The translations under genes and the position numbers were made by a program. Of a stretch of 64,000 bases of DNA, positions 1-64,000 are shown in pieces (position 1 is the stretch's first letter; each line of letters starts with the position of its first letter). The stretch spans positions 1 to 64,000 of the forward strand of contig CALSOP010000008.1 in assembly GCA_943788005.1 (NCBI GenBank). Direction: 5' to 3'. Below the pieces are notes generated by a model. It saw nothing but the letters and a program-made list of their open reading frames with translations. It did no database searches and was not told the origin of the DNA. Source of the stretch: an uncultured Gammaproteobacteria bacterium (lineage in GTDB: Bacteria; Pseudomonadota; Gammaproteobacteria; Eutrophobiales; Eutrophobiaceae).

Positions 1-1191
1 TTGATTCATGCTGCGACAATGGTAACTGCCGGTATTTTCATGGTGTCTAGAATGTCACCATTATTTGAATTATCAGAAACGGCGCTTAGTTTTATATTGG
101 TGATTGGCTCGATCACCGCACTATTTATGGGTCTATTGGGGCTTGTGCAAAACGATATCAAACGTGTTGTGGCCTATTCGACATTATCGCAATTAGGTTA
201 TATGACTGTCGCCTTAGGTGCTTCAGCTTACGCTGCAGCAATGTTCCATTTAGTAACACATGCCTTCTTTAAGGCACTGTTATTCCTGGCAGCGGGTGCT
301 GTGATCATTGTCATGCATCATGAACAAGACATGAGAAAGATGGGTGGCTTATATAAAGTAATGCCTATTACATGGATTACCTGTTTATTTGGTTCTTTAG
401 CATTAATTGGTTTTCCCGGTACATCGGGTTTCTTTTCCAAAGATGCCATCATTGAAGCGGTTCACCACTCTACTTTAGCAGGGTCTGGTTTTGCTTACTT
501 TTCAGTTATGGCGGGCGTGTTTATCACTGCATTGTATAGTTTCCGTTTGTTTTTCATGACCTTTCATGGAAAGCAAAGAATGGATATGGAAACCTGGAAG
601 CATCTGCACGAAGCACCAGCTGTTGTGACTGTGCCATTAATCGTTTTGGCAATCCCCTCGTTGATATTAGGAGCCTTCTTAATTGGCCCAATGTTATTCG
701 GAGAATATTTTGGCGACGCAATTTATGTTGCGAGTACTGGTGGGCATGATGTACTTGCGCAGATGGGTGAAGGTTATCATGGCATTGGTGGCTTTTTATT
801 GCACTCCATACAGCATCCACTAGTACTTATCTTAATGTCATCAGGTATCTTTGTTGCTTGGTTGTGTTATATCAAGTTTCCTGATGTGCCTGAAAAGATC
901 GTTAGTAAAATTGGACCCGTACACAAATTACTGGTTAATAAATACGGCTTTGATGACTTTAATCAACTTGTGTTTGCGAAAGGCTCAACAGGAATTGGTA
1001 AATTACTTTGGCGGATAGGGGATATCAATATCATTGATGGATTTTTTGTCAATGGTACGGCGAGAGGCGTGCGTGTATTTTCAAGTATTGTTCGCCATGT
1101 GCAGTCTGGTTATCTCTACCATTATGCTTTTTCAATAATCATTGGCTTGCTTGTACTGCTAGCTGTATTTGTACATGGCGTTTTGGATTGA
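1..1191 (+). CDS. nuoL: NADH-quinone oxidoreductase subunit L, C-terminal part (window edge)
   Basis: This is the C-terminal 396 residues of the antiporter-like membrane subunit L of respiratory complex I, which couples NADH oxidation to proton pumping in the inner membrane. The frame is open at the window edge and begins inside the conserved segment IHAATMVTAGIF, so the true start lies upstream; the family is normally about 600 or more residues. The motif QNDIKRVVAYSTLSQLGYM holds the conserved lysine region of the pump subunits, and many hydrophobic segments follow. The long C-terminal part carries the lateral helix typical of NuoL. nuoM follows after 53 bases and nuoN after that, the usual order of the nuo operon. 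Confidence 0.97.
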   Translation: MIHAATMVTAGIFMVSRMSPLFELSETALSFILVIGSITALFMGLLGLVQNDIKRVVAYSTLSQLGYMTVALGASAYAAAMFHLVTHAFFKALLFLAAGAVIIVMHHEQDMRKMGGLYKVMPITWITCLFGSLALIGFPGTSGFFSKDAIIEAVHHSTLAGSGFAYFSVMAGVFITALYSFRLFFMTFHGKQRMDMETWKHLHEAPAVVTVPLIVLAIPSLILGAFLIGPMLFGEYFGDAIYVASTGGHDVLAQMGEGYHGIGGFLLHSIQHPLVLILMSSGIFVAWLCYIKFPDVPEKIVSKIGPVHKLLVNKYGFDDFNQLVFAKGSTGIGKLLWRIGDINIIDGFFVNGTARGVRVFSSIVRHVQSGYLYHYAFSIIIGLLVLLAVFVHGVLD

Positions 1192-1244
1192 CATACAGAG
1201 CTTGAATAAAAACAGAAGAACTCAAGAAAAATATAATTTAAACA

Positions 1245-2765
1245 ATGACATTAAATAGTTTACCCATTTTAAGCATTCTTATCTGGACTCCGATTATCGG
1301 TGGTATCTGGGCATTGATTGCGGGCGATCGACAGGAACAAACGGTCAAGTATTTTTCATTCGCTGTTTCCGTCATTACCTTTATATTTTCGGTCATTCTA
1401 TATTGTCAGTTCGATCCTTCTTATGCAGGTATGCAATTTATTGAGGAATCAGATTGGATCAAAGCCTTTGATATTAAATATCACTTAGGTGTTGATGGGA
1501 TTGCTTTACCATTAATAATGCTGACCAGCTTTACAACGATACTGGTTATATTGGCTGCATGGGAAGTAATAGAAAAACACATCTCTTATTATATGTGTGC
1601 CTTCTTAATATTGACTGGTTTAATGAACGGTGTCTTTGTCGCGCTCGATGCCATTTTATTTTATGTCTACTGGGAAGCAATGTTAATACCGATGTTCTTG
1701 ATTATTGGTATTTGGGGTGGGCCAAACAGGGTCTATGCCACAATCAAGTTTTTCCTGTATACCTTCCTTGGCTCGGTATTCATGCTCGTAGCATTCCTAT
1801 ACCTATATTCAGTTGCAGGTAGTTTTAATATTGAAGCCTTACATGATGTGCCACTGACGTTAACGGCGCAGAAATTTATTTTCGTGGCATTCTTTTTAGC
1901 ATTCGCAGTAAAGATTCCAATGTGGCCTGTACATACATGGTTACCAGATGCTCACGTAGAAGCACCAACCGGTGGTTCTGTGATTTTGGCAGCAATTATG
2001 TTGAAGATGGGTGGTTACGGTTTTCTTAGGTTCAGTTTGCCGATCACACCCGATGCGAGTCTGTTCTTTGATGATGCGATGATTATTCTTTCACTCATAG
2101 CCATAGTCTACATAGGTTTTGTTGCACTGGTTCAGGAAGACATGAAAAAGCTAATTGCCTATTCTTCCATATCGCACATGGGTTTTGTGACACTTGGATT
2201 CTTTATACCGTTTAGTATTGTTGCCGCTAGTGGATCATCAGCAGGCGCTATCATGGGTATGGAAGGAGCCATGATGCAGATGATTTCTCATGGTTTTATC
2301 TCTGCGGCGATGTTCTTATGTGTCGGAGTAATGTATGACCGCATGCATAGTCGTATGATTAAAGACTATGGCGGTGTGGTAAATAGCATGCCGTACTTTG
2401 CTGCCTTTATGATGCTATTTGCGATGGCTAATGCCGGTTTGCCGGGAACCTCGGGTTTTGTTGGCGAGTTTCTAGTTATCCTGAGTAGCTTTGAAGCCAG
2501 TTTCTGGATCGCGTTTACTGCTGCGATGACATTAATCCTGGGCGCGGCTTATACCTTATGGATGTATAAACGTGTTGTCTTTGGTGAAGTCACTAAGGAA
2601 TCTGTTGCAGAATTAAAAGATATTAATGGACGAGAAGCGTTTATTCTCTTCCTATTGGCCGTGGTTGTCTTAACATTCGGTATTTGGCCAGCACCGATTT
2701 TCGAAGTCATGCATGCATCAGTAGAACAACTCATTGAGCATGTACTCCAACCAAAGATTTTATAA
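1245..2765 (+). CDS. nuoM: NADH-quinone oxidoreductase subunit M
   Basis: Complete 506-residue subunit M of complex I, a proton-pumping, antiporter-like inner-membrane protein with about 14 hydrophobic segments. Visible family signatures are YWEAMLIPMFLIIG (conserved glutamate in a membrane helix), the segment MWPVHTWLPDAHVEAPTGG, and QEDMKKLIAYSSISHMGF with the conserved lysines and histidine. Length matches the family. It lies between nuoL and nuoN on the same strand, with only ten bases before nuoN, so it is part of the nuo operon. The ATG start is followed directly by a hydrophobic helix, as usual for NuoM; no strong ribosome binding site is evident. Confidence 0.98.
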   Translation: MTLNSLPILSILIWTPIIGGIWALIAGDRQEQTVKYFSFAVSVITFIFSVILYCQFDPSYAGMQFIEESDWIKAFDIKYHLGVDGIALPLIMLTSFTTILVILAAWEVIEKHISYYMCAFLILTGLMNGVFVALDAILFYVYWEAMLIPMFLIIGIWGGPNRVYATIKFFLYTFLGSVFMLVAFLYLYSVAGSFNIEALHDVPLTLTAQKFIFVAFFLAFAVKIPMWPVHTWLPDAHVEAPTGGSVILAAIMLKMGGYGFLRFSLPITPDASLFFDDAMIILSLIAIVYIGFVALVQEDMKKLIAYSSISHMGFVTLGFFIPFSIVAASGSSAGAIMGMEGAMMQMISHGFISAAMFLCVGVMYDRMHSRMIKDYGGVVNSMPYFAAFMMLFAMANAGLPGTSGFVGEFLVILSSFEASFWIAFTAAMTLILGAAYTLWMYKRVVFGEVTKESVAELKDINGREAFILFLLAVVVLTFGIWPAPIFEVMHASVEQLIEHVLQPKIL

Positions 2766-2775
2766 ATGGTGAATT

Positions 2776-4206
2776 ATGAATGCTGACTTAATCATTGCAC
2801 TACCAGAAATAACGCTCCTTGCATTGGCGTGTCTGGTATTGATAGTGGATGCGTTTAGTAAAGATCCATTACACCTATTGACGTACTGGACTACTCAAGC
2901 CACCTTGTTGGTCGTTCTGGCGTTAGTATTATATTACTTTCCAGGCAATGCGCAGATAGCCTTTAATGGCAGTTTTGTCAGTGACTCCATGAGTGCAATT
3001 CTTAAAGCATTTATGTGTGGTATCAGCTTTGTGGTATTTCTTTATTCGCATGAATATTTAAAAGAGCACAAATCCCTGAAAGGCGAGTACTTCGTTCTTG
3101 GCCTGTTTGCAGTGCTTGGCATGATGATTATGGCGTCTGCCTATAGCTTATTATCTGTCTATCTTGGTCTTGAACTCTTATCGCTTTCTCTCTATGCGAT
3201 GGTTGCCATGCAACGTGACTCAAAGACTGCTCCAGAAGCGGCTATGAAGTATTTTGTATTGGGTGCAATAGCATCTGGTATGTTGCTCTATGGCATTTCA
3301 ATGATCTATGGACTTACAGGATCTTTAGATTTACTCACCATTGCTGAAAGAATTAATGTTGACGATGCAAATCATGCTTTCCTGGTTTACGGCATGATCT
3401 TTTTAATAATTGGCATTGCATTCAAACTAGGTGCGGCACCATTCCATATGTGGGTACCTGACGTTTATCAGGGCGCTCCTACATCGGTGACCCTATTTAT
3501 CAGCACAGCACCTAAATTGGCTGCATTTGCCATGGCGATGCGAGTGCTGGTTGATGGTTTAATGCCTTTGGTTAGCGATTGGCAATCAATCCTGATGATT
3601 CTGGCTGTGTTATCCATGGCGACAGGAAATATTATTGCTATTGCACAAACCAATATGAAACGCATGTTGGCTTATTCTACAATTGCCCATGTTGGATTCT
3701 TGTTTCTGGGTTTAATCGCGGGAACAACATCGGGTTTCTCAGGCTCAATGTTTTATATCATCAGTTATGCGTTAATGAGTATGGGCGCATTTGGCATGAT
3801 AATTTTGCTTGGACGTAATGGTTTTGAAGCAGATATGCTTGAAGATTTTAAGGGTTTGTCAGAAAGGTCACCTTGGTTTGCCTTTGTTATGCTTTGCATC
3901 ATGTTTTCAATGGCAGGTGTACCACCTTTTCTTGGATTCTGGTCTAAATGGTTTGTGTTGAAAGAGCTCGTTGCATCAGGTTTTGTTGAATTGGCAGCAA
4001 TAGCAGTTCTATTTTCTATAATCGGTGCTTATTATTATCTTCGCATTATTAAACTAATGTATTTTGATAAACCGGATTCAATGACAGCGATCAAGTCATC
4101 AAAACAAATGCGCTTTGTCTTGAGCGTTAACGGTGTGTTGATATTGGCACTTGGTCTTGCACCTAATATGCTGATGAGTTTGTGTTTAGTGGCACTAGCT
4201 GGATAG
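2776..4206 (+). CDS. nuoN: NADH-quinone oxidoreductase subunit N
   Basis: Complete 476-residue subunit N of complex I, the third antiporter-like proton-channel subunit. It shows the conserved glutamate region LGLELLSLSLYAMVAM, the segment AAPFHMWVPDVYQGAPTSVT, and QTNMKRMLAYSTIAHVGF with conserved lysine and histidine. About 14 hydrophobic stretches cover the protein. A GGTGAA sequence lies a few bases before the ATG. It is the last nuo gene and is followed by an intergenic region with a hairpin but no clear T-tract, so a terminator is not certain. Confidence 0.98.
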   Translation: MNADLIIALPEITLLALACLVLIVDAFSKDPLHLLTYWTTQATLLVVLALVLYYFPGNAQIAFNGSFVSDSMSAILKAFMCGISFVVFLYSHEYLKEHKSLKGEYFVLGLFAVLGMMIMASAYSLLSVYLGLELLSLSLYAMVAMQRDSKTAPEAAMKYFVLGAIASGMLLYGISMIYGLTGSLDLLTIAERINVDDANHAFLVYGMIFLIIGIAFKLGAAPFHMWVPDVYQGAPTSVTLFISTAPKLAAFAMAMRVLVDGLMPLVSDWQSILMILAVLSMATGNIIAIAQTNMKRMLAYSTIAHVGFLFLGLIAGTTSGFSGSMFYIISYALMSMGAFGMIILLGRNGFEADMLEDFKGLSERSPWFAFVMLCIMFSMAGVPPFLGFWSKWFVLKELVASGFVELAAIAVLFSIIGAYYYLRIIKLMYFDKPDSMTAIKSSKQMRFVLSVNGVLILALGLAPNMLMSLCLVALAG

Positions 4207-4508
4207 TTTCTCTTTCGTCGTCATTCCTTATTGACGACTACATCCATGCGCTCGTGTCCTAATGTGCTCTCGCAACATCCATCAAAAAAAAGAATACCTT
4301 GGCAAGCCAAAAGAGATTGGCTAAACCTACCTCATTTGAAGTATGTTAATAGAGCTCAACAATCATAATTGTACTGTATTTCATTACATTAACACCTGAT
4401 GATAGTAACCATATCTGATTTAGTGATTGGCTCAAATGATAATATCCAGCTATCGACCCAAAGCTGTCAAAGTGTCTCTTAAAATATAATTAGATTTTGG
4501 AAAAGACT
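4207..4508. other. Intergenic region with hairpin and repeat-like sequence
   Basis: About 300 bases without a convincing gene. A 7-bp inverted repeat GTCGTCA/TGACGAC (4217-4238, loop of 8) lies just after nuoN but lacks a T-run, so it is at best a weak terminator. On the minus strand the stretch 4239-4290 contains ATGGATGT twice, reminiscent of the ATGGATG core of the dispersed repeat at 25290 and 61390, but the rest does not align well. The remainder is AT-rich and should hold the promoter of the next gene; I cannot place one confidently. Confidence 0.4.
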
Positions 4509-4943
4509 GTGCCTACGACTAACTTAAATCCTCACTCGCAAATTTATAGATTCGCGTTATGGATTGGCGCGATTTCGATAATCACGCTTGGATATTATTT
4601 AACATGCATTCAATTCATGGGCAATGAATGGCTTACTCGGGCGGGATGTTTGGTCGTAATGTTAGGAATATGGTCTGGAATAGGAGGCGTCCTTCAGGAA
4701 CGGCTCGTCTACAGCCGTTTGAAATGGCGTCAAAGAAACGTAATTACAGAGGCGAAAGCTCGCTTAAATGAAGAAAATGACGATTCAGGTGAAGCCGAGA
4801 AGAAGTTAGCCGAAATTAATGAAGCTTTCGATAAACAGATATCGGACGCGATGCACAAAATTCGAGTGTCGATTGGAATGTTAGAGGTGTCGCTTCTTAT
4901 GATTGGGACTTTCCTCTGGGGTTTCGGTGATCTTCTTATTTGA
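4509..4943 (+). CDS. Small membrane protein of unknown function
   Basis: I do not recognise this protein. From the GTG at 4509 it has 144 residues. It has two hydrophobic segments near the N-terminus (around residues 17-35 and 43-60), a central charged stretch rich in Glu, Lys and Asn (EAKARLNEENDDSGEAEKK) that looks helical and possibly coiled, and a C-terminal hydrophobic segment ending WGFGDLLI. I chose GTG 4509 because GGAAAAG lies just upstream; a TTG at 4497 would add four residues. It stands alone on the plus strand between nuoN and the minus-strand globin gene, so context gives no function. Confidence 0.6.
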   Translation: MPTTNLNPHSQIYRFALWIGAISIITLGYYLTCIQFMGNEWLTRAGCLVVMLGIWSGIGGVLQERLVYSRLKWRQRNVITEAKARLNEENDDSGEAEKKLAEINEAFDKQISDAMHKIRVSIGMLEVSLLMIGTFLWGFGDLLI

Positions 4944-5231
4944 TAGAGTTGTTAATTGATCCCTACGTTGATATTCACTTATGGTCGAAATATGAATAAT
5001 AATGAGAACTACCTAAAGCTGACAATGCTAGTTAAATGACATGAGGTAAATAAGAGACAGACCACGGTTTTTTAAAATGCCAATATAATTGTAGAATCTG
5101 TGGTTACTTGCCCTGATTGTGTGCACTGCAAGCAGGAAACTGTTGTGTGTTTTGTTCTTATAGTTCTGTTATGTATCCGCTGATTCTGCAGGGGGATAAT
5201 ACTTGTTGTTAGTTATTGATTGCTTAAGCGC

Positions 5232-5648
5232 TTATTGATTACATCGTTGCCGTACGATTTCTGCAGGTATTCCTAATTGGCTTATCAAATATTCTTTAAA
5301 GTCTGTTTCGTATGCTTGTTCATCGATACTTTCTTTCATGCAAATTAGCCACTGATCACGTTCAGCTATACCGATTGCCAGGTGTTGGTGTACAGCAGGG
5401 ATGTTAATCGAGTCGTATTTTTCTTGATAGAGCTTAGGGCCACCTAACCAGCCGCATAGAAACCGGGCGAGTTTGTCGATTGATGTTTCTATATCATCGG
5501 GATGCATATTATAGATTGTGCTAAATCGCGGATCGGTGCGCATGCGTTCAAAGAACCGGTTGACCAGTATGTTGATTCCGGTTTCGCTTCCTGCTGCTAA
5601 ATAGGAGGTGTCAGCTATACCGTAGTTTGTATTGTTTTCTTCGTTCAT
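5232..5648 (-). CDS. Group II truncated haemoglobin
   Basis: A 138-residue protein resembling group II (trHbO-type) truncated haemoglobins, which bind O2 or NO and are thought to act in oxygen handling or nitrosative stress. The fingerprint is the F-G region VHQHLAIGIAERDQWLICM, with a histidine upstream as candidate proximal haem ligand and the tryptophan that marks group II at G8. The N-terminal LVNRFFERM and FLCGWLGGP segments also fit. The first 20 residues form a small extension. It is a single gene on the minus strand with spacing on both sides. Assignment to group II is firm; the physiological role is not visible. Confidence 0.88.
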   Translation of the reverse strand: MNEENNTNYGIADTSYLAAGSETGINILVNRFFERMRTDPRFSTIYNMHPDDIETSIDKLARFLCGWLGGPKLYQEKYDSINIPAVHQHLAIGIAERDQWLICMKESIDEQAYETDFKEYLISQLGIPAEIVRQRCNQ

Positions 5649-5814
5649 TTTTTTATATTGTCTTACTTTAGTTTTTTTGAAGTAATGGAATTTAAGTTGT
5701 TATTAACAAGTATAAAAAATATAGATTATATTAGCTTCGACAATATTAATCATGTTGTAACGAAGGGTTAAGGTTTTCGATTCGTTACGGTTGCTTATGT
5801 TAAGCAAGCAATTG

Positions 5815-6234
5815 TTAATTAGCTAATTCGAGACAGTTCAAACATTCTTTGTCTTTCTTAATATTACGCTCTGGTCGGGAATTGATATAGAACAATAGAA
5901 TCAGCATACCGGAAATAAGAAATGCGCTGAGCATTAATGAGGGTGTAGTGATTAGCAGTGTTATTGAAAACCCGATAACAATCGACATGCTGATTTTACA
6001 TTTTACTTTCCTATCTATGGACTTATGTTTCATCCATGTTGTTATAGTAGGGCCGAATTGTGGGTGTTGCAGGATTCTTTTGGCTGTTTCAGGGTTGGAT
6101 TTTGAGAATGCCCATACGGCGACAATTAGGAAACAGGTGGTTGGCATTAAAGGTAAAAATAGGCCAATAACACCGAGTGCGATAGCAATAAAGCCTATGC
6201 ATGAGTAGAAATATTTTAATATTATTTCATTCAT
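5815..6234 (-). CDS. YbaN/DUF454 family inner-membrane protein
   Basis: A 139-residue inner-membrane protein of the DUF454 (YbaN) family. Conserved features are the N-terminal helix with GVIGLFLPLMPTTCFLI, the AVWAFSKSNPE segment, and a second pair of hydrophobic helices near the C-terminus. The loop HPQFGPTITTWMKHKSIDRK matches the family pattern of a short cytoplasmic loop between membrane pairs. The biochemical function of the family is unknown. It is on the same strand as the globin gene downstream, but 166 bases separate them, so co-transcription is only possible. Confidence 0.85.
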   Translation of the reverse strand: MNEIILKYFYSCIGFIAIALGVIGLFLPLMPTTCFLIVAVWAFSKSNPETAKRILQHPQFGPTITTWMKHKSIDRKVKCKISMSIVIGFSITLLITTPSLMLSAFLISGMLILLFYINSRPERNIKKDKECLNCLELAN

Positions 6235-6459
6235 TATATTTCTCTCTTAAATTTCTCAAAATCATTATTAATTTACAGCTTTATCATGTTGAATGACTAA
6301 TAAGTCCTTTCAATGATTCTAATGTGAGTAATCAATTCACGACCGTTATACTGAATATCGACTATGACTATAATAAGCTTTAGCACTAAGTTTATATTTA
6401 GTGTGCTGTTATATATTGGAAGGGAGTGTATAAAGAGGATGCTTTAACTATGCTGTAGT

Positions 6460-7335
6460 TTAAATGACGTTAGCTAGTACCTGACCGACCTGGATAGGGT
6501 CATTTTCATTAAGATTAGTCAGCCAGTTCAACTTATCCTTTTCAAACAATAGAATAACCGTTGAGCCCATATTGAAATGACCAAATTCATCGGCCTGGTT
6601 TAATTTTACTGGATCAGCTGCGTATTCCTTAATGGTTAATTCTCGGCATTTTGTTGGCGTGATCTGACCTAGCCATACAGTCTCCATGCTGCCGACAAAG
6701 ATAGCGCCGACCATAATCTGAGCCATTAGGCCTAGCTCTGTTTCAAAGATGCTGATAAAGCGTTCATTACGCGCAAACAATTGATCGACTGTTCTGACGC
6801 TTGCGGTATTTACCGGAAATAGATCGCCCGGTACATAGACTGATTTTATGAGTTTTCCTGTGACAGGCATATGAATTCGATGGTAATCACGCGGCGATAG
6901 ATACAACGTTGTGAATGAGCCATTTTTAAATTGCTTAGTCATTTCGCTATCATTCGCCAACAGTGTAGCAAGACTATAGTCTTTTCCCTTAGCCTGAATG
7001 AGCTGACTATTGTTAATATTACCCATTTGGCTGATAAAGCCATCAACCGGTGAAAGTATTAATTCATTATCTTTGTTCCAGCTTCTTGCATTCGGTTTCA
7101 ATCTTCTGGTAAAAAAGGCATTGAACGAAGCATAATTATCAGCTTTTTGATCTATCGCTTGCTTCATATCAATCTTATAGAAAAAGATAAATGTGTTAAT
7201 TAAGGAATTTTTCCAAGGCGTGAATTCGATACGCGTAAGTCGGTAAATAAGTCTGGATAAGGCGTGTTTGGGTAAACAATAGAGTGGCCAAACCTTGATA
7301 GCATCAAGCATACGAATCTGTATTGAATTAGACAT
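6460..7335 (-). CDS. psd: Phosphatidylserine decarboxylase proenzyme
   Basis: A 291-residue pyruvoyl enzyme that converts phosphatidylserine to phosphatidylethanolamine at the inner membrane. Recognisable sites are SPVDG (catalytic-triad Asp), DYHRIHMP (histidine), and near the C-terminus MGST, where self-cleavage before the serine creates the pyruvoyl group; the usual motif is LGST, so Met is a mild variant. The start MSNSIQIRM aligns with the family N-terminus and the length is normal. It begins eight bases after the PCuAC gene stop, so sco, pcuAC and psd probably form one operon, an uncommon partnership of copper chaperones with a phospholipid enzyme. Confidence 0.96.
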   Translation of the reverse strand: MSNSIQIRMLDAIKVWPLYCLPKHALSRLIYRLTRIEFTPWKNSLINTFIFFYKIDMKQAIDQKADNYASFNAFFTRRLKPNARSWNKDNELILSPVDGFISQMGNINNSQLIQAKGKDYSLATLLANDSEMTKQFKNGSFTTLYLSPRDYHRIHMPVTGKLIKSVYVPGDLFPVNTASVRTVDQLFARNERFISIFETELGLMAQIMVGAIFVGSMETVWLGQITPTKCRELTIKEYAADPVKLNQADEFGHFNMGSTVILLFEKDKLNWLTNLNENDPIQVGQVLANVI

Positions 7336-7343
7336 AGATATTT

Positions 7344-7817
7344 TTAATGATGGTGATGGTTATGAGCATCACTGATTCGTTTTTTAACAGGTGCTTCTAT
7401 TATGCTCGATGAGCCATCTGAAAAATTAAAATGGATAATGACATTATCGCCCGCCTTTAATGGTCTGTCAGGATTAAACAACATTAAATGATAAGCGCCG
7501 GGCGATAGTTCTATATAATTTTCTGCTTCTATCATTAATGAGTCCTGTTTTTTCATCTGCGCCATACCATCAACAAGCTTGCTCAGGTGAAGTTCTATCC
7601 TAGTGAATGTTGGGCTCGATACAGAAGTTAATATTTTTTTTTCGTTAGACTGATTCATGATCTTTGCATACGCAGCCAGTGTCGATACCGTTGGCGGGGC
7701 TTCACTTATCCATGCGCCTGTTATTGTGATGTCTTGAACTTCATTAGCAAATGCTGAATGTGGCGCTATGTTTGATAACGATAAGAGAATGATAAATATT
7801 AATTTATTGTTGCGCAT
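7344..7817 (-). CDS. Periplasmic copper chaperone PCuAC
   Basis: A 157-residue exported copper(I) chaperone of the PCuAC (DUF461) family, which hands copper to the CuA or CuB centres of cytochrome oxidase. A signal peptide is visible (KLIFIILLSLSNIAPHSAFA). Candidate copper ligands lie in ELHLSKLVDGMAQM and GAYHLMLF, matching the family pattern of His and Met pairs. The C-terminus ends in a histidine-rich tail DAHNHHHH that could bind extra metal. Its start overlaps the end of the upstream SCO gene by 14 bases, indicating translational coupling and a shared role in oxidase copper loading. Confidence 0.94.
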   Translation of the reverse strand: MRNNKLIFIILLSLSNIAPHSAFANEVQDITITGAWISEAPPTVSTLAAYAKIMNQSNEKKILTSVSSPTFTRIELHLSKLVDGMAQMKKQDSLMIEAENYIELSPGAYHLMLFNPDRPLKAGDNVIIHFNFSDGSSSIIEAPVKKRISDAHNHHHH

Positions 7818-8457
7818 CGATGAATTGTTGAATTGATTTAAATTGATTAATAATAATGTCTTTCTGATGAGGCGGAGATAGTTTCCCTACCATGCGCGCC
7901 TTTGGATCAAATAGAAATATTGAAGCTGAATGATCAACCAGATAATTGTCTGCATTATCTTCTTTATTAAGATAGTAGGCTATGCCAATTTGTTTAGTAA
8001 GACTGTCCACCATATCGGTGCTGCCACCCAAGCCAATGAAATGTTCATTAAAATAAGAAACATAACTGAATAATATTTCTGTTGTATCGCGATCGGGATC
8101 AACTGACGTGAAGATGACTTGTACATTATTGTCTTCAAGCGCTAATTGTTTATAGACGTCTGCCATTACTGCCATGGTAATAGGGCAGACATCAGGACAT
8201 TGCGTGTAGCCAAAAAAGATGAAAGACCACTTTCCACGTAACTGTGTCAGGCCAAATGACTCACCGTTTTGATCGAGCATAGAAAAGGCATTCATTTGTT
8301 TTGGATTAGGCCAAAACAGACCTTCTATGCCAGGGTTTGCCTGCGTTGATTGTTGTGATTTTTTTAATGAAATATAGAACCCTGCGCTTGTCGCTAACAT
8401 CGCAAGTATCGCCATTGCCGGGATTAAAAATTTACTACTACTCAGTGTTTTTATCAT
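7804..8457 (-). CDS. SCO1/SenC family copper-delivery protein
   Basis: A 217-residue membrane-anchored thioredoxin-fold protein of the SCO1/SenC family that helps assemble the CuA site of cytochrome c oxidase. It has an N-terminal membrane anchor (residues about 10-30), the copper-binding CPDVCP motif and the distant histidine in VDHSASIFLFDP, the three classical copper ligands. Length and domain layout are normal. It is the first gene of the predicted sco-pcuAC-psd operon on the minus strand. Confidence 0.95.
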   Translation of the reverse strand: MIKTLSSSKFLIPAMAILAMLATSAGFYISLKKSQQSTQANPGIEGLFWPNPKQMNAFSMLDQNGESFGLTQLRGKWSFIFFGYTQCPDVCPITMAVMADVYKQLALEDNNVQVIFTSVDPDRDTTEILFSYVSYFNEHFIGLGGSTDMVDSLTKQIGIAYYLNKEDNADNYLVDHSASIFLFDPKARMVGKLSPPHQKDIIINQFKSIQQFIDAQQ

Positions 8458-8889
8458 GCGTGGAGTATACCTGAACTGGCTAAAAATTAGATTTCATTGT
8501 TATAGCTAATAGCAGATCTGTTAGTGGAATATCTAAGATGATGTGCATTGATTGTTTTTAGAGTGACGTTAATCCCGAGATTACAGATTTCGGCAATAAA
8601 TATCCGTGCAGGAAAGAGCTTGCCATGTTTTTCCCTGTCTTAGACCTGATTTAAATCTATAAAACACCTATCTTACTGAAAATGTTACATTTATTTGGCA
8701 GATTAATAATTGGTATGGAATATGCGATGTCTACTCGAAAGAGATGAGAGTCTGTTTAATCTCATCTACCCAATTTAGATGAATTAAAAGTTAAAGATAG
8801 GAAAACTTGTTGCCGATAGATGAAACAGGGCAACGTAGATATTGCCGATATAAGTATTGAAAAATTAATTGTTTACCGAGGATATAAAA
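8458..8889. other. Divergent intergenic region between sco and cheY
   Basis: About 430 bases without a gene, expected to carry the promoters of the minus-strand sco operon and of the plus-strand cheY-cheA operon. An 8-bp perfect inverted repeat AGATGAGA/TCTCATCT with a 10-base loop lies at 8742-8767; it has no T-tract, and could be an operator or a 5' leader hairpin. No sigma-54 or sigma-28 consensus is convincing. GAGG at 8879 is the likely ribosome binding site of cheY. Confidence 0.4.
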
Positions 8890-9252
8890 ATGGCAACAAT
8901 TTTGACAGTAGATGACTCAGCCTCAATGCGTCAAATGGTTAACTTCACCCTGAAAGGGGCTGGCTACGATGTAATAGAAGCCGTTGATGGCGTAGACGCA
9001 TTAAGTAAAGCGAAAGGCAATAATCCCGACGCAGTTCTCACCGATGTCAACATGCCGAATATGGATGGCATAACACTGATACAAGAGTTACGTAAGTTGC
9101 CGAGCTATCGGCATACGCCAATGTTGATGTTAACCACAGAATCTTCTGGCGATATGAAAACTAAAGGCAGAACAGCAGGTGCAACCGGCTGGTTAGTCAA
9201 ACCCTTTAATCCAGAGCAGTTATTGGCAACGATAAAAAAAGTCATCGCCTGA
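8890..9252 (+). CDS. cheY: CheY-like chemotaxis response regulator
   Basis: A 120-residue single-domain receiver that would be phosphorylated by CheA and act on the flagellar motor or on a pilus motor. It has the acidic pocket (TVDDSASMRQ), the phospho-acceptor Asp in VLTDVNMPNMDG, the conserved Thr in LMLTTES and the Lys-Pro pair in LVKPFNPEQL. The ATG at 8890 is chosen because it follows a GAGG site and matches the family start MATILTVDDS. cheA begins 58 bases downstream on the same strand, so the two formed the start of a chemotaxis operon, but the partner is now broken. Confidence 0.95.
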   Translation: MATILTVDDSASMRQMVNFTLKGAGYDVIEAVDGVDALSKAKGNNPDAVLTDVNMPNMDGITLIQELRKLPSYRHTPMLMLTTESSGDMKTKGRTAGATGWLVKPFNPEQLLATIKKVIA

Positions 9253-9310
9253 TAGACAAAACAGCAATGAACAAAATAATTAATTTAAACATTTGCCAAG
9301 GGAAAGCGTA

Positions 9311-10705
9311 ATGACAATTGATATCTCACAATTTCATGGTGTGTTCTTTGAAGAGAGTTTTGAAGGTCTAGAGGTGATGGAGTCTGAGTTACTTGAACTT
9401 GATGCAAGTAGTCCGGATGTGGAATCTATCAATAACATCTTTCGAGCCGCACACTCAATAAAAGGTGGTAGTGGCAGTTTCGGTTTTAATGACGTCACAA
9501 ACTTTACCCATGTCTTGGAAACCTTACTGGATGAAGTGCGTTCTGATAAACATAAACTGAACCAGGATGAAGTTAACTTACTATTGTCCTCGGTGGATTG
9601 CCTGCGTGAAATGTTAACCGCAGCACGTGATGGTACCGATGTCGACGAAGCACAGGTTAAATCAATTCATGATGAGCTTGAGCGCGCATTAAGTAATGAG
9701 TGTGTTACTGAAACAGAAACAGAAACAGAGGCAAAGACAAAGACAAAGACAGAGACAGAAGAACATGCTGTTGTAAAAAATGAGAGTGAGGTGCTTGCAG
9801 CCGCATTAGAATGGCATATCCATTTTGCACCGCATCTGCATCTGTTTCAGACGGGCAACGACCCCTTGCGCATGTTCCGGGAGTTGGAAGAACTGGGTGC
9901 GCTCACCTCTACAGCGAACATCTCTAAATTACCCCCTTTTAATAAATATGATGCAGAAGAATGTTATTTGTCTTGGGATCTGGTGCTTCTCACCGAAGCG
10001 AAAGCAGAGAAAATCAAAGAAGTCTTTGAATGGGTTGAAGATGATTGTGAATTAAGTATAGAACAGGGCAATCAACAAGAGACGAGCAATGTTGTCAATG
10101 TTATCGCAGATAATGCGACACCGATAATTGAAGATGTTGATGTGAACAAGGTGGTGCCAGTAGCGGAGAAAAAGAAAGACGCTGACAAGAAAGCTGGCGC
10201 AAGTAATGAAACAACATCAATTCGGGTCAATATCAGTAAGGTCGATGCGTTAATCAATATGGTTGGCGAATTAGTTATTACGCAGTCAATGTTAAGTCAG
10301 TTTGGCGAAGAGTTTGATATGAATAATATTGAGAAACTCAGTGAAGGACTAAAACAACTTGAACGTAATACGCGTGAACTGCAAGAAAATGTCATGCAGA
10401 TTCGCATGCTCCCGATCAGCTTCTCATTTAATCGTTTTCCACGTCTGGTGCACGATTTGAGTAACAAACTCGGTAAAAAAATAGAATTGAAATTATCAGG
10501 TGAAGCAACAGAACTTGATAAGACGGTGATGGAAAAAATAGGCGATCCCTTAGTACACCTGGTAAGAAACTCAATTGACCATGGTATCGAAATGCCTGAC
10601 GAACGTCTGGCAGCAGGTAAGCCGGAAACCGGGACACTGAATCTCAACGCGTATCATGAAGTGTACGTCGTCAAAACCTTTTGGACAGGTAGCGGTTTGA
10701 TTTAA
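9311..10705 (+). pseudogene. cheA: Chemotaxis histidine kinase CheA, truncated by IS insertion
   Basis: The N-terminal two thirds of CheA. The Hpt domain has the phospho-accepting histidine in FRAAHSIKGGSGSFGF; a middle linker is very acidic and threonine-rich; a dimerisation region (SKVDALINMVGELVITQSML) and the start of the ATPase domain with its N-box HLVRNSIDHGIE follow. Native sequence stops after LNAYHE at about 10661; the last 14 codons to 10705 (VYVVKTFWTGSGLI) are read from the IS end. The ATP-lid glycine boxes and the CheW-like domain are missing, so kinase activity is expected to be lost. ATG 9311 is preceded by AGGGAAAG. No CheA remnant is found beyond the IS. Confidence 0.93.
9705..9762 (+). 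repeat. Short tandem 6-base repeats in cheA linker
   Basis: Within the linker after the Hpt domain, degenerate hexamers of the type GAAACA / GACAAA run in tandem and encode alternating Thr-Glu and then Thr-Lys pairs. Because the unit is six bases, changes in copy number alter linker length without shifting the frame. Confidence 0.7.
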
Positions 10706-10723
10706 GAGACACATTAGTTCATC
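10662..10723. repeat. IS left terminal inverted repeat
   Basis: Aligns with the reverse complement of 12099-12162. Shared blocks include TGTAC, CGTCA, GGAC, TAAGAGA and TTAGTTCATC, with mismatches between them and a small length difference. The stop codon of orfB lies at its inner edge. Confidence 0.85.
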
Positions 10724-11720
10724 AATAGGTTATGTGCTTCACTTGTTGTTTATCGTAATGCATTTGTCGTCTCATCGCTAACGTGTTTTGTTTGATTAGC
10801 TCTCGTTGACTTAGTATTTCTTCGCCACGCCCATAAAAGACATCAGCCGGTGTCAGGTTATCAAGTGATTCATGATAACGCTCATGGTTGTAATAACTCA
10901 CAAAACGCTGCAACTGTTCCTCCAGTTCCCCGGGGAAATAATAGTGGTGAAGTAATATCTGATTCTTCATTGAACGATGCCAGCGCTCTATCTTGCCTTG
11001 TGTTTGTGGATGATAAGGTCGACCTCGAGTGTGCGTCATACCGTTTTCTTCAAGGTAATCGGCTAATTCACCGGAGATATAACACGGGCCATTGTCACTG
11101 AGTAAACGCGGTTTATGATTTACCTTTACTGTATCAAGTCCCGTAAAGCGTAAGGCGTCATCCAGCGTATCAGAGACATCACGGCTACTCATGCCCGTAC
11201 ATAAACGCCAGGCAATAATGTAACGTGAGTAATCATCTAATACCGTGGATAAGTAATACCAACCCCAACCGATAATCTTGAAATAGGTAAAATCCGTTTG
11301 CCACATCTCATTCACGCGCGTAGTGGGCTGTTGAAACTTATCACTGGCCTCCATCAGGATATAGGCCGGACTGGTAATTAAGTCTTGTTCTTTCAGCAGC
11401 CTGTACACCGTGGATTCTGAGACGAAGTAAGCCTTGTTGTCAGTGTAATTTACGGCTAACTCTCGTGGAGACAAATCAGGCTTCTCTAAGGCTAACTCAA
11501 TAACGGCTTCACAGTGGTCTTCGGTGATTTTATTCCATACCGCATGGGGAATCGGCTTCTTGTCTTCCAAGCCATCAACGCCATTCTCTTCATAACGTTT
11601 GAGCCAGTTGTAAAAAGTGGACTTATGAATGTCCAGCCGAGTCAGCGTTTGTCGAACCGACAGATCTGAGTTCTGTACCAGTTGAATAATCTCGACTTTA
11701 TCCGATGCTAAGTACCTCAT
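10722..11720 (-). CDS. IS3-family transposase OrfB (DDE integrase catalytic subunit)
   Basis: A 332-residue transposase with an N-terminal helix-turn-helix (TRLDIHKSTFYNWLKRY), a middle HTH_21-like segment, and an rve integrase core. The catalytic triad is visible as MWQTDFTYFK, LLSDNGPCY and GKIERWH; exactly 35 residues separate the second Asp from the Glu, the D,D(35)E pattern of the IS3 family. Its start overlaps the orfA stop by four bases (ATGA), so it is translationally coupled instead of relying on the classical frameshift. No inactivating change is seen. Confidence 0.95.
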   Translation of the reverse strand: MRYLASDKVEIIQLVQNSDLSVRQTLTRLDIHKSTFYNWLKRYEENGVDGLEDKKPIPHAVWNKITEDHCEAVIELALEKPDLSPRELAVNYTDNKAYFVSESTVYRLLKEQDLITSPAYILMEASDKFQQPTTRVNEMWQTDFTYFKIIGWGWYYLSTVLDDYSRYIIAWRLCTGMSSRDVSDTLDDALRFTGLDTVKVNHKPRLLSDNGPCYISGELADYLEENGMTHTRGRPYHPQTQGKIERWHRSMKNQILLHHYYFPGELEEQLQRFVSYYNHERYHESLDNLTPADVFYGRGEEILSQRELIKQNTLAMRRQMHYDKQQVKHITY

Positions 11721-12079
11721 ATATCGTCCTCCCCATCCCCGAGCACGCTTTTTTTAAGCAGCCGATTCTCCATGACTACTTCGCCTAAGGTTTCTTTCAG
11801 CGCAGATGTTTCAGCACGCAGTTCTTTGACTTCATCTGAGGTCGCTTCACGTACGATATCGCCTGATAAACGTTTCTTACCTGCCTCCAGAAAGTCTTTC
11901 GACCAACGGTAGTAAACATTTGGGTTTAGTCCTTCCTTGCGATATAGCTCAGCGATGCTTTCTTCGCCACGTAAGCCTTCAAGTACGATACGAATTTTTT
12001 CTTCTGCTGAATATTTTTTACGGGTGCGTCGACGAATATCGCGCACAGTATGTTCTACACTTCTTTTACTTGTCATCAT
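11717..12079 (-). CDS. IS3-family transposase OrfA (DNA-binding subunit)
   Basis: A 120-residue protein with the HTH_8/transposase IS3-type fold: KYSAEEKIRIVLEGLRGEES followed by IAELYRKEGLNPNVYYRWSKDFL, the helix-turn-helix that recognises the IS ends. A leucine-rich C-terminal helix (ELRAETSALKETLGEVVMENRLL) should form the coiled coil used for multimerisation. GAGGAAAC lies before the ATG at 12079; a second ATG follows at once. Confidence 0.93.
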   Translation of the reverse strand: MMTSKRSVEHTVRDIRRRTRKKYSAEEKIRIVLEGLRGEESIAELYRKEGLNPNVYYRWSKDFLEAGKKRLSGDIVREATSDEVKELRAETSALKETLGEVVMENRLLKKSVLGDGEDDI

Positions 12080-12098
12080 CGTTTCCTCTTGGGTTAAC

Positions 12099-12162
12099 GA
12101 TGAACTAAAACTATCTCTTAGACAATCAGGCTAGTTGGTCCACATGGTGCTGACGGGGTACA
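12099..12162. repeat. IS right terminal inverted repeat
   Basis: Reverse complement matches the left end at 10662-10723. It lies upstream of orfA and ends GGGGTACA at 12162, which sets the IS boundary. Confidence 0.85.
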
Positions 12163-12510
12163 ATTATGCCTCATCTAATGCTTCGTAATAACTAAATCAC
12201 TTTAGTATTAGTGTGCCATGACCGTCTAATAATGGGTCAGTGTTGATACGCTATATACAAATTACTAGCTATAGGACATCGCTTACGCACCTGTCAAAAA
12301 CGTAAACTCCTGATTTTTATTAGCCATTTCCTCAAACGTAGGCTTGTTACCTTAAGCGTTTAGTCAGATTATGGGCAAGTTTATACAATAGAATGGTTTG
12401 CGGCACAAAGTTTAACTTATTATTTAATTAGTCTCTCTATTTGTGGCATGATTGTTGTTTGCAAATAGATGAACACACTTAACAGACTGTAATATAAAAG
12501 AGGTAGGGCG
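12163..12510. other. Intergenic region between IS and nhaD
   Basis: About 350 bases with no open frame worth reporting and no remaining cheA, cheB or cheW sequence. It should hold the nhaD promoter; no clear -35/-10 pair is evident. AGAGGTAGGG just before 12511 is a strong ribosome binding site. I see no recognisable riboswitch. Confidence 0.4.
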
Positions 12511-13989
12511 ATGAGACTTAACTGGCACATTTTGTCGATTTCAATTATATCGATGTTTTTAGCACTCCCGCAGAATGCAGCAGCAGCGGGTGATGCGCAT
12601 TTACAGGATTTCACCGCTCATTGGGCAGGTATAGTTTGTCTTGTTGTTTTTGTTTTCGCCTATAGTCTGGTTGTTTTTGAAGACCAGCTCCATCTACGTA
12701 AGTCTAAGCCAGTAATGGTCGCTGCCGGTATCATCTGGATGTTTGTTGCCATTGTTTATTCACAAACAGGCGATAAACATACTGCTGAAATCATGATTCG
12801 GCATAATCTACTTGAGTTTGGTGAATTGTTTTTGTTTCTATTGGCTGCCATGACGTATATTAATACCATGGCCGAGCGTAATGTGTTCGATGCATTACGT
12901 GCATGGTTAGTCTCACGCGGCTTTTCCTTACGCAATATTTTTTGGATAACCGGTGTTTTATCATTTTGCATCTCCCCCATAGCAGATAATCTAACTACGG
13001 CATTATTAATGTCGACGGTGGCGATGGCAGTAGGTGGCACTAATACTAAATTTATTGCACTTGCCTGTATCAATATAGTGGTGGCTGCTAATGCAGGTGG
13101 TGCATTCAGTCCTTTTGGTGATATCACCACCTTAATGGTCTGGCAAAAAGGCGTAATTCCTTTCGCAACTTTCTTTGCCTTAATAGTTCCGTCCCTTGTC
13201 AACTGGCTAATACCAGCAGTGATCATGTCAATGTTTGTTGCTAAAGAAAAACCAGAGGCGATAGAAGAAAAAGTCGAAATGAAAGACGGTGCATTTATTG
13301 TTGTTGGCATGTTTATTATGACTATTACGATGGCGGTTTGTGCGCATAATTTTCTACATTTGCCGCCAGTTATCGGCATGATGACGGGTCTGGGTTTCCT
13401 GAAATTGTTTGGTTATTATCTGAAAATGAAGAACATGCGTGCTCTGAAGCAGAAGAAACAAGAGTACGAATACAAACCCGGCGCTGGTCCTTTAGGTGCA
13501 GAGTCAGTTAGTGCCAGTGATCATACTGAAGAAGAGACAATTGATATTTTTGATATATTAGCAAAGGCCGAGTGGGACACATTGATGTTTTTCTATGGTG
13601 TGATTTTATGTGTCGGTGGTCTTGGTACGATGGGATATCTCGCCGCACTATCAGAGTTTATGTATATTGATTTGGGGCCTACAACCGCTAACGTTCTGGT
13701 TGGTATCGTCTCAGCCATCATTGATAATATTCCGGTAATGTTTGCTGTATTAACAATGATGCCGCAGATGGACGAAGCGCAATGGTTGTTGGTGACATTA
13801 ACCGCTGGTGTGGGTGGATCTTTACTCTCTGTTGGTTCTGCTGCAGGTGTTGCGGTAATGGGGCAGGCCAGAGGCATCTATACTTTCTTTGCTCACTTAA
13901 AATGGACATGGGCTATTGCTTTAGGTTATGCCGCCAGCATTTGGGTACATTTCTTGGTAAACAGCCGTTTTATAGGTCAAGCCGTATAG
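12511..13989 (+). CDS. nhaD: NhaD-type Na+/H+ antiporter
   Basis: A 492-residue ion transporter of the NhaD family that exports Na+ (or Li+) in exchange for H+ at the inner membrane. The N-terminus is a cleavable-looking hydrophobic segment ending in QNAAAAG, a hallmark of NhaD. About 12 further hydrophobic segments are present, with conserved motifs SPIADNLTTALLMS and GGAFSPFGDITTLMVW that resemble the ion-binding half-helices of the IT superfamily, and a mirrored motif IIDNIPVMFAVLTM in the C-terminal half. A charged cytoplasmic loop sits at about residues 305-350. It stands alone, with a strong terminator behind it. Confidence 0.95.
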   Translation: MRLNWHILSISIISMFLALPQNAAAAGDAHLQDFTAHWAGIVCLVVFVFAYSLVVFEDQLHLRKSKPVMVAAGIIWMFVAIVYSQTGDKHTAEIMIRHNLLEFGELFLFLLAAMTYINTMAERNVFDALRAWLVSRGFSLRNIFWITGVLSFCISPIADNLTTALLMSTVAMAVGGTNTKFIALACINIVVAANAGGAFSPFGDITTLMVWQKGVIPFATFFALIVPSLVNWLIPAVIMSMFVAKEKPEAIEEKVEMKDGAFIVVGMFIMTITMAVCAHNFLHLPPVIGMMTGLGFLKLFGYYLKMKNMRALKQKKQEYEYKPGAGPLGAESVSASDHTEEETIDIFDILAKAEWDTLMFFYGVILCVGGLGTMGYLAALSEFMYIDLGPTTANVLVGIVSAIIDNIPVMFAVLTMMPQMDEAQWLLVTLTAGVGGSLLSVGSAAGVAVMGQARGIYTFFAHLKWTWAIALGYAASIWVHFLVNSRFIGQAV

Positions 13990-14020
13990 CATCTGTTCTA
14001 AATCAGTAGCGATAACCTTA

Positions 14021-14054
14021 AAAAGTCGAATGCCGAAAGGCATTCGACTTTTTT
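14021..14054 (+). terminator. Intrinsic terminator after nhaD
   Basis: Perfect 14-bp stem AAAAGTCGAATGCC / GGCATTCGACTTTT closed by a GAAA tetraloop and followed by a T-run; a textbook rho-independent terminator. The A-run on the left also lets it work in the other direction. Confidence 0.92.
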
Positions 14055-14214
14055 ATGTCTGGCGTTAAGAAAAGTTATAAAACCCTTCTTAGCAATACTA
14101 ATTAGTCTAAATGGATTACTTATTAGAGAGTATTGAACATCGACAATAAAATCCTCGATTGTGATAATAGATAAAACTTCGGTACATGTTTATATTGTTA
14201 CTTATCATCGCTGA

Positions 14215-14757
14215 TTGCTAGAACCTGATATATCCAATCATGGAAGAGTATGCGCTAAGGACGGCGCAACCACTCAAAACGTCATCTTCTCCTCAAAAAC
14301 AAATGTTCCAATAACATGGGCAAACGAAATGTCGGTAGGTGTAAATGTCATTGATAGTGATCATAAAAAGCTTTTAAGCATGATTAATGAACTGGATTCC
14401 ATCATCCAGGCAGAGATGACGCCAAAAAAAGACTCAATAGAATCAGTTATTTCGGAGTTAATTGATTACACTATTTATCATTTTGATCGAGAAGAAAAGC
14501 TGATGGCGGCCTGTGCTTATCCTGAACTGGAAAGACATAAGCTAGTGCATGAATCACTTAAGCAGCAAGTAAAAAATTATATGGATAGTTTTAAACATAA
14601 ACCCGAATCATTTGAACCGAAAGCTATGCGGATCTTTCTAAACCTATGGTTAGTCGACCATATAATGAGTATGGATAAGGACTACGAGTCCTGGATGGAA
14701 AATAAAGCAGAAATTATTGAACAGACAAACACAGAGTTTGAGCAAGAAACACAGTAA
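14215..14757 (+). CDS. Bacteriohemerythrin
   Basis: A 180-residue oxygen-binding di-iron protein of the bacteriohemerythrin family. Iron ligands can be matched to IDSDHKKL, YTIYHFDREEKLM, ERHKLVHESL and LVDHIMSMDKDY, giving the typical five histidines plus Glu and Asp. The family domain begins at ITWANEMSVG (about residue 33). The first 30 residues are not conserved and the only start that keeps the whole domain is the TTG at 14215, directly after an in-frame stop; an ATG at 14240 is in another frame. The start, or a lost upstream piece, is therefore uncertain. Likely roles are O2 storage or sensing. Confidence 0.88.
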   Translation: MLEPDISNHGRVCAKDGATTQNVIFSSKTNVPITWANEMSVGVNVIDSDHKKLLSMINELDSIIQAEMTPKKDSIESVISELIDYTIYHFDREEKLMAACAYPELERHKLVHESLKQQVKNYMDSFKHKPESFEPKAMRIFLNLWLVDHIMSMDKDYESWMENKAEIIEQTNTEFEQETQ

Positions 14758-14872
14758 TCAGTTCGAACAGTCGAAATCGTACTTACTGCCGTACGTAATA
14801 AATTACCCTATGCTGATTAATGTGATTAACAGGTGAGATCTAAATAAGGTTGGTTCGGCACAGATATCAATA

Positions 14873-15859
14873 TCAAGGATAGCTTTCTTCATTAAACCAT
14901 TTTATAGCATCTTCAAGACCTTCGATGCCCGGTCTTGATTGATAACCTAGTTTCTCTTTTGCCTTAGTACTGGAAAAAAACATAACCTTTTTCGACATTC
15001 TGACACTCTCAACAGTGGCTCTGGGTTCTTTATGAGTAATGCTGGCAATACGTTCCATTATCCAGGCAATAGGTAAGACTAAGTTATGAGGTAACTTTAT
15101 AGAAGGCGGCTTCATGCCTTGATTTATACAAATGTAATCTAATATCTGTGCCAATGACATATTGTCGCCACCAAGAATATAACGTTCGCCGATATTGCCT
15201 TTTTCTAAGGCAAGAAAATGTCCATTCGCAACATCATCAACATGTACTATATTCAATCCAGTTTCGACATAAGCAGGCATGCGATTACGAATTGTATCGA
15301 GAACGATTCTGCCAGTGGGAGTTGGTTTAATATCGCGTGGCCCGACTGGCGTTGAAGGGTTAACAATAACAACTGGGCTGGCCATTTCTTTGACTAACTT
15401 ATGGACCTCTTGTTCAGCTAGATATTTTGAACGCTTATAATGACCTATCATATCTTCAAGTGTTACCGGCGTAGTCTCATCAGATGGCGAGCCATCTTTA
15501 TTAATACCTAGGGTTGCGACGCTACTGGTATAGACAATTTTATCAACACCGGCTTTAGTAGCAGCGATGATTAAATCGCGTGTGCCGTTTACATTTGTTG
15601 CGTACATAGGTGTTGGATCAGGCAACCATAAGCGGTAGTCTGCAGCAATATGAAACAAGGCCTCACAGCCACTGACAGCACGTTCTAAAGAATGTGTGTC
15701 TCTTAGATCGCCTTCTATAACTTCGAGGTCAAGGCCATCAAAATTGCGTCTGTCTGAGCCGGCTCTGACCAAGGCACATACGTCATGACCCTTGTCAATT
15801 AATAGACGTAATACCGCAGAACCGACAAATCCATTAGCGCCAGTTATTAATGTTTTCAT
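14873..15859 (-). CDS. hpnA: Hopanoid-associated sugar epimerase HpnA
   Basis: A 328-residue NAD(P)-dependent extended short-chain dehydrogenase similar to HpnA. The Rossmann motif TGANGFVGSAVLRLL is at the N-terminus, TSSVATLG carries the catalytic Ser, and YKRSKYLAE the Tyr-x-x-x-Lys pair. Known HpnA proteins are always found with hopanoid genes but their exact step is not settled; a nucleotide-sugar or ribosyl side-chain modification is usually proposed. It is the last gene of the minus-strand squalene/hopanoid operon, 18 bases after hpnN. Confidence 0.9.
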   Translation of the reverse strand: MKTLITGANGFVGSAVLRLLIDKGHDVCALVRAGSDRRNFDGLDLEVIEGDLRDTHSLERAVSGCEALFHIAADYRLWLPDPTPMYATNVNGTRDLIIAATKAGVDKIVYTSSVATLGINKDGSPSDETTPVTLEDMIGHYKRSKYLAEQEVHKLVKEMASPVVIVNPSTPVGPRDIKPTPTGRIVLDTIRNRMPAYVETGLNIVHVDDVANGHFLALEKGNIGERYILGGDNMSLAQILDYICINQGMKPPSIKLPHNLVLPIAWIMERIASITHKEPRATVESVRMSKKVMFFSSTKAKEKLGYQSRPGIEGLEDAIKWFNEESYP

Positions 15860-15877
15860 ATCAAAGAATTATCTAAT

Positions 15878-18508
15878 TTAATCATGGTTTATTAATCTAT
15901 CTGTAAATGATTCTTGCCAGATTAAAAATGCAGGAAGCACTACCATCGTAGAGATCATCATTGAGGCAAGGCCTAAAGATAATAGTAAGCCCATGCTCGC
16001 CGTACCTTGATGTGACGAGAAGGCCAGGTTCCCAATACTGCAGATAGTTGTCAATGAACTAACAATAACGCCACGAGAAGAACTGGTCATAAAAATATTT
16101 CTCTGGAATTGATGTTCCTGACGAAAACGGTCAGCTATATGGATGCCACTATCTACACCGATACCGAGTAGCAGTGGTAAGCCAATAATGTTTGCAAAAT
16201 TGAGTGGAATGTTAAATAACAGCATAAAACCAAAGGTAAAAGCACCACCAATGAAAACAGATGATAATATAATTAATGCATCTGTTTTTATTTTCATTAA
16301 CAAGATTAATAATATTGCAATTGCAATAAATGCATAAGTAAATGCAGATTTAAACGCGGTTATAACAGCGTCGCCAGCTTCGATACTAATAACCGGTGAG
16401 CCGATGACATTGCTATCATATGCTTGTAATTCTTTTACAAACCTTTTCATAGAACCATTATCATTAAGGTTCTCAACAGGTAGTATTTGCAATTTGTAAT
16501 GATTGTCACTGACCCAGCGATCATGAATCTCGGCAGGAATATTATTTGATTCAACTTGCTTTGCCTTGAGCGCATCAGACAAAGAACGCATCCGACCAGG
16601 AAAGCTGCTCAACAATTGTTGCTCTAGCCTATTAATATGTTCGTCATTTGAAGAAGTATTTAATTTTATTAATAAATTATGCAGATTATATTTTAATAAC
16701 TTCAGTTCTTCATCCATCTTGTCTAATGGCACTGCATCAAGTTTGTCGATCAAATTATTGATGGTCTTTAGACGATCTTCATTTTTGACTTCTGATGTTG
16801 CTCCAGACGAAGTTAGTACACCTAATAATAAACTCATATCATCGATAATAAACAACTTGTCTTCCTGTTCCTCAGGAATAAAACTAACCAGGGAAACCAC
16901 ATCGTCAACTAATGATAATGATTTAATGTCGGTTTTGTCTGCTTGAATATCAATAGAGTTCTTTTTAAGTAAAACACCACTCCATGGAGATGTTTTGCTG
17001 TCTTTTAATAAATCACGATAGGTTTGTACGGATTCATTTTCGGGGTCTTGAAGATTTAATGTGTTCGTATCAAAACTTATTTTGTCTAATTGAAAGCTCA
17101 AGCCAAGAATGATTGTTAAGGTAATAAGTAGTATTTTTTTTGTATGTTTATAGGGGATGTTAATTATTATTTCTAATATTGGGCTGATGTGCTTGCCCTT
17201 GATGTCCGGTTTTGGTTTTGAATGAACAAAAGTTAATAGTGCAGGCAATAATGTGAAAGTGAATATTAAACTGATAAACATCCCGCTACCGGCAATCCAA
17301 CCTAATTCGGCTACACCCAGATAATCAGTTGGTATAAAAGAATAAAAACCAATTGCCGTTGTAATAGCACAGAGAATTAATGACTTGAAAATATGTGTTA
17401 TTGCCATTTGCAATGCATGACTACTATCTGGTATGGATAGTTTCTCTTCTCGAAAACGTAATAGTAGGTGAATTGCAAAGTCAATTCCGAGACCGATATA
17501 CAGGACTGCGAACGCGACGGATATAAGATTTAACTCACCAATCGTTGCAGTTGCAAAAGCAGTAGTAGCGATTAAGCCAAATAATAATGTAACCAAACAT
17601 GCAGAGACTAGCGATACAGAACCAAGTCCTATTGATAGAATAATCGCAACCAGAATCAAGGAGATTAATATAGCTTGAATGTTCGCCTTAGAGACACTCT
17701 TTAATTCTTCATAAGAGAGTACAGTCCCGCCCGTCAAGCGGACTTGAATCGAAGTATTGTTAGCTAATTTTACTGACTCTATAGTTGCACGGACATGTTC
17801 TATTATGTCTTCGTCAGGTAATAATGAAGTACTGTTATCTTTAGTTTGCAATACAATGAACTCACGATAGACATCTTCAATTTCATCATCAGGGTTCATT
17901 AGACGTTGCCAGGATACTTGATGGTTCTCATCATCAAGAGCTTGGTTAATTTCAATTAACAAAGGTTTAATGTCTATATCTTCGCCATCTTGTATTGCCT
18001 GAATTGCATCAGCCAACATATTAAACAATCCACGTAGGTTGAGGTCTTCTATCAGGGTTCCCAGAAAAGGCTGGATGGTTGCTAATCGATCAGACAGGTC
18101 TTGTAGCTCATCAAGCTCAAGAAACAAAAAAGCAGATTGACGAAAGTAGGGTAACAACGAGGGGTAATAAATATCGTTAAAGAATGCCGAATTATTTTCA
18201 AACTCGGAATACAATAATTCTGCTGTATCACTTGCCTGATCAGGCGTCTTTGCTTCTACAACAACAAGAATATTGTCGTTAAATTGTGGAAATAATTTTT
18301 CATATTCAATATCAAGTTTTCGCCAATGCAAATCCTTTGACAGCATATCGGTGGTACTAGTACTCATATCAAGATTGTCTTTGATATAAAATACGGCGGC
18401 GATAGTGAGCGCAAAAATGCCAATGATTATCGGAATCCGAAACCTTTCAATGAATTGCAACCAGCAAAGAATCATACGTTCAGAAGCCGATGAATGAGTT
18501 TTATTCAT
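15878..18508 (-). CDS. hpnN: Hopanoid transporter HpnN (RND/MMPL family)
   Basis: An 876-residue RND-type exporter of the HpnN family, which moves hopanoids from the inner to the outer membrane. It has an N-terminal membrane helix (residues about 28-46), a large periplasmic domain, a bundle of hydrophobic helices at about 270-430 including VLYIGLGIDFAIHLLLRF, a second periplasmic domain and a second bundle at about 730-860 with GLPLLLGIGVDSGIHIADRF. The paired GxGxDxxIH motifs in the two halves are typical of MMPL/HpnN proteins and hold the proton-relay acidic residues. It lies between the dioxygenase-like gene and hpnA in the operon. Confidence 0.94.
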   Translation of the reverse strand: MNKTHSSASERMILCWLQFIERFRIPIIIGIFALTIAAVFYIKDNLDMSTSTTDMLSKDLHWRKLDIEYEKLFPQFNDNILVVVEAKTPDQASDTAELLYSEFENNSAFFNDIYYPSLLPYFRQSAFLFLELDELQDLSDRLATIQPFLGTLIEDLNLRGLFNMLADAIQAIQDGEDIDIKPLLIEINQALDDENHQVSWQRLMNPDDEIEDVYREFIVLQTKDNSTSLLPDEDIIEHVRATIESVKLANNTSIQVRLTGGTVLSYEELKSVSKANIQAILISLILVAIILSIGLGSVSLVSACLVTLLFGLIATTAFATATIGELNLISVAFAVLYIGLGIDFAIHLLLRFREEKLSIPDSSHALQMAITHIFKSLILCAITTAIGFYSFIPTDYLGVAELGWIAGSGMFISLIFTFTLLPALLTFVHSKPKPDIKGKHISPILEIIINIPYKHTKKILLITLTIILGLSFQLDKISFDTNTLNLQDPENESVQTYRDLLKDSKTSPWSGVLLKKNSIDIQADKTDIKSLSLVDDVVSLVSFIPEEQEDKLFIIDDMSLLLGVLTSSGATSEVKNEDRLKTINNLIDKLDAVPLDKMDEELKLLKYNLHNLLIKLNTSSNDEHINRLEQQLLSSFPGRMRSLSDALKAKQVESNNIPAEIHDRWVSDNHYKLQILPVENLNDNGSMKRFVKELQAYDSNVIGSPVISIEAGDAVITAFKSAFTYAFIAIAILLILLMKIKTDALIILSSVFIGGAFTFGFMLLFNIPLNFANIIGLPLLLGIGVDSGIHIADRFRQEHQFQRNIFMTSSSRGVIVSSLTTICSIGNLAFSSHQGTASMGLLLSLGLASMMISTMVVLPAFLIWQESFTDRLINHD

Positions 18509-18557
18509 TATTTCGCATCCAGTTTTGACAAGCTAAACGAAACTTGTCTGACAATTA

Positions 18558-19304
18558 CTAGACTCTAAATACGTATTCTTTTTCAGCATCGCGTTCGATA
18601 TCAGGTGGGTAACTAAGACGTTTGTCATCATAGTATTGTCTTCGATGGTCACCTTCAGTTGCAGCATTGTATGTAACGTAAAGTACTCTTCGTTGCTCAT
18701 TAGTCATGTTCGGTTCTGAACGATGTGGAGCAAAGGAATCAAAAAAGACGGCATCACCTGGATTGGTTGGTACTGACACATAATCCAGAGCATCTTCTTC
18801 TAGTGGTTTCCATGCTTCACCTATTAAGCCTTTATCGTGATAACCACTGGCCATTTCCAAACAGCCATTTTCAATGGTTGAAGCATCAACACTGACCAAG
18901 GCAGTAATATGTAATTTGGCATAACGATCCCAGCCCGCTTGTACATCTTGATGCGCTTTAAAACCGTCACCGCCTGGCATCTTGAAATTGATTTTGTCTT
19001 TAAACAAGATTGCTTCATCATTAAATAGTTGTGATGTTATTTGTTGTATCTCGCCACGCATGAAAAGGTCGCTGAAGCCTTGATGAAAGGGTTCAATATC
19101 TTCCACTCGTGACAAGATGCGATCTCCCGAGGCTAGTTTACTTTTTTCAAAATACATCATGTATTTGCCGGGGACTTCGGGATGGTTTGTAACTTCTTCA
19201 GTCCATTCTGTAATTTCTTGCATGCGTTTAGCGTTATATAAATCGCGTATTACAAGAAAACCGGTGTTATTGAATTCTTCAATCTGTTCGTTACTTATTT
19301 TCAT
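18558..19304 (-). CDS. Phytanoyl-CoA dioxygenase (PhyH) family hydroxylase in hopanoid operon
   Basis: A 248-residue Fe(II)/2-oxoglutarate-dependent dioxygenase of the PhyH family. The double-stranded beta-helix iron ligands are visible as HQD in FKAHQDVQAG and the distal His in FAPHRSEPN, with QRRVLYVTYNA as the probable 2-oxoglutarate-binding arginine segment. The family hydroxylates lipids, CoA esters and small metabolites. It is embedded between hpnG and hpnN with gaps of 74 and 49 bases on the same strand, which suggests a hopanoid or lipid substrate. It is not one of the standard hpn genes, so the substrate is inference only. Confidence 0.85.
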   Translation of the reverse strand: MKISNEQIEEFNNTGFLVIRDLYNAKRMQEITEWTEEVTNHPEVPGKYMMYFEKSKLASGDRILSRVEDIEPFHQGFSDLFMRGEIQQITSQLFNDEAILFKDKINFKMPGGDGFKAHQDVQAGWDRYAKLHITALVSVDASTIENGCLEMASGYHDKGLIGEAWKPLEEDALDYVSVPTNPGDAVFFDSFAPHRSEPNMTNEQRRVLYVTYNAATEGDHRRQYYDDKRLSYPPDIERDAEKEYVFRV

Positions 19305-19378
19305 GATAAATGATGTTTTAAATTAATAATGCCGCTCTTATAAACCAGTTAGTAATCTATGACAAGTGAGTGTAACAA

Positions 19379-20095
19379 TTAACTGTCAGAATAGAGAAAA
19401 TGCTTGTCTTTCAGAACATCCGCAATTTCCAATAATGAGGCTAATCCTTTCTTATAGCCGCGCGCCAATGACGATATTTCTCGAATTTGATTAGGCTTAG
19501 TAATGCATGACAACATGAAATTAAAAATCCTGGGCTGCCCCATATAGTTGGTGTGTTTTAAGACCGCTTCTGGGATGGCTGTGTCTGCGTTATCAGAAAT
19601 TGCACGAATAACAAGAAAATCAAGATTATTTACCGTTGCTATTTCTGCAATAGCGTTGCTTTCCATATCCACGACCAAGGCTCCAGTTTTCTGTAATAGG
19701 TAGTGTTTATCTGCAGTCGACGCACAAATTTCTTTGCTTGATGCAATACTACCTATAGATACCATTGAAAGTGATTGGAGGTGCTTCGATACGCGGTTTA
19801 ACCAAGCCTCCGAGATTGAATAACGATTAGTCTCATTGATAATTGAACTAGCTAGAATTACATCGCCTGAGTTCACAGATTTATCAATTGCTCCAGCGAC
19901 GCCCCAACTTATCAAGGCATCTACCTTTAATGCAGTTAGCTTTTTTGCGGCAAAGAGAGCGGATTCATGGCCAATACCAGACAAGCATAAAAAAACACCT
20001 TGCTGTATTTCGATAGGCAGGCCAGCTTTTAATTTTTTACTATAAAGACACTTTGCCTCTGCAGGTAAAGCTGCAATGATGCCAATTCTGCTCAA
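19379..20095 (-). CDS. hpnG: Adenosylhopane nucleosidase/phosphorylase HpnG
   Basis: A 238-residue nucleosidase-fold protein of the HpnG family, which removes adenine from adenosylhopane to give ribosyl- or phosphoribosyl-hopane in C35 bacteriohopanepolyol synthesis. Signatures are GIIAALPAEAKCL, the glycine-rich CLSGIGHESA, SWGVAGAI, VVDMESNAIAEIA (the Met-Glu of the ribose site) and the purine-site Asp in AISDNADTAIPE. Its start overlaps the squalene-hopene cyclase stop by four bases, a direct sign of co-translation. HpnH, which makes adenosylhopane, is not in this window. Confidence 0.92.
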   Translation of the reverse strand: MSRIGIIAALPAEAKCLYSKKLKAGLPIEIQQGVFLCLSGIGHESALFAAKKLTALKVDALISWGVAGAIDKSVNSGDVILASSIINETNRYSISEAWLNRVSKHLQSLSMVSIGSIASSKEICASTADKHYLLQKTGALVVDMESNAIAEIATVNNLDFLVIRAISDNADTAIPEAVLKHTNYMGQPRIFNFMLSCITKPNQIREISSLARGYKKGLASLLEIADVLKDKHFLYSDS

Positions 20096-22041
20096 GACTT
20101 AGTTTTAGTGATATTGCGGTAGCGAGCCAATGCCCAAAGCGGAAAATACTTAGTATAGCCGTGATATTTCAAGTAGAACACGCGTGGGAATCCTGGTGCT
20201 GTATAACTATCATCATACCAATGTCCATCACTAGATTGATTTGCTATTAGGTAGTTAATGCCACGTTTTACAGCGTCTGTATCAGCTTCACCTACGGCTA
20301 ATAATGAAAGTAAGGCCCATGCCGTTTGGAAAGCGGTGCTTTGATAAGGGCGATAATGCCTTGGTGGATAATAACTATCATTACTCTCACCCCAGCCACC
20401 GTCTTCATTCTGAATGTCTTGTAAATATTTAACAGATTTTCTAATATATTCCTGCTGAGGATCTTCTTCAGCAAGTTCAAGTGCCGTCAGTACTGACCAT
20501 GTACCATAGATATAATTTGTTCCCCAACGACCAAACCAGGAACCATCTTCTTCCTGATCTGATTTTAAAAACTTAATGGCATCACTAATAGTTGTTTCAT
20601 ATTTCTCTTTATCAGCCAGAGACAATAATGCGATCACACGACCGGTAACATCAGCCGTAGGTGGATCGAGTAGGGCGCCATGATCTGCGAATGGAATGGC
20701 ATTTAGGTAATACTGGGTATTATTGACTTCAAATGACCCAAAGCCGCCGCCGTTAGATCGCATACCCGCCACCCAAACTGCTGCTCGTTGAATTGCTTCC
20801 GCATACTTCTCGTTGCCGGTACGATGCATCGCCCAGGCGACCATGGAAGTATCATCCAGGTCAGGGTAAAAATAATTACTATATTGAAACGCCCAACCAC
20901 CACCAGCTAGATGTGGCCTTGGTATGCGCCAATCACCCGGTTCATCGCTTAGTTGACGATCCTTAAGCCAATCGAGAGCATGTTCAATCTCTGGAGTAAT
21001 GTTTGCTTCGGTTTCCGCTTCGATCATTGCCTGACCTGCAAGACAGGTATCCCAAACCGGAGATAAGCAGGGTTGGCAATACATTGAATTACCACGTTTA
21101 GTAAGCAACGCCTCTATAGCCTGACGCCCCTGCTTTCGAACAGGATGTTCTTTTGGGTAACCAAGAATAACTAATGATTCATAAACATTAACCATTGCTG
21201 GGAAAATACCACCAATGCCATGTTCTTCATTCATACGCGCCAGGAACCATTGTTCACATTTACGGATGGAGTATCGACGTATAAATTTTGGTACTAATTT
21301 TTCTGCTAGGCGACCAACATTGTCAAGCAACAGAAAAGCCCTGCTAAGTGTCGTTGTCACCTTGAAATAATTTTGCTCATCTTCAGGCGGTGTAATAAAT
21401 AATTCTCTAATGTCTATGCCGCGTGAGTTTACTGCTAAGGGTTTCATCGTACATAATACAAACAGAGGCACCATCACCGTACGTGACCAATAAGAGACCT
21501 TGTCTATATGAAACGGAAACCACTTCGGCAGGATAATAACTTCTGCAGGAATGAACGGAACAGCTCGCCATGGCACCTGCCCAAACAAGGCCATAGTAAT
21601 TCGAGTAAATACATTGGCGTGTGATGCGCCGCCATGATTCAAGATCATATTCTTAGCCCGAAGCATGTGCTCTTCGTGCGGGTCATCACCAGTGATCTTC
21701 AAGGCATAGTAAGCTTTTACTGAACAGCTGATATCAAAATCACCACCAGTGTAGAGAGACCAACCACCTTCTTCATTTTGTTGGTCGCGTAGATATTGTG
21801 CGATCTTTTGCTCAGTTTCGTCATCGATTTCACCGACGAAATGATTCATTAAAATATATTCAGCAGGGATAGTACAATCGGCCTCGAGCTCATAGACCCA
21901 GTGCCCATCATCGTGTTGTTGTTCGAGTAGTTTATCTTTAGCAGACTGGATAGTCTCATCCAGATTATTTATGTTCTTAGATGGATGAGATTCATCTAAT
22001 GGATGATTGGTAATGTTTTCGTTTCGTGTTTCGAGGTTCAT
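20092..22041 (-). CDS. shc: Squalene-hopene cyclase
   Basis: A 649-residue class II terpene cyclase (HpnF) that folds squalene into hopene or hopanol on the inner membrane. The proton-donating DXDD motif appears as DLDDTSMVAW at about residue 395. Several QW repeats are present, for example QQHDDGHWVYELEA, QDIQNEDGGWGES and IANQSSDGHWYDD, and the central membrane-entry region is hydrophobic. Length is normal. It lies between the squalene synthase gene upstream (126 bases apart) and hpnG (4-base overlap), giving a complete route from farnesyl diphosphate to hopene. Confidence 0.97.
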   Translation of the reverse strand: MNLETRNENITNHPLDESHPSKNINNLDETIQSAKDKLLEQQHDDGHWVYELEADCTIPAEYILMNHFVGEIDDETEQKIAQYLRDQQNEEGGWSLYTGGDFDISCSVKAYYALKITGDDPHEEHMLRAKNMILNHGGASHANVFTRITMALFGQVPWRAVPFIPAEVIILPKWFPFHIDKVSYWSRTVMVPLFVLCTMKPLAVNSRGIDIRELFITPPEDEQNYFKVTTTLSRAFLLLDNVGRLAEKLVPKFIRRYSIRKCEQWFLARMNEEHGIGGIFPAMVNVYESLVILGYPKEHPVRKQGRQAIEALLTKRGNSMYCQPCLSPVWDTCLAGQAMIEAETEANITPEIEHALDWLKDRQLSDEPGDWRIPRPHLAGGGWAFQYSNYFYPDLDDTSMVAWAMHRTGNEKYAEAIQRAAVWVAGMRSNGGGFGSFEVNNTQYYLNAIPFADHGALLDPPTADVTGRVIALLSLADKEKYETTISDAIKFLKSDQEEDGSWFGRWGTNYIYGTWSVLTALELAEEDPQQEYIRKSVKYLQDIQNEDGGWGESNDSYYPPRHYRPYQSTAFQTAWALLSLLAVGEADTDAVKRGINYLIANQSSDGHWYDDSYTAPGFPRVFYLKYHGYTKYFPLWALARYRNITKTKS

Positions 22042-22167
22042 TTCTATTTTTTTGACAACTCACAGCGATGTTAAATTAGGGTTCGCAGGGATAAACATTA
22101 AAATGTTTGTCACTATTCTCTTTTCCCTCATTCTAATCAGTGTTTGTTATGCAATGCGCTGATATCT

Positions 22168-23223
22168 TCAGAGTTTCTCATGAATGTCTGCCATAGGCAA
22201 ACGGCGTCCACTGAATCGGAAAAGGGCATTTAAAGCCCAATCATTACCAACAAAAAGGCTGGTGAAAAATATTGTCGCTTTGACGCTTCGACGGCTTATC
22301 TTCACTTCTTGGCCAGTCGTGAAATCAGGCTTTTGCCGGATCTTTTCCAGCGTCAATACAGCCATTCCCAAAGCCCATAAACAAAATCGACGCAGACCCT
22401 TTTCATTAGCAGGTATTTTAAGGGTATAAAGTAAGGCATTTTGAATATGAGCGTGTGCAACGCCAAGCAATTCAATCAAGGCCTCATCAAACCCGGCTTC
22501 ATTTTTGCCAAGTACCTTATGGCGTATATCGACGCCATATTTATTGAAAACATCACGTGGTAGCCAGCAGGCCCCACGCTCATGATCTTCCCAAATATCT
22601 TTCAATATATTAGTCATCTGTAATCCCTGACCAAATGACACGCCCAATTGCATCATTTCTTCTCGCTGGGCATCAATTTCAGGGGAATAGTCACAGAATA
22701 GTTCGGTCAACATTTCGCCGACAACTCCGGCAACGTAATAACAATATTGCCCCATGTCTTTCAGGTCGGCCATTCCATCAAGTGTTTCTGCATCTTGATA
22801 ACGAACCATGCCTTCGGCCATGATAGAGACACATCTTTCGAGTGCTGCTCGCTGGCGTTCATTAAAACTGTGGGTGATTCGTATTACGGGAGCGGTATTG
22901 GCAATAAGATCGTGTTCTGCCTCAGTGGCGGTCGGGGATAATAAAGGAAACAGTCCATCAGCAAAGGTTTCAGCGCCATCGGTGCCTTTAACTACGGCAA
23001 TGAATTGCTCAGCATATTCACGCTTCAGGGCTGCCGTCATCAATTTATCATCTTCAATCGTATCGGCTATACGGCACAAGAGATAGGCATTGCCCACTAC
23101 CTCACAAAGTGATTCCGGTAATTGCGGAATGGTCAGCGCAAAAGTACGGGACACGTGCTGCAATATCTCATTTTGATAAGCAACATCATCCAAAGGGGTC
23201 TTAAAATCGTTCTTAGATTTCAT
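22168..23223 (-). CDS. Squalene synthase (farnesyl-diphosphate farnesyltransferase)
   Basis: A 351-residue all-helical prenyl-condensing enzyme that joins two farnesyl diphosphates to squalene through presqualene diphosphate, using NADPH. Two aspartate-rich motifs are visible: RIADTIEDD and MTNILKDIWED, and VSRTFALTIPQLP matches the N-terminal substrate flap. It resembles the single-enzyme (ERG9-like) type, not the three-gene HpnC-HpnD-HpnE route of many hopanoid producers; a partner for HpnC or HpnE is not seen nearby. A flexible C-terminal end replaces the membrane anchor found in eukaryotic enzymes. It is the first gene of the hopanoid operon. Confidence 0.93.
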   Translation of the reverse strand: MKSKNDFKTPLDDVAYQNEILQHVSRTFALTIPQLPESLCEVVGNAYLLCRIADTIEDDKLMTAALKREYAEQFIAVVKGTDGAETFADGLFPLLSPTATEAEHDLIANTAPVIRITHSFNERQRAALERCVSIMAEGMVRYQDAETLDGMADLKDMGQYCYYVAGVVGEMLTELFCDYSPEIDAQREEMMQLGVSFGQGLQMTNILKDIWEDHERGACWLPRDVFNKYGVDIRHKVLGKNEAGFDEALIELLGVAHAHIQNALLYTLKIPANEKGLRRFCLWALGMAVLTLEKIRQKPDFTTGQEVKISRRSVKATIFFTSLFVGNDWALNALFRFSGRRLPMADIHEKL

Positions 23224-23524
23224 ATTTTATAAATAGTCTATAAATAACAATAGCTTAAGAGTCTCTAGCTTTAATCTGCTATTTTCGATTTCTGAACAAA
23301 TCTAGTTTTGAGTAAAACGTCTGAATTTGTGATGTTACAGGGTTTACGCTCAAAAAAATGATACAATTCAACAATTAGGGTGATTCGGGGCAGCACATTA
23401 CAGCCTGAATTATACGGATGCAAATATTCAATTATGAATCCCCAACAATAATTTTAATAAATGAAATTCAACTGCCTGATGGTTTATCGGCATAAATATA
23501 CCTTATATATAGCGAGTTACACGA
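23224..23524. other. Divergent control region between hopanoid and pfa-ole operons
   Basis: About 300 AT-rich bases separate the start of the minus-strand squalene/hopanoid operon from the plus-strand pfa-ole operon, so both promoters must lie here. TACAAT at about 23361 is a possible plus-strand -10 box, but no -35 at good spacing is seen. No clear palindromic operator stands out. This region is the obvious place where the two lipid systems could be co-regulated. Confidence 0.45.
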
Positions 23525-25204
23525 GTGAGTTCAGTTACTGACATTATCGCGTCTACAGCCAAGATTGATGCTGACGATCAATCCGACCTGTGTTTTTGGC
23601 AAACGGACAAGAATAGTAAGCAGCAAGAATTAAAGACGTTACCAAAACAACTTCGTTGCCTCAATGTGCCTTTTTCGCTAGTTGCTGATCATTCTGATGT
23701 GAAAATAGGTTTGGGCGGTTCAATTAACTTTAATGCTGTCGCTGGTAATGAGGGTAGTTACAAGCATCTTGCATTTGTTCCGCAACAAACGATTCGCGCA
23801 TTAGGCGATAAACAATTTTGTCAGGATTACCAAATTAAATATCCGTATATGACAGGTGCAATGGCTAATGGCATTGCATCCGTAGAGTTAGTTGAAGCGA
23901 TAGGCAATGCAGATATGTTAGCGTCATTTGGCGCAGCTGGTTTGTCATTGCAAGAAGTAGAGAAGGCAATTCAACGGCTAAAAGAATCATTACCTAATAA
24001 AACCTATTGTTTTAATCTGATCTACAGCCCCAATGAAAAAGGGCATGAAGATGCAATCGTTGACCTGTATCTTCGCTATGGTATTGATCTAGTTGAAACC
24101 TCTGCCTATATGAAACTCACTTTACCGGTTGTCCGCTATCGCGTGAAAGGCATCTATAAAGATACTCAGGGTAATATTGTTGTACCAAATCGGATCATCG
24201 CTAAAGCATCTAGAGTTGAGTTGGCGAGTAAATGGTTTAGTCCACCGCCTGAAAAATTATTGAATGAATTATTAGCTCAAGGCGCAATTACTAATGAAGA
24301 AGCTGAGCTAGCTAAAACAATTCCAATGGCACAAGACCTGACTGTTGAAGCTGATTCAGGTGGGCACACAGATAACCGGCCAGCAATAACCTTGTTGCCG
24401 ACGATGCTGGCATTACGTGATCAGTATCAGGAAAAATATAATTATCGTCATTCATTGCGAGTCGGCGCGGCAGGCGGAATTGCAACGCCAGCATCTGCAC
24501 TAGGTGCTTTTGCGATGGGTGCGGCTTATATTGTTACAGGCACGGTAAATCAAGCCTGTAAAGAATCAGGATCATCCGATATTGTCAGGGAGATGTTAGC
24601 TAACACCGGGCAAGCGGATGTCACGATGGCACCGGCTGTTGATATGTTTGAGATGGGTGTGAAGTTACAAGTATTAAAACGCGGTTCTATGTTTGCCATG
24701 CGCGGTAATAAACTATATGACCTTTATAAAAAATACGCATCGATTGATGAGATACCTGCTGTCGATAGAGCCAATTTAGAAAAAACAATTTTTAAGATGT
24801 CTTTAGAGGACGTTTGGCAGAAGACCTATGATTTTTTTAGTGAACGCGACCCTTCTCAAGTAGAAAAAGCAAAGAATGATCCGAAACATAAAATGGCTTT
24901 AATCTTTCGTTGGTATCTAGGTCTTTCTTCACGCTGGGCCAATGCCGGTGTTGAAGACCGTCAAGTCGATTATCAAGTCTGGTGTGGACCAGCCATGGGT
25001 GCCTTCAATGAATGGACACGTGATACGTTTTTGGCAAAAACGGATCGCCGTGATGCGGTAACGGTTGCTATGAACATTATGTTTGGTGCGGCAGTCTTAA
25101 GTCGTGCGAATGGAATTTTAAAACAAGGTGTAGAGGTGCCGGGTGTATTAATCCAGTTCCAACCGATGCAACTTGAAGCAATAGAAAAATATCTAACTGA
25201 GTAA
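23525..25204 (+). CDS. pfaD: PfaD-like trans-acting enoyl reductase of a PUFA-synthase-type system
   Basis: A 559-residue FMN-dependent enoyl reductase of the PfaD family (nitropropane-dioxygenase-like TIM barrel), which saturates selected double bonds for the megasynthase. Visible signatures are YPYMTGAMANGIASVELVEA, the flavin-site VEADSGGHTDNRPA, and GAAGGIATPASALGAFAMG. A C-terminal helical domain (DYQVWCGPAMGAFNEW) is typical of PfaD. Length matches. The start is GTG at 23525 giving MSSVTDIIAS. Placing the reductase first (D-A-C order) resembles myxobacterial pfa1-pfa2-pfa3 clusters, whereas Shewanella-type clusters have pfaD last. Confidence 0.93.
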   Translation: MSSVTDIIASTAKIDADDQSDLCFWQTDKNSKQQELKTLPKQLRCLNVPFSLVADHSDVKIGLGGSINFNAVAGNEGSYKHLAFVPQQTIRALGDKQFCQDYQIKYPYMTGAMANGIASVELVEAIGNADMLASFGAAGLSLQEVEKAIQRLKESLPNKTYCFNLIYSPNEKGHEDAIVDLYLRYGIDLVETSAYMKLTLPVVRYRVKGIYKDTQGNIVVPNRIIAKASRVELASKWFSPPPEKLLNELLAQGAITNEEAELAKTIPMAQDLTVEADSGGHTDNRPAITLLPTMLALRDQYQEKYNYRHSLRVGAAGGIATPASALGAFAMGAAYIVTGTVNQACKESGSSDIVREMLANTGQADVTMAPAVDMFEMGVKLQVLKRGSMFAMRGNKLYDLYKKYASIDEIPAVDRANLEKTIFKMSLEDVWQKTYDFFSERDPSQVEKAKNDPKHKMALIFRWYLGLSSRWANAGVEDRQVDYQVWCGPAMGAFNEWTRDTFLAKTDRRDAVTVAMNIMFGAAVLSRANGILKQGVEVPGVLIQFQPMQLEAIEKYLTE

Positions 25205-25209
25205 AAGTA

Positions 25210-25374
25210 ATGTCTAAAGTAAATAATAAGTTTGGTGCCACTAAAAATAGTGATTTTTGCGTGAGTGCAAGAAAGAATCGCACGGACGACTGCATGGATG
25301 CAGGAGGTAGAGCAATGCCGGGAGCAATTGCCGAGAACAACGGGAAAAGTGCATTTTTAGGGGTGGCAAAATGA
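25210..25374 (+). CDS. Small ORF (54 aa) bridging pfaD and pfaA
   Basis: An open frame of 54 codons starts six bases after the pfaD stop and ends with a TGA that overlaps the pfaA ATG (ATGA). This arrangement is what translational coupling would look like. The peptide is basic and Asn/Ala/Gly-rich without membrane segments or a known motif, and its second half is made from the dispersed repeat at 25290-25350. No good ribosome binding site is visible. It could be a real leader/coupling peptide or only a chance frame through the repeat. Confidence 0.35.
   Translation: MSKVNNKFGATKNSDFCVSARKNRTDDCMDAGGRAMPGAIAENNGKSAFLGVAK
25290..25350 (+). repeat. Dispersed repeat element with hairpin, copy A
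   Basis: Shares CATGGATGCAGG, GGTAGA and CGGGA with the reverse complement of 61390-61442. It contains the hairpin GCAAT...ATTGC with a 10-base loop; the other copy has ACAAC...GTTGT, so two of five pairs differ but pairing is kept. It lies just before pfaA and its GGAGGTAGAG resembles a ribosome binding site. Confidence 0.65.
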
Positions 25375-28300
25375 AACCACTAGCGATTGTTGGCATAGGT
25401 TGTCTCTTCCCTAAAGCAAATAACGTTGAAGAATATTGGGCCAATATCCGAGAAGGCGTTGATGCAATTACAGATATTCCAGAAACACATTGGAAGCCAT
25501 CGGATTATTTTGACGAAGACAAGTCAGCTCCAGACATGACTTACGGTAAACGTGGTGGTTTTATAAATCCAATGAATTTCAATCCACTGTTATACGGATT
25601 AAGTCCGAATAACATTGAAGCGACAGACACAACTCAGTTGCTTGGTATGATGGTTGCGCGACAAGCTCTGTTGGATGCAGGTTACTCAACCGGTAAAGAT
25701 GCGGGCGATGGTCGTGAATTCGATCGTGATCGTATGAGTGTCATTCTCGGTATTACAGGTACTTTAGAATTAGTCATCCCATTAGGCGCAAGACTCGGTC
25801 ACCCTATCTGGCGTAAAGCACTTGCTGATGCTGGCATTGATCCAGAAACAACCGAAGATGTTGTCCAACGAATCGCTGACGGTTATGTGCCTTGGCAAGA
25901 AAACTCATTTCCGGGTTTATTAGGTAATGTTGCTGCAGGACGCATTGCAAACCGTTTTGATCTTGGTGGTACCAACTGTGTTGTTGATGCTGCTTGTGCG
26001 AGTTCGTTAAGCGCAGTCCATCTCGCGGCATTAGAACTTAGTGCTGGTCGTGTAGACATGGCCATAACCGGCGGCATGGATACCTTCAACGATATCTTTA
26101 TGTATATGTGTTTTAGTAAAACACCTGCTTTATCACCAACGGGTAACAGTCGTCCTTTTGCAAAGGAAGGTGATGGTACGATACTTGGTGAAGGATTGGG
26201 TGCCGTTATTTTGAAACGATTAGAAGATGCTGAACGAGATGGCGATAAAGTCTATGCTGTTTTAAAAGGTATGGGTTCCTCTTCTGATGGCAAGGGTAAC
26301 GCGATCTATGCACCCAGTGCAGAAGGCCAAACCAAAGCCCTTTGGAATGCGTATCGCGAAGCAGATGTCACGCCAAGAAGTATAGAGCTAGTCGAAGCAC
26401 ATGGCACCGGTACATCTGTTGGTGATGCAGTGGAAGCCAAGGCCTTGTCTGGTGTTTATAGTCAGGATAATGAAGACGAAACATGGTGTGCTGTCGGTTC
26501 AGTAAAATCGATGATAGGCCATACAAAAGCAGCAGCAGGTGTCGCGGGTCTAATAAAGACGGCTATGGCATTAAAATATAAAGTCTTACCGCCCAGTATT
26601 AAGGTTGATGAACCATTAGAGATTATCAATCCCGGAACGGCGCCGATTTATCTAAATTCAGTTAAGCGCCCCTGGTTAAAAACACTTTGCACACCACGGC
26701 GTGCTGCATTAAGTGCTTTTGGTTTTGGTGGTAGTAATTTTCACTGCGTACTGGAAGAGGCAGAAGAAACAAAAACAGAGATTGAATGGGACGGCCAAGT
26801 ATTAATTATTGCTCTCAGTGCTGATTCAAAAACGGATTTAATAAACCAATTACCTGATGCTGCCCTATTAGCATCAGAAGAGGAGCTTCGGTTTTTTGCT
26901 TATGATTCATGTCAGTCATTTAAAGTAGATGCCGAACATCGTTTGACGATAGTGCTCGATAAAGCGAATGCGGAATTAGAAAAGTTAATAGAAGATGTTA
27001 AGCAACAGCTTAACGATTCATCTGAGTCAATATGGCAAAAACCAAACGGAGCGATGTATAGCTCTGGGAAAGAAGCGAATAAGATTGCTTTTATCTTTCC
27101 CGGGCAAGGTTCTCAATACGTGGGGATGTGTCGTGACCTCGCTTGTCAGTTTCCGCAGTTCTCCACGGCACTTGAAGAAGCAAATCAACTCTTTATTGAA
27201 GCGACAGGCAAACAAAGTCTGGCAGATGTCTTATATCCTATCCCTGTCTTTTCAAAGACTGATGAAAAGGAGCAAGAGAATACATTACGTCAAACTCAAA
27301 ACGCACAACCAGCTATCGGTGCTGTAAGTATCGGTGTATTAAATCTATTAAACCATTTTGCTGTTGAACCAATGGCAGCAATTGGTCATAGCTATGGTGA
27401 GTTAACCGCGCTATCTGCAGCAGGCGTTTACACTACAGAAACCTTATACCGTTTATCACGAATCCGTGGTGAATTAATGGCGGCGGGCGAGGGTGATCGT
27501 GGTTCTATGTTAGCGGTGGTTGCAGACTACGAACAAGTTGAATCATTACTCAAAGAAAATAATATCGAGTTGATTATTGCCAATCATAATTCACCAACGC
27601 AGGTTGTGCTTTCTGGTGCGACGGATCAAATCGATAACTTTGCCAAAATTGCAAAAAAAGAAAAAATACGTGCAATTAAACTGCCTGTTGCTGCTGCATT
27701 CCATAGCCCATTTGTTGCTAATGCAGCAAAACCTTTCAGTGAGTCTTTAGCACCATTTGAATTTTCTACGAATAAATATCAGGTGCTTTCAAATACGACT
27801 ACAGATTCTTACCCAACAGAGGCTGATGCAGCGAAGCAGCAACTAGCGAACCAACTAGCATCGCCAGTTAGATTTGTTGAGCAAATTGAAAAATTGTATG
27901 CGGAAGGTTTTAACACCTTTATTGAAGTCGGACCTGGCAAGACATTAACGGGTCTGGTTGGTGCAATTCTGGCGGATAAAGAGTTTACCGCTATTGCGAT
28001 AGATGCTTCTGTAGGTAAGAAACAAGGACAATATGATTTAGCATTGGCATTGACCCGTCTCGCAACACAGGGAATTAATGTGGATCTAGCAAAATGGGAT
28101 GCACGTTGCTCAGAACTTGAAAGACCAGCGAAAGATGCAAAGCCTGCGATGACAGTTTCGATCAGTGGTGCCAATGTCATGTTGCCACGTGAAGCCCGGC
28201 CACCAAGTAAACCCAAGAAGAATATTATTAATATGACGAATGAAGTAATACAAACACCACAAGTTTCAATTGCGCAAACGCCACAGCATAGCAGCGGTCT

Positions 28301-31300
28301 GTTACAGGCAACAAAAGAAAGTATTCTTGCCTTGCAAAAGATGCAGGAACAAACAGCACGGTTACATCAACAATATCTTGAAGGACAAGAGACCGCCCAA
28401 AAATCTATTCAGTCATTATTGGAACAACAACAACGACTCATGTCTGGCCAGCCATTGGCGCCAGCAAGTCAGCAAGCGCCACAACAACAAGTCAAGTTGA
28501 ACGTGCCTGCTCAAGAAAACACAGTTGCCTCAGGAGTAATTGAAAAACCAATCGTTAAAGAGATTGAAGAAACCAAGCAAGCAGTCACAACAAATGTTGA
28601 ACAATCCGACGTCGATATAAATAATCTTTTGCTTAATGTAGTATCTGAAAAAACGGGTTACCCACTAGAAATGTTAAGTCTCGATATGAGTCTGGATACG
28701 GATCTGGGTATCGATTCAATCAAGCGTGTTGAGATACTCTCAGCGTTGCAAGAAAAATTACCATGGTCTGCTGCAGTTAATCCAGAAGAATTAGGGACCT
28801 TCCAATTCTTACAACATATTGTTGAATTTATAGTCGCAGGTAGACCCGCTGCTGATAAAGCAGCAAGCACAACGATAACAACTGTAACGAAACCAATTGC
28901 AACAGTAGATAATAATTTTGAGAGGGTTTTGCTCGAGATTGTGTCAGAAAAAACCGGCTATCCTATTGAAATGTTGGATCTTGATATGAATCTGGATAGT
29001 GACCTAGGCATCGACTCAATCAAACGCGTTGAAATTCTCTCTGCCTTGCAAGAAGCTATGCCAGAGCTTCCTCTAGTCAGTCCGGATGAGCTTGGGCAAC
29101 TTCAAACCTTACGTTCGATCACTGAATTATTTGCTGTAGAGTTGACAGGCTCAAGTCAAGCAGCACCGCAGATAAGTGAACCAGCACAAGCAAATGTGAT
29201 CACTGGTTTTGCAGAAACATTATTAGAAGTTGTGGCAGATAAAACAGGTTATCCGACGGACATGCTAAGTCTAGACATGAATCTGGATAGTGACTTGGGT
29301 ATTGATTCAATCAAGCGAGTAGAAATATTGTCTGCCATTCAGGAACGTATTCCTGAATTACCTTCTGTAAGTCCGGATGACATGGCCGCGTTGCAAACAC
29401 TGCAATCAATTGTTGATGTGTTTAATGTTGCTGAAGTTGTTTCAACGAGTGAACCGCAGCAAGCGGTTTCAGGGCTATCAGCAATATTGCTTGAAGTTGT
29501 CGCAGATAAGACCGGCTATCCAGCAGAAATGCTAAATTTAGAAATGCATCTCGACAGTGACTTGGGTATCGATTCAATTAAGCGAGTCGAAATTTTATCG
29601 GCACTGCAAGACAAAATGCCAAATCTTCCAGTCGTCGCCGCAGATGATTTGGCAGCACTACAAACGCTGCAACAAATCATTGAGTATATGATCGAGCAGA
29701 TGGCTGACTCAATTTCAGCTCATGCGCCGGAAGCTAATATTGTAACTAAAGCGCGTGAAGTCGAAAAAGAATCCAGGCTTATTCGTAGTGTTGTTCGTAT
29801 TAATAAAATCGAAGAGGCAGACCAGCGCAATGCCATTGCCTTCAATAAAGATAAAGAAATATGGATAACGAAAGAAGGTGGTCAATTAGCGGAACAATTG
29901 GCAGAGAATTTAAATGCTAATGGTTATATAGCTCAAATTGTGGCTAATAATAAAAAACCAAATGACAATCTTGGAGCCTTGGTTTTATGTGCTAACGATA
30001 ATCCTAATAAGCAATGGTTATTGGATGCCTTTAGCCTGATGCAGTCATGTAGTGCTGCACTTAAAAAGTCGAAAGGAATTCTGGCGTCAGTGACTACTCT
30101 GGGAGGCAGTTTTGGCTTTGACGGAGAGTTAAAAGGTGAGCCAATTCAGGCCGGACTTTATGGCCTCATTAAAACGGCAGATAAGGAATGGTTTGACGTT
30201 TCAGTTAAATCAATTGATGTCGATCTTGATTCAGTATCAGTAGACTCTTTAAAAGAAGAACTCTTTTATGAAGGGCCATTAGAAGTGGGATTACTTAATG
30301 GACAAGTCATGTCTATGTCATTAGAAGATGAAGCATTAGAGTCAGAAAAAACTGAACACATACTACTCAATCAAGAAGATTTAATTGTGATTTCTGGCGG
30401 TGCGCGTGGAGTGACCGCTGAAGTCGCTCTTAAAATAGCGGAGTCTTATAGATGTAATCTGTTGTTGCTTGGACGTAGCCCAGAACCAGAATCAGAACCT
30501 CAATGGTTAACTGCGCTAACAGACGCAGCAAGCATTAAAAAAGCAATCCTTGATAATGCAAAAGAAAAACTCAAACCCGCTGACCTGGAAAAACGCTATC
30601 AATTAATATTGGCGAATCGTGAGATAAACAATTCATTACAACGAATCGAAAAAATCGGCGCAAAGGTTCAATATGCGTCGGTCGATGTTAACAATGCTGA
30701 TGCCGTTGCCAATGTGATCGATATGGCGCGAATAGAGTTAGGTAACGTGACAGGTATTATTCATGCTGCAGGCATCCTTGCCGACCGTTTAATCGAAGAC
30801 AAAACAGTAGCACAGTTCGACGCTGTTTATTCCACCAAGGTAGACGGATTGAAAAGCTTGCTCTCAGCAACTCGAGATGATGAATTGAAGTTGATAGTAT
30901 TATTTTCTTCAACTACTGCACGATTGGGACGTAAGGGTCAGGTTGACTATGCGGCTGCTAATGAAATATTAAATAAAATTGCGCAATCTGAAAATCAAAG
31001 CAGAAAGGACTGCAAGGTTTTGTCGGTGAACTGGGGTCCATGGGATGGTGGCATGGTAACGCCGGCATTAAAAAGACTATTCGCAGAAGAGGGCGTCGGT
31101 GTCATTGGTTTAAATGCGGGTGCAGATTATTTGATACAAGAAATAGAATCAGCAGGTCCCGTCGAAACGGTTATCCTCGGTGAATCAGATAATATACTAG
31201 CGACTATACCCTTAAATAAGTCATTACCTTTGACAGACCGTGGTGATTTGGCAATAGCATTCGAGCGTGATCTTTCTGTAAGCTCTAATGACTTTCTCAA

Positions 31301-32093
31301 TTCGCATGTCATGAACGGACAAGCAGTATTGCCTGTGGCGGTGATTATCGAATGGTTCGCGCATGGCGCATTACATTTGAACCCAGGTATGCAGTTTCAT
31401 GGCTTTGATGATTTCCGAGTATTTAAAGGCATTACATTAAAGGCAAATGAAAACATCCATTTAAGCATCCTGGCTGGGGCTATGATTCAGCAAGGCCATC
31501 TATCATTGGTGCCTGTTGAGTTGCGATCAAATGATGTACTACATGCTAGTGCAGTCATGGTTTTAGTTGATGCATATGAAAAAAATGTGCTACCAAAATT
31601 GAAAGCCGTTAAGGGCTTATACCAATATCAACAAGGCGAGTACTATCAAAATGGACAGTTGTTTCATGGCCAACATCTGCATGGCATAAGAGAAGTAACA
31701 CACTGTAGTGAAAAAGGCATTGTTGCCAATGTAAATTCAGCTCCACCACCGATGACATGGATGAAACAACCGATACGATCAAGTTGGTTAACAGACCCTC
31801 TGGTATTAGATTCAGCATTTCAGATGATGATCTTATGGAGCTTTGAACAACAGGGGATTGGTTCATTGCCAACGGCAATAGCGCATTATCGTCAATATAG
31901 TCGTAGTTATCCAAAAGACGGTGCTAAGGTGATCGCAGATGTCATCGAACAGACTGACCATCGTGCTAATGCCTCAATCGAATTCATTGATGATAAAGGT
32001 CAACTAATCGCAGTAATGGAAGGTTATGAATGTGTACGCGATAGCTCATTACAATTAGCATTCAAGGAAAATGCACTTAGCATTGAAGACTAA
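25371..32093 (+). CDS. pfaA: PfaA-like PUFA synthase subunit (KS-AT-ACPx4-KR-DH)
   Basis: A 2240-residue iterative polyketide-type lipid synthase. Domains in order: ketosynthase, about residues 1-460, with VDAACASSLSAV, EAHGTGTSVGDA and KSMIGHTKAAAG giving the Cys-His-His triad; malonyl acyltransferase, about 570-870, with FPGQGSQYVGM and AIGHSYGELTAL; a Gln-rich linker; four acyl carrier proteins at about 1080-1443, each with LGIDSIKRVEIL; ketoreductase, about 1670-1910, with SGGARGVTAEVAL and YAAANE; and a C-terminal dehydratase (hot-dog) domain, about 1950-2240, with SHVMNGQAVLPVAV. It should extend malonyl units with repeated reduction and dehydration. It sits between pfaD and the PfaC-like genes. 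RBS AGGGGTGG precedes the ATG. Confidence 0.96.
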   Translation: MKPLAIVGIGCLFPKANNVEEYWANIREGVDAITDIPETHWKPSDYFDEDKSAPDMTYGKRGGFINPMNFNPLLYGLSPNNIEATDTTQLLGMMVARQALLDAGYSTGKDAGDGREFDRDRMSVILGITGTLELVIPLGARLGHPIWRKALADAGIDPETTEDVVQRIADGYVPWQENSFPGLLGNVAAGRIANRFDLGGTNCVVDAACASSLSAVHLAALELSAGRVDMAITGGMDTFNDIFMYMCFSKTPALSPTGNSRPFAKEGDGTILGEGLGAVILKRLEDAERDGDKVYAVLKGMGSSSDGKGNAIYAPSAEGQTKALWNAYREADVTPRSIELVEAHGTGTSVGDAVEAKALSGVYSQDNEDETWCAVGSVKSMIGHTKAAAGVAGLIKTAMALKYKVLPPSIKVDEPLEIINPGTAPIYLNSVKRPWLKTLCTPRRAALSAFGFGGSNFHCVLEEAEETKTEIEWDGQVLIIALSADSKTDLINQLPDAALLASEEELRFFAYDSCQSFKVDAEHRLTIVLDKANAELEKLIEDVKQQLNDSSESIWQKPNGAMYSSGKEANKIAFIFPGQGSQYVGMCRDLACQFPQFSTALEEANQLFIEATGKQSLADVLYPIPVFSKTDEKEQENTLRQTQNAQPAIGAVSIGVLNLLNHFAVEPMAAIGHSYGELTALSAAGVYTTETLYRLSRIRGELMAAGEGDRGSMLAVVADYEQVESLLKENNIELIIANHNSPTQVVLSGATDQIDNFAKIAKKEKIRAIKLPVAAAFHSPFVANAAKPFSESLAPFEFSTNKYQVLSNTTTDSYPTEADAAKQQLANQLASPVRFVEQIEKLYAEGFNTFIEVGPGKTLTGLVGAILADKEFTAIAIDASVGKKQGQYDLALALTRLATQGINVDLAKWDARCSELERPAKDAKPAMTVSISGANVMLPREARPPSKPKKNIINMTNEVIQTPQVSIAQTPQHSSGLLQATKESILALQKMQEQTARLHQQYLEGQETAQKSIQSLLEQQQRLMSGQPLAPASQQAPQQQVKLNVPAQENTVASGVIEKPIVKEIEETKQAVTTNVEQSDVDINNLLLNVVSEKTGYPLEMLSLDMSLDTDLGIDSIKRVEILSALQEKLPWSAAVNPEELGTFQFLQHIVEFIVAGRPAADKAASTTITTVTKPIATVDNNFERVLLEIVSEKTGYPIEMLDLDMNLDSDLGIDSIKRVEILSALQEAMPELPLVSPDELGQLQTLRSITELFAVELTGSSQAAPQISEPAQANVITGFAETLLEVVADKTGYPTDMLSLDMNLDSDLGIDSIKRVEILSAIQERIPELPSVSPDDMAALQTLQSIVDVFNVAEVVSTSEPQQAVSGLSAILLEVVADKTGYPAEMLNLEMHLDSDLGIDSIKRVEILSALQDKMPNLPVVAADDLAALQTLQQIIEYMIEQMADSISAHAPEANIVTKAREVEKESRLIRSVVRINKIEEADQRNAIAFNKDKEIWITKEGGQLAEQLAENLNANGYIAQIVANNKKPNDNLGALVLCANDNPNKQWLLDAFSLMQSCSAALKKSKGILASVTTLGGSFGFDGELKGEPIQAGLYGLIKTADKEWFDVSVKSIDVDLDSVSVDSLKEELFYEGPLEVGLLNGQVMSMSLEDEALESEKTEHILLNQEDLIVISGGARGVTAEVALKIAESYRCNLLLLGRSPEPESEPQWLTALTDAASIKKAILDNAKEKLKPADLEKRYQLILANREINNSLQRIEKIGAKVQYASVDVNNADAVANVIDMARIELGNVTGIIHAAGILADRLIEDKTVAQFDAVYSTKVDGLKSLLSATRDDELKLIVLFSSTTARLGRKGQVDYAAANEILNKIAQSENQSRKDCKVLSVNWGPWDGGMVTPALKRLFAEEGVGVIGLNAGADYLIQEIESAGPVETVILGESDNILATIPLNKSLPLTDRGDLAIAFERDLSVSSNDFLNSHVMNGQAVLPVAVIIEWFAHGALHLNPGMQFHGFDDFRVFKGITLKANENIHLSILAGAMIQQGHLSLVPVELRSNDVLHASAVMVLVDAYEKNVLPKLKAVKGLYQYQQGEYYQNGQLFHGQHLHGIREVTHCSEKGIVANVNSAPPPMTWMKQPIRSSWLTDPLVLDSAFQMMILWSFEQQGIGSLPTAIAHYRQYSRSYPKDGAKVIADVIEQTDHRANASIEFIDDKGQLIAVMEGYECVRDSSLQLAFKENALSIED
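28615..29700 (+). repeat. Four tandem acyl-carrier-protein repeats in pfaA
   Basis: Four units of roughly 290 bases each encode an ACP with the phosphopantetheine serine in DLGIDSIKRVEIL, at about 28710, 29010, 29300 and 29565. They are similar in protein but clearly diverged in DNA, so they are old duplications. Four lies near the low end of ACP numbers in known PUFA synthases (often five or more). Confidence 0.92.
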
Positions 32094-32126
32094 TTAATAA
32101 TTTATTTCTTTGAATCTTTAAATGTA

Positions 32127-35100
32127 ATGGCAGAACGAATTGCAATAGTTGGTATTGGCGGCGTCTTCCCCGGCGCTCGCGATCTTGATGAATTTTGGCA
32201 GAATATTCTGTCAGCGAAAGACACCGCTATTGATGTCGGCAGCGATCGTTGGCGCCTGGATCCTGATGATTTGTATTCTCCAAATCTTGAACCCGATAAA
32301 GTCAATTCTCGACGAGCCTGTTTGATACAGGATTTCGAATTTAGTCCCGATGGATTTAATGTTGATGCAGACTTATTGACTCGTCTGGATCCACTGTATC
32401 AGATTTTGTTGCATGCTGGACGCGATGCATGGGCAGATGCCAAGACCAGTGCTATAGATAAAAATCGTGTTGGAATCATTATAGGCAATATTGTTTTACC
32501 AACAGAATCTTCATCGCAATTCAGTGATGAACAATTTAAAGCATTATTCGAAACACAGTTACACACGACCTCAAAAAATAATAGTCAAACTACTGAGTCA
32601 TTAAACCGTTACGTTGCCGGTTTGCCGGGCGGCCTATTGGGAAAGGCATTAGGACTTGGTGCGGGTGCGTATACATTAGATGCGGCCTGTGCCTCATCGC
32701 TTTATTCATTAAAGTACGCCGTAGATGAATTATTAGCGAGACGTACTGATGCCATGTTAGCTGGTGGTGTCTCACGTCCAGACTGTCTCTATACCCAAAT
32801 GGGTTTCTCTCAACTTAACGCCATTTCAAAATCAGGTCGCTGTTCGCCGTTTGACAGTAAGGCCGATGGACTTGTCGTTGGTGAAGGCGCCGGCATCTTC
32901 GTACTCAAGCGTTTAGATGATGCGATTGAAGATGACGATCATATCTATGCAACGATAGCAGGCATTGGGCTCTCGAATGATATTGAAGGCAACATCATGT
33001 CACCGGACACTGAAGGGCAGAGTCGTGCCATGCGGTCAGCTTATGCCAAGGCCGGTTGGTTACCTAATCAAGTACAACATATCGAATGCCACGGTACCGG
33101 CACACCTGTTGGCGATGGTGTTGAATTCAACTCTTTAAACAACCTTTGGCAACAGCATAACGTCGAAGGTGAGTGTGTTATTGGCTCAGTAAAAAGTAAT
33201 GTGGGACATTTATTAACGGCGGCTGGCGCTGCTGCGTTAATGAAGACCTTGCTGGCGATGAAACACGGTGTACTGCCACCCACAGCAAACTATGAAACAC
33301 CATCGAATAAAATTGATTTAGCCAATAGTCCGTTTAAGGTTTTAGCCAAGCCGGAGACATGGGAAGTAAAAGATAATGCGCCACGACGAGCAGCGATAAG
33401 TGGTTTTGGATTTGGTGGGATTAATGCGCATGTGTTGCTTGAACAATATGAAAAAGATACCGCTATCAAAAGCACATCACCTGTATCGCAAATCGATAAG
33501 GCTGATATTGCCATTGTTGGAATGGAGTCCCGTCTTGGCCCCTGGAATAATCAATCAGAATTTGATTCGGCTGTATTGTTTGGTGCTGATAAAGCAGTAA
33601 CTCATCCGACTCATTGGTGGGGCGCTGAGACTAAAGCGTACAGTGGCCATTTAATTGATGAGGTCATTATTCCATTAGGGCGTTATCGAATACCTCCGGC
33701 AGAATTAAAAGTGATGTTGCCGCAACAACTGTTGATGTTGGAAGTTGCTGCGAACGCACTAGACGATGCGGGTCTTTCAGAACTGACCGCAGAGCAACAA
33801 TGTCGCACAGGTGTTTTCATCGGCATCGCGCTAGATTTAAATACGACGAACTTTCATTTTCGTTGGATGCAGAAAAAATATGCGCGTGACTGGTTGCAAA
33901 GCCTAGGCATTACACTCAATGAATACGAACTAAATGAATGGCTCGCAAAGCTCCGCGATGCATGCGGACCTGCGTTAACTGCAAACCGAACCATGGGCGC
34001 ACTGGGTGGTATTGTTGCCAGTCGCATTGCCCGTGCCTTTCGAATAGGTGGCCCCTCATTCACTGTCTCTGCAGAAGAAACCTCAGGGTTACGCGCTTTG
34101 GAATCAGGCTTACGTGCTTTACAGCAAGTTGAATTAGATCAAGTCATCGTTGGCTCAGTTGATCTGGCTAGCGATCTAAGGGCAGTAAAAGGGCATGTTG
34201 AAAATCACGAGCAATCAAACATCGCAGATGGTGCAACAGCATTTATTTTAAAGCGTCATGAGGATGCAATTCGTGATGGTGATAAAGTCTATTCAATCAT
34301 TAAGGGGTTTGGTGCTGCTTCTGCAGGTGGTTGTGATGAAAAAAAGGCGGATATATCAGCTCAAGTTGAGTCGATTCAAAATGCATGCTTGGATGCACAA
34401 TGTCATCTAGATGAAATCGATCAGCTTATTTTTTCAACTCAGGAAGAAGTCTTAACAGCTAGTCCGGTTTTAAAAAATATACGATCCAATGTCTTTCCAT
34501 TGGGCCATTCTGGTGCTGCTAACGGTTTAATGAGTGTTGCCAGTGCAGTTAGTGCATTACATCATCGTCTACTTCCAGCAGAAAAAGATTCGAAAGTACA
34601 ATACTGGTTGAAAGATCGGATTAAAGGTTTGAGAAAAAGTTTAGTCAACGCGACAAGTCTTGATGGTAACAGTGCCAGCGTTTTACTTGGCGAAGGTGAT
34701 GCAAAGCTTATTTCAAAACAAGAGACCAAAAAATTAATTGTCGTCTCTGCAAAAGATAAACAATCATTAGTTGAAGACATAAATAATCTGTCATTTAATG
34801 ACGCGATTCAATACGATCATACAAATGATAAATTACGTGTTGCTTTAGTCGTTAATAATCAGGCTGAATTTAAGCAGGCTTGTGAAGAATCTATTGTTGC
34901 GATTGAACAAAATAAATCGATAGCTAATGGACGTTGTTTTTATTCTGTTGACCCCTTAGCAATACAAGGCAAGCTTGCCTTTGTCTATCCCGGTTCAGGC
35001 AATCACTTCTGGGGTATGGGACGAGAATTAGGTGTTGCTTACCCACATGTATTAGAAAAATTAAATGCAGAGAATGAATCACTGGCATCGCAATTTGCCA

Positions 35101-36587
35101 AAGGACGATTCTGGCAAGATCAAAACAGTAAGCTTAACCGTGATAAAGAATTAAGCCACGAAGAGGTTATCTTTGGGCAGGTTTGGTTAGGAACCTTTGT
35201 TAGTGATGTTGTCTCAGACTTTTCTATAAAACCCGATGCTGTGATTGGTTATAGCCTCGGTGAGACTGCTGGTCTTTTCTCGACACGCACATGGACTGCG
35301 CGTGATGAAATGTTACAGCGTATCCAGGAAAGTATTTTGTTTACCGAAGAACTTGCAGGGCCATGTACATCAGTACAAAAAGCATGGGGTACGAATGAAC
35401 CGATCGATTGGGCCTTAGGTGTTATAAATACCAGCGCAGATAAAGTTAAAACCGCATTAGAAAACTATCAGCATGTGTATTTATTAATCATCAATACACC
35501 GAATGAATGTGTGATTGGTGGTGATCGTACAGAATTAAATAAGGCAGTTAAAGCACTCGCTGCACAATATCTCCCGCTTTCGGGCGTCACGACAGTTCAT
35601 TGTGAAGTTGCAAAACCCGTTGAGCAGTCTTACCGCGATCTGCATATTTTTGAAACAACGCCACCCGATGATGTTGTCTTCTATAGTGGTATTCGTGGTG
35701 GTACTTATGAAGTTACGCAAGACTCTGCTGCAGATTCAATTTTGGATCAGGCGTTGGCACCTTTTGATTACACTAAGGTTATCAATAGTGCCTATGAAGA
35801 TGGCGTGCGACTATTTATTGAAATGGGGCCGGGTGGTTCTTGCACCAGGATGATTGGGCAAATACTTGAGGGTAAGTCGCACTATGCGAAGGCAGTATGC
35901 GTACAAGGTCAGGATAGTGTTGATAATGTCATGCAATTACTGGCGAGACTCTATGCCGAGGGTGTGTCGGTAGACTTATCGCAGCTTGATAGATCACAAG
36001 AAACTAATAAAACAGAATATAAAAATCATATTAGCGTTAAGACGGGCGGAGAACCTTTTAAAGTACCCTTGCCGCCAAAGTCTAAAGAGGAAGAGGTTGC
36101 ATCGGCAATCGTTGAGTTAAAGCAGAAACAAACAAAGGCTGATGTGGTTCAGCATAAGCAACAGCAAGGTATAAACTTTTTGCCTATGGCCGCAAACGGC
36201 GGATTGCAACCGATTATTGAACAGATGCAGCTCTCAGAACAAGCGCGTGCAGGCGCACAAGAAGCTTTTTTGCGTGTTAGTCAGGGGATGACACAGACGC
36301 TTGAGCAAGCCATTAATATGCAAATGCAGTTGATGGAAGGAAGTGACATAAATATCCCGTTAACTTCTATCAACCCAGAGCAATACAGACCAAATAACGA
36401 AATCGAATGTCAATTCGATAGAGAAGCTTGCATGGAGTTTGCTATTGGCTCTATTGGTAAGATGTTGGGCGATCGCTTTGCTGATATTGATCAACATCCA
36501 TCGCGCGTACGCCTGCCCGATGAACCATTAATGTTGGTTGATCGTATTTTAAAAGTGAATGGTGAAGTAGACTGCCTTAATGCATGA
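32127..36587 (+). CDS. pfaC: PfaC-like subunit, N-terminal part (KS-CLF-AT, start of DH)
   Basis: A 1486-residue protein with ketosynthase (about 1-440; DAACASSLYSL, ECHGTGTPVGDG, KSNVGHLLTAAG), chain-length factor (about 460-880; GPSFTVSAEETSG, catalytic Cys replaced by Glu as normal for CLF), acyltransferase (about 950-1290; YPGSGNHFWGMG and GYSLGETAGLF), then a linker and the first 60-100 residues of a FabA-like dehydratase (LPDEPLMLVDRI). It stops at 36587 in the middle of that dehydratase, and the rest is encoded in another frame from 36580. AT inside PfaC replaces a separate PfaB. The next ORF overlaps by eight bases. Confidence 0.93.
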   Translation: MAERIAIVGIGGVFPGARDLDEFWQNILSAKDTAIDVGSDRWRLDPDDLYSPNLEPDKVNSRRACLIQDFEFSPDGFNVDADLLTRLDPLYQILLHAGRDAWADAKTSAIDKNRVGIIIGNIVLPTESSSQFSDEQFKALFETQLHTTSKNNSQTTESLNRYVAGLPGGLLGKALGLGAGAYTLDAACASSLYSLKYAVDELLARRTDAMLAGGVSRPDCLYTQMGFSQLNAISKSGRCSPFDSKADGLVVGEGAGIFVLKRLDDAIEDDDHIYATIAGIGLSNDIEGNIMSPDTEGQSRAMRSAYAKAGWLPNQVQHIECHGTGTPVGDGVEFNSLNNLWQQHNVEGECVIGSVKSNVGHLLTAAGAAALMKTLLAMKHGVLPPTANYETPSNKIDLANSPFKVLAKPETWEVKDNAPRRAAISGFGFGGINAHVLLEQYEKDTAIKSTSPVSQIDKADIAIVGMESRLGPWNNQSEFDSAVLFGADKAVTHPTHWWGAETKAYSGHLIDEVIIPLGRYRIPPAELKVMLPQQLLMLEVAANALDDAGLSELTAEQQCRTGVFIGIALDLNTTNFHFRWMQKKYARDWLQSLGITLNEYELNEWLAKLRDACGPALTANRTMGALGGIVASRIARAFRIGGPSFTVSAEETSGLRALESGLRALQQVELDQVIVGSVDLASDLRAVKGHVENHEQSNIADGATAFILKRHEDAIRDGDKVYSIIKGFGAASAGGCDEKKADISAQVESIQNACLDAQCHLDEIDQLIFSTQEEVLTASPVLKNIRSNVFPLGHSGAANGLMSVASAVSALHHRLLPAEKDSKVQYWLKDRIKGLRKSLVNATSLDGNSASVLLGEGDAKLISKQETKKLIVVSAKDKQSLVEDINNLSFNDAIQYDHTNDKLRVALVVNNQAEFKQACEESIVAIEQNKSIANGRCFYSVDPLAIQGKLAFVYPGSGNHFWGMGRELGVAYPHVLEKLNAENESLASQFAKGRFWQDQNSKLNRDKELSHEEVIFGQVWLGTFVSDVVSDFSIKPDAVIGYSLGETAGLFSTRTWTARDEMLQRIQESILFTEELAGPCTSVQKAWGTNEPIDWALGVINTSADKVKTALENYQHVYLLIINTPNECVIGGDRTELNKAVKALAAQYLPLSGVTTVHCEVAKPVEQSYRDLHIFETTPPDDVVFYSGIRGGTYEVTQDSAADSILDQALAPFDYTKVINSAYEDGVRLFIEMGPGGSCTRMIGQILEGKSHYAKAVCVQGQDSVDNVMQLLARLYAEGVSVDLSQLDRSQETNKTEYKNHISVKTGGEPFKVPLPPKSKEEEVASAIVELKQKQTKADVVQHKQQQGINFLPMAANGGLQPIIEQMQLSEQARAGAQEAFLRVSQGMTQTLEQAINMQMQLMEGSDINIPLTSINPEQYRPNNEIECQFDREACMEFAIGSIGKMLGDRFADIDQHPSRVRLPDEPLMLVDRILKVNGEVDCLNA

Positions 36588-38739
36588 CTTGAGTGCTAGC
36601 GGCAGCGTCATAACAGAACATGATGTCTTGCCTAACGCTTGGTACTTAGACTTAGGTCGCATACCAACCTGTATCGCTGTGGAAGCGGGACAAGCCGATT
36701 TATTTTTATCAGGCTATCTCGGTATTGACCACGTAACGAAAGGTTTCGCGGTTTATCGCTTACTCGATGCACGTATAACCTTTCATGGCCCTTTACCAAC
36801 AGCAGGACAAACAATTCATTACGATATCCATATCGAACATTTTTTTAGTCAGGGCGACACGCGCTTATTCCGTTTCAATTTTGAAGGGACGGTCAATGGG
36901 AAACCACTACTCACCATGACACATGGTTGTGCTGGCTTCTTTACTCAACAAGAGCTCGATGCAGGCCAAGGTATTGTGCTGACTAGTATGGAGAAACAAC
37001 AAGCACAAGGTAGGTTCACTGATGACTGGCACCAGCTAGTCCCGCTGCAAGTAGAAAGTTATAACGATGCACAGTTGAATGCTTTACGTAATGGCGATCT
37101 TATTAGCTGTTTCGGAGAAGACTTTGCTAACAGAGGTTTAAATAATCCTGTCGGCTTACCTAGCGGTCGTATGACATTGGTACATCGCATACTTAAGCTG
37201 GATCCCAATGGTGGTCGATTTGGTATCGGTCAGATAACCGGCGAAGCTGATATTCGTCGAGACGATTGGTTCTTAACCTGTCACTTTGTTGATGATCGGG
37301 TTATGCCCGGTACCTTAATGTACGAATGTTGTTTACATACCTTGCGTGTATATTTGTTACGCATGGGTTGGATTGGTGAAACGGATGAGTTTGTTTATGA
37401 ACCGATTATCGGTGAAGTCAGCCAATTAAAATGTCGGGGTCAGGTCACTGAAGAAACCAAAGCAGTTCAATATGAGATCACGCTGAAAGAAATTGGCTAT
37501 AAAGCAGATGGTACACCTTATGTCTTGGCCGAAGCATTAATGTACGGCGATCATCGTGCCATCGTGCAGATGAAAAATATGTCGGTACAGCTTAGTGGGT
37601 TAAAACGTGAACGGCTGCAAACACTCTGGGCCAATCAAACAACAACAAAAAAAGTCTTGTTTAATAATGAATCAATACTCGCCTTTGCCGTAGGTAAACC
37701 TTCAGAGGCATTTGGTGACCCCTATAAGGTCTTTGATAGTGAACGTAAGATCGCACGTCTACCTGGGCCTCCGTATAAATTTCTCGATCGGATTACCTCA
37801 ATCAAAGATTGTGAGCAATGGGTGTTAAAAGCGGGAGGTATTATTGAGGCTGAATATGATGTGCCGATCGATGAATGGTATTTTACTGAAGACAATCAGC
37901 CTTATATGCCGTTTGCTGTCTTACTGGAAGTCGCTTTACAACCCTGTGGTTGGTTAGCTGCTTATCTGGGGTCTGCCTTAACTAGCGAAACGGATATTTC
38001 ATTTAGAAATCTGGGTGGTAAGGCGACTCAATTTATTAAAGTCTCGCCAGAGATTGGTACCTTGAGCACAAAAGTAAAAATTACTAACGTATCGCAATCA
38101 GGCGGCATGATTATCCAGAATTTTGATTACGAAATGCATTCAAATCTGGGTATGGTCTACAAAGGTAATACTTACTTTGGCTTCTTCTCGCACGATGCCT
38201 TGGCGGAACAGGTCGGGATTCGAGATGCTGAACCCTATAAGGCAAACAGGAAAGAGCTTGCCAGTGGTAAATCGTTTGCCTATCCCTCCGAAGCACCGAT
38301 GCCAGCAGATATGATGCGCATGGTTGATGAAATAACCCTATATGATCCTGATGGTGGGCCTAATGGCTTGGGATTTATCGAAGGGATAGCGAATGTGAAG
38401 CAAGAGGCCTGGTTCTTTAAAGCACATTTCTTTGAAGATCCGGTCTGGCCGGGTTCATTGGGGCTCGAATCATTCATGCAATTGCTAAAGGTATTCGCTT
38501 GGGAGCGTTGGCAGGATGAGCTGGAAATAGGGCAATTCGCCTTCGAAAGTATGGCCCTGAATCAACTGCATGAATGGGTATACCGAGGCCAGATATTGCC
38601 TGTCGATGATAAAGTCACGGTTCAGGCGGTGATAACCGAGGTTGATGATCAGAGCAGAATCCTTAAAGCGGATGGATTTTTGACCGTAGATGGCAGAATT
38701 ATCTATCAGATGAAAGATTTTGCGCTCCGAATCACTTAG
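36580..38739 (+). CDS. pfaC: PfaC-like subunit, C-terminal part (two FabA-type dehydratase units)
   Basis: A 719-residue protein that continues the dehydratase domain broken at the end of the preceding gene: it starts with VITEHDVLPNAWYLD and AGQADLFLSGYLGID, which follow MLVDRI in intact PfaC proteins. Two double hot-dog units are present; catalytic His/Asp segments are CHFVDDRVMPGTLMYE (about residue 230-245) and AHFFEDPVWPGSLGLE (about 610-625). These dehydratases/isomerases place the double bonds in PUFA synthases. The ATG at 36580 overlaps the previous stop; GGTGAA lies about 14 bases before. Deleting one base near 36584 would fuse the two frames, so this is either a frameshift or a genuine gene split. 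Confidence 0.9.
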   Translation: MHDLSASGSVITEHDVLPNAWYLDLGRIPTCIAVEAGQADLFLSGYLGIDHVTKGFAVYRLLDARITFHGPLPTAGQTIHYDIHIEHFFSQGDTRLFRFNFEGTVNGKPLLTMTHGCAGFFTQQELDAGQGIVLTSMEKQQAQGRFTDDWHQLVPLQVESYNDAQLNALRNGDLISCFGEDFANRGLNNPVGLPSGRMTLVHRILKLDPNGGRFGIGQITGEADIRRDDWFLTCHFVDDRVMPGTLMYECCLHTLRVYLLRMGWIGETDEFVYEPIIGEVSQLKCRGQVTEETKAVQYEITLKEIGYKADGTPYVLAEALMYGDHRAIVQMKNMSVQLSGLKRERLQTLWANQTTTKKVLFNNESILAFAVGKPSEAFGDPYKVFDSERKIARLPGPPYKFLDRITSIKDCEQWVLKAGGIIEAEYDVPIDEWYFTEDNQPYMPFAVLLEVALQPCGWLAAYLGSALTSETDISFRNLGGKATQFIKVSPEIGTLSTKVKITNVSQSGGMIIQNFDYEMHSNLGMVYKGNTYFGFFSHDALAEQVGIRDAEPYKANRKELASGKSFAYPSEAPMPADMMRMVDEITLYDPDGGPNGLGFIEGIANVKQEAWFFKAHFFEDPVWPGSLGLESFMQLLKVFAWERWQDELEIGQFAFESMALNQLHEWVYRGQILPVDDKVTVQAVITEVDDQSRILKADGFLTVDGRIIYQMKDFALRIT

Positions 38740-38781
38740 AATATGAGCTCGAATATTGCATAAGAACAGCAATTATCACAA

Positions 38782-38997
38782 ATGACTCTTAATATGAATT
38801 TACGAAACGATTATTCCAATGATCGACTATTAGTCGGCGAATGCTTATACCGAAGCTCGCTGGTTCAGCTATCCGCTCTGCGCACATGCTTCCTCACAGG
38901 TATGAATAACTACCTGTTCAGTCGCGAGCACGCAGATCGAATAGCTGTCCTGTGCGACCGTTCGGCATTCTTATGCAATATGCGAGCTGTCCTATGA
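38782..38997 (+). CDS. Small ORF (71 aa) ending in the oleA start
   Basis: A 71-codon frame fills the gap between the dehydratase gene and oleA; its TGA overlaps the oleA ATG at 38994 as ATGA. The peptide is Leu/Arg/Cys-containing (five cysteines or fewer) with no membrane segment or family I recognise. The DNA holds a 7-bp inverted repeat ACAGGTA/TACCTGT at 38896-38917 and AGCTGTCCT twice. It may be a coupling peptide, or a chance frame over a structured leader. Confidence 0.3.
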   Translation: MTLNMNLRNDYSNDRLLVGECLYRSSLVQLSALRTCFLTGMNNYLFSREHADRIAVLCDRSAFLCNMRAVL

Positions 38998-40193
38998 AAT
39001 ATTCACGCGTACATATGGAATCCATTGGCTATGAACTGCCCCCGGTCGCCATTACTTCCGAGGACCTCGAACAGCGGCTAATGCCTATGTATGACGCACT
39101 ACATATAGCACCTGGGCAGTTAGAGGCCTTGACGGGTATTCATGAACGGCGCTGGTGGGAAGAAGGCCATATATTGTCTGATGGTGCTGCGAATGCGGCT
39201 CGAAAGGCACTAGAACAGTCAAATGTCGAAGCAAAAGACGTTGAAGCACTGGTTTATACAGGTGTTTGCCGAGAAAATTTCGAACCTGCAACTGCTTGTG
39301 CTGTAGCAGCTCAATTGGGTATCAGTGATGATGCCAATATCTATGATATTTCTAATGCCTGTTTGGGAGTTATGAACGGCATTATTGATATCGCCAATCG
39401 CATCGAATTAAAGCAGATCCGTGCCGGTATGGTCGTATCGTGCGAGACCTCACGCGAAATCGTTGAGATTATGATCGAGCGCATGCTGAAAGATAAAACG
39501 ATTGATATGTTTTCCAGTTCACTGGCGACTCTAACGGGTGGTTCGGGGGCAGCTGCAGTATTACTGACGGATGGTTCGTTTGATAATAAAGAAACTCATC
39601 GCTTGTTGGGTGGTGCGAATCAATCTGCACCGGAGCATCACAAACTTTGTCGTTGGGGCGTTTCAATATCACCAGTAGCAATCGGGGAATTTGTTTTTTC
39701 TCCTGATAAATTATTGGCAGCGATTGATCAAGTGATGGAGCCCGAAGTTATTCCATCAGTTCTTAAAGAAGTGATGTCGAGTGATAAATTACCACCTGCT
39801 TTATCGAGCATGTTGCCCAAAGAAAAATTACCGGCAGCCTTGTCTGAATTCATGTCGACCGATTCTGTTTCAGTTTTAAAACATGGTGCCATCTTGGGTG
39901 TTAAAACATGGGGGTCGTTTTTGGGGAAAATGGGTTGGGCCAGAGATCAGGTTGATAAAGTGATTTGTCATCAGGTCGGCGAAGGCCATCGTGATACAAT
40001 CTTAAGAGAGCTTGGTATCGCGCCTGAAAAAGATTTTAGTACCTATAAATATCTAGGTAATATTGGGACTGTCTCTGTGCCCTTAACAGCAGCAATTGCT
40101 GATCAAAGGCAGTTCTTAAAGAAGGGTGATCGTGTTAGTTTTCTAGGCATAGGCAGTGGCTTAAATTGTCTGATGCTTGGTTGGGAATGGTAA
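38994..40193 (+). CDS. oleA: OleA-like thiolase (acyl-CoA head-to-head condensing enzyme)
   Basis: A 399-residue thiolase-superfamily protein resembling OleA, which condenses two acyl-CoA chains head to head to a beta-keto acid, the first step of long-chain olefin synthesis. Active-site Cys is in SNACLGVMNG, the conserved Glu in CRENFEPATAC, His in ICHQVGEGH and Asn in YLGNIGTVSVPL. I use ATG 38994 (KYSRVHMESIGYELPP), which matches the family N-terminus; a start at 38952 would add 14 residues. At about residues 232-290 there is a helical insertion of roughly 50 residues before TDSVSVLKHG that I do not know from typical OleA, with imperfect repeats around DKLPPALS and EKLPAALS. Confidence 0.93.
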   Translation: MKYSRVHMESIGYELPPVAITSEDLEQRLMPMYDALHIAPGQLEALTGIHERRWWEEGHILSDGAANAARKALEQSNVEAKDVEALVYTGVCRENFEPATACAVAAQLGISDDANIYDISNACLGVMNGIIDIANRIELKQIRAGMVVSCETSREIVEIMIERMLKDKTIDMFSSSLATLTGGSGAAAVLLTDGSFDNKETHRLLGGANQSAPEHHKLCRWGVSISPVAIGEFVFSPDKLLAAIDQVMEPEVIPSVLKEVMSSDKLPPALSSMLPKEKLPAALSEFMSTDSVSVLKHGAILGVKTWGSFLGKMGWARDQVDKVICHQVGEGHRDTILRELGIAPEKDFSTYKYLGNIGTVSVPLTAAIADQRQFLKKGDRVSFLGIGSGLNCLMLGWEW

Positions 40194-40216
40194 AAACTTA
40201 AATTTCATAAAGTTGT

Positions 40217-40390
40217 ATGAAAAAAAATAAAGACAAGCTTTCTTTTCCTGACCCAGCGACATTTAAAATAGAAACGCCACAGGTTAGTTTTGAGGAGATC
40301 ACAGCTCTTTCTGAAAAGATGTTGCCGTTTGAGAATAAAAAGAGAAAAAAATCTAGCGCTACATCATTCACACCTTTTGTACTCGACTAA
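40217..40390 (+). CDS. Small basic protein (57 aa) between oleA and dinB
   Basis: An ATG-started frame of 57 codons, 23 bases after oleA. The peptide is rich in Lys (KKNKDK at the start, NKKRKKSS near the end), soluble, and has a central FEEITALSEKMLPFE helix. No family is recognised. It lies in the only 234-base gap between oleA and dinB, on the operon strand, and the reading frame covers most of that gap, which is why I list it. Confidence 0.45.
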   Translation: MKKNKDKLSFPDPATFKIETPQVSFEEITALSEKMLPFENKKRKKSSATSFTPFVLD

Positions 40391-40427
40391 TACTTTAAAA
40401 CACCAGTTTTTGTATTCTAAATAATAA

Positions 40428-41534
40428 GTGAATACGGAAGACCCCGAAGAAAATCCAGTTCAACGTAAAATCATCCATGTCGATATGGATGCCTTCTATG
40501 CTTCAGTCGAACAGCGTGACAACCCTGAATATCGTGGCAAGCCTGTCGTTGTTGGTGGCACACCGGAGCAACGCGGTGTTGTTGCTGCTTGTAGCTATGA
40601 GGCACGGAAGTTTGGTATACACTCAGCAATGTCGGCCACGCAAGCACATCAACGCTGTCCTCAGGCTATTTTTCTAAAGCCACGTTTTACTGCGTATCGT
40701 GAAGTCTCTGAAGAAATTCAGGCTGTGTTCCGCCAGTTTACAGATTTGGTCGAGCCCTTATCTTTGGACGAAGCTTATTTGGATGTCACGCATAATCAGG
40801 ATTATTCAGGTTCAGCAACCTTAATCGCAAAAGAGATCAAACGTTTAATTAAAGAGAAAACTGATCTCAATGCCTCTGCTGGTGTGTCATACAATAAATT
40901 TTTAGCGAAGATAGCCTCGGATATGGATAAACCAGATGGTTTATATTTAATCACACCTGAACAAGGCCCCGAGTTTATCAAGACATTACCAGTACGACAG
41001 TTTCATGGCATTGGTAAAGCAACCGAGAAACGAATGAAAGAATTTGGCATTCATACCGGTGAAGATCTTTTACAGAGAGACCTGAATGAACTCGTCAAAA
41101 AATTCGGCAAGGCAGGTCATTTTTATTATTCAATTTCACGTGGCATCGACCATCGACCGGTGAACAACCAACGGATAAGAAAATCCGTAGGTAAGGAAAC
41201 AACGTTTAGTAAAGATATGGGCGACATAAATGAGATGTTTTCTATTCTGGAGGAACTATCCAGTAGTGTCTCGAGAATATTGTTTGGTAAAAATTTATCC
41301 GCACAGACTATAACCTTAAAAGTTAAATATGCAGACTTTGAGCAAATCACACGCAGCCGCACGATTGAAAAGCCGACATTATCTGCGAGTAATATTTTCG
41401 AAACTGTAAAAGATCTATTAACAAACACAGAAGTAGGCAAACGCAAAGTTCGTCTATTAGGAGTGAGTACGTCCAAGCTGCAGGAAAAGGGCGATGACCA
41501 AAGGAATAAAACGGAGCAGATGGATTTACTTTAG
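40428..41534 (+). CDS. dinB: DNA polymerase IV (Y-family)
   Basis: A 368-residue translesion polymerase. The catalytic residues are visible in IHVDMDAFYASVEQ and LSLDEAYLDVT; a helix-hairpin-helix segment (VRQFHGIGKATEKRMKEFGI) and a little-finger domain follow. Start is GTG 40428; no close ribosome binding site. It is out of place: it lies inside the ole gene set, between oleA and oleB, on the same strand, so it may be transcribed with the lipid operon. A LexA box is not evident in the upstream 200 bases. It could have its own promoter. Confidence 0.95.
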   Translation: MNTEDPEENPVQRKIIHVDMDAFYASVEQRDNPEYRGKPVVVGGTPEQRGVVAACSYEARKFGIHSAMSATQAHQRCPQAIFLKPRFTAYREVSEEIQAVFRQFTDLVEPLSLDEAYLDVTHNQDYSGSATLIAKEIKRLIKEKTDLNASAGVSYNKFLAKIASDMDKPDGLYLITPEQGPEFIKTLPVRQFHGIGKATEKRMKEFGIHTGEDLLQRDLNELVKKFGKAGHFYYSISRGIDHRPVNNQRIRKSVGKETTFSKDMGDINEMFSILEELSSSVSRILFGKNLSAQTITLKVKYADFEQITRSRTIEKPTLSASNIFETVKDLLTNTEVGKRKVRLLGVSTSKLQEKGDDQRNKTEQMDLL

Positions 41535-41634
41535 ACTCTACTAATAAATTCGCCGTATAAACTTGGTGTATAAGGTGTTTTTCAGTAAACTAGCTCGCTT
41601 TATAACTATATTTTCACATAAAAACCAATAGCTT

Positions 41635-42531
41635 ATGCAATACCCCGATTACTCCTCAGAGTCTTCCTGTTATGCTTCAATAAATAACAGACAAATGCAT
41701 TATCTCGAAGGTGGGAAGGGAAATGCTGAAACTATAGTCATGATTCATGGTAATCCGAGCTGGTCTTTTTATTATCGGCATCTATTTACTGCACTCAGTG
41801 AGAAATATCATTGCATCGTACCAGACCACATTGGCATGGGGTTATCGGATAAACCAGCTGACGGTGAATATGATTTTACATTACAGCAACGAGTTGATGA
41901 CCTCGATACGCTTTTATCTTCATTGGGGCTTGATAATAATCTAACACTAATTGTGCATGATTGGGGCGGCATGATTGGTATGGCCTATGCCACACGCTAC
42001 CCAGAAAAAATTAAACGTCTGGTAATATCGAATACGGCTGGGTTTCATATTCCATCCGGAAAAAAAATTCCCTGGCAATTAAAGCTAAGCCGTACCCCGT
42101 TAATTGGTGCGTTATTAATACAAGGCTTAAATGCATTTTGTCGAGGAGGTGTCATACAGTGTGTTACACGTAAACCGATGACGAGTGATATTAAGAATGC
42201 CTACTTAGCGCCGTATGATAATTGGTCAAACCGACTTTCGGTGCTACGCTTTGTAGAAGATATCCCGCTAGATAAAAACCACATTTCTTATGACGTTGTA
42301 GATAATGTCGATAAAAATCTAGACCAGTTTTCAAAGCTGCCAATGTTGGTTTGTTGGGGATTGAATGATTTTGTGTTTGACCGACATTACCTTGATGAAT
42401 GGAAGAAGCGTATGCCAAATGCTGAATATCATGAGTTTGATGCGGGACATTATTTACTTGAAGATGCGGGCGAGGAAGTGATCCCTTTGATTCAAGCTTT
42501 TCTAGAAAAGACAAACCCAGGTCAGACATAA
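41635..42531 (+). CDS. oleB: OleB beta-lactone decarboxylase (haloalkane-dehalogenase-like)
   Basis: A 298-residue alpha/beta hydrolase. The nucleophilic Asp lies in LIVHDWGGMIG, the oxyanion region in MIHGNPSWSFYYRHL, and the histidine in AGHYLLED. OleB proteins resemble haloalkane dehalogenases and decarboxylate the cis-beta-lactone made by OleC to release the olefin. It is the gene directly before oleC, with 18 bases between them. Homology alone could mean a dehalogenase, but the oleA, oleC, oleD context makes OleB much more likely. Confidence 0.92.
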   Translation: MQYPDYSSESSCYASINNRQMHYLEGGKGNAETIVMIHGNPSWSFYYRHLFTALSEKYHCIVPDHIGMGLSDKPADGEYDFTLQQRVDDLDTLLSSLGLDNNLTLIVHDWGGMIGMAYATRYPEKIKRLVISNTAGFHIPSGKKIPWQLKLSRTPLIGALLIQGLNAFCRGGVIQCVTRKPMTSDIKNAYLAPYDNWSNRLSVLRFVEDIPLDKNHISYDVVDNVDKNLDQFSKLPMLVCWGLNDFVFDRHYLDEWKKRMPNAEYHEFDAGHYLLEDAGEEVIPLIQAFLEKTNPGQT

Positions 42532-42549
42532 GTTTGATCTCTGTCTGTA

Positions 42550-44214
42550 ATGATTACTGCAAACATAGCCTCTCATTTACCAGTTATGGCACAACAGCAG
42601 CCAGACACCCATGCTGTGGTTGTCCAGTCAACAGGCACTCGTGAAAAGTCTGAGTCGACTCTTTATAAAAATTCATACACTTACAAGGAACTCGATGAAG
42701 TTAGTAACGTTATTGCTAATGGATTAAAAATCCATGGCATCAGTAAAGGTACGCGGACAGTTTTAATGGTTAAGCCGGGGCTTGATTTCTTTGCTCTGGT
42801 ATTTGCCTTATTCAAGCTTGAGGCTGTGCTTGTCGCTGTCGATCCAGGTATGGGGATAAAAAATCTGGGCAAGTGTTTAACAGAGGCTGAACCAGAAGCG
42901 TTTATTGGCATCAGAAGCGCACATCTTGCACGACTCACCTTAGGCTGGGCAAAAAAGACAATTAGTAAAACGGTACTAGTAGGTAATAACCTTTTATTAG
43001 GCAGTTTTATAACTAGTCTGGAACAGATAAAAGCAAGCGCAAAAGATAAACATTTTCAAGATACTAAAACTGTTGCAGCAAATATGGCTGCAATTCTGTT
43101 TACGAGTGGTAGCACGGGTATTCCAAAAGGCGTTGTCTATACGCATGCTAATTTTACCGCGCAGCATGAGGCATTGAAGAAGCTTTACGATATTCAGCTG
43201 GGTGAGATAGATTTAGCGACATTCCCATTGTTTGCTTTATTTGCCCCAGCATTAGGCATGACGTCTGTGATACCAAAGATGGATTTTACGCGACCAGGTC
43301 ATGTCAATCCAAAAACTATTATTACTGCGGTTAATGACTATAAATGTACAACCATGTTTGGTTCACCGGCCTTATTAAATCGTGTTGGGAAATGGGGCGA
43401 AGCGAACGCGAGTAAATTACGCACTCTAAAACGGGTGCTGTCAGCGGGTGCTCCAGTCGCACCTTCCGTACTTAAGAGATTTAAATCATTACTTAATGAT
43501 GATGTGCAAATATTCACACCCTATGGTGCAACAGAATCACTTCCTGTTAGTTCTGTTGGCAGTGATGTTATTTTGAATGAGACTGCTATAGCGACAGTTG
43601 AAGGCAAGGGTGTCTGTGTCGGCAGTCCTGTTCCCAATCTGGATATTAGGATTATTAAAATCACTGACGAAGCTATATCTACTTGGAAGGATGATTTAGA
43701 GTTGCCTGCTTATAAAATTGGTGAAATTTGTGTCAGAGGCCCACAGGTTACTCAATCTTATTTCAATCGCGATAATGCAACGCGATTGGCTAAAATACAG
43801 ACTGACAATGGTTTTTACCATCGTATGGGTGATGTTGGCTACAGTGATGATAATGGAAGAATATGGTTTTGTGGACGTAAGAGCCAGCGTGTCATTACAG
43901 AAAATGAAACCTTATTTACTATATGTTGTGAGGGTATTTTTAATAAGCACGCTTCCGTATTTCGAACAGCATTGGTTGGCGCTAGACATGAAGATAAAAT
44001 TATCCCCGTTATTTGTGTTGAATTAGAACCTGAAAATAAAATTGTGGATAAAAACAAACTGACTGAAGAATTATTTGAGTTAGCTAGCCACCATTCCCTG
44101 ACAAAAAATATAAAGCATATTTTATTTCATTCTGGTTTCCCTGTAGACATTAGACACAATGCCAAGATTGGTCGCGAGAAGTTAGCGATATGGGCTGAGG
44201 GGAAATTAGTATGA
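42550..44214 (+). CDS. oleC: OleC beta-lactone synthetase (AMP-ligase family)
   Basis: A 554-residue ANL-superfamily enzyme. The P-loop-like motif FTSGSTGIPKGVVYTH is clear, together with TPYGATESLPVSS and the hinge segment YHRMGDVGYSDDNGRIWFCGR. OleC adenylates a beta-hydroxy acid and closes it to a beta-lactone. Its stop overlaps the oleD start by four bases (ATGA). The protein resembles fatty-acid CoA ligases, so only context separates it from them; adjacency to oleB and oleD is decisive. Confidence 0.93.
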   Translation: MITANIASHLPVMAQQQPDTHAVVVQSTGTREKSESTLYKNSYTYKELDEVSNVIANGLKIHGISKGTRTVLMVKPGLDFFALVFALFKLEAVLVAVDPGMGIKNLGKCLTEAEPEAFIGIRSAHLARLTLGWAKKTISKTVLVGNNLLLGSFITSLEQIKASAKDKHFQDTKTVAANMAAILFTSGSTGIPKGVVYTHANFTAQHEALKKLYDIQLGEIDLATFPLFALFAPALGMTSVIPKMDFTRPGHVNPKTIITAVNDYKCTTMFGSPALLNRVGKWGEANASKLRTLKRVLSAGAPVAPSVLKRFKSLLNDDVQIFTPYGATESLPVSSVGSDVILNETAIATVEGKGVCVGSPVPNLDIRIIKITDEAISTWKDDLELPAYKIGEICVRGPQVTQSYFNRDNATRLAKIQTDNGFYHRMGDVGYSDDNGRIWFCGRKSQRVITENETLFTICCEGIFNKHASVFRTALVGARHEDKIIPVICVELEPENKIVDKNKLTEELFELASHHSLTKNIKHILFHSGFPVDIRHNAKIGREKLAIWAEGKLV

Positions 44215-45203
44215 AGGCCTTAGTGACAGGTGGTGGTGGGTTTCTCGGTGGCGCAATAGTCAGGGCCTTATTGAAAAGGGGTGATACTGTTAGGTCAATT
44301 CAGCGAGGACACTATCCCGATCTTTTAGAATTAGGTGTTGATGCGATACAAGGAGATCTATGTAAGGCTGATGATATAGATGCTGCAGCGAGTGGCTGCG
44401 ATATTATTTATCATGTTGCAGCTATGGCTGGCGTATGGGGTGATTATGATAAGTATTATCTGGCCAATGTGGTAGCAACAAAAAATGTCATCGATGCGTG
44501 TAAAAAACATAATATTAATTATTTGGTTTATACCAGTACCCCAAGTGTGGTGTTTGATGGAACTAGCGAAGAGGGTATTGATGAATCAACACCTTATGCA
44601 GAAACATTTTTCAATGCATACCAGGAAACCAAGGCAGAAGCAGAGCAACTAGTATTAATTTCGAATAGCGAAAAACTTAAAACAGTTGCCTTGCGACCGC
44701 ATTTAATCTGGGGGCCGGGTGATAGACACCTTGCACCACGTGTCATTAATCGTGCAAAGGCCGGCCGGTTAAGACTGGTTGGGAATAAAGAAAATAAAGT
44801 CGATTCATGCTATATCGACAATGCTGTTGATGCGCATCTACTTGCCGGAGATGATTTACAGAAAAATGCAAGATGTGCGGGCAAAGCCTATTTCATTAGT
44901 AATGATGAGCCCATCTCGATGTCAGATTTAATTAATAAAATATTGGCAACTGTAAATCTATCGCCGATAAAGAAAAGAATTAATGAGTCTGTGGCTTATT
45001 ATATAGGTTCGATATTTGAACGAGTCTATTCTCTATTCAAGATCGAGGAAGAGCCTCTAATGACGCGATTTGTTGCTAAACAATTATCCACAGCACACTG
45101 GTTCGATCTAACAGCGGCTAAGCGAGATTTATCCTTCACACCAGAAATCAGTATTGATGAGGGCATGAAACGTCTTAAGGCATCATTTGATACTGAAAAA
45201 TAA
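44211..45203 (+). CDS. oleD: OleD 2-alkyl-3-ketoacid reductase (SDR family)
   Basis: A 330-residue extended short-chain dehydrogenase. Rossmann motif ALVTGGGGFLGGAIV, catalytic serine region YTSTPSVVFDG and Tyr-x-x-x-Lys pair YQETKAEAE are visible. OleD reduces the OleA product to the beta-hydroxy acid using NADPH. It is translationally coupled with oleC. The C-terminal stretch contains a helical membrane-near segment (ESVAYYIGSIFERVYSLF) typical of this family. OleBCD are known to form large assemblies, consistent with their adjacent genes. Confidence 0.94.
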   Translation: MKALVTGGGGFLGGAIVRALLKRGDTVRSIQRGHYPDLLELGVDAIQGDLCKADDIDAAASGCDIIYHVAAMAGVWGDYDKYYLANVVATKNVIDACKKHNINYLVYTSTPSVVFDGTSEEGIDESTPYAETFFNAYQETKAEAEQLVLISNSEKLKTVALRPHLIWGPGDRHLAPRVINRAKAGRLRLVGNKENKVDSCYIDNAVDAHLLAGDDLQKNARCAGKAYFISNDEPISMSDLINKILATVNLSPIKKRINESVAYYIGSIFERVYSLFKIEEEPLMTRFVAKQLSTAHWFDLTAAKRDLSFTPEISIDEGMKRLKASFDTEK

Positions 45204-45205
45204 TA

Positions 45206-45928
45206 ATGAATACTCTTGAGCAGATATCACAAGAAAGACTAGTACTGTCAGATAATACAATTCATGTCTATTTAATTAAATTCGATTTATTTGATAATAA
45301 ACAATGCATTCAGTATTTATCAGAAGATGAACGTATTCGAGCAGAAAAATTAAAAATAGAAGAAAAAAAGAATCAGTTTGTTATAACGCGAAGCGTGTTA
45401 AGACTATTGTTATCTAGTGCTATTGCCAAGTCATATCAAGATATTGAATTCTTATATGGAGAACATGGAAAGCCGATCATTAATGAATATTTAAATAATA
45501 AACCAGTAGAATTTAATATTTCTCATTCAGGAAATTATGCCCTGATAGCAATTACCTTGAGTAATAAAGTAGGAGTTGATATAGAAGGGGTAAATATTGC
45601 TATAGATCATCAATCACTATCAAAGCGGTTTTTCAGCAAAGACGAAAAAAATGAGTTAATAAATTTAGTTGATGAAGTGCAACTCGATACCTTCTATCGT
45701 ATTTGGGCTAGGAAGGAGTCCTTTATCAAGGCAACTGGTAAGGGTGTTGCATATGGTCTTGACCAATTTTCTGTCACATTAGATGAGACTATTGATGGAG
45801 GGACAGAAGTATTAACTTTCAACCCATTGGATGATAAATGGTTTTGTTACGATCTTATTAATATAGATAATTATAAAACAGCATTGACAACGACGAACAA
45901 GACTTGCGATATTGTTATTCATGCATAA
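45206..45928 (+). CDS. Sfp-type 4'-phosphopantetheinyl transferase
   Basis: A 240-residue enzyme that moves phosphopantetheine from CoA to ACP serines. Family sites are KVGVDIEGVN (Mg-binding Asp and Glu), FSKDEKNELI, and WARKESFIKATGKG. It starts two bases after oleD and is the last gene of the operon, so its likely clients are the four ACPs of the PfaA-like protein. In other organisms PfaE does this job. Confidence 0.95.
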   Translation: MNTLEQISQERLVLSDNTIHVYLIKFDLFDNKQCIQYLSEDERIRAEKLKIEEKKNQFVITRSVLRLLLSSAIAKSYQDIEFLYGEHGKPIINEYLNNKPVEFNISHSGNYALIAITLSNKVGVDIEGVNIAIDHQSLSKRFFSKDEKNELINLVDEVQLDTFYRIWARKESFIKATGKGVAYGLDQFSVTLDETIDGGTEVLTFNPLDDKWFCYDLINIDNYKTALTTTNKTCDIVIHA

Positions 45929-45946
45929 GTTATTTATGAGTGGTTA

Positions 45947-46450
45947 TTAATTTTTACCAGTTAATAATTCAGCAAGGCGTTTTGTCGTATGTCTAAGACG
46001 TGCCGTTAGTATTCTAGCAAGCTTCCATAACAATTTATTGCCGAGTTGAATATTTTGACTGACAATATCCTCAAAGTCTTCACGGGTAATCAATAATACG
46101 ATCGAATCATGAGCTGCGATTGCCGAGGCCGAGAAAGGTTCTCCATCAATTATGCCCATTTCACCGATAGATTCTCCTGTCTTCACCTCTGCAATTTTTA
46201 AATGTTCGTCTGGTAACTTTTTAAAAATATTAATTTCGCCTTGGATGATTATGCATAGGCAATTACTTTTGTCTCCTTCATTCAGCACTACACAACCTGT
46301 TGCTGCAGAATAGGCCTTGGTCCAGCGTGCCAGAACTTCAATCTCCTCATCGTTAAATTCAGCAAAAAAATCAGATTCTTTTATATGTCGATAAGCAGAC
46401 TTTCTGAATGAGTCCCCATCATCAAGTAATTGAAGTTCTTTCAAAACCAA
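45947..46450 (-). CDS. Cyclic-nucleotide-binding-domain protein without effector domain
   Basis: A 167-residue protein consisting of one CRP-type beta-barrel (about residues 25-150) with no DNA-binding helix-turn-helix. The phosphate-binding cassette reads GESIGEMGIIDGEPFSASA; in cAMP binders the position before SA is normally Arg, but here it is Phe, so nucleotide binding is doubtful. The N-terminal HIKESDFFAEFNDEEIEVL segment is the usual pre-barrel helix. It faces the phosphopantetheinyl transferase gene tail-to-tail. Its role is unknown; it may be a degenerate sensor module. Confidence 0.85.
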   Translation of the reverse strand: MVLKELQLLDDGDSFRKSAYRHIKESDFFAEFNDEEIEVLARWTKAYSAATGCVVLNEGDKSNCLCIIIQGEINIFKKLPDEHLKIAEVKTGESIGEMGIIDGEPFSASAIAAHDSIVLLITREDFEDIVSQNIQLGNKLLWKLARILTARLRHTTKRLAELLTGKN

Positions 46451-46558
46451 TACCTCTCCATCAATAATATTATGATCTATAGTATTACGTTATTTCATAA
46501 AGAATTATCAAATTATAGGGCTTAATATAATTAAATATAGTCAAAATAATGGGTTGTT

Positions 46559-47347
46559 TTGAGTAATAATAATGCAATGAACTGGTATAGCTTGGCTACG
46601 TATTACGATGTTTCTTTCTCTCATGAAATGAGAGAGGAGTTATTGTTTCTGCAGAATATCTTCAATAGCTATAGTACGACTAACTATCCGAGCTTAATCG
46701 AACCCGCCTGTGGTACTGGTCGTTTGATTATTCCTCTGTCCCGCAGCGGATATGATTGCACGGGCTTTGACTTAAATGAAAGTGCATTGTCGTATTTAAA
46801 AGACAAACTCATTCGCAATCAATTAAAGGCGAATATATTTCGCGGAGATATGGCTAATTTCAATAGTAAAAGGAAGAAGTATGATGCTGCGTATTGCACG
46901 GTTGATACCTTCAGGCATCTATTATCAGAAACACAAGCAGCTCAACATTTATTAAATATCTCGAAGTCATTGAAGAAAAATGGAATATATATTCTTGGCA
47001 TGCATCTAATTCCTGAACAAGGGGTATCAGATAAAATAACACGATGGACAGCAAAGCGAGGTCGTTTAACAGTGAGGACAACAATGGAGATGTTAAAGCT
47101 AGATAAAATAAACAGGGCAGAAACGTTAAGAGTTATATTAAACCCGAAGACAGAATATATAAATGAAAAATATGAATCTATTTATAAATTACGTACCTAC
47201 ACCCTAAAACAATTTAAAAAACTTCTTTCAACGACAAATGTCTTTGAAATTGATAATAGCTATGATCATTTCTATGATCTATCTAAACCAATAACGCTTA
47301 ATACGAGATCAGATTATGGTGTCTTTGTACTAAGGAAGAAAAATTAA
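46559..47347 (+). CDS. Class I SAM-dependent methyltransferase, substrate unknown
   Basis: A 262-residue Rossmann methyltransferase. Motif I is LIEPACGTGRLIIPLSRSG, followed by TGFDLNESAL (acidic loop) and DAAYCTVDTFRHL (motif IV). The first 30 residues resemble MNWYSLATYYDVSFSHE of small-molecule methyltransferases. The start is uncertain: TTG 46559, or ATG 46577 six codons later. It is a single gene after the lipid operon, divergent from the cyclic-nucleotide-domain gene. Lipid, quinone or amino-acid substrates are equally possible. Confidence 0.85.
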   Translation: MSNNNAMNWYSLATYYDVSFSHEMREELLFLQNIFNSYSTTNYPSLIEPACGTGRLIIPLSRSGYDCTGFDLNESALSYLKDKLIRNQLKANIFRGDMANFNSKRKKYDAAYCTVDTFRHLLSETQAAQHLLNISKSLKKNGIYILGMHLIPEQGVSDKITRWTAKRGRLTVRTTMEMLKLDKINRAETLRVILNPKTEYINEKYESIYKLRTYTLKQFKKLLSTTNVFEIDNSYDHFYDLSKPITLNTRSDYGVFVLRKKN

Positions 47348-47351
47348 CTGG

Positions 47352-47386
47352 TAGTCTGAATCGGTGAAGGTATCACCGACCCAGAC
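47352..47386. terminator. Hairpin between convergent methyltransferase and P460 genes
   Basis: Stem AGTCTG..TCGGTGA / TCACCGA..CAGACT with a small internal loop and a 5-base apical loop. It lies five bases after the methyltransferase stop and before the end of the minus-strand P460 gene. The T-tract is missing on both sides, so it may be a weak bidirectional terminator or an mRNA-stabilising hairpin. Confidence 0.55.
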
Positions 47387-47416
47387 TGGAGAATATCAGG
47401 ATGTCAGTTGTGGTTA

Positions 47417-47926
47417 CTACTTTGTAAATTCAATTAAACTTGAATGTGAGAACATATAATCATTCTCTGGCATGGGTAAATGACAGCTAGCACAATCTAA
47501 TTTGTTTTCTTTAATTGTGCCATCCGTTTTGTATATAGCAAATCCCCAATCTCCTGCGCGATCTTTGGCATCAAAGCTGGCATCCCAATTTGAGCGTTTT
47601 TCCATCACTGCAACAGCGGCAAATTTACCCTTCTTAAAAAGTCCGTCTTCACCAACAGTCGGTTTACCATCTTCTCCGGGCACAGTTTTATAAACTTCCA
47701 TTATGATCTTTGCACCACCACCTAATTTTCCACTGGCAGCGGTATCAGTAGCAATTTTGTTCGCATAAAGCACGGCCACCTGTTTGCCGTTAGATCGGTT
47801 ACGCGTATCGTATTTAGTGAATTCAGTTTGATATCCTTCTGGATATTTAACATAGTCAGGGTTTCCACCCGCATAAACAATGAAACTGAGCGATAGTGAA
47901 ATAAGGGCTAATGCGATTTTTTTCAT
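47417..47926 (-). CDS. Cytochrome P460-family periplasmic haem protein
   Basis: A 169-residue exported protein with a signal peptide (KKIALALISLSLSFIVYAGG) and a single CASCH haem c motif near the C-terminus, as in the cytochrome P460 / cytochrome c'-beta family. ATG 47926 is preceded by GGAGATAT, a strong ribosome binding site, so the longer frame upstream is rejected. Known P460 members oxidise hydroxylamine or bind NO; the family Lys that cross-links to the haem cannot be identified with certainty here. It is divergent from a MarR-type regulator and each promoter carries a copy of the same operator. Confidence 0.85.
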   Translation of the reverse strand: MKKIALALISLSLSFIVYAGGNPDYVKYPEGYQTEFTKYDTRNRSNGKQVAVLYANKIATDTAASGKLGGGAKIIMEVYKTVPGEDGKPTVGEDGLFKKGKFAAVAVMEKRSNWDASFDAKDRAGDWGFAIYKTDGTIKENKLDCASCHLPMPENDYMFSHSSLIEFTK

Positions 47927-47961
47927 TTTATATCTCCACTTAAGCAAAATTAGCAGCAAAA

Positions 47962-47979
47962 TATTTAGTGCACGAAATA
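47962..47979. promoter_or_regulatory. Operator copy 1 (TATTTAGTGCACGAAATA)
   Basis: An 18-base near-perfect palindrome centred on GTGCAC, with one mismatched pair. It lies just downstream of the likely -10 of the P460 promoter on the minus strand. A 15-base identical copy lies at 48021-48035. This is the pattern expected for a MarR-type dimer. Confidence 0.75.
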
Positions 47980-48001
47980 ATATAGTTGTGAGTATAGGCA
48001 A
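47979..48001 (-). promoter_or_regulatory. Probable P460 promoter -10 region
   Basis: On the minus strand TATATT at 47984-47979 is a candidate -10 box, preceded by TTAACT (about 48006-48001) at a 16-base spacing. Operator copy 1 follows at once, in the position that blocks transcription initiation. Confidence 0.5.
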
Positions 48002-48014
48002 GTTAATTTATTAT
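47986..48014 (+). promoter_or_regulatory. Probable marR promoter
   Basis: TTGTGA (47986-47991), a 17-base spacer and TATTAT (48009-48014) make a good sigma-70 promoter on the plus strand. Operator copy 2 follows seven bases after the -10 box, suggesting autorepression. Confidence 0.75.
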
Positions 48015-48020
48015 CGCAAG

Positions 48021-48038
48021 TATTTAGTGCACGAACAA
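48021..48038. promoter_or_regulatory. Operator copy 2 (TATTTAGTGCACGAA core)
   Basis: Identical to copy 1 over 15 bases. It covers the region just after the marR transcription start and lies 25 bases before the ATG. Confidence 0.75.
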
Positions 48039-48062
48039 AATAAATGAATCAATATACAGAAT

Positions 48063-48491
48063 ATGAACGGTCCTAAATTAAATGAACAGGTTTGTTATGC
48101 CTTATATTCCACCTCAAGGGCGATAACTCAGGCTTATAAAGGCTTGCTTGAACCATTGAATTTAACCTACCCACAATATGTCGTGATGATGGCATTGTGG
48201 GAAAAAGAGGCCGTGATGATCAGTGAAATTGCCGATACAACAGGTCTCAGTAATGCAACATTAAGCCCATTACTCAAACGGCTTGAGTCTAATGGATTTA
48301 TAGAAAGGCGTTCTACTGATATTGATGAGAGGCAGAAGCAACTTGTTTTAACTAAAGAGGGAAAAACACTAGGCAAGAAAGCTAAGAAAGCCAGCGAAAT
48401 CGCATTATGCGCTACAGGCCTGAGTGAAGAAGAAGCAGTTAAGTTAATGTCACTTTGCGAATCTATAAAAAATCAGCTTCAGGGAAGCTAA
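48063..48491 (+). CDS. MarR/OhrR-type redox-sensing regulator
   Basis: A 142-residue winged-helix repressor. It is closest in appearance to OhrR: the N-terminal QVCYALYSTSRAITQAYKGLL holds the cysteine at the position used for peroxide sensing, and TYPQYVVMMALWE is the following helix. The DNA-binding part is ISEIADTTGLSNATLSPLLKRLE and the wing RRSTDIDERQKQL. Its neighbour is a cytochrome P460 gene, not an Ohr peroxiredoxin, so it probably controls that gene and itself through the two GTGCAC-centred operators. The signal could be an organic peroxide or another reactive oxygen or nitrogen species. Confidence 0.9.
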   Translation: MNGPKLNEQVCYALYSTSRAITQAYKGLLEPLNLTYPQYVVMMALWEKEAVMISEIADTTGLSNATLSPLLKRLESNGFIERRSTDIDERQKQLVLTKEGKTLGKKAKKASEIALCATGLSEEEAVKLMSLCESIKNQLQGS

Positions 48492-48498
48492 ATATATC

Positions 48499-50301
48499 TT
48501 ATTCAGACAAGCCAAAACTAATCAGTGCATTCCCACTGGGCGTTTTTAATAGCCCATGACCGCCCGCAGCAACAGCAATGTATTGCTGATTACCAACCTT
48601 GTAACTCATGGGCGGTGCATTTACGCCTGCACCACAATTAAACTCCCATAAACGTTTGCCATTCTGGCTATCAAATGCGGTAAACATGCCGCTACCTTCG
48701 CCCATGAATAGCAAGTTTCCCGCTGTTGCTAATACGCCACCAATTAATGGTAGCTCGGTTTTGATTTGCCACTGAATGTGACCTTGGTTGCGTGTATCGA
48801 TTGCTGTCAGTGTTCCCCAACTGGGTTCTGACTCAGCAATTTCGGTTAATATATAAGGGACTTCTTTACCTTCAAATATCGCGTACTCTGTGCGATAGAG
48901 AGTGGGTTTGTGGATTCCTGCAATAAATACCGTACCACTTGATGGATCGTATGAAGTGGGTGACCAGGATGCGCCGCCCCATGATCCCGGTGAGCTAATA
49001 ACGCCTTCATCGCTAGGCGCTTTGAATAGATTCTTTTGCGGGACAAAGGGTTCAGAGCGATAAATCAATTTACCCGTTTCTCGGTTATGAACATAGAACC
49101 AGCCGGTTTTACCGGCAATACCAATTGCTGGAATGATTTTATCGCCGACAGGTAAATCGAATAATACTGAGGTACTTGCAAGATCATAGCCCCATAAATC
49201 ATGAGGCACTTGTTGGTAATGCCAACGGGTTTCGCCGGTGTAAGCGTCAATGGCGACCAGTGAATTTGCATAGAGATTATCACCGGGTCTAGCACTGGAG
49301 ACATCATTGGGAGAAGCGTTACCTGTGCCAACAAATATTAGGCCCTGCTTAGGATCAAATGACGGTGTCATCCATGTTGAAGTCCCGCCAATACGCCAGC
49401 GATCTTTTAGTTTAGGTGCTAATTTTTTTTCGAGTGGGATATCGCGAGGTAACGCTTCGCCCTCTGGCGTTGTGGAGGCAAACACACCTTCCCAGCCGCC
49501 ACTTTTAGTGGTGTGCCAGCGCCAAACTTCTTCACCTGTATTTACATTGAAAGCAGCAACATAACCACGCAGACCTAGAAAACGATCGGCTGGTCGTATT
49601 TCATCTGCGGAGGTTCCTTTTAGAGCAAATCTCGAGAATATATTATAAAACATACCGTAACCGGCTGCTGTGACTCCAACAACTACCAAGTCTCGATATA
49701 CAATTGGCGCCATCTTCGCGGGTAAGGTATCGCTATTTTCTGTTAAGAAACCTTTTTGTGTTTGAGTGAGGCCTTCAAGTTCGGCATCAGTGGGGCGCGC
49801 AATGATCTTGTCCCAAATTATTTTACCTGACGTTTGATCAAGCGCAATCAGACGGCCGTCATTGGTAGCCTCAAATACTTTGCCGTAACCCAGTGCTGCA
49901 CCACGATTGGCTGGGCCGGCTTTATTTTTTTCTTTTCGATTATTGTGTTTATAACGCCAAAGAACATTACCGTTTTCAGCATCTAGTGCTACTACATCGT
50001 TGCCTGGGATAGTTGCATACATAACACCGTCGGCAACTAAAGGTTGTGTTTGAAACGATCCTGTTTTTCCGGTTTGAAATATCCATTTTGGAACGAGTCG
50101 TTTAACTGTTGTAGCGTTGATTTGTTTAAGGGGGGAGAAATTCTGGTTTGTGTAGTCACGACCATATGAGAGCCAATTGTTAGTTTCATTTGATGATGCT
50201 AGTAAACGCGTAGCATCGATAACTGTATTTGAGTTGTCAGCAATAATTGTTTGAGATAAGACTGATAAGAATAAACCGGCAACTATTCTTTTAAATAACA
50301 T
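48499..50301 (-). CDS. PQQ-dependent alcohol dehydrogenase-like quinoprotein
   Basis: A 600-residue periplasmic eight-bladed propeller of the methanol/ethanol quinoprotein family with a signal peptide (LFKRIVAGLFLSVLSQTIIA). Repeated W-motifs such as DAENGNVLWRYK, NTGEEVWRWHT and YTGETRWHYQ mark the blades. The active-site motif reads PHDLWGYDLAS: the Asp that normally follows Trp is Gly, whereas the Asp two residues later is present. The adjacent Cys pair of methanol dehydrogenases is also missing and there is no cytochrome c domain. It may use another substrate (sugar or polyol) or be less active. It converges with marR. Confidence 0.88.
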   Translation of the reverse strand: MLFKRIVAGLFLSVLSQTIIADNSNTVIDATRLLASSNETNNWLSYGRDYTNQNFSPLKQINATTVKRLVPKWIFQTGKTGSFQTQPLVADGVMYATIPGNDVVALDAENGNVLWRYKHNNRKEKNKAGPANRGAALGYGKVFEATNDGRLIALDQTSGKIIWDKIIARPTDAELEGLTQTQKGFLTENSDTLPAKMAPIVYRDLVVVGVTAAGYGMFYNIFSRFALKGTSADEIRPADRFLGLRGYVAAFNVNTGEEVWRWHTTKSGGWEGVFASTTPEGEALPRDIPLEKKLAPKLKDRWRIGGTSTWMTPSFDPKQGLIFVGTGNASPNDVSSARPGDNLYANSLVAIDAYTGETRWHYQQVPHDLWGYDLASTSVLFDLPVGDKIIPAIGIAGKTGWFYVHNRETGKLIYRSEPFVPQKNLFKAPSDEGVISSPGSWGGASWSPTSYDPSSGTVFIAGIHKPTLYRTEYAIFEGKEVPYILTEIAESEPSWGTLTAIDTRNQGHIQWQIKTELPLIGGVLATAGNLLFMGEGSGMFTAFDSQNGKRLWEFNCGAGVNAPPMSYKVGNQQYIAVAAGGHGLLKTPSGNALISFGLSE

Positions 50302-50400
50302 AAGTTTCTTATCCCCCTTGATTGATGTGCTCTTGGGATATTAATGAAAGTAAAATTAAAACAACAGCTTCTTATAACTTAACTATCTCAAAAGAAACTA

Positions 50401-51006
50401 TTAGCCTTTATTCTTGGGGAGTCGATACCAGGTAATTAATGCAAATATGGGTGCACCTACTGAAGCGCCGACAAGAAATGGCAAGTGTAAATTCAACCAA
50501 ACAACCGGGGCGAATAAATATAGTACGTCATCAAAATCGAAACCGGCAAATCCTGAATAGGCTTTCTCACCCGTGTCTTTTTGTGCTTGATCGATAATTT
50601 CTGCTAGAATCTCCGCAGCAACGACGCCGGCTGATGCGCTTATTCCCATAACAATACTCCAAAGACCTAGAGAACTCTCTCTTAAACCAATGCCGATACC
50701 TAGGAAGAATAGGGCTGTTACCGTAACGTCACAGAAGTAATCAAACTTATGACCCCATTCACTCGTTTTGCCAGAGACTCTAGCGAGCTCTCCATCAGCA
50801 CGATCGAGGAAGGCGGATATTAACCATAGTACGCCACCCCAGAGATTGCCATCAGAAGACCCGATTGCAAGTAAGCCGCAAGCCGCAAGGCCTGTAATTA
50901 AACGTAGGACTGTTAGATGGTTTGGTGTTACTGGTGTGTTAACTAAAGGCAGTATACATACACGTGCTATTTTATGTGTCCAGGAATCACCGACCATAAG
51001 AACCAA
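50401..51006 (-). CDS. CDP-alcohol phosphatidyltransferase family protein (hopanoid operon)
   Basis: A 201-residue membrane enzyme with the family signature D..DG..AR...G...D...D, seen as DRADGELAR, WGHKFDYFCD. About five hydrophobic segments follow. Such enzymes use a CDP-activated alcohol to form a phosphodiester (or bis-phospho lipid). It begins six bases after hpnK, so it is the last gene of the hpnI-hpnJ-hpnK operon. Substrate is not known; a CDP-linked donor to a hopanoid or phospholipid is inferred from position. Some family members make phosphatidylinositol or related lipids. Confidence 0.87.
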   Translation of the reverse strand: MVLMVGDSWTHKIARVCILPLVNTPVTPNHLTVLRLITGLAACGLLAIGSSDGNLWGGVLWLISAFLDRADGELARVSGKTSEWGHKFDYFCDVTVTALFFLGIGIGLRESSLGLWSIVMGISASAGVVAAEILAEIIDQAQKDTGEKAYSGFAGFDFDDVLYLFAPVVWLNLHLPFLVGASVGAPIFALITWYRLPKNKG

Positions 51007-51012
51007 CTGTTT

Positions 51013-51861
51013 TTATGAATTAAATCCAGAGAGCTCGATATTGAATTTCTCAACTGTTCGTTTAGTGCGTGCATGTATTAACGCTTTAAACTCGGCTTCA
51101 AATTCGTAGTCCTTTGCAGCCGGATCAATATCATCCCATCTCTCTGTTGCCGGGTGGCTATATATTTCAGTAACGCCATCGGCTATGTGGGGAATGATAC
51201 GAACTAGTGTATCGATATTCATGTGTCCGCTGTCATTCAAACCATAGATTGTGTCGTTGTGTTTAATATTATTTTCTAAACATAGTTTTTTCATGCGCGA
51301 TACAAATGGCTTGAAAAAGAGAAAACGAAATTTACGCAGTAGCTTATCTTTTGTACCACCAGTGATTGAGTCTAATGGTGGTTCATTGGGTATGCGGATC
51401 GCCGTGACCTCGAATTCTTTTCCTATCTTTATAATTAGATCAAATACTGTCGGATGTAGATGCATATGATTATGCGCATTGACGTGATCTAATCTCAAGC
51501 CAGTCGCTTTAAAAGCTTCAAACTGTGCACGAATTTCTTTTTCGAGTTGTTTTTTTGTGCTTGGGTCAAAGAACATCATGATGCCAGTGCGAAACAAGTT
51601 GTTATCTAGCTGACCATTAGCATGTGCCAAAGCCGGAATTTCTGCAGCAGGGGATGTTGCCTTGCCGTTACTTAAGACCAGGTGTAAACCAACGTTTAAA
51701 TTAGAAAGGTCCTTGGCACGATTAACAGCATCTTCAGCAGCGGGTGCCGATACCATTAAACTCGTAGTCGTCAGAATACCTTTCTCGTGAGCCTTTACAA
51801 TTGCATCATTGACTGGTGTGGAAAGACCAAAATCATCACCAGTAACAATCAACTTTTTCAG
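51013..51861 (-). CDS. hpnK: Hopanoid deacetylase HpnK (YdjC/ChbG-like)
   Basis: A protein of about 282 residues resembling ChbG/YdjC polysaccharide-type deacetylases. The metal-binding motif TGDDFGLS is near the start, with HVNAHNHMHLHP carrying metal and catalytic histidines. HpnK removes the acetyl group from N-acetylglucosaminyl-bacteriohopanetetrol. Homologues begin close to KKLIVTGDDFG; the only codons there are CTG at 51861 and TTG at 51852. The CTG overlaps the hpnJ stop as CTGA and GGGAGAG lies eight bases before it, so I prefer CTG. A longer ATG frame from 51975 would run through hpnJ and is unlikely. Confidence 0.88.
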   Translation of the reverse strand: MKKLIVTGDDFGLSTPVNDAIVKAHEKGILTTTSLMVSAPAAEDAVNRAKDLSNLNVGLHLVLSNGKATSPAAEIPALAHANGQLDNNLFRTGIMMFFDPSTKKQLEKEIRAQFEAFKATGLRLDHVNAHNHMHLHPTVFDLIIKIGKEFEVTAIRIPNEPPLDSITGGTKDKLLRKFRFLFFKPFVSRMKKLCLENNIKHNDTIYGLNDSGHMNIDTLVRIIPHIADGVTEIYSHPATERWDDIDPAAKDYEFEAEFKALIHARTKRTVEKFNIELSGFNS

Positions 51862-53279
51862 GCTGTGCTCTCCCGACCAAACAGGAATTTGAAGAATTCG
51901 ACACCTTCGCGTGCACGACGTTTCATTACTTCCCAGTCGCGACACATCTCGAAAAATAATATAGCCATTTTCCACGGACGGAAATAAAAGCGTTTGTAAA
52001 AGTTATCAACCGCTTCAAAAATATCTTCACTGGGTAGATGAGGATAATTTAATACAGAATGTTGTACACCATCATCGCCAACTAAATCTTCATCTACGAT
52101 CAACCAGCCATTTTCGACCGCTTGCTTGTACAGGAAGGTGCCTGGATAGGCAGCAGGTAATGATACTTGAATGGTTTGTGGATTCAGTTCTTGTGCATAT
52201 TTGATTGATTCTTCGATGGTATCTTTCGTTTCACCAGGAAGACCAACGATAAAGGTTCCGTGTATAACGATTCCAAGTTTGTGACAGTCTTTCGTAAATT
52301 GACGTGCAATATCGGTACGAATACCTTTCTTGATATTAATCAGAATCTGTTGATTACCTGATTCATAACCGACCAATAATAAACGCAGACCATTATCTTT
52401 CATGATCTTCAATGTTTCATAAGGGACATTGGCTTTAGCATTACAGGACCATGTGATACCCAGTTTGCCGATTTCTTTTGCTAATTCTTCAACATAAGGG
52501 ATGTTGTCAGTCAAAGTATCATCATCGAAAAAGAATTCTTTTATTTCTGGAAAATTGTCACGCGCATAAGTTAATTCGTTGATGACATTTTCAACCGATT
52601 TATGGCGATAATTATGTCCGGATATCGTTTGTGGCCACAAGCAAAATGTACAATGTGATTTACAACCACGACCGGTATAGAACGACATATAAGGGTGTAA
52701 CATATAGCCGTTGTAATAATCCTCCGTGACCAGATGCTCTTTATACACGGGGGTTACCCAAGGCAGGGAATCCATATCTTCGATTAAGGCACGTGGTTTG
52801 TTATGAACTGGTTTACCGTCTTTTTTGTAAACGATGCCATCAACTTCTTCCAAGGCTTTACCTTCTGCAATTTCTTTAATAGTGAAATCAAACTCGTTGC
52901 CAGCGACAAAGTCGATTGCATCGGAGGCGATTACGGTTTGGTCTGGGTTAACAGCAACATGCGCACCACAAAAACCGATAATCAAGTTTGGATTCTTTTC
53001 TTTGAAAGCTTCAGCAATCTTTACGTCATTTGAAAAGGATGGTGTGCTTGTATACAACACCAAAAATTCGTATTCAGTAGCCAATGGCAGGACTTCATCA
53101 AGAGAAATTCCCCTAGCAGGCGCATCGATTAAACGGCTGCCTTCCACTAAAGCGGCTAATTGAGCCAGCCAAGTTGGATACCAGAATGATTTCACTTCAC
53201 GGGTACATTGATAACGCGAACCTGCAGCGCCATCAAAACCGTTGAACGAGGGTGGGTTGAGAAATAAAGATTTCAACAT
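51858..53279 (-). CDS. hpnJ: Hopanoid radical SAM/B12-binding protein HpnJ
   Basis: A 473-residue radical SAM enzyme with an N-terminal B12-binding-like domain (about residues 60-150) and the 4Fe-4S cluster motif CKSHCTFC at about residue 207. HpnJ is known to convert the glucosamine-bacteriohopanetetrol head group into the cyclitol ether by ring contraction. HpnI lies upstream (31 bases) and HpnK follows by a four-base overlap. Length and motif positions match HpnJ. Confidence 0.94.
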   Translation of the reverse strand: MLKSLFLNPPSFNGFDGAAGSRYQCTREVKSFWYPTWLAQLAALVEGSRLIDAPARGISLDEVLPLATEYEFLVLYTSTPSFSNDVKIAEAFKEKNPNLIIGFCGAHVAVNPDQTVIASDAIDFVAGNEFDFTIKEIAEGKALEEVDGIVYKKDGKPVHNKPRALIEDMDSLPWVTPVYKEHLVTEDYYNGYMLHPYMSFYTGRGCKSHCTFCLWPQTISGHNYRHKSVENVINELTYARDNFPEIKEFFFDDDTLTDNIPYVEELAKEIGKLGITWSCNAKANVPYETLKIMKDNGLRLLLVGYESGNQQILINIKKGIRTDIARQFTKDCHKLGIVIHGTFIVGLPGETKDTIEESIKYAQELNPQTIQVSLPAAYPGTFLYKQAVENGWLIVDEDLVGDDGVQHSVLNYPHLPSEDIFEAVDNFYKRFYFRPWKMAILFFEMCRDWEVMKRRAREGVEFFKFLFGRESTA

Positions 53280-53310
53280 TGCTAACTAATACTCCGAATT
53301 AATAATCTTG

Positions 53311-54531
53311 TTATGTTGCCAAGTCTGGGGTTTTTTCTACAGAATCCAATTCATTTAACAATTCTTCCTCATTATGTATCAGTCCAGACTGATCAACATT
53401 GAAAGCATTGTTACGCCATTGAATAGAGGTGCCAGTGAAACTAATCACTCTAATGCTAAAAGATAATACATCTCTCAGCGGAATTAACCAGATTGAACCA
53501 GCACTGCTCGAGCCAGTAATCTGCTTTGTACGACTATGTAAAACTATGCGAGCCAATAATACGAGTAGAATTGGCAATAATGACAAGCCTGCGTTTTGTG
53601 TTGTTATATAAAAGATAGCAGCGGTAAAACTACTAATGACAAGTGTATCGGTCAGGAAAGTGAAAAAGTACCCTAACGGTTCAACTCTTCTTAACGTTCT
53701 AGCCCAACGTAACTCATGTAGCATAAGATCCTTAAATGATGGCTCTTCAACGATGTTTTCAACAATAAAGTCTGATAGATGAATTTTATAACCAAGATCG
53801 GATATTAATTTACCGAGCATATAATCATCAGCCAAATAATCAGATAATGAATTAAACCCTCCAATTTTCTTTAATAGGTCACGTCGAACAATCATCGTTG
53901 CGCCGAGACAGAATTTAATGGGTTGTAGGATTCGTGAGATTAAAACAGAAGGTAGAAACCATTCATTAATAAACATCGCATTCAGTGATGATGCAATTTT
54001 GCCTCTAGCAGAACCAGAGTAGAGAGAGGTTACTGCGCCAACTGTTGAATCGGCAAAGGGTGACATTAATTCAGACAGATAATTGGACGGTACACGCATA
54101 TCACTATCTGCAACAAGCAAGTAGTCGTGCTTTGCTGTTGGATACATATTGATTAGATTTGATACTTTATGATTGCAACCGTAGAGTCTTGAATCGACAA
54201 CGTAACTGACATCAATATGTTTAAATTCTTTTATGATTTTCTTGACGATAGGAAGAGCAAGATCATTATTATTATGTAAGCCAAATATAATTTGGAAATT
54301 AGGATAATCCTGCTGGCAAAAACTTCGCAGATTTTTAATTAACTCTGCATCAAGACCGTATATGGGTTTTAAAAGTGTTACTGGAGGTTGAAAATCATTT
54401 ACAGGGTTTGATTTTTTGCGTTTGTGATTGAAACGTTCGAGAGCGAACAAAGCAAACACTAGATAGCCAGCTGAACACAGGAATATTAATGCGACAGTAA
54501 TGTTAAAAATATTGAATAATTCAATCTGCAT
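53311..54531 (-). CDS. hpnI: Hopanoid glycosyltransferase HpnI
   Basis: A 406-residue membrane glycosyltransferase of the ceramide-glucosyltransferase-like family. Catalytic aspartates are in VADSDMRVP and LADDYMLGK, followed by the RWARTLR motif; hydrophobic helices are at the N-terminus and in the C-terminal third. HpnI transfers GlcNAc to bacteriohopanetetrol. It is the first gene of the hpnI-hpnJ-hpnK block on the minus strand. Confidence 0.93.
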   Translation of the reverse strand: MQIELFNIFNITVALIFLCSAGYLVFALFALERFNHKRKKSNPVNDFQPPVTLLKPIYGLDAELIKNLRSFCQQDYPNFQIIFGLHNNNDLALPIVKKIIKEFKHIDVSYVVDSRLYGCNHKVSNLINMYPTAKHDYLLVADSDMRVPSNYLSELMSPFADSTVGAVTSLYSGSARGKIASSLNAMFINEWFLPSVLISRILQPIKFCLGATMIVRRDLLKKIGGFNSLSDYLADDYMLGKLISDLGYKIHLSDFIVENIVEEPSFKDLMLHELRWARTLRRVEPLGYFFTFLTDTLVISSFTAAIFYITTQNAGLSLLPILLVLLARIVLHSRTKQITGSSSAGSIWLIPLRDVLSFSIRVISFTGTSIQWRNNAFNVDQSGLIHNEEELLNELDSVEKTPDLAT

Positions 54532-54738
54532 GGGTCAACCGTAATAATTCAATCAAATTCCTAAATGCCTCTGCAGACATAAAAATAAATAAATCTATTA
54601 ATTAACAATAACTTGGGATGCTTTATTATAATTATTTTAAAGATAATAAGACAAGAAAAATAAACTTAGCAATTCCAGCGAAACTAACCGTGCAGCATAT
54701 TGATTTTAGCGGCTTAAAGCAAATATATTACATTTTGC

Positions 54739-55761
54739 TTATTTTCTTATTTCGCTATTGTTACAAAGGGTTTGAAGCTGAGTTATTTGGGTTTTTTTGA
54801 GTAAATATTTGGCTTCAACATGCTGCCAATAGAGTAAACCGGGTAGATCGACTATTAGTTCACGTATACGTGTTGCCAGAGAGATGGCCAGAGAGAATTC
54901 CGGACTAAGGCCAATCAAAGCGCCTAACATCACATATCCACCTTCTTGAACGCCATAGCCATTCGGGATGACAAAGGCGATATCGGTAATAATCGAAGTC
55001 AAACTTTTTAGCATCAGCGCCTCGATAATGCCGATGGGATGCCCTAATAGATAGCAGGCAAGCCAAACTTCGGAAGTCTGCAGAATAAGCCCGAGCGTTC
55101 GCCAAAAAATCGAAGTGAGGAAGCGTTTCTTATCGCTGTAGATCTCTTTCACCAATGCATCGACATCATGAGCGTTATGGGTAATTTTGCCCCAACCATC
55201 AGAAGTATTGAATTTGCCAATAATCCGGGCAATAAATCCAAACATGCCCGCTCGTTGTACCAGTACAAAGCCGACAATGCCTAAACCAAGTAGAAATGTC
55301 CCCAGCATGATGAGCTTGGCTAATTCATTATCTATGGCGAGATAAACCAATAAGCTAGTCCCAATGATGGCCCAGGGAACTAATGCAAGCGCCTGTACCG
55401 TTTTGTCGACCAAGACCGATGCGCTTGCATCAATCCCAGGATGTCCCCAGAGAATTAATAAGCGAGCCTTGGCGATTTCCCCACCAATTGAGGCGACCGG
55501 GAGCAAGGTATTAATGGCTCTGCCCATCCATAGAGACAGGAAAAGCTGTTTGAAAACAGGTATGCGCTTGATAGGAAATAGATAATGCCAGGATATGACT
55601 GCAGCAATTAAACCCGGAAACCAGACTATGGGTAAGAGTAATAATGAAAAACCAGAGTGTCTTAAGAGCTCAAATATCTCGTCAATACCTTGCCAGACGA
55701 CAAGCCAAGTCATGACTAGTAGACCAACTAGTAGTCCAATATAGGAAGCGATTCTGAGCAT
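54739..55761 (-). CDS. hpnL: Hopanoid-associated membrane protein HpnL
   Basis: A 340-residue protein with about eight hydrophobic segments, related to the transmembrane flippase domain of lysyl-phosphatidylglycerol synthases. Motifs LPVASIGGEIAKA and IPNGYGVQEGGYVMLGALIGLS are typical of this superfamily and of HpnL. The function is not firmly known; lipid flipping is proposed. It lies 207 bases upstream of hpnI on the same strand and diverges from a CDP-alcohol phosphatidyltransferase gene. Confidence 0.9.
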   Translation of the reverse strand: MLRIASYIGLLVGLLVMTWLVVWQGIDEIFELLRHSGFSLLLLPIVWFPGLIAAVISWHYLFPIKRIPVFKQLFLSLWMGRAINTLLPVASIGGEIAKARLLILWGHPGIDASASVLVDKTVQALALVPWAIIGTSLLVYLAIDNELAKLIMLGTFLLGLGIVGFVLVQRAGMFGFIARIIGKFNTSDGWGKITHNAHDVDALVKEIYSDKKRFLTSIFWRTLGLILQTSEVWLACYLLGHPIGIIEALMLKSLTSIITDIAFVIPNGYGVQEGGYVMLGALIGLSPEFSLAISLATRIRELIVDLPGLLYWQHVEAKYLLKKTQITQLQTLCNNSEIRK

Positions 55762-55888
55762 GAGGTATTAGTTGTTAAACGGGAGATATGTGAGTAATGC
55801 ATTTTATTTTTTCATATGCATATTAGAATACCAAGCGAATCCATATCATACTAGGCAATTTAACTCCTCAAAAATATAAGATATTATT

Positions 55889-56572
55889 ATGACGACAGAA
55901 TCTAGCGCCGCGCCGACACAATTATTTCCATTAGTAAGACATTTGTCTTATCGGTTGACGCCACTTCTGCTAAAGACAGCAATTACCCCGAATCAAATCA
56001 CGGCGATATCTTTATCGCTCGGATTATTGTGTGCGGTTTGTTTTATTACGGGACTCCATATTGTTGGAATAATTGGTGCACTATTAATGACTGCGAGTTA
56101 TACCTTTGATAATTGTGATGGTGAAGTTGCTCGGGTAAAAAACATGTCATCAGAGTTTGGCGCCAAGTTTGACGATATGTCGGACTGGATGGTTGATGCC
56201 AGTTTTTTTGCTGCTCTGGGTTATGGCACGAGTCAGGTCATGGAACAGCCGTTTTGGTTCTGGTTTGGTTGTGCAGCGGCAGCAGGTGCATTTATCGATT
56301 ATGTCGTTGATTTGTTTTATCACGCCAAGAACGAAGAAAAAGAAGACTCTATGAGTAGAGAAGAGGTGGCAGCAGAAGGGAAAAAACCGGAAGACACTTT
56401 GGATTGGATTATTTATGTTTTTCATAAATTAAGTCGTGCAGATTTTTGTATTATTGTATTGGTCCTTGCTGTGTTTAATGTGACCTGGATATTGCTGCCG
56501 TTTGCTGCAATTGGTGCGCAGGTTTATTGGATTACTGATTTATTTGATCGGGCGAGGGGGTATCACACCTAG
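55889..56572 (+). CDS. CDP-alcohol phosphatidyltransferase family protein (second copy)
   Basis: A 227-residue membrane enzyme with the CDP-alcohol signature seen as DNCDGEVAR followed by FGAKFDDMSD. It is a different sequence type from the copy at 50401, with an acidic loop (EEKEDSMSREE) between membrane helices. It reads away from hpnL and converges with the TPR protein gene. Two such enzymes flanking the hpnL-IJK block suggest a phospho-linked hopanoid or lipid head group, but phospholipid synthesis unrelated to hopanoids is also possible. Confidence 0.85.
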   Translation: MTTESSAAPTQLFPLVRHLSYRLTPLLLKTAITPNQITAISLSLGLLCAVCFITGLHIVGIIGALLMTASYTFDNCDGEVARVKNMSSEFGAKFDDMSDWMVDASFFAALGYGTSQVMEQPFWFWFGCAAAAGAFIDYVVDLFYHAKNEEKEDSMSREEVAAEGKKPEDTLDWIIYVFHKLSRADFCIIVLVLAVFNVTWILLPFAAIGAQVYWITDLFDRARGYHT

Positions 56573-56581
56573 AGATTAGAT

Positions 56582-57133
56582 TTATGTCTGCTGGTCTAGC
56601 AGCTTTTTCATGATTTCGATATTTCTAGAAACATCGTATAGCCACGGATTCACCTCTAATGCTGCTTCAAATGCATTTAATGCAGATTGAAATTTCTGTA
56701 ACTCGAAATAGCATTGGCCGCGCCCGGATAGTGCACCGAAGTGACGGGGCTCTAGTTTGAGTGTTTTTTCAATATCAGCAAGTGAAGCATGATAATCACC
56801 CATTAAAAAATAAACGGTTGCGCGTTTATTCCATCCTTCAGCATAGTTAGGCGCAAGTTCTACAATCTTGTTAAACGATGCCAGTGCTATTTCATAATCT
56901 TTTTTGTACATGGCATTTTCACCATCATTAAAAAGAATGTTTATATCTTCTTTATTATGTTCTGACCATATGCGCCATATTTCACTGGTTAATTGTTGTG
57001 ATAGTCCTAAATCGGTATTTACTTTTAGATTGAAAAACAATTTATCCAGGCGCGGATCAGTTTGATCTGCATTAACATGGATTGATGCTATAGCAGTTAT
57101 CAAGAATAGAGCAGTGATTTGTATTACTCGCAT
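56582..57133 (-). CDS. Exported TPR-repeat protein
   Basis: A 183-residue periplasmic or membrane-anchored protein. A signal peptide is visible (IQITALFLITAIASIHVNA). At least three tetratricopeptide repeats follow, for example ALASFNKIVELAPNYAEGWN, ASLADIEKTLKLEP and ALNAFEAALEVNPW, which make a protein-binding solenoid. No catalytic site. It lies upstream of nothing obvious and just before the tRNA gene on the minus strand; its partner is unknown. Confidence 0.87.
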   Translation of the reverse strand: MRVIQITALFLITAIASIHVNADQTDPRLDKLFFNLKVNTDLGLSQQLTSEIWRIWSEHNKEDINILFNDGENAMYKKDYEIALASFNKIVELAPNYAEGWNKRATVYFLMGDYHASLADIEKTLKLEPRHFGALSGRGQCYFELQKFQSALNAFEAALEVNPWLYDVSRNIEIMKKLLDQQT

Positions 57134-57176
57134 TAATACATAATATGGTGCATAAATAGCAATTACTCAAGTTAGG

Positions 57177-57253
<77 letters not shown>

Positions 57254-57271
57254 GAGTAATTTAGAATAAAA

Positions 57272-58240
57272 CTAGTATTGTCGTTCTACTGAAAACTTTG
57301 CTAGTGCATGTAGGGCATCAAGGTATTCAGAAGGTGGTAAGTCTTTAATAGCATCAATGGCTAGTTCAGCTTCTGCGTCGGCAATCTTTGCCGTATATGA
57401 AATTGCGCCAGTTGAATTTATTGCTGCTTTGATTTGGTCAATGTGTTCAAGACCGCCATTTTCTATAGCATCACGGATAACTTCAGTATCATGTGTATCC
57501 CCATTCCACATTGCGTATAGCAGAGGCAATGTTGGTTTGCCTTCAGCTAAATCATCGCCAATATTTTTACCCAGTTCCTCCGAAGAAGAGCTGTAATCAA
57601 AAACATCATCAATTAATTGAAATGCGGTGCCGAGATGTCTGCCATAAGCTGCCATTGCCTCTTCTTCTTTATCGCTTCTATTCGATATAACAGCACCGAG
57701 TTGTGCTGCAGCTTCAAATAGTTTTGCAGTCTTGTTGCGAATCACATTTAGATAACTTTCCTGTGTTGTGTCCGGATCGTGACAGTTAATGAGTTGTTGC
57801 ACTTCTCCTTCAGCGATGGTGTTTGTCGTTTCTGAGAGGATTTTCATGACACGCATGGAATCAATATTGACCATCATCTGGAAGGCGCGGGAGTAGACGA
57901 AGTCTCCAACCAAGACGCTAGCTTCATTGCCCCAACGCTGGTTAGCAGTAGCATGACCACGTCTTAATAATGAAGCATCGACTACATCATCATGTAATAG
58001 AGTGGCGGTATGAATAAATTCGATAATTGCTGCTAAATTAATATTTTGGTCGCCTTGATAGGAGAAAACCCGAGAACTCAGTAAGACAACTGCAGGTCGA
58101 AGACGTTTTCCGCCGCTATTAATTATGTAATGACCCAATTGGTCAATAAGACCAACCTCTGAGTACAGGCTCTTTTCTATCAAGTTGTTTACCTGAGCCA
58201 TATCAGCGGAGATAAGCTCTCGAATGTGCTCAATATTCAT
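57272..58240 (-). CDS. ispB: Octaprenyl diphosphate synthase
   Basis: A 322-residue trans-prenyltransferase that builds the ubiquinone side chain. The two aspartate-rich motifs are LLHDDVVDASLLRRG and QLIDDVFDYSS; GGKRLRPAVVLLSS binds the diphosphate. ATG 58240 (MNIEHIREL) aligns with the E. coli IspB start; a GTG 39 bases upstream would add 13 residues. It is divergent from rplU, the classical gammaproteobacterial arrangement. The same C5 precursors feed the squalene synthase in this window. Confidence 0.95.
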   Translation of the reverse strand: MNIEHIRELISADMAQVNNLIEKSLYSEVGLIDQLGHYIINSGGKRLRPAVVLLSSRVFSYQGDQNINLAAIIEFIHTATLLHDDVVDASLLRRGHATANQRWGNEASVLVGDFVYSRAFQMMVNIDSMRVMKILSETTNTIAEGEVQQLINCHDPDTTQESYLNVIRNKTAKLFEAAAQLGAVISNRSDKEEEAMAAYGRHLGTAFQLIDDVFDYSSSSEELGKNIGDDLAEGKPTLPLLYAMWNGDTHDTEVIRDAIENGGLEHIDQIKAAINSTGAISYTAKIADAEAELAIDAIKDLPPSEYLDALHALAKFSVERQY

Positions 58241-58384
58241 GATTTCTTGCTTTTCAGCGGTTGCGTCGTTTTGTTTCACGTTCTTAATATCTGTATTTAA
58301 TTACTGAAATTTCATAATCCGAGAGGAAATTACTGTCCAAACACACTTATTTCAAGGATATTATCAAATTTTAACATTCTTACC

Positions 58385-58413
58385 TTGTCACCACCTGTTG
58401 AATTTCTTAGAAT
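58385..58413 (+). promoter_or_regulatory. Probable sigma-70 promoter of rplU-rpmA
   Basis: TTGTCA at 58385-58390, a 17-base spacer and TAGAAT at 58408-58413, each with five of six consensus bases. It lies 50 bases before the rplU ATG. Confidence 0.85.
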
Positions 58414-58463
58414 CTGCCCCCTTTGTTGAATGTGCACAATCGTGCAAGGTATGGAGAATCAAG

Positions 58464-58778
58464 ATGTACGCGGTAATCAAGTCCGGTGGCAAGCAGTATA
58501 AGGTAGAAAAGGGCGATAAGCTCAAAGTCGAGAAGATCGACGCTGAAGCAGGTAAAGACATCAAGATTGATGATGTGCTGATGCTTGTCGATGGTGAGAA
58601 CGTGACTGTCGGGACGCCGCTTGTAAAAGGCGCCAAGGTAAGTGCCACAGTCGAAAGTCATGGCCGAGGTCCTAAGATAAAGATCGTAAAGTTTCGCCGT
58701 CGTAAGCACCATCGTAAGCAGATGGGACATCGTCAGGCCTATACTGAAATCTCTATAACCGAAATAGCAGCAAGCTAA
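58464..58778 (+). CDS. rplU: 50S ribosomal protein L21
   Basis: A 104-residue ribosomal protein with the family start [18 protein letters not shown] and the C-terminal [22 protein letters not shown]-binding stretch. GGAG lies just before ATG 58464; the frame continues upstream but those residues are not part of L21. rpmA follows by 16 bases. Confidence 0.98.
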
Positions 58779-58794
58779 GAATTGGAGTGTAACA

Positions 58795-59052
58795 ATGGCT
58801 CATAAGAAAGCAGGTGGTAGTACTCGAAACGGACGTGATTCACAATCCAAGCGTCTGGGTGTTAAAAAATTTGGTGGCGAACAGGTTGATGCCGGTAATA
58901 TCATTATCCGTCAACGTGGCACTAAATATCATCCAGGATTAAACGTTGGTCTGGGACATGACCATACGATATTTGCAGTAGCAGAGGGTAAAGTTGAGTT
59001 TAATCAGCGTGGTCCTAAAAATCGCACATTTGTAGACGTAGTCGCGGGCTAG
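58795..59052 (+). CDS. rpmA: 50S ribosomal protein L27
   Basis: An 85-residue protein of the peptidyl-transferase-centre neighbourhood with the family N-terminus [15 protein letters not shown] and the motif [15 protein letters not shown]. It has no N-terminal extension that would need processing. It is co-transcribed with rplU and followed by a strong terminator. Confidence 0.98.
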
Positions 59053-59073
59053 GTCTCAACCAGGTTTGTTAAT

Positions 59074-59104
59074 AAAAACCCCGCCACTGGCGGGGTTTTT
59101 TATT
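59074..59104 (+). terminator. Intrinsic terminator after rpmA
   Basis: Stem AAAACCCCGCC / GGCGGGGTTTT with a 3-base loop, followed by T residues. It separates rplU-rpmA from obgE. Confidence 0.93.
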
Positions 59105-59153
59105 TGTGAGATAAAAAGATTTTCCCAGTTATTGAATTAAGGCAATATTTTAG

Positions 59154-61293
<2,140 letters not shown>

Positions 61294-61389
61294 TGTTTAG
61301 CGGGAAGTTTATTGTCATAAGTCTGAATCCTTGGCTTCGTCGCTACGGAAATATCGAATATGCAGGAGCAATTTTCGATGACAGCCCAT

Positions 61390-61442
61390 CCTGTCTTTTC
61401 GACAACTTGTTCCCGACGTTGTCTACCACCTGCATCCATGTA
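61390..61442 (-). repeat. Dispersed repeat element with hairpin, copy B
   Basis: The minus strand shares CATGGATGCAGG, GGTAGA and CGGGA with 25290-25350, including the stem position ACAAC/GTTGT (ATTGC/GCAAT in copy A). It lies in the convergent space between proB and rpsT, a typical home for small mobile repeats. Confidence 0.65.
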
Positions 61443-61450
61443 GGCGAAAA

Positions 61451-61473
61451 AAAACCGGCAATAAGCCGGTTTT
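61451..61473. terminator. Bidirectional terminator between proB and rpsT
   Basis: Stem AAAACCGGC / GCCGGTTTT with loop AATAA. In the minus direction it is followed by a long T-run (rpsT terminator); in the plus direction by TTTAG (weaker, proB). Confidence 0.88.
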
Positions 61474-61495
61474 AGTATAATACTGTGGTTGAATC

Positions 61496-61756
61496 TTAAA
61501 GCGCTTTGACGTGACTATTCAATCGTGATTTATGTCTAGCAGCTTTGTTTTTATGAATGATTCCTTTTGAGACCATTGCATCTATGACAGGAACAGCAGA
61601 CTGATAGGCAGATTGAGCTGCTTCTTTATCTTTTGCTTCGATAGCGCTGATGACTTTCTTTATTTGGGTCCGTAACATAGAACGTTGACTCGCATTGTGG
61701 AGGCGTAGTTTTTCGCCCTGTCGCGCACGTTTTTTTGCAGATGCAATATTGGCCAC
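61496..61756 (-). CDS. rpsT: 30S ribosomal protein S20
   Basis: An 86-residue basic helical protein that starts [13 protein letters not shown] and ends with [18 protein letters not shown], as in S20. Start is GTG at 61756, with AGGAG eight bases before. A GTG or UUG start is a known feature of rpsT regulation in enterobacteria; here it may serve the same purpose. Confidence 0.97.
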
Positions 61757-61792
61757 TCTTAAAACTCCTGATTCATTCTCTAAAGGCGCGAC

Positions 61793-61821
61793 ATCATGCG
61801 GATATTGGGGCAATTTGTCAA
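61793..61821 (-). promoter_or_regulatory. Probable sigma-70 promoter of rpsT
   Basis: On the minus strand TTGACA (61821-61816), a 17-base spacer and CATGAT (61798-61793); the -35 box is perfect, the -10 box has four of six matches. The -10 lies 36 bases before the GTG start. Confidence 0.7.
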
Positions 61822-61929
61822 TGCTTCTGCCAGTATATGATATCCTTCCGAGAATTGACTTAATTGGAAGAAAAAACAACTAGATAGACTAGGTTGTTAA
61901 CGATCGATATTGATTATGGAAATGTAGGA

Positions 61930-63462
61930 ATGAGCAGTAAATTATTGAAGTCCACGTTCACAGTGGGTGGAATGACCACAATCTCACGTATTTTTGGCTT
62001 AATACGTGATGTTGTGATCGCGCGCCTGTTTGGTGCTGGTGCTGGCGTGGACGTCTTCATTGTTGCTTTTCGTATCCCTAATTTTTTACGCCGTTTATTT
62101 GCGGAAGGTGGTTTTTCACAAGCTTTTATCCCTGTTCTAGCAGAATATAAAGAACAGCGCGATGAGGCATCTGTGAAGGCCTTGGTCGATCAAACATCCG
62201 CAACTCTAGGTCTGGTTCTGTTTTTGGTCACTGTCATAGGTGTTTTTACTGCACCGTTACTCATTATGATCTTTGCCCCAGGTTTTGAAGATGCTAAACA
62301 TGTCATTGCCACAGATATGCTGAGGGTCACGTTTCCCTACATTCTATTTATTTCTTTGACAGCCTTTGCTGCGAGTATTCTCAATACGTATAAACAATTT
62401 GCCATCCCTGCATTTACACCTGTCTTGCTAAACCTGTCCTTGATCAGTTGTGCCATTTGGCTAGCACCAAAAATGGATGTGCCAATAACGGCATTGGCAT
62501 GGGGTGTTTTGATTGCTGGTATTGCTCAGTTATTATTTCAATTCCCTTTTCTGATGCGGCTAAAATTATTTCCTCGGCCAGGATTAAATAGGGATAAGGA
62601 GGGTGTAAAACGAATCCTCAAGCTGATGTTACCAACTTTATTTGCAGTCTCTATTGTGCAAATTAACTTATTGGTTGATACCATATTTGCCTCTAATTTG
62701 GCCGATGGCAGTATTTCCTGGCTATATTTCTCGGATCGTATGGTTGAATTTCCGCTCGGTGTTTTTGGGATCGCCTTAGCGACTGTTTTATTGCCCAATT
62801 TATCAAGTGAACACGCGAAAAAGGAGACAGGTAAATTTTCTAGCATGATGGATTGGGCATTGCGTTGGGTATTTTTGATTGCAGTGCCTGCGGCAATAGG
62901 TCTTGCTGTACTTGCGGTACCTGTATTAGCGACATTGTTCCAATATGGTGAATTCACTTCCTATGCCACTATCATGTCAGGGAAAAGTTTATTGGCTTAC
63001 TCGCTTGGCTTACCGGCATTTATACTAATCAAAGTTTTTGCGACAGGCTTCTTTTCCAGACAGGATACAAAAACACCGGTAAAGATTGGTGCGTTTGCCA
63101 TGTTTGCTAATATTGGACTTAACTTTTTATTAGTTGGACAATTTGCACATGTTGGTCTGGCACTGGCAACGTCATTATCAGCTATCTTGCAAGCTTTCCT
63201 GTTATTCTGGTTATTACGAAAAGAGGGTTTTTATCGACCAGAACCAGGTTGGTTTAAATATGGTATCCAGATCATCGTTGCAGTCAGTACAATGGCTCTT
63301 TTGATACATTATTTCATTGCTTTACCTGAGCAATGGTTTGCATGGAATATGTTGCAACGTATAGGGCAACTGACCCTGTGGATATTCGCTGGTGGTATTT
63401 GTTATTTTGCCGTGCTTTGGATTACAGGCATTCGTTGGCAGAAGATGACAGTGCAGCACTGA
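61930..63462 (+). CDS. murJ: Lipid II flippase MurJ
   Basis: A 510-residue MOP-superfamily flippase that moves lipid II across the inner membrane for peptidoglycan synthesis. About 14 hydrophobic helices are present, with family motifs TTISRIFGLIRDVVIARLFG, RIPNFLRRLFAEGGFSQAFIP and YFSDRMVEFPLGVFGIALAT. ATG 61930 aligns with the family start MSSKLLKST; GGAAATGTAGG is upstream. ribF follows after 29 bases, the classical gammaproteobacterial order. Confidence 0.97.
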   Translation: MSSKLLKSTFTVGGMTTISRIFGLIRDVVIARLFGAGAGVDVFIVAFRIPNFLRRLFAEGGFSQAFIPVLAEYKEQRDEASVKALVDQTSATLGLVLFLVTVIGVFTAPLLIMIFAPGFEDAKHVIATDMLRVTFPYILFISLTAFAASILNTYKQFAIPAFTPVLLNLSLISCAIWLAPKMDVPITALAWGVLIAGIAQLLFQFPFLMRLKLFPRPGLNRDKEGVKRILKLMLPTLFAVSIVQINLLVDTIFASNLADGSISWLYFSDRMVEFPLGVFGIALATVLLPNLSSEHAKKETGKFSSMMDWALRWVFLIAVPAAIGLAVLAVPVLATLFQYGEFTSYATIMSGKSLLAYSLGLPAFILIKVFATGFFSRQDTKTPVKIGAFAMFANIGLNFLLVGQFAHVGLALATSLSAILQAFLLFWLLRKEGFYRPEPGWFKYGIQIIVAVSTMALLIHYFIALPEQWFAWNMLQRIGQLTLWIFAGGICYFAVLWITGIRWQKMTVQH

Positions 63463-63491
63463 TCGGTATAATTTACGGGTTTTAATAACAT

Positions 63492-64000
63492 ATGGAATTT
63501 ATTCGCGGCCTGCATAACCTACAGCGACAACGAAAAGATTGTGCTGCAACGATTGGAAATTTTGATGGTGTGCATTTGGGCCATCAGAAAGTTCTGGAAC
63601 AATTAAAGAAAATTGCAAAAGAAACAGGTTTAATATCAACGGTAGTAATATTTGAACCACAGCCCATTGAATTTTTTGCACCAGAAAAAGCACCGTCGCG
63701 ATTGACGCGCTTACGCGAAAAACTTCAGCAGTTTTCTCGTCATGATATCGATAGGGTGGTTTGCCTTAGGTTTAATGAGCAGATTGCGAATTTATCTGCA
63801 GAACAATTTGTCGATGATATTTTGTTGAATGCATTGGCGGTTAAAGAGTTAATTATTGGTGATGATTTCCACTTCGGTAAAAACCGACAGGGGAATTATC
63901 ATTATTTGGTCGATGTGGCAGACGACAAGGGGTTTAAAGTCGAGATGACAAACACCTTGAGTTGCCAAAGTGAACGCGTAAGCAGTACTTTAATTCGTCA
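63492..64000 (+). CDS. ribF: Bifunctional riboflavin kinase/FAD synthetase, N-terminal part (window edge)
   Basis: The first 169 residues of RibF, cut by the window end. The start MEFIRGLHNL, the nucleotidyl-transferase signature TIGNFDGVHLGHQKVL and the segments VVIFEPQPIEFF and IIGDDFHFGKNRQGN match the FAD-synthetase domain. The flavokinase domain would follow. It is directly downstream of murJ on the same strand, and ileS would be expected next, outside this window. Confidence 0.96.
   Translation, partial: MEFIRGLHNLQRQRKDCAATIGNFDGVHLGHQKVLEQLKKIAKETGLISTVVIFEPQPIEFFAPEKAPSRLTRLREKLQQFSRHDIDRVVCLRFNEQIANLSAEQFVDDILLNALAVKELIIGDDFHFGKNRQGNYHYLVDVADDKGFKVEMTNTLSCQSERVSSTLIR

Follow-up and report, generated by a model that had tools for sequence, protein, structure and literature searches.

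A linked pfa-ole gene cluster in an uncultured gammaproteobacterial order

A stretch of 64,000 nucleotides from an uncultured gammaproteobacterium (here called the window) carries genes of a PUFA-type synthase (pfa) beside genes of hydrocarbon synthesis (ole), raising the questions of whether the synthase supplies its chains to OleA and whether such a linked system has already been described. Profile searches of the window place pfaD, pfaA, pfaC, oleA, oleB, oleC, oleD and a gene for an Sfp-type phosphopantetheinyl transferase (PPTase) on the forward strand, in a tandem pfaD-A-C-oleA-B-C-D-PPTase with dinB intervening (Table 1). An earlier note on this DNA gave gene families, a strand and an overall order that stand, with PfaD, PfaA and OleA above curated cut-offs and OleC, OleD, an OleB-like protein and the PPTase present. 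That note also had oleB following oleA consecutively, overlooking dinB, whose position between them rules out the two as direct neighbours. It described short gaps or ATGA overlaps throughout; an ATGA overlap does occur, at oleC/oleD only, and the gaps along the cluster (166, 33, 254, 234, 100, 18 and 2 bases) are not uniformly short. A promoter scan of positions 36500-46600 returned 18 sites, fewer than the 28.5 in shuffles, and a terminator scan of the same interval returned 7 against 6.3, about equal.

Table 1. Features of the pfa-ole cluster and its surroundings in the window.
Feature	Coordinates	Strand	Basis or remark
Hopanoid block 1: hpnA, hpnN, PhyH-like, hpnG-like, squalene-hopene cyclase, squalene-synthase family	14873..23223	-	context
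pfaD, enoyl reductase of PUFA-type synthase	23525..25204	+	TIGR02814, 641 bits (cut-off 449)
pfaA, KS-MAT-ACPx4-KR-DH	25371..32093	+	TIGR02813, 1692 bits (cut-off 1010); Pfam domains
pfaC part 1, KS-CLF-AT	32127..36587	+	frame stops within first FabA-like domain
pfaC part 2, FabA-like dehydratases (DH2)	36580..38739	+	PF07977, 261 bits, 3 stretches
Imperfect-palindrome element between pfaC and oleA	38746..38993		21-base inverted ends
oleA, head-to-head condensing thiolase, 399 aa, catalytic Cys123	38994..40193	+	PRK09258, 478 bits (cut-off 285)
OleA insertion, about 64 residues (223-286 of 399), 13-residue repeats	39660..39851	+	sequence alignment
57-aa ORF before dinB	40217..40390	+	recurs in relatives
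dinB, DNA polymerase IV	40428..41534	+	PRK02406, 479 bits (cut-off 256)
oleB-like beta-lactone decarboxylase, haloalkane-dehalogenase family, alpha/beta hydrolase	41635..42531	+	fold family and position
oleC, beta-lactone synthetase	42550..44214	+	PRK09274, 731 bits (cut-off 478)
oleD, 2-alkyl-3-oxoalkanoate reductase	44211..45203	+	NF042423, 478 bits (cut-off 580)
Sfp-type phosphopantetheinyl transferase, pfaE role	45206..45928	+	PF01648 and PF22624
Hopanoid block 2: CDP-alcohol transferase, YdjC/HpnK-like, hpnJ, hpnI	50401..54531	-	context

Gene content and published counterparts

Four PP-binding stretches are recognized in pfaA by Pfam, and the protein carries the motifs DAACAS (KS), GHSYG (MAT) and, four times, the ACP motif LGIDSIK. 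All PfaC domains (KS-CLF and FabA-like DH) are present in the window, divided between two frames. The PfaB-like AT within pfaC falls under its cut-offs (99 vs 144 bits; Pfam 21.6 vs 32.7), and this AT-like region keeps a GYSLG motif. Downstream, OleB, OleC and OleD accompany OleA, OleB being assigned by fold family and position; OleC scores under the equivalog cut-off of OlefBLtnSynShew (671 vs 850 bits), which, like the one for OleD, is a strict Shewanella/Xanthomonas cut-off. The OleA residues E97, C123, H326 and N356 are invariant in an alignment of 23 sequences, and we take E97, H326 and N356 to be the catalytic Glu, His and Asn. The oleA start, previously put at 38952, lies at 38994 by comparison with relatives, 42 bases further on and after a 254-base palindromic gap. 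No pfaT was found: in this genome, 85.5% complete, PF13279 has a single match, which is on another contig, between genes that we take to be ruvB and tolQ (tolQR), and looks like the housekeeping protein YbgC.

The earlier note regarded the physical link as an undescribed system, an idea ruled out by published pfa-ole linkage. In the passages drawn on here (from PMC6463001, PMC3098273, PMC4882568 and PMC7064751), Geobacter bemidjiensis carries pfaD, A, B, C, oleA, B, C, D and pfaE in tandem and makes the C31:9 hydrocarbon hentriacontanonaene (Yoshida, 2016), the pfa-ole cluster of strain Bem is Type I of Shulse and Allen, and two further papers give linkage; pfa-ole linkage as a system is already published. 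The pfa and ole operons are adjacent in Photobacterium profundum SS9 (Allemann, 2019), which is reported to make EPA but, despite this adjacency, no detectable hydrocarbon. According to the introduction of the same paper, OleA of EPA/DHA-making marine species condenses exclusively the Pfa-derived chain. In published work, OleA together with Pfa is described as giving a 31:8 ketone in an E. coli strain without fadD.

As described, the G. bemidjiensis cluster shares its gene order with the window, including a PPTase in last place. It differs in that pfaB and pfaC are given separately (Yoshida, 2016), whereas the window has a gammaproteobacterial host, dinB between oleA and oleB, a palindromic element, flanking hopanoid genes and an OleA with an insertion; this comparison is with the published description of the Geobacter cluster. 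In the account of P. profundum SS9 the two gene sets are adjacent, as in the window, but a pfaT thioesterase gene lies between the operons, whereas none was detected in the window genome. Shewanella oneidensis and S. pealeana are described with the same enzyme set and the same OleA Cys123, C123 being catalytic in the S. pealeana enzyme too. However, Shewanella has a separate PfaB, where the window has an AT inside PfaC and the PPTase at the cluster end, and Shewanella OleA is given as a 38 kDa protein, where that of the window has 399 residues with the insertion. An AT in this position has published parallels: in Type D (A. marina) it has moved to a place in PfaC behind the second KS and ahead of the DH domains, and in myxobacterial (Aetherobacter) clusters, where pfaD comes first as in the window, it has moved into pfa3. 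Both kinds of cluster are described as PUFA-making, and a pfa-ole tandem is not among the descriptions drawn on.

Distribution of the pfaC-oleA junction and the proposed pathway

A genome survey of pfa-ole adjacency, which the earlier note had called for, finds pfaC immediately 5' of oleA in every OleA-bearing genome of the order. Of the 53 genomes, 28 have an OleA above cut-off; OleC and the DH2 part of pfaC turn up in exactly these 28, and PfaD matches in 29 (27 over cut-off, two partial), 27 of them common to the OleA set; a single OleA-bearing genome, G023, is without PfaD. Measured from match edge to match edge, pfaC lies 5-257 bases 5' of oleA on the same strand in all 28, the interval being 5-28 bases in 25, and OleC is on the oleA contig within 9.6 kb in 25 (in G049 the two genes are on different contigs). 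Among the 14 control genomes, no OleA or PfaA match is above cut-off; the PfaD model passes in one, Bacillus subtilis, and PfaD alone is therefore no marker of a PUFA synthase. Gene content, domains, catalytic motifs, the pfaC-oleA adjacency and co-occurrence are direct observations on these genomes.

The adjacency of pfaC and oleA is more than chance. The relatives are all metagenome bins by title, and assembly or sampling could be proposed as its source; however, the same junction in 28 of 28 genomes from eight genera, and in two other phyla besides, makes such an artefact scarcely credible and rules out chance or assembly adjacency. The order pfaC-oleA-oleB-oleC-oleD-PPTase is kept in a locus from Planctomycetota (L022) and, with no PPTase detected, in one from Desulfobacterales (L023); at L018, a search of the 10 kb that follow oleA detected no oleBCD. 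A class-level sample of 274 genomes, the family included, has OleA in 5 and PfaD in 16 above cut-off, and outside the family the counts are 2 and 13, none with both, in a sample that is thin and says nothing on Shewanella-type clusters. A plasmid search with OleA returned 29 records, all below 60% identity, one alone spanning most of the query.

We consider it likely that the Pfa synthase feeds polyene chains to OleA and that OleBCD complete a hydrocarbon of C31:9 type, in a cluster of the G. bemidjiensis kind. A transfer of Pfa chains to OleA for a polyene hydrocarbon, as the earlier note proposed, has good support in the gene content, the conserved adjacency and published Shewanella work; the substrate, direct ACP hand-off and product we infer from what is published for Shewanella and Geobacter. 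In the proposed pathway, the PPTase would activate the four ACPs of PfaA, and PfaA, PfaC and PfaD would build an all-cis polyene chain (16:4 n-3 by analogy). OleA would then draw two polyene chains, probably directly from the ACPs, for head-to-head condensation, OleD would reduce the beta-keto acid, OleC would close the beta-lactone, and OleB would decarboxylate it to a hentriacontanonaene-type polyene hydrocarbon of very long chain length.

Alternatively, the Pfa synthase could make PUFA for phospholipids and OleABCD could fuse type II fatty acids, with adjacency serving only co-regulation. The AT-like region of pfaC, with its GYSLG motif, could serve to release a fatty acid or to pass it on, P. 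profundum SS9 as described combines adjacent operons with EPA and no hydrocarbon, and pfaA can be far from pfaC-ole. It lies 34 kb away on the opposite strand in G003, 45 kb away in G050 and 16 kb away in G039 (distances that include the N-terminal part of pfaC); in 10 genomes it is on contigs other than that of pfaC-ole, at a contig end in some of them. However, the short interval between pfaC and oleA in 25 of 28 genomes, the single case of OleA without PfaD and the statement that OleA exclusively condenses the Pfa chain in EPA/DHA-making marine species (Allemann, 2019) all argue against separate products, which we regard as unlikely, and a synthase that feeds OleA is preferred. Against this preferred reading stand P. 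profundum SS9 without detectable hydrocarbon, the PfaD match above cut-off in a control genome, the separate contigs of oleC and oleA in G049, the lack of a detected oleBCD at L018, the distance of pfaA in several genomes, the broken pfaC frame and the lack of a detected pfaT.

The pfaC frame break and sequences lodged in the cluster

The frame of pfaC is broken in the window assembly, where two ORFs overlap by 8 bases and the break falls within a FabA-like domain. A pfaC of two genes by design is ruled out by the single frame of about 2200 residues (2186-2310) in 19 of the 27 relatives having the DH2 part, the other eight frames reaching the contig end by arithmetic on coordinates. One possibility is that pfaC is truly broken and the pathway dead or altered in this strain, with a saturated hydrocarbon or none as its product. 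The break lies inside a FabA-like domain and recurs in none of the 19 relatives with complete pfaC, and ORF coverage elsewhere in the genome, by ORFs of at least 250 aa in the long stretches sampled, looks normal (0.63-0.93; relatives 0.76-0.91), so that the assembly is not riddled with indel errors. However, a stretch of the same assembly with plsX, fabH, fabD and fabF of type II fatty acid synthesis is fragmented too (ORF coverage 0.19), although FabH frames are full-length in relatives; local errors are a simple explanation for that stretch, and the remaining genes of the cluster are open. The break may be an assembly error or real in this strain; a pathway dead or altered through it is unlikely on this evidence, and we retain the reading in which the synthase feeds OleA.

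Two other features interrupt the cluster. For the region of the palindromic element (38740-38996), the folding energy is -82.6 kcal/mol (z -4.8), and the ends of the element match inverted with 95% identity over 21 bases. Present in one copy in this genome, it is found at the same site only in G043 (85%) and G046 (86%), has a short core at four further places and has no Rfam match; it may represent a mobile palindrome or encode a regulatory RNA. The dinB gene is lodged in the ole cluster and probably has no part in the pathway; in 9 of 23 loci a dinB follows oleA within 0.9 kb, and copies of the 57-aa ORF (77%, 77% and 46% identical) also precede dinB in L007, L008 and L011. We read the element, like dinB, as a lineage-specific insertion outside the pathway.

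The OleA insertion and the hopanoid context

All 21 full-length proteins with at least 76% identity carry the insertion in OleA, which is absent from the two solved OleA chains aligned with it; a PDB search with the insertion alone gave no match at E<=10. Judged by alignment, an insertion of 13-residue repeats looks new beside these two chains.

Of the hopanoid genes flanking the cluster, the hpnG-like gene of block 1 is slightly under its cut-off. Block 1 adjoins pfaD in 10 of 16 relatives examined, and block 2 follows the ole genes in 7 of the 14 examined, with one more cut by the contig end. The blocks are context and lie outside the pathway. Literature searches on hopanoid together with oleABCD, and on PUFA synthase together with squalene-hopene cyclase, returned no papers, while a broader one returned 7. 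The nesting of a pfa-ole cluster between hopanoid gene blocks in this genus looks new. A speculative and improbable extension is that the insertion would act as a docking or lid module tying OleA to PfaC or the ACPs, so that chains would be committed to hydrocarbon over phospholipid, and that the locus, with its hopanoid genes, would form one unit for two non-phospholipid membrane lipids.

With this cluster, a known hydrocarbon pathway reaches into an uncultured order of Gammaproteobacteria, with OleA in 28 of 53 genomes, and the hopanoid-flanked position of the cluster suggests a link between two membrane-lipid classes. If the insertion governs the hand-off from the synthase, how OleA draws Pfa chains would become directly testable.

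Gene content and precedent

The locus is a real, conserved polyene-hydrocarbon cluster of an already published kind, and it is probably functional. The earlier note had described a single operon joining a Pfa synthase, OleABCD and a PPTase; the gene set and shared forward strand are borne out, but pfaC lies in two frames and dinB, a profile match, stands between oleA and oleB, which had been given as consecutive. The start of the listed oleA ORF is likewise replaced, as its N-terminal extension falls in a palindromic element and relatives place the start at 38994. The active-site motifs of the PfaA ketosynthase and MAT are both found in the sequence. Read off the protein sequence, the PfaC CLF lacks the active-site Cys, and its AT, a low-scoring profile match, carries the GYSLG motif.

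Genes of the pfa-ole cluster and its hopanoid flanks
Feature	Position	Strand	Content
Hopanoid block 1	14873-23223	-	Upstream of cluster; squalene-synthase family gene, squalene-hopene cyclase, hpnG-like, PhyH-like, hpnN, hpnA
pfaD	23525-25204	+	
pfaA	25371-32093	+	KS, MAT, four ACPs, KR, DH
pfaC first frame	32127-36587	+	KS, CLF, AT
pfaC second frame	36580-38739	+	FabA-like dehydratase; overlaps first frame; 722 aa
oleA	38994-40193	+	399 aa
dinB	40428-41534	+	
oleB	41635-42531	+	
oleC	42550-44214	+	
oleD	44211-45203	+	
PPTase	45206-45928	+	
Hopanoid block 2	50401-54531	-	Downstream of cluster; hpnI, hpnJ, hpnK-like gene

The physical pfa-ole link had been proposed as undescribed, a claim that fails because linkage is reported in two papers: a tandem pfaD, A, B, C, oleA, B, C, D, pfaE in Geobacter bemidjiensis, which makes C31:9 (Yoshida 2016, PMC4882568), and adjacent pfa and ole operons in Photobacterium profundum SS9 (Allemann 2019, PMC6463001). 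The window cluster shares with that of G. bemidjiensis, the known C31:9 producer, the order of pfa then ole genes with the PPTase last (PMC4882568). The window's lineage is not mentioned in the pfa/ole papers examined.

By analogy with Shewanella, the Pfa synthase would build a polyene acyl chain on its own ACPs, OleA would join two such chains, and OleD, OleC and OleB would then complete the olefin; we infer a polyene olefin as the product. Allemann (2019, PMC6463001) gives in-cell evidence that OleA draws Pfa chains without an acyl-CoA synthetase, and SS9 shows that gene presence is no guarantee of product. The short distance from pfaC to oleA fits a model in which the synthase and OleA are expressed together.

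Linkage across the order and the pfaC frame

Linkage was assessed in 53 genomes of the order and 23 public OleA loci, whose counts are not independent because several loci and survey genomes are the same genomes. OleA scored above cut-off in 28 of the 53 and PfaD in 27, with two further partial PfaD matches; both occur together in 27 genomes, one (G023) has OleA without PfaD, and two (G020, G026) have PfaD without OleA. OleC and DH2, the second part of pfaC, are each present in 28 genomes, the identical set to that of OleA, and in all 28 the end of pfaC lies 5 to 257 bases upstream of oleA. On the same contig in 25 of these, oleC is at most 9.6 kb from oleA; it is on a separate contig in G049, G024 and G027, the last two having oleA near a contig end. 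Linkage to pfaA is looser: measured to DH2, a distance that takes in the N-terminal part of pfaC, pfaA lies 4.5-4.8 kb away (adjacent) in 10 genomes, 6.5-8 kb in three, 16 kb in one and 34-45 kb in two. Ten more carry pfaA on a separate contig, with a contig end involved in some of them, and no pfaA was found in the last two OleA-bearing genomes. Outside the order, pfaC-oleA-oleB-oleC-oleD recurs in two bins, L022 (Planctomycetota) and L023 (Desulfobacterales). Among 14 control genomes, none exceeded the OleA or PfaA cut-offs and one, Bacillus subtilis, exceeded that for PfaD.

Of 27 relatives that have pfaC, 19 carry it as an uninterrupted frame of 2186-2310 aa; by arithmetic on coordinates, the shorter frames of the other eight reach a contig end. 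The junction in the window falls within a dehydratase domain, where five relatives aligned beside it keep the frame. This break may be an assembly error, as a 10-kb part of contig C6 (plsX, fabH, fabD, fabF), also in this assembly, is fragmented and FabH frames are full-length in relatives; against this, ORF coverage is normal in other long stretches of the source genome. That C6 stretch (14000-24000), which holds type II fatty acid synthesis genes, has an ORF coverage of 0.19, the other long stretches sampled being unaffected, and its fragmentation may reflect either local errors or true decay of the genes.

Insertions and flanking genes

In nine of the 23 public OleA loci dinB follows oleA at no more than 0.9 kb, and in 13 it does not (L021 is cut), so dinB is a lineage insertion. 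A 57-aa ORF ahead of dinB recurs at the same place in three public loci (L007, L008, L011). The window dinB is the sole match above the DNA polymerase IV cut-off in its assembly, with one further match below it. By eye, nucleotidyltransferase-like ORFs lie between oleA and dinB in two loci (L008:2400-3234, L011:11200-12003), and in a third (L001:12420-14440) dinB is followed by an insert whose small ORFs resemble toxin-antitoxin genes; these inserts suggest that the region after oleA is an insertion hot spot. In L009:11200-19800, the space between oleA and oleB holds a gene for a presumed macroglobulin-like protein of 2045 aa and another that presumably encodes a relative of penicillin-binding protein 1C.

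The palindromic element (38746-38993, ~250 bases) separates pfaC from oleA; it is 85-86% similar in a close relative (G043) and a more distant one (G046) alike, and none of the remaining 25 relatives with OleA has it between pfaC and oleA. Its short core occurs at four further places. At third codon positions, the oleA of another public locus (L003:10004-11200) scores 0.75 against the window allele, compared with 0.51 for neighbouring DH2 and 0.49 for dinB, a sequence pattern suggesting that this oleA alone was exchanged between lineages or that the L003 bin is chimeric; the OFTM isolate prefix common to L001, L003 and L005 bears on the latter option.

Hopanoid flanking of pfa-ole is conserved within the genus and mostly not beyond. 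Of 16 relatives with this flank examined, 10 have the upstream block next to pfaD, 9/9 in the genus and 1/7 outside (the sample omits two further genus members, and G010, outside the genus, has only 5.6 kb to its contig end). Seven of 14 relatives carry the downstream block (7/9 in the genus, 0/5 outside); within the genus, G049 lacks it and G046 is cut by a contig end. Neither hopanoid genes with oleABCD nor squalene-hopene cyclase with a PUFA synthase was found as a pairing in open-licence papers, and the arrangement in this genus seems new. Inside block 1, a conserved PhyH-family dioxygenase (18558-19304), closest among NCBIfam models to methylphosphonate hydroxylase at a score below cut-off, is a possible hopanoid-modifying oxygenase.

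The OleA insertion

When OleA is aligned to its best-matching solved chains, 3s21 and 3row from X. campestris, the alignment is broken by an insertion of ~64 residues (residues 223-286 of 399; window 39660-39851), which falls between 3s21 chain residues 229 and 233. All 21 full-length proteins with at least 76% identity have it (the window's own and those of L001-L020, with the truncated L021 not counted), whereas L022 and L023 lack it. Complete OleA matches span 1197 bases in 27/27 cases across the order survey and 1014 in two OleA outside the family. Compared with itself, the insertion scores highest at a 13-residue lag (1.04, with 0.57 at lag 26), a maximum reached at any lag of 5-29 in 0 of 2000 column shuffles. 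The insertion is made of degenerate 13-residue repeats, confined to this lineage among the sequences compared; a PDB sequence search with it returned no match, and it seems to be new. Our guess at a putative role is docking to the Pfa synthase; pfa-linked OleA lacking the insertion occurs in L022 and L023. The OleA variant of this lineage is worth testing.
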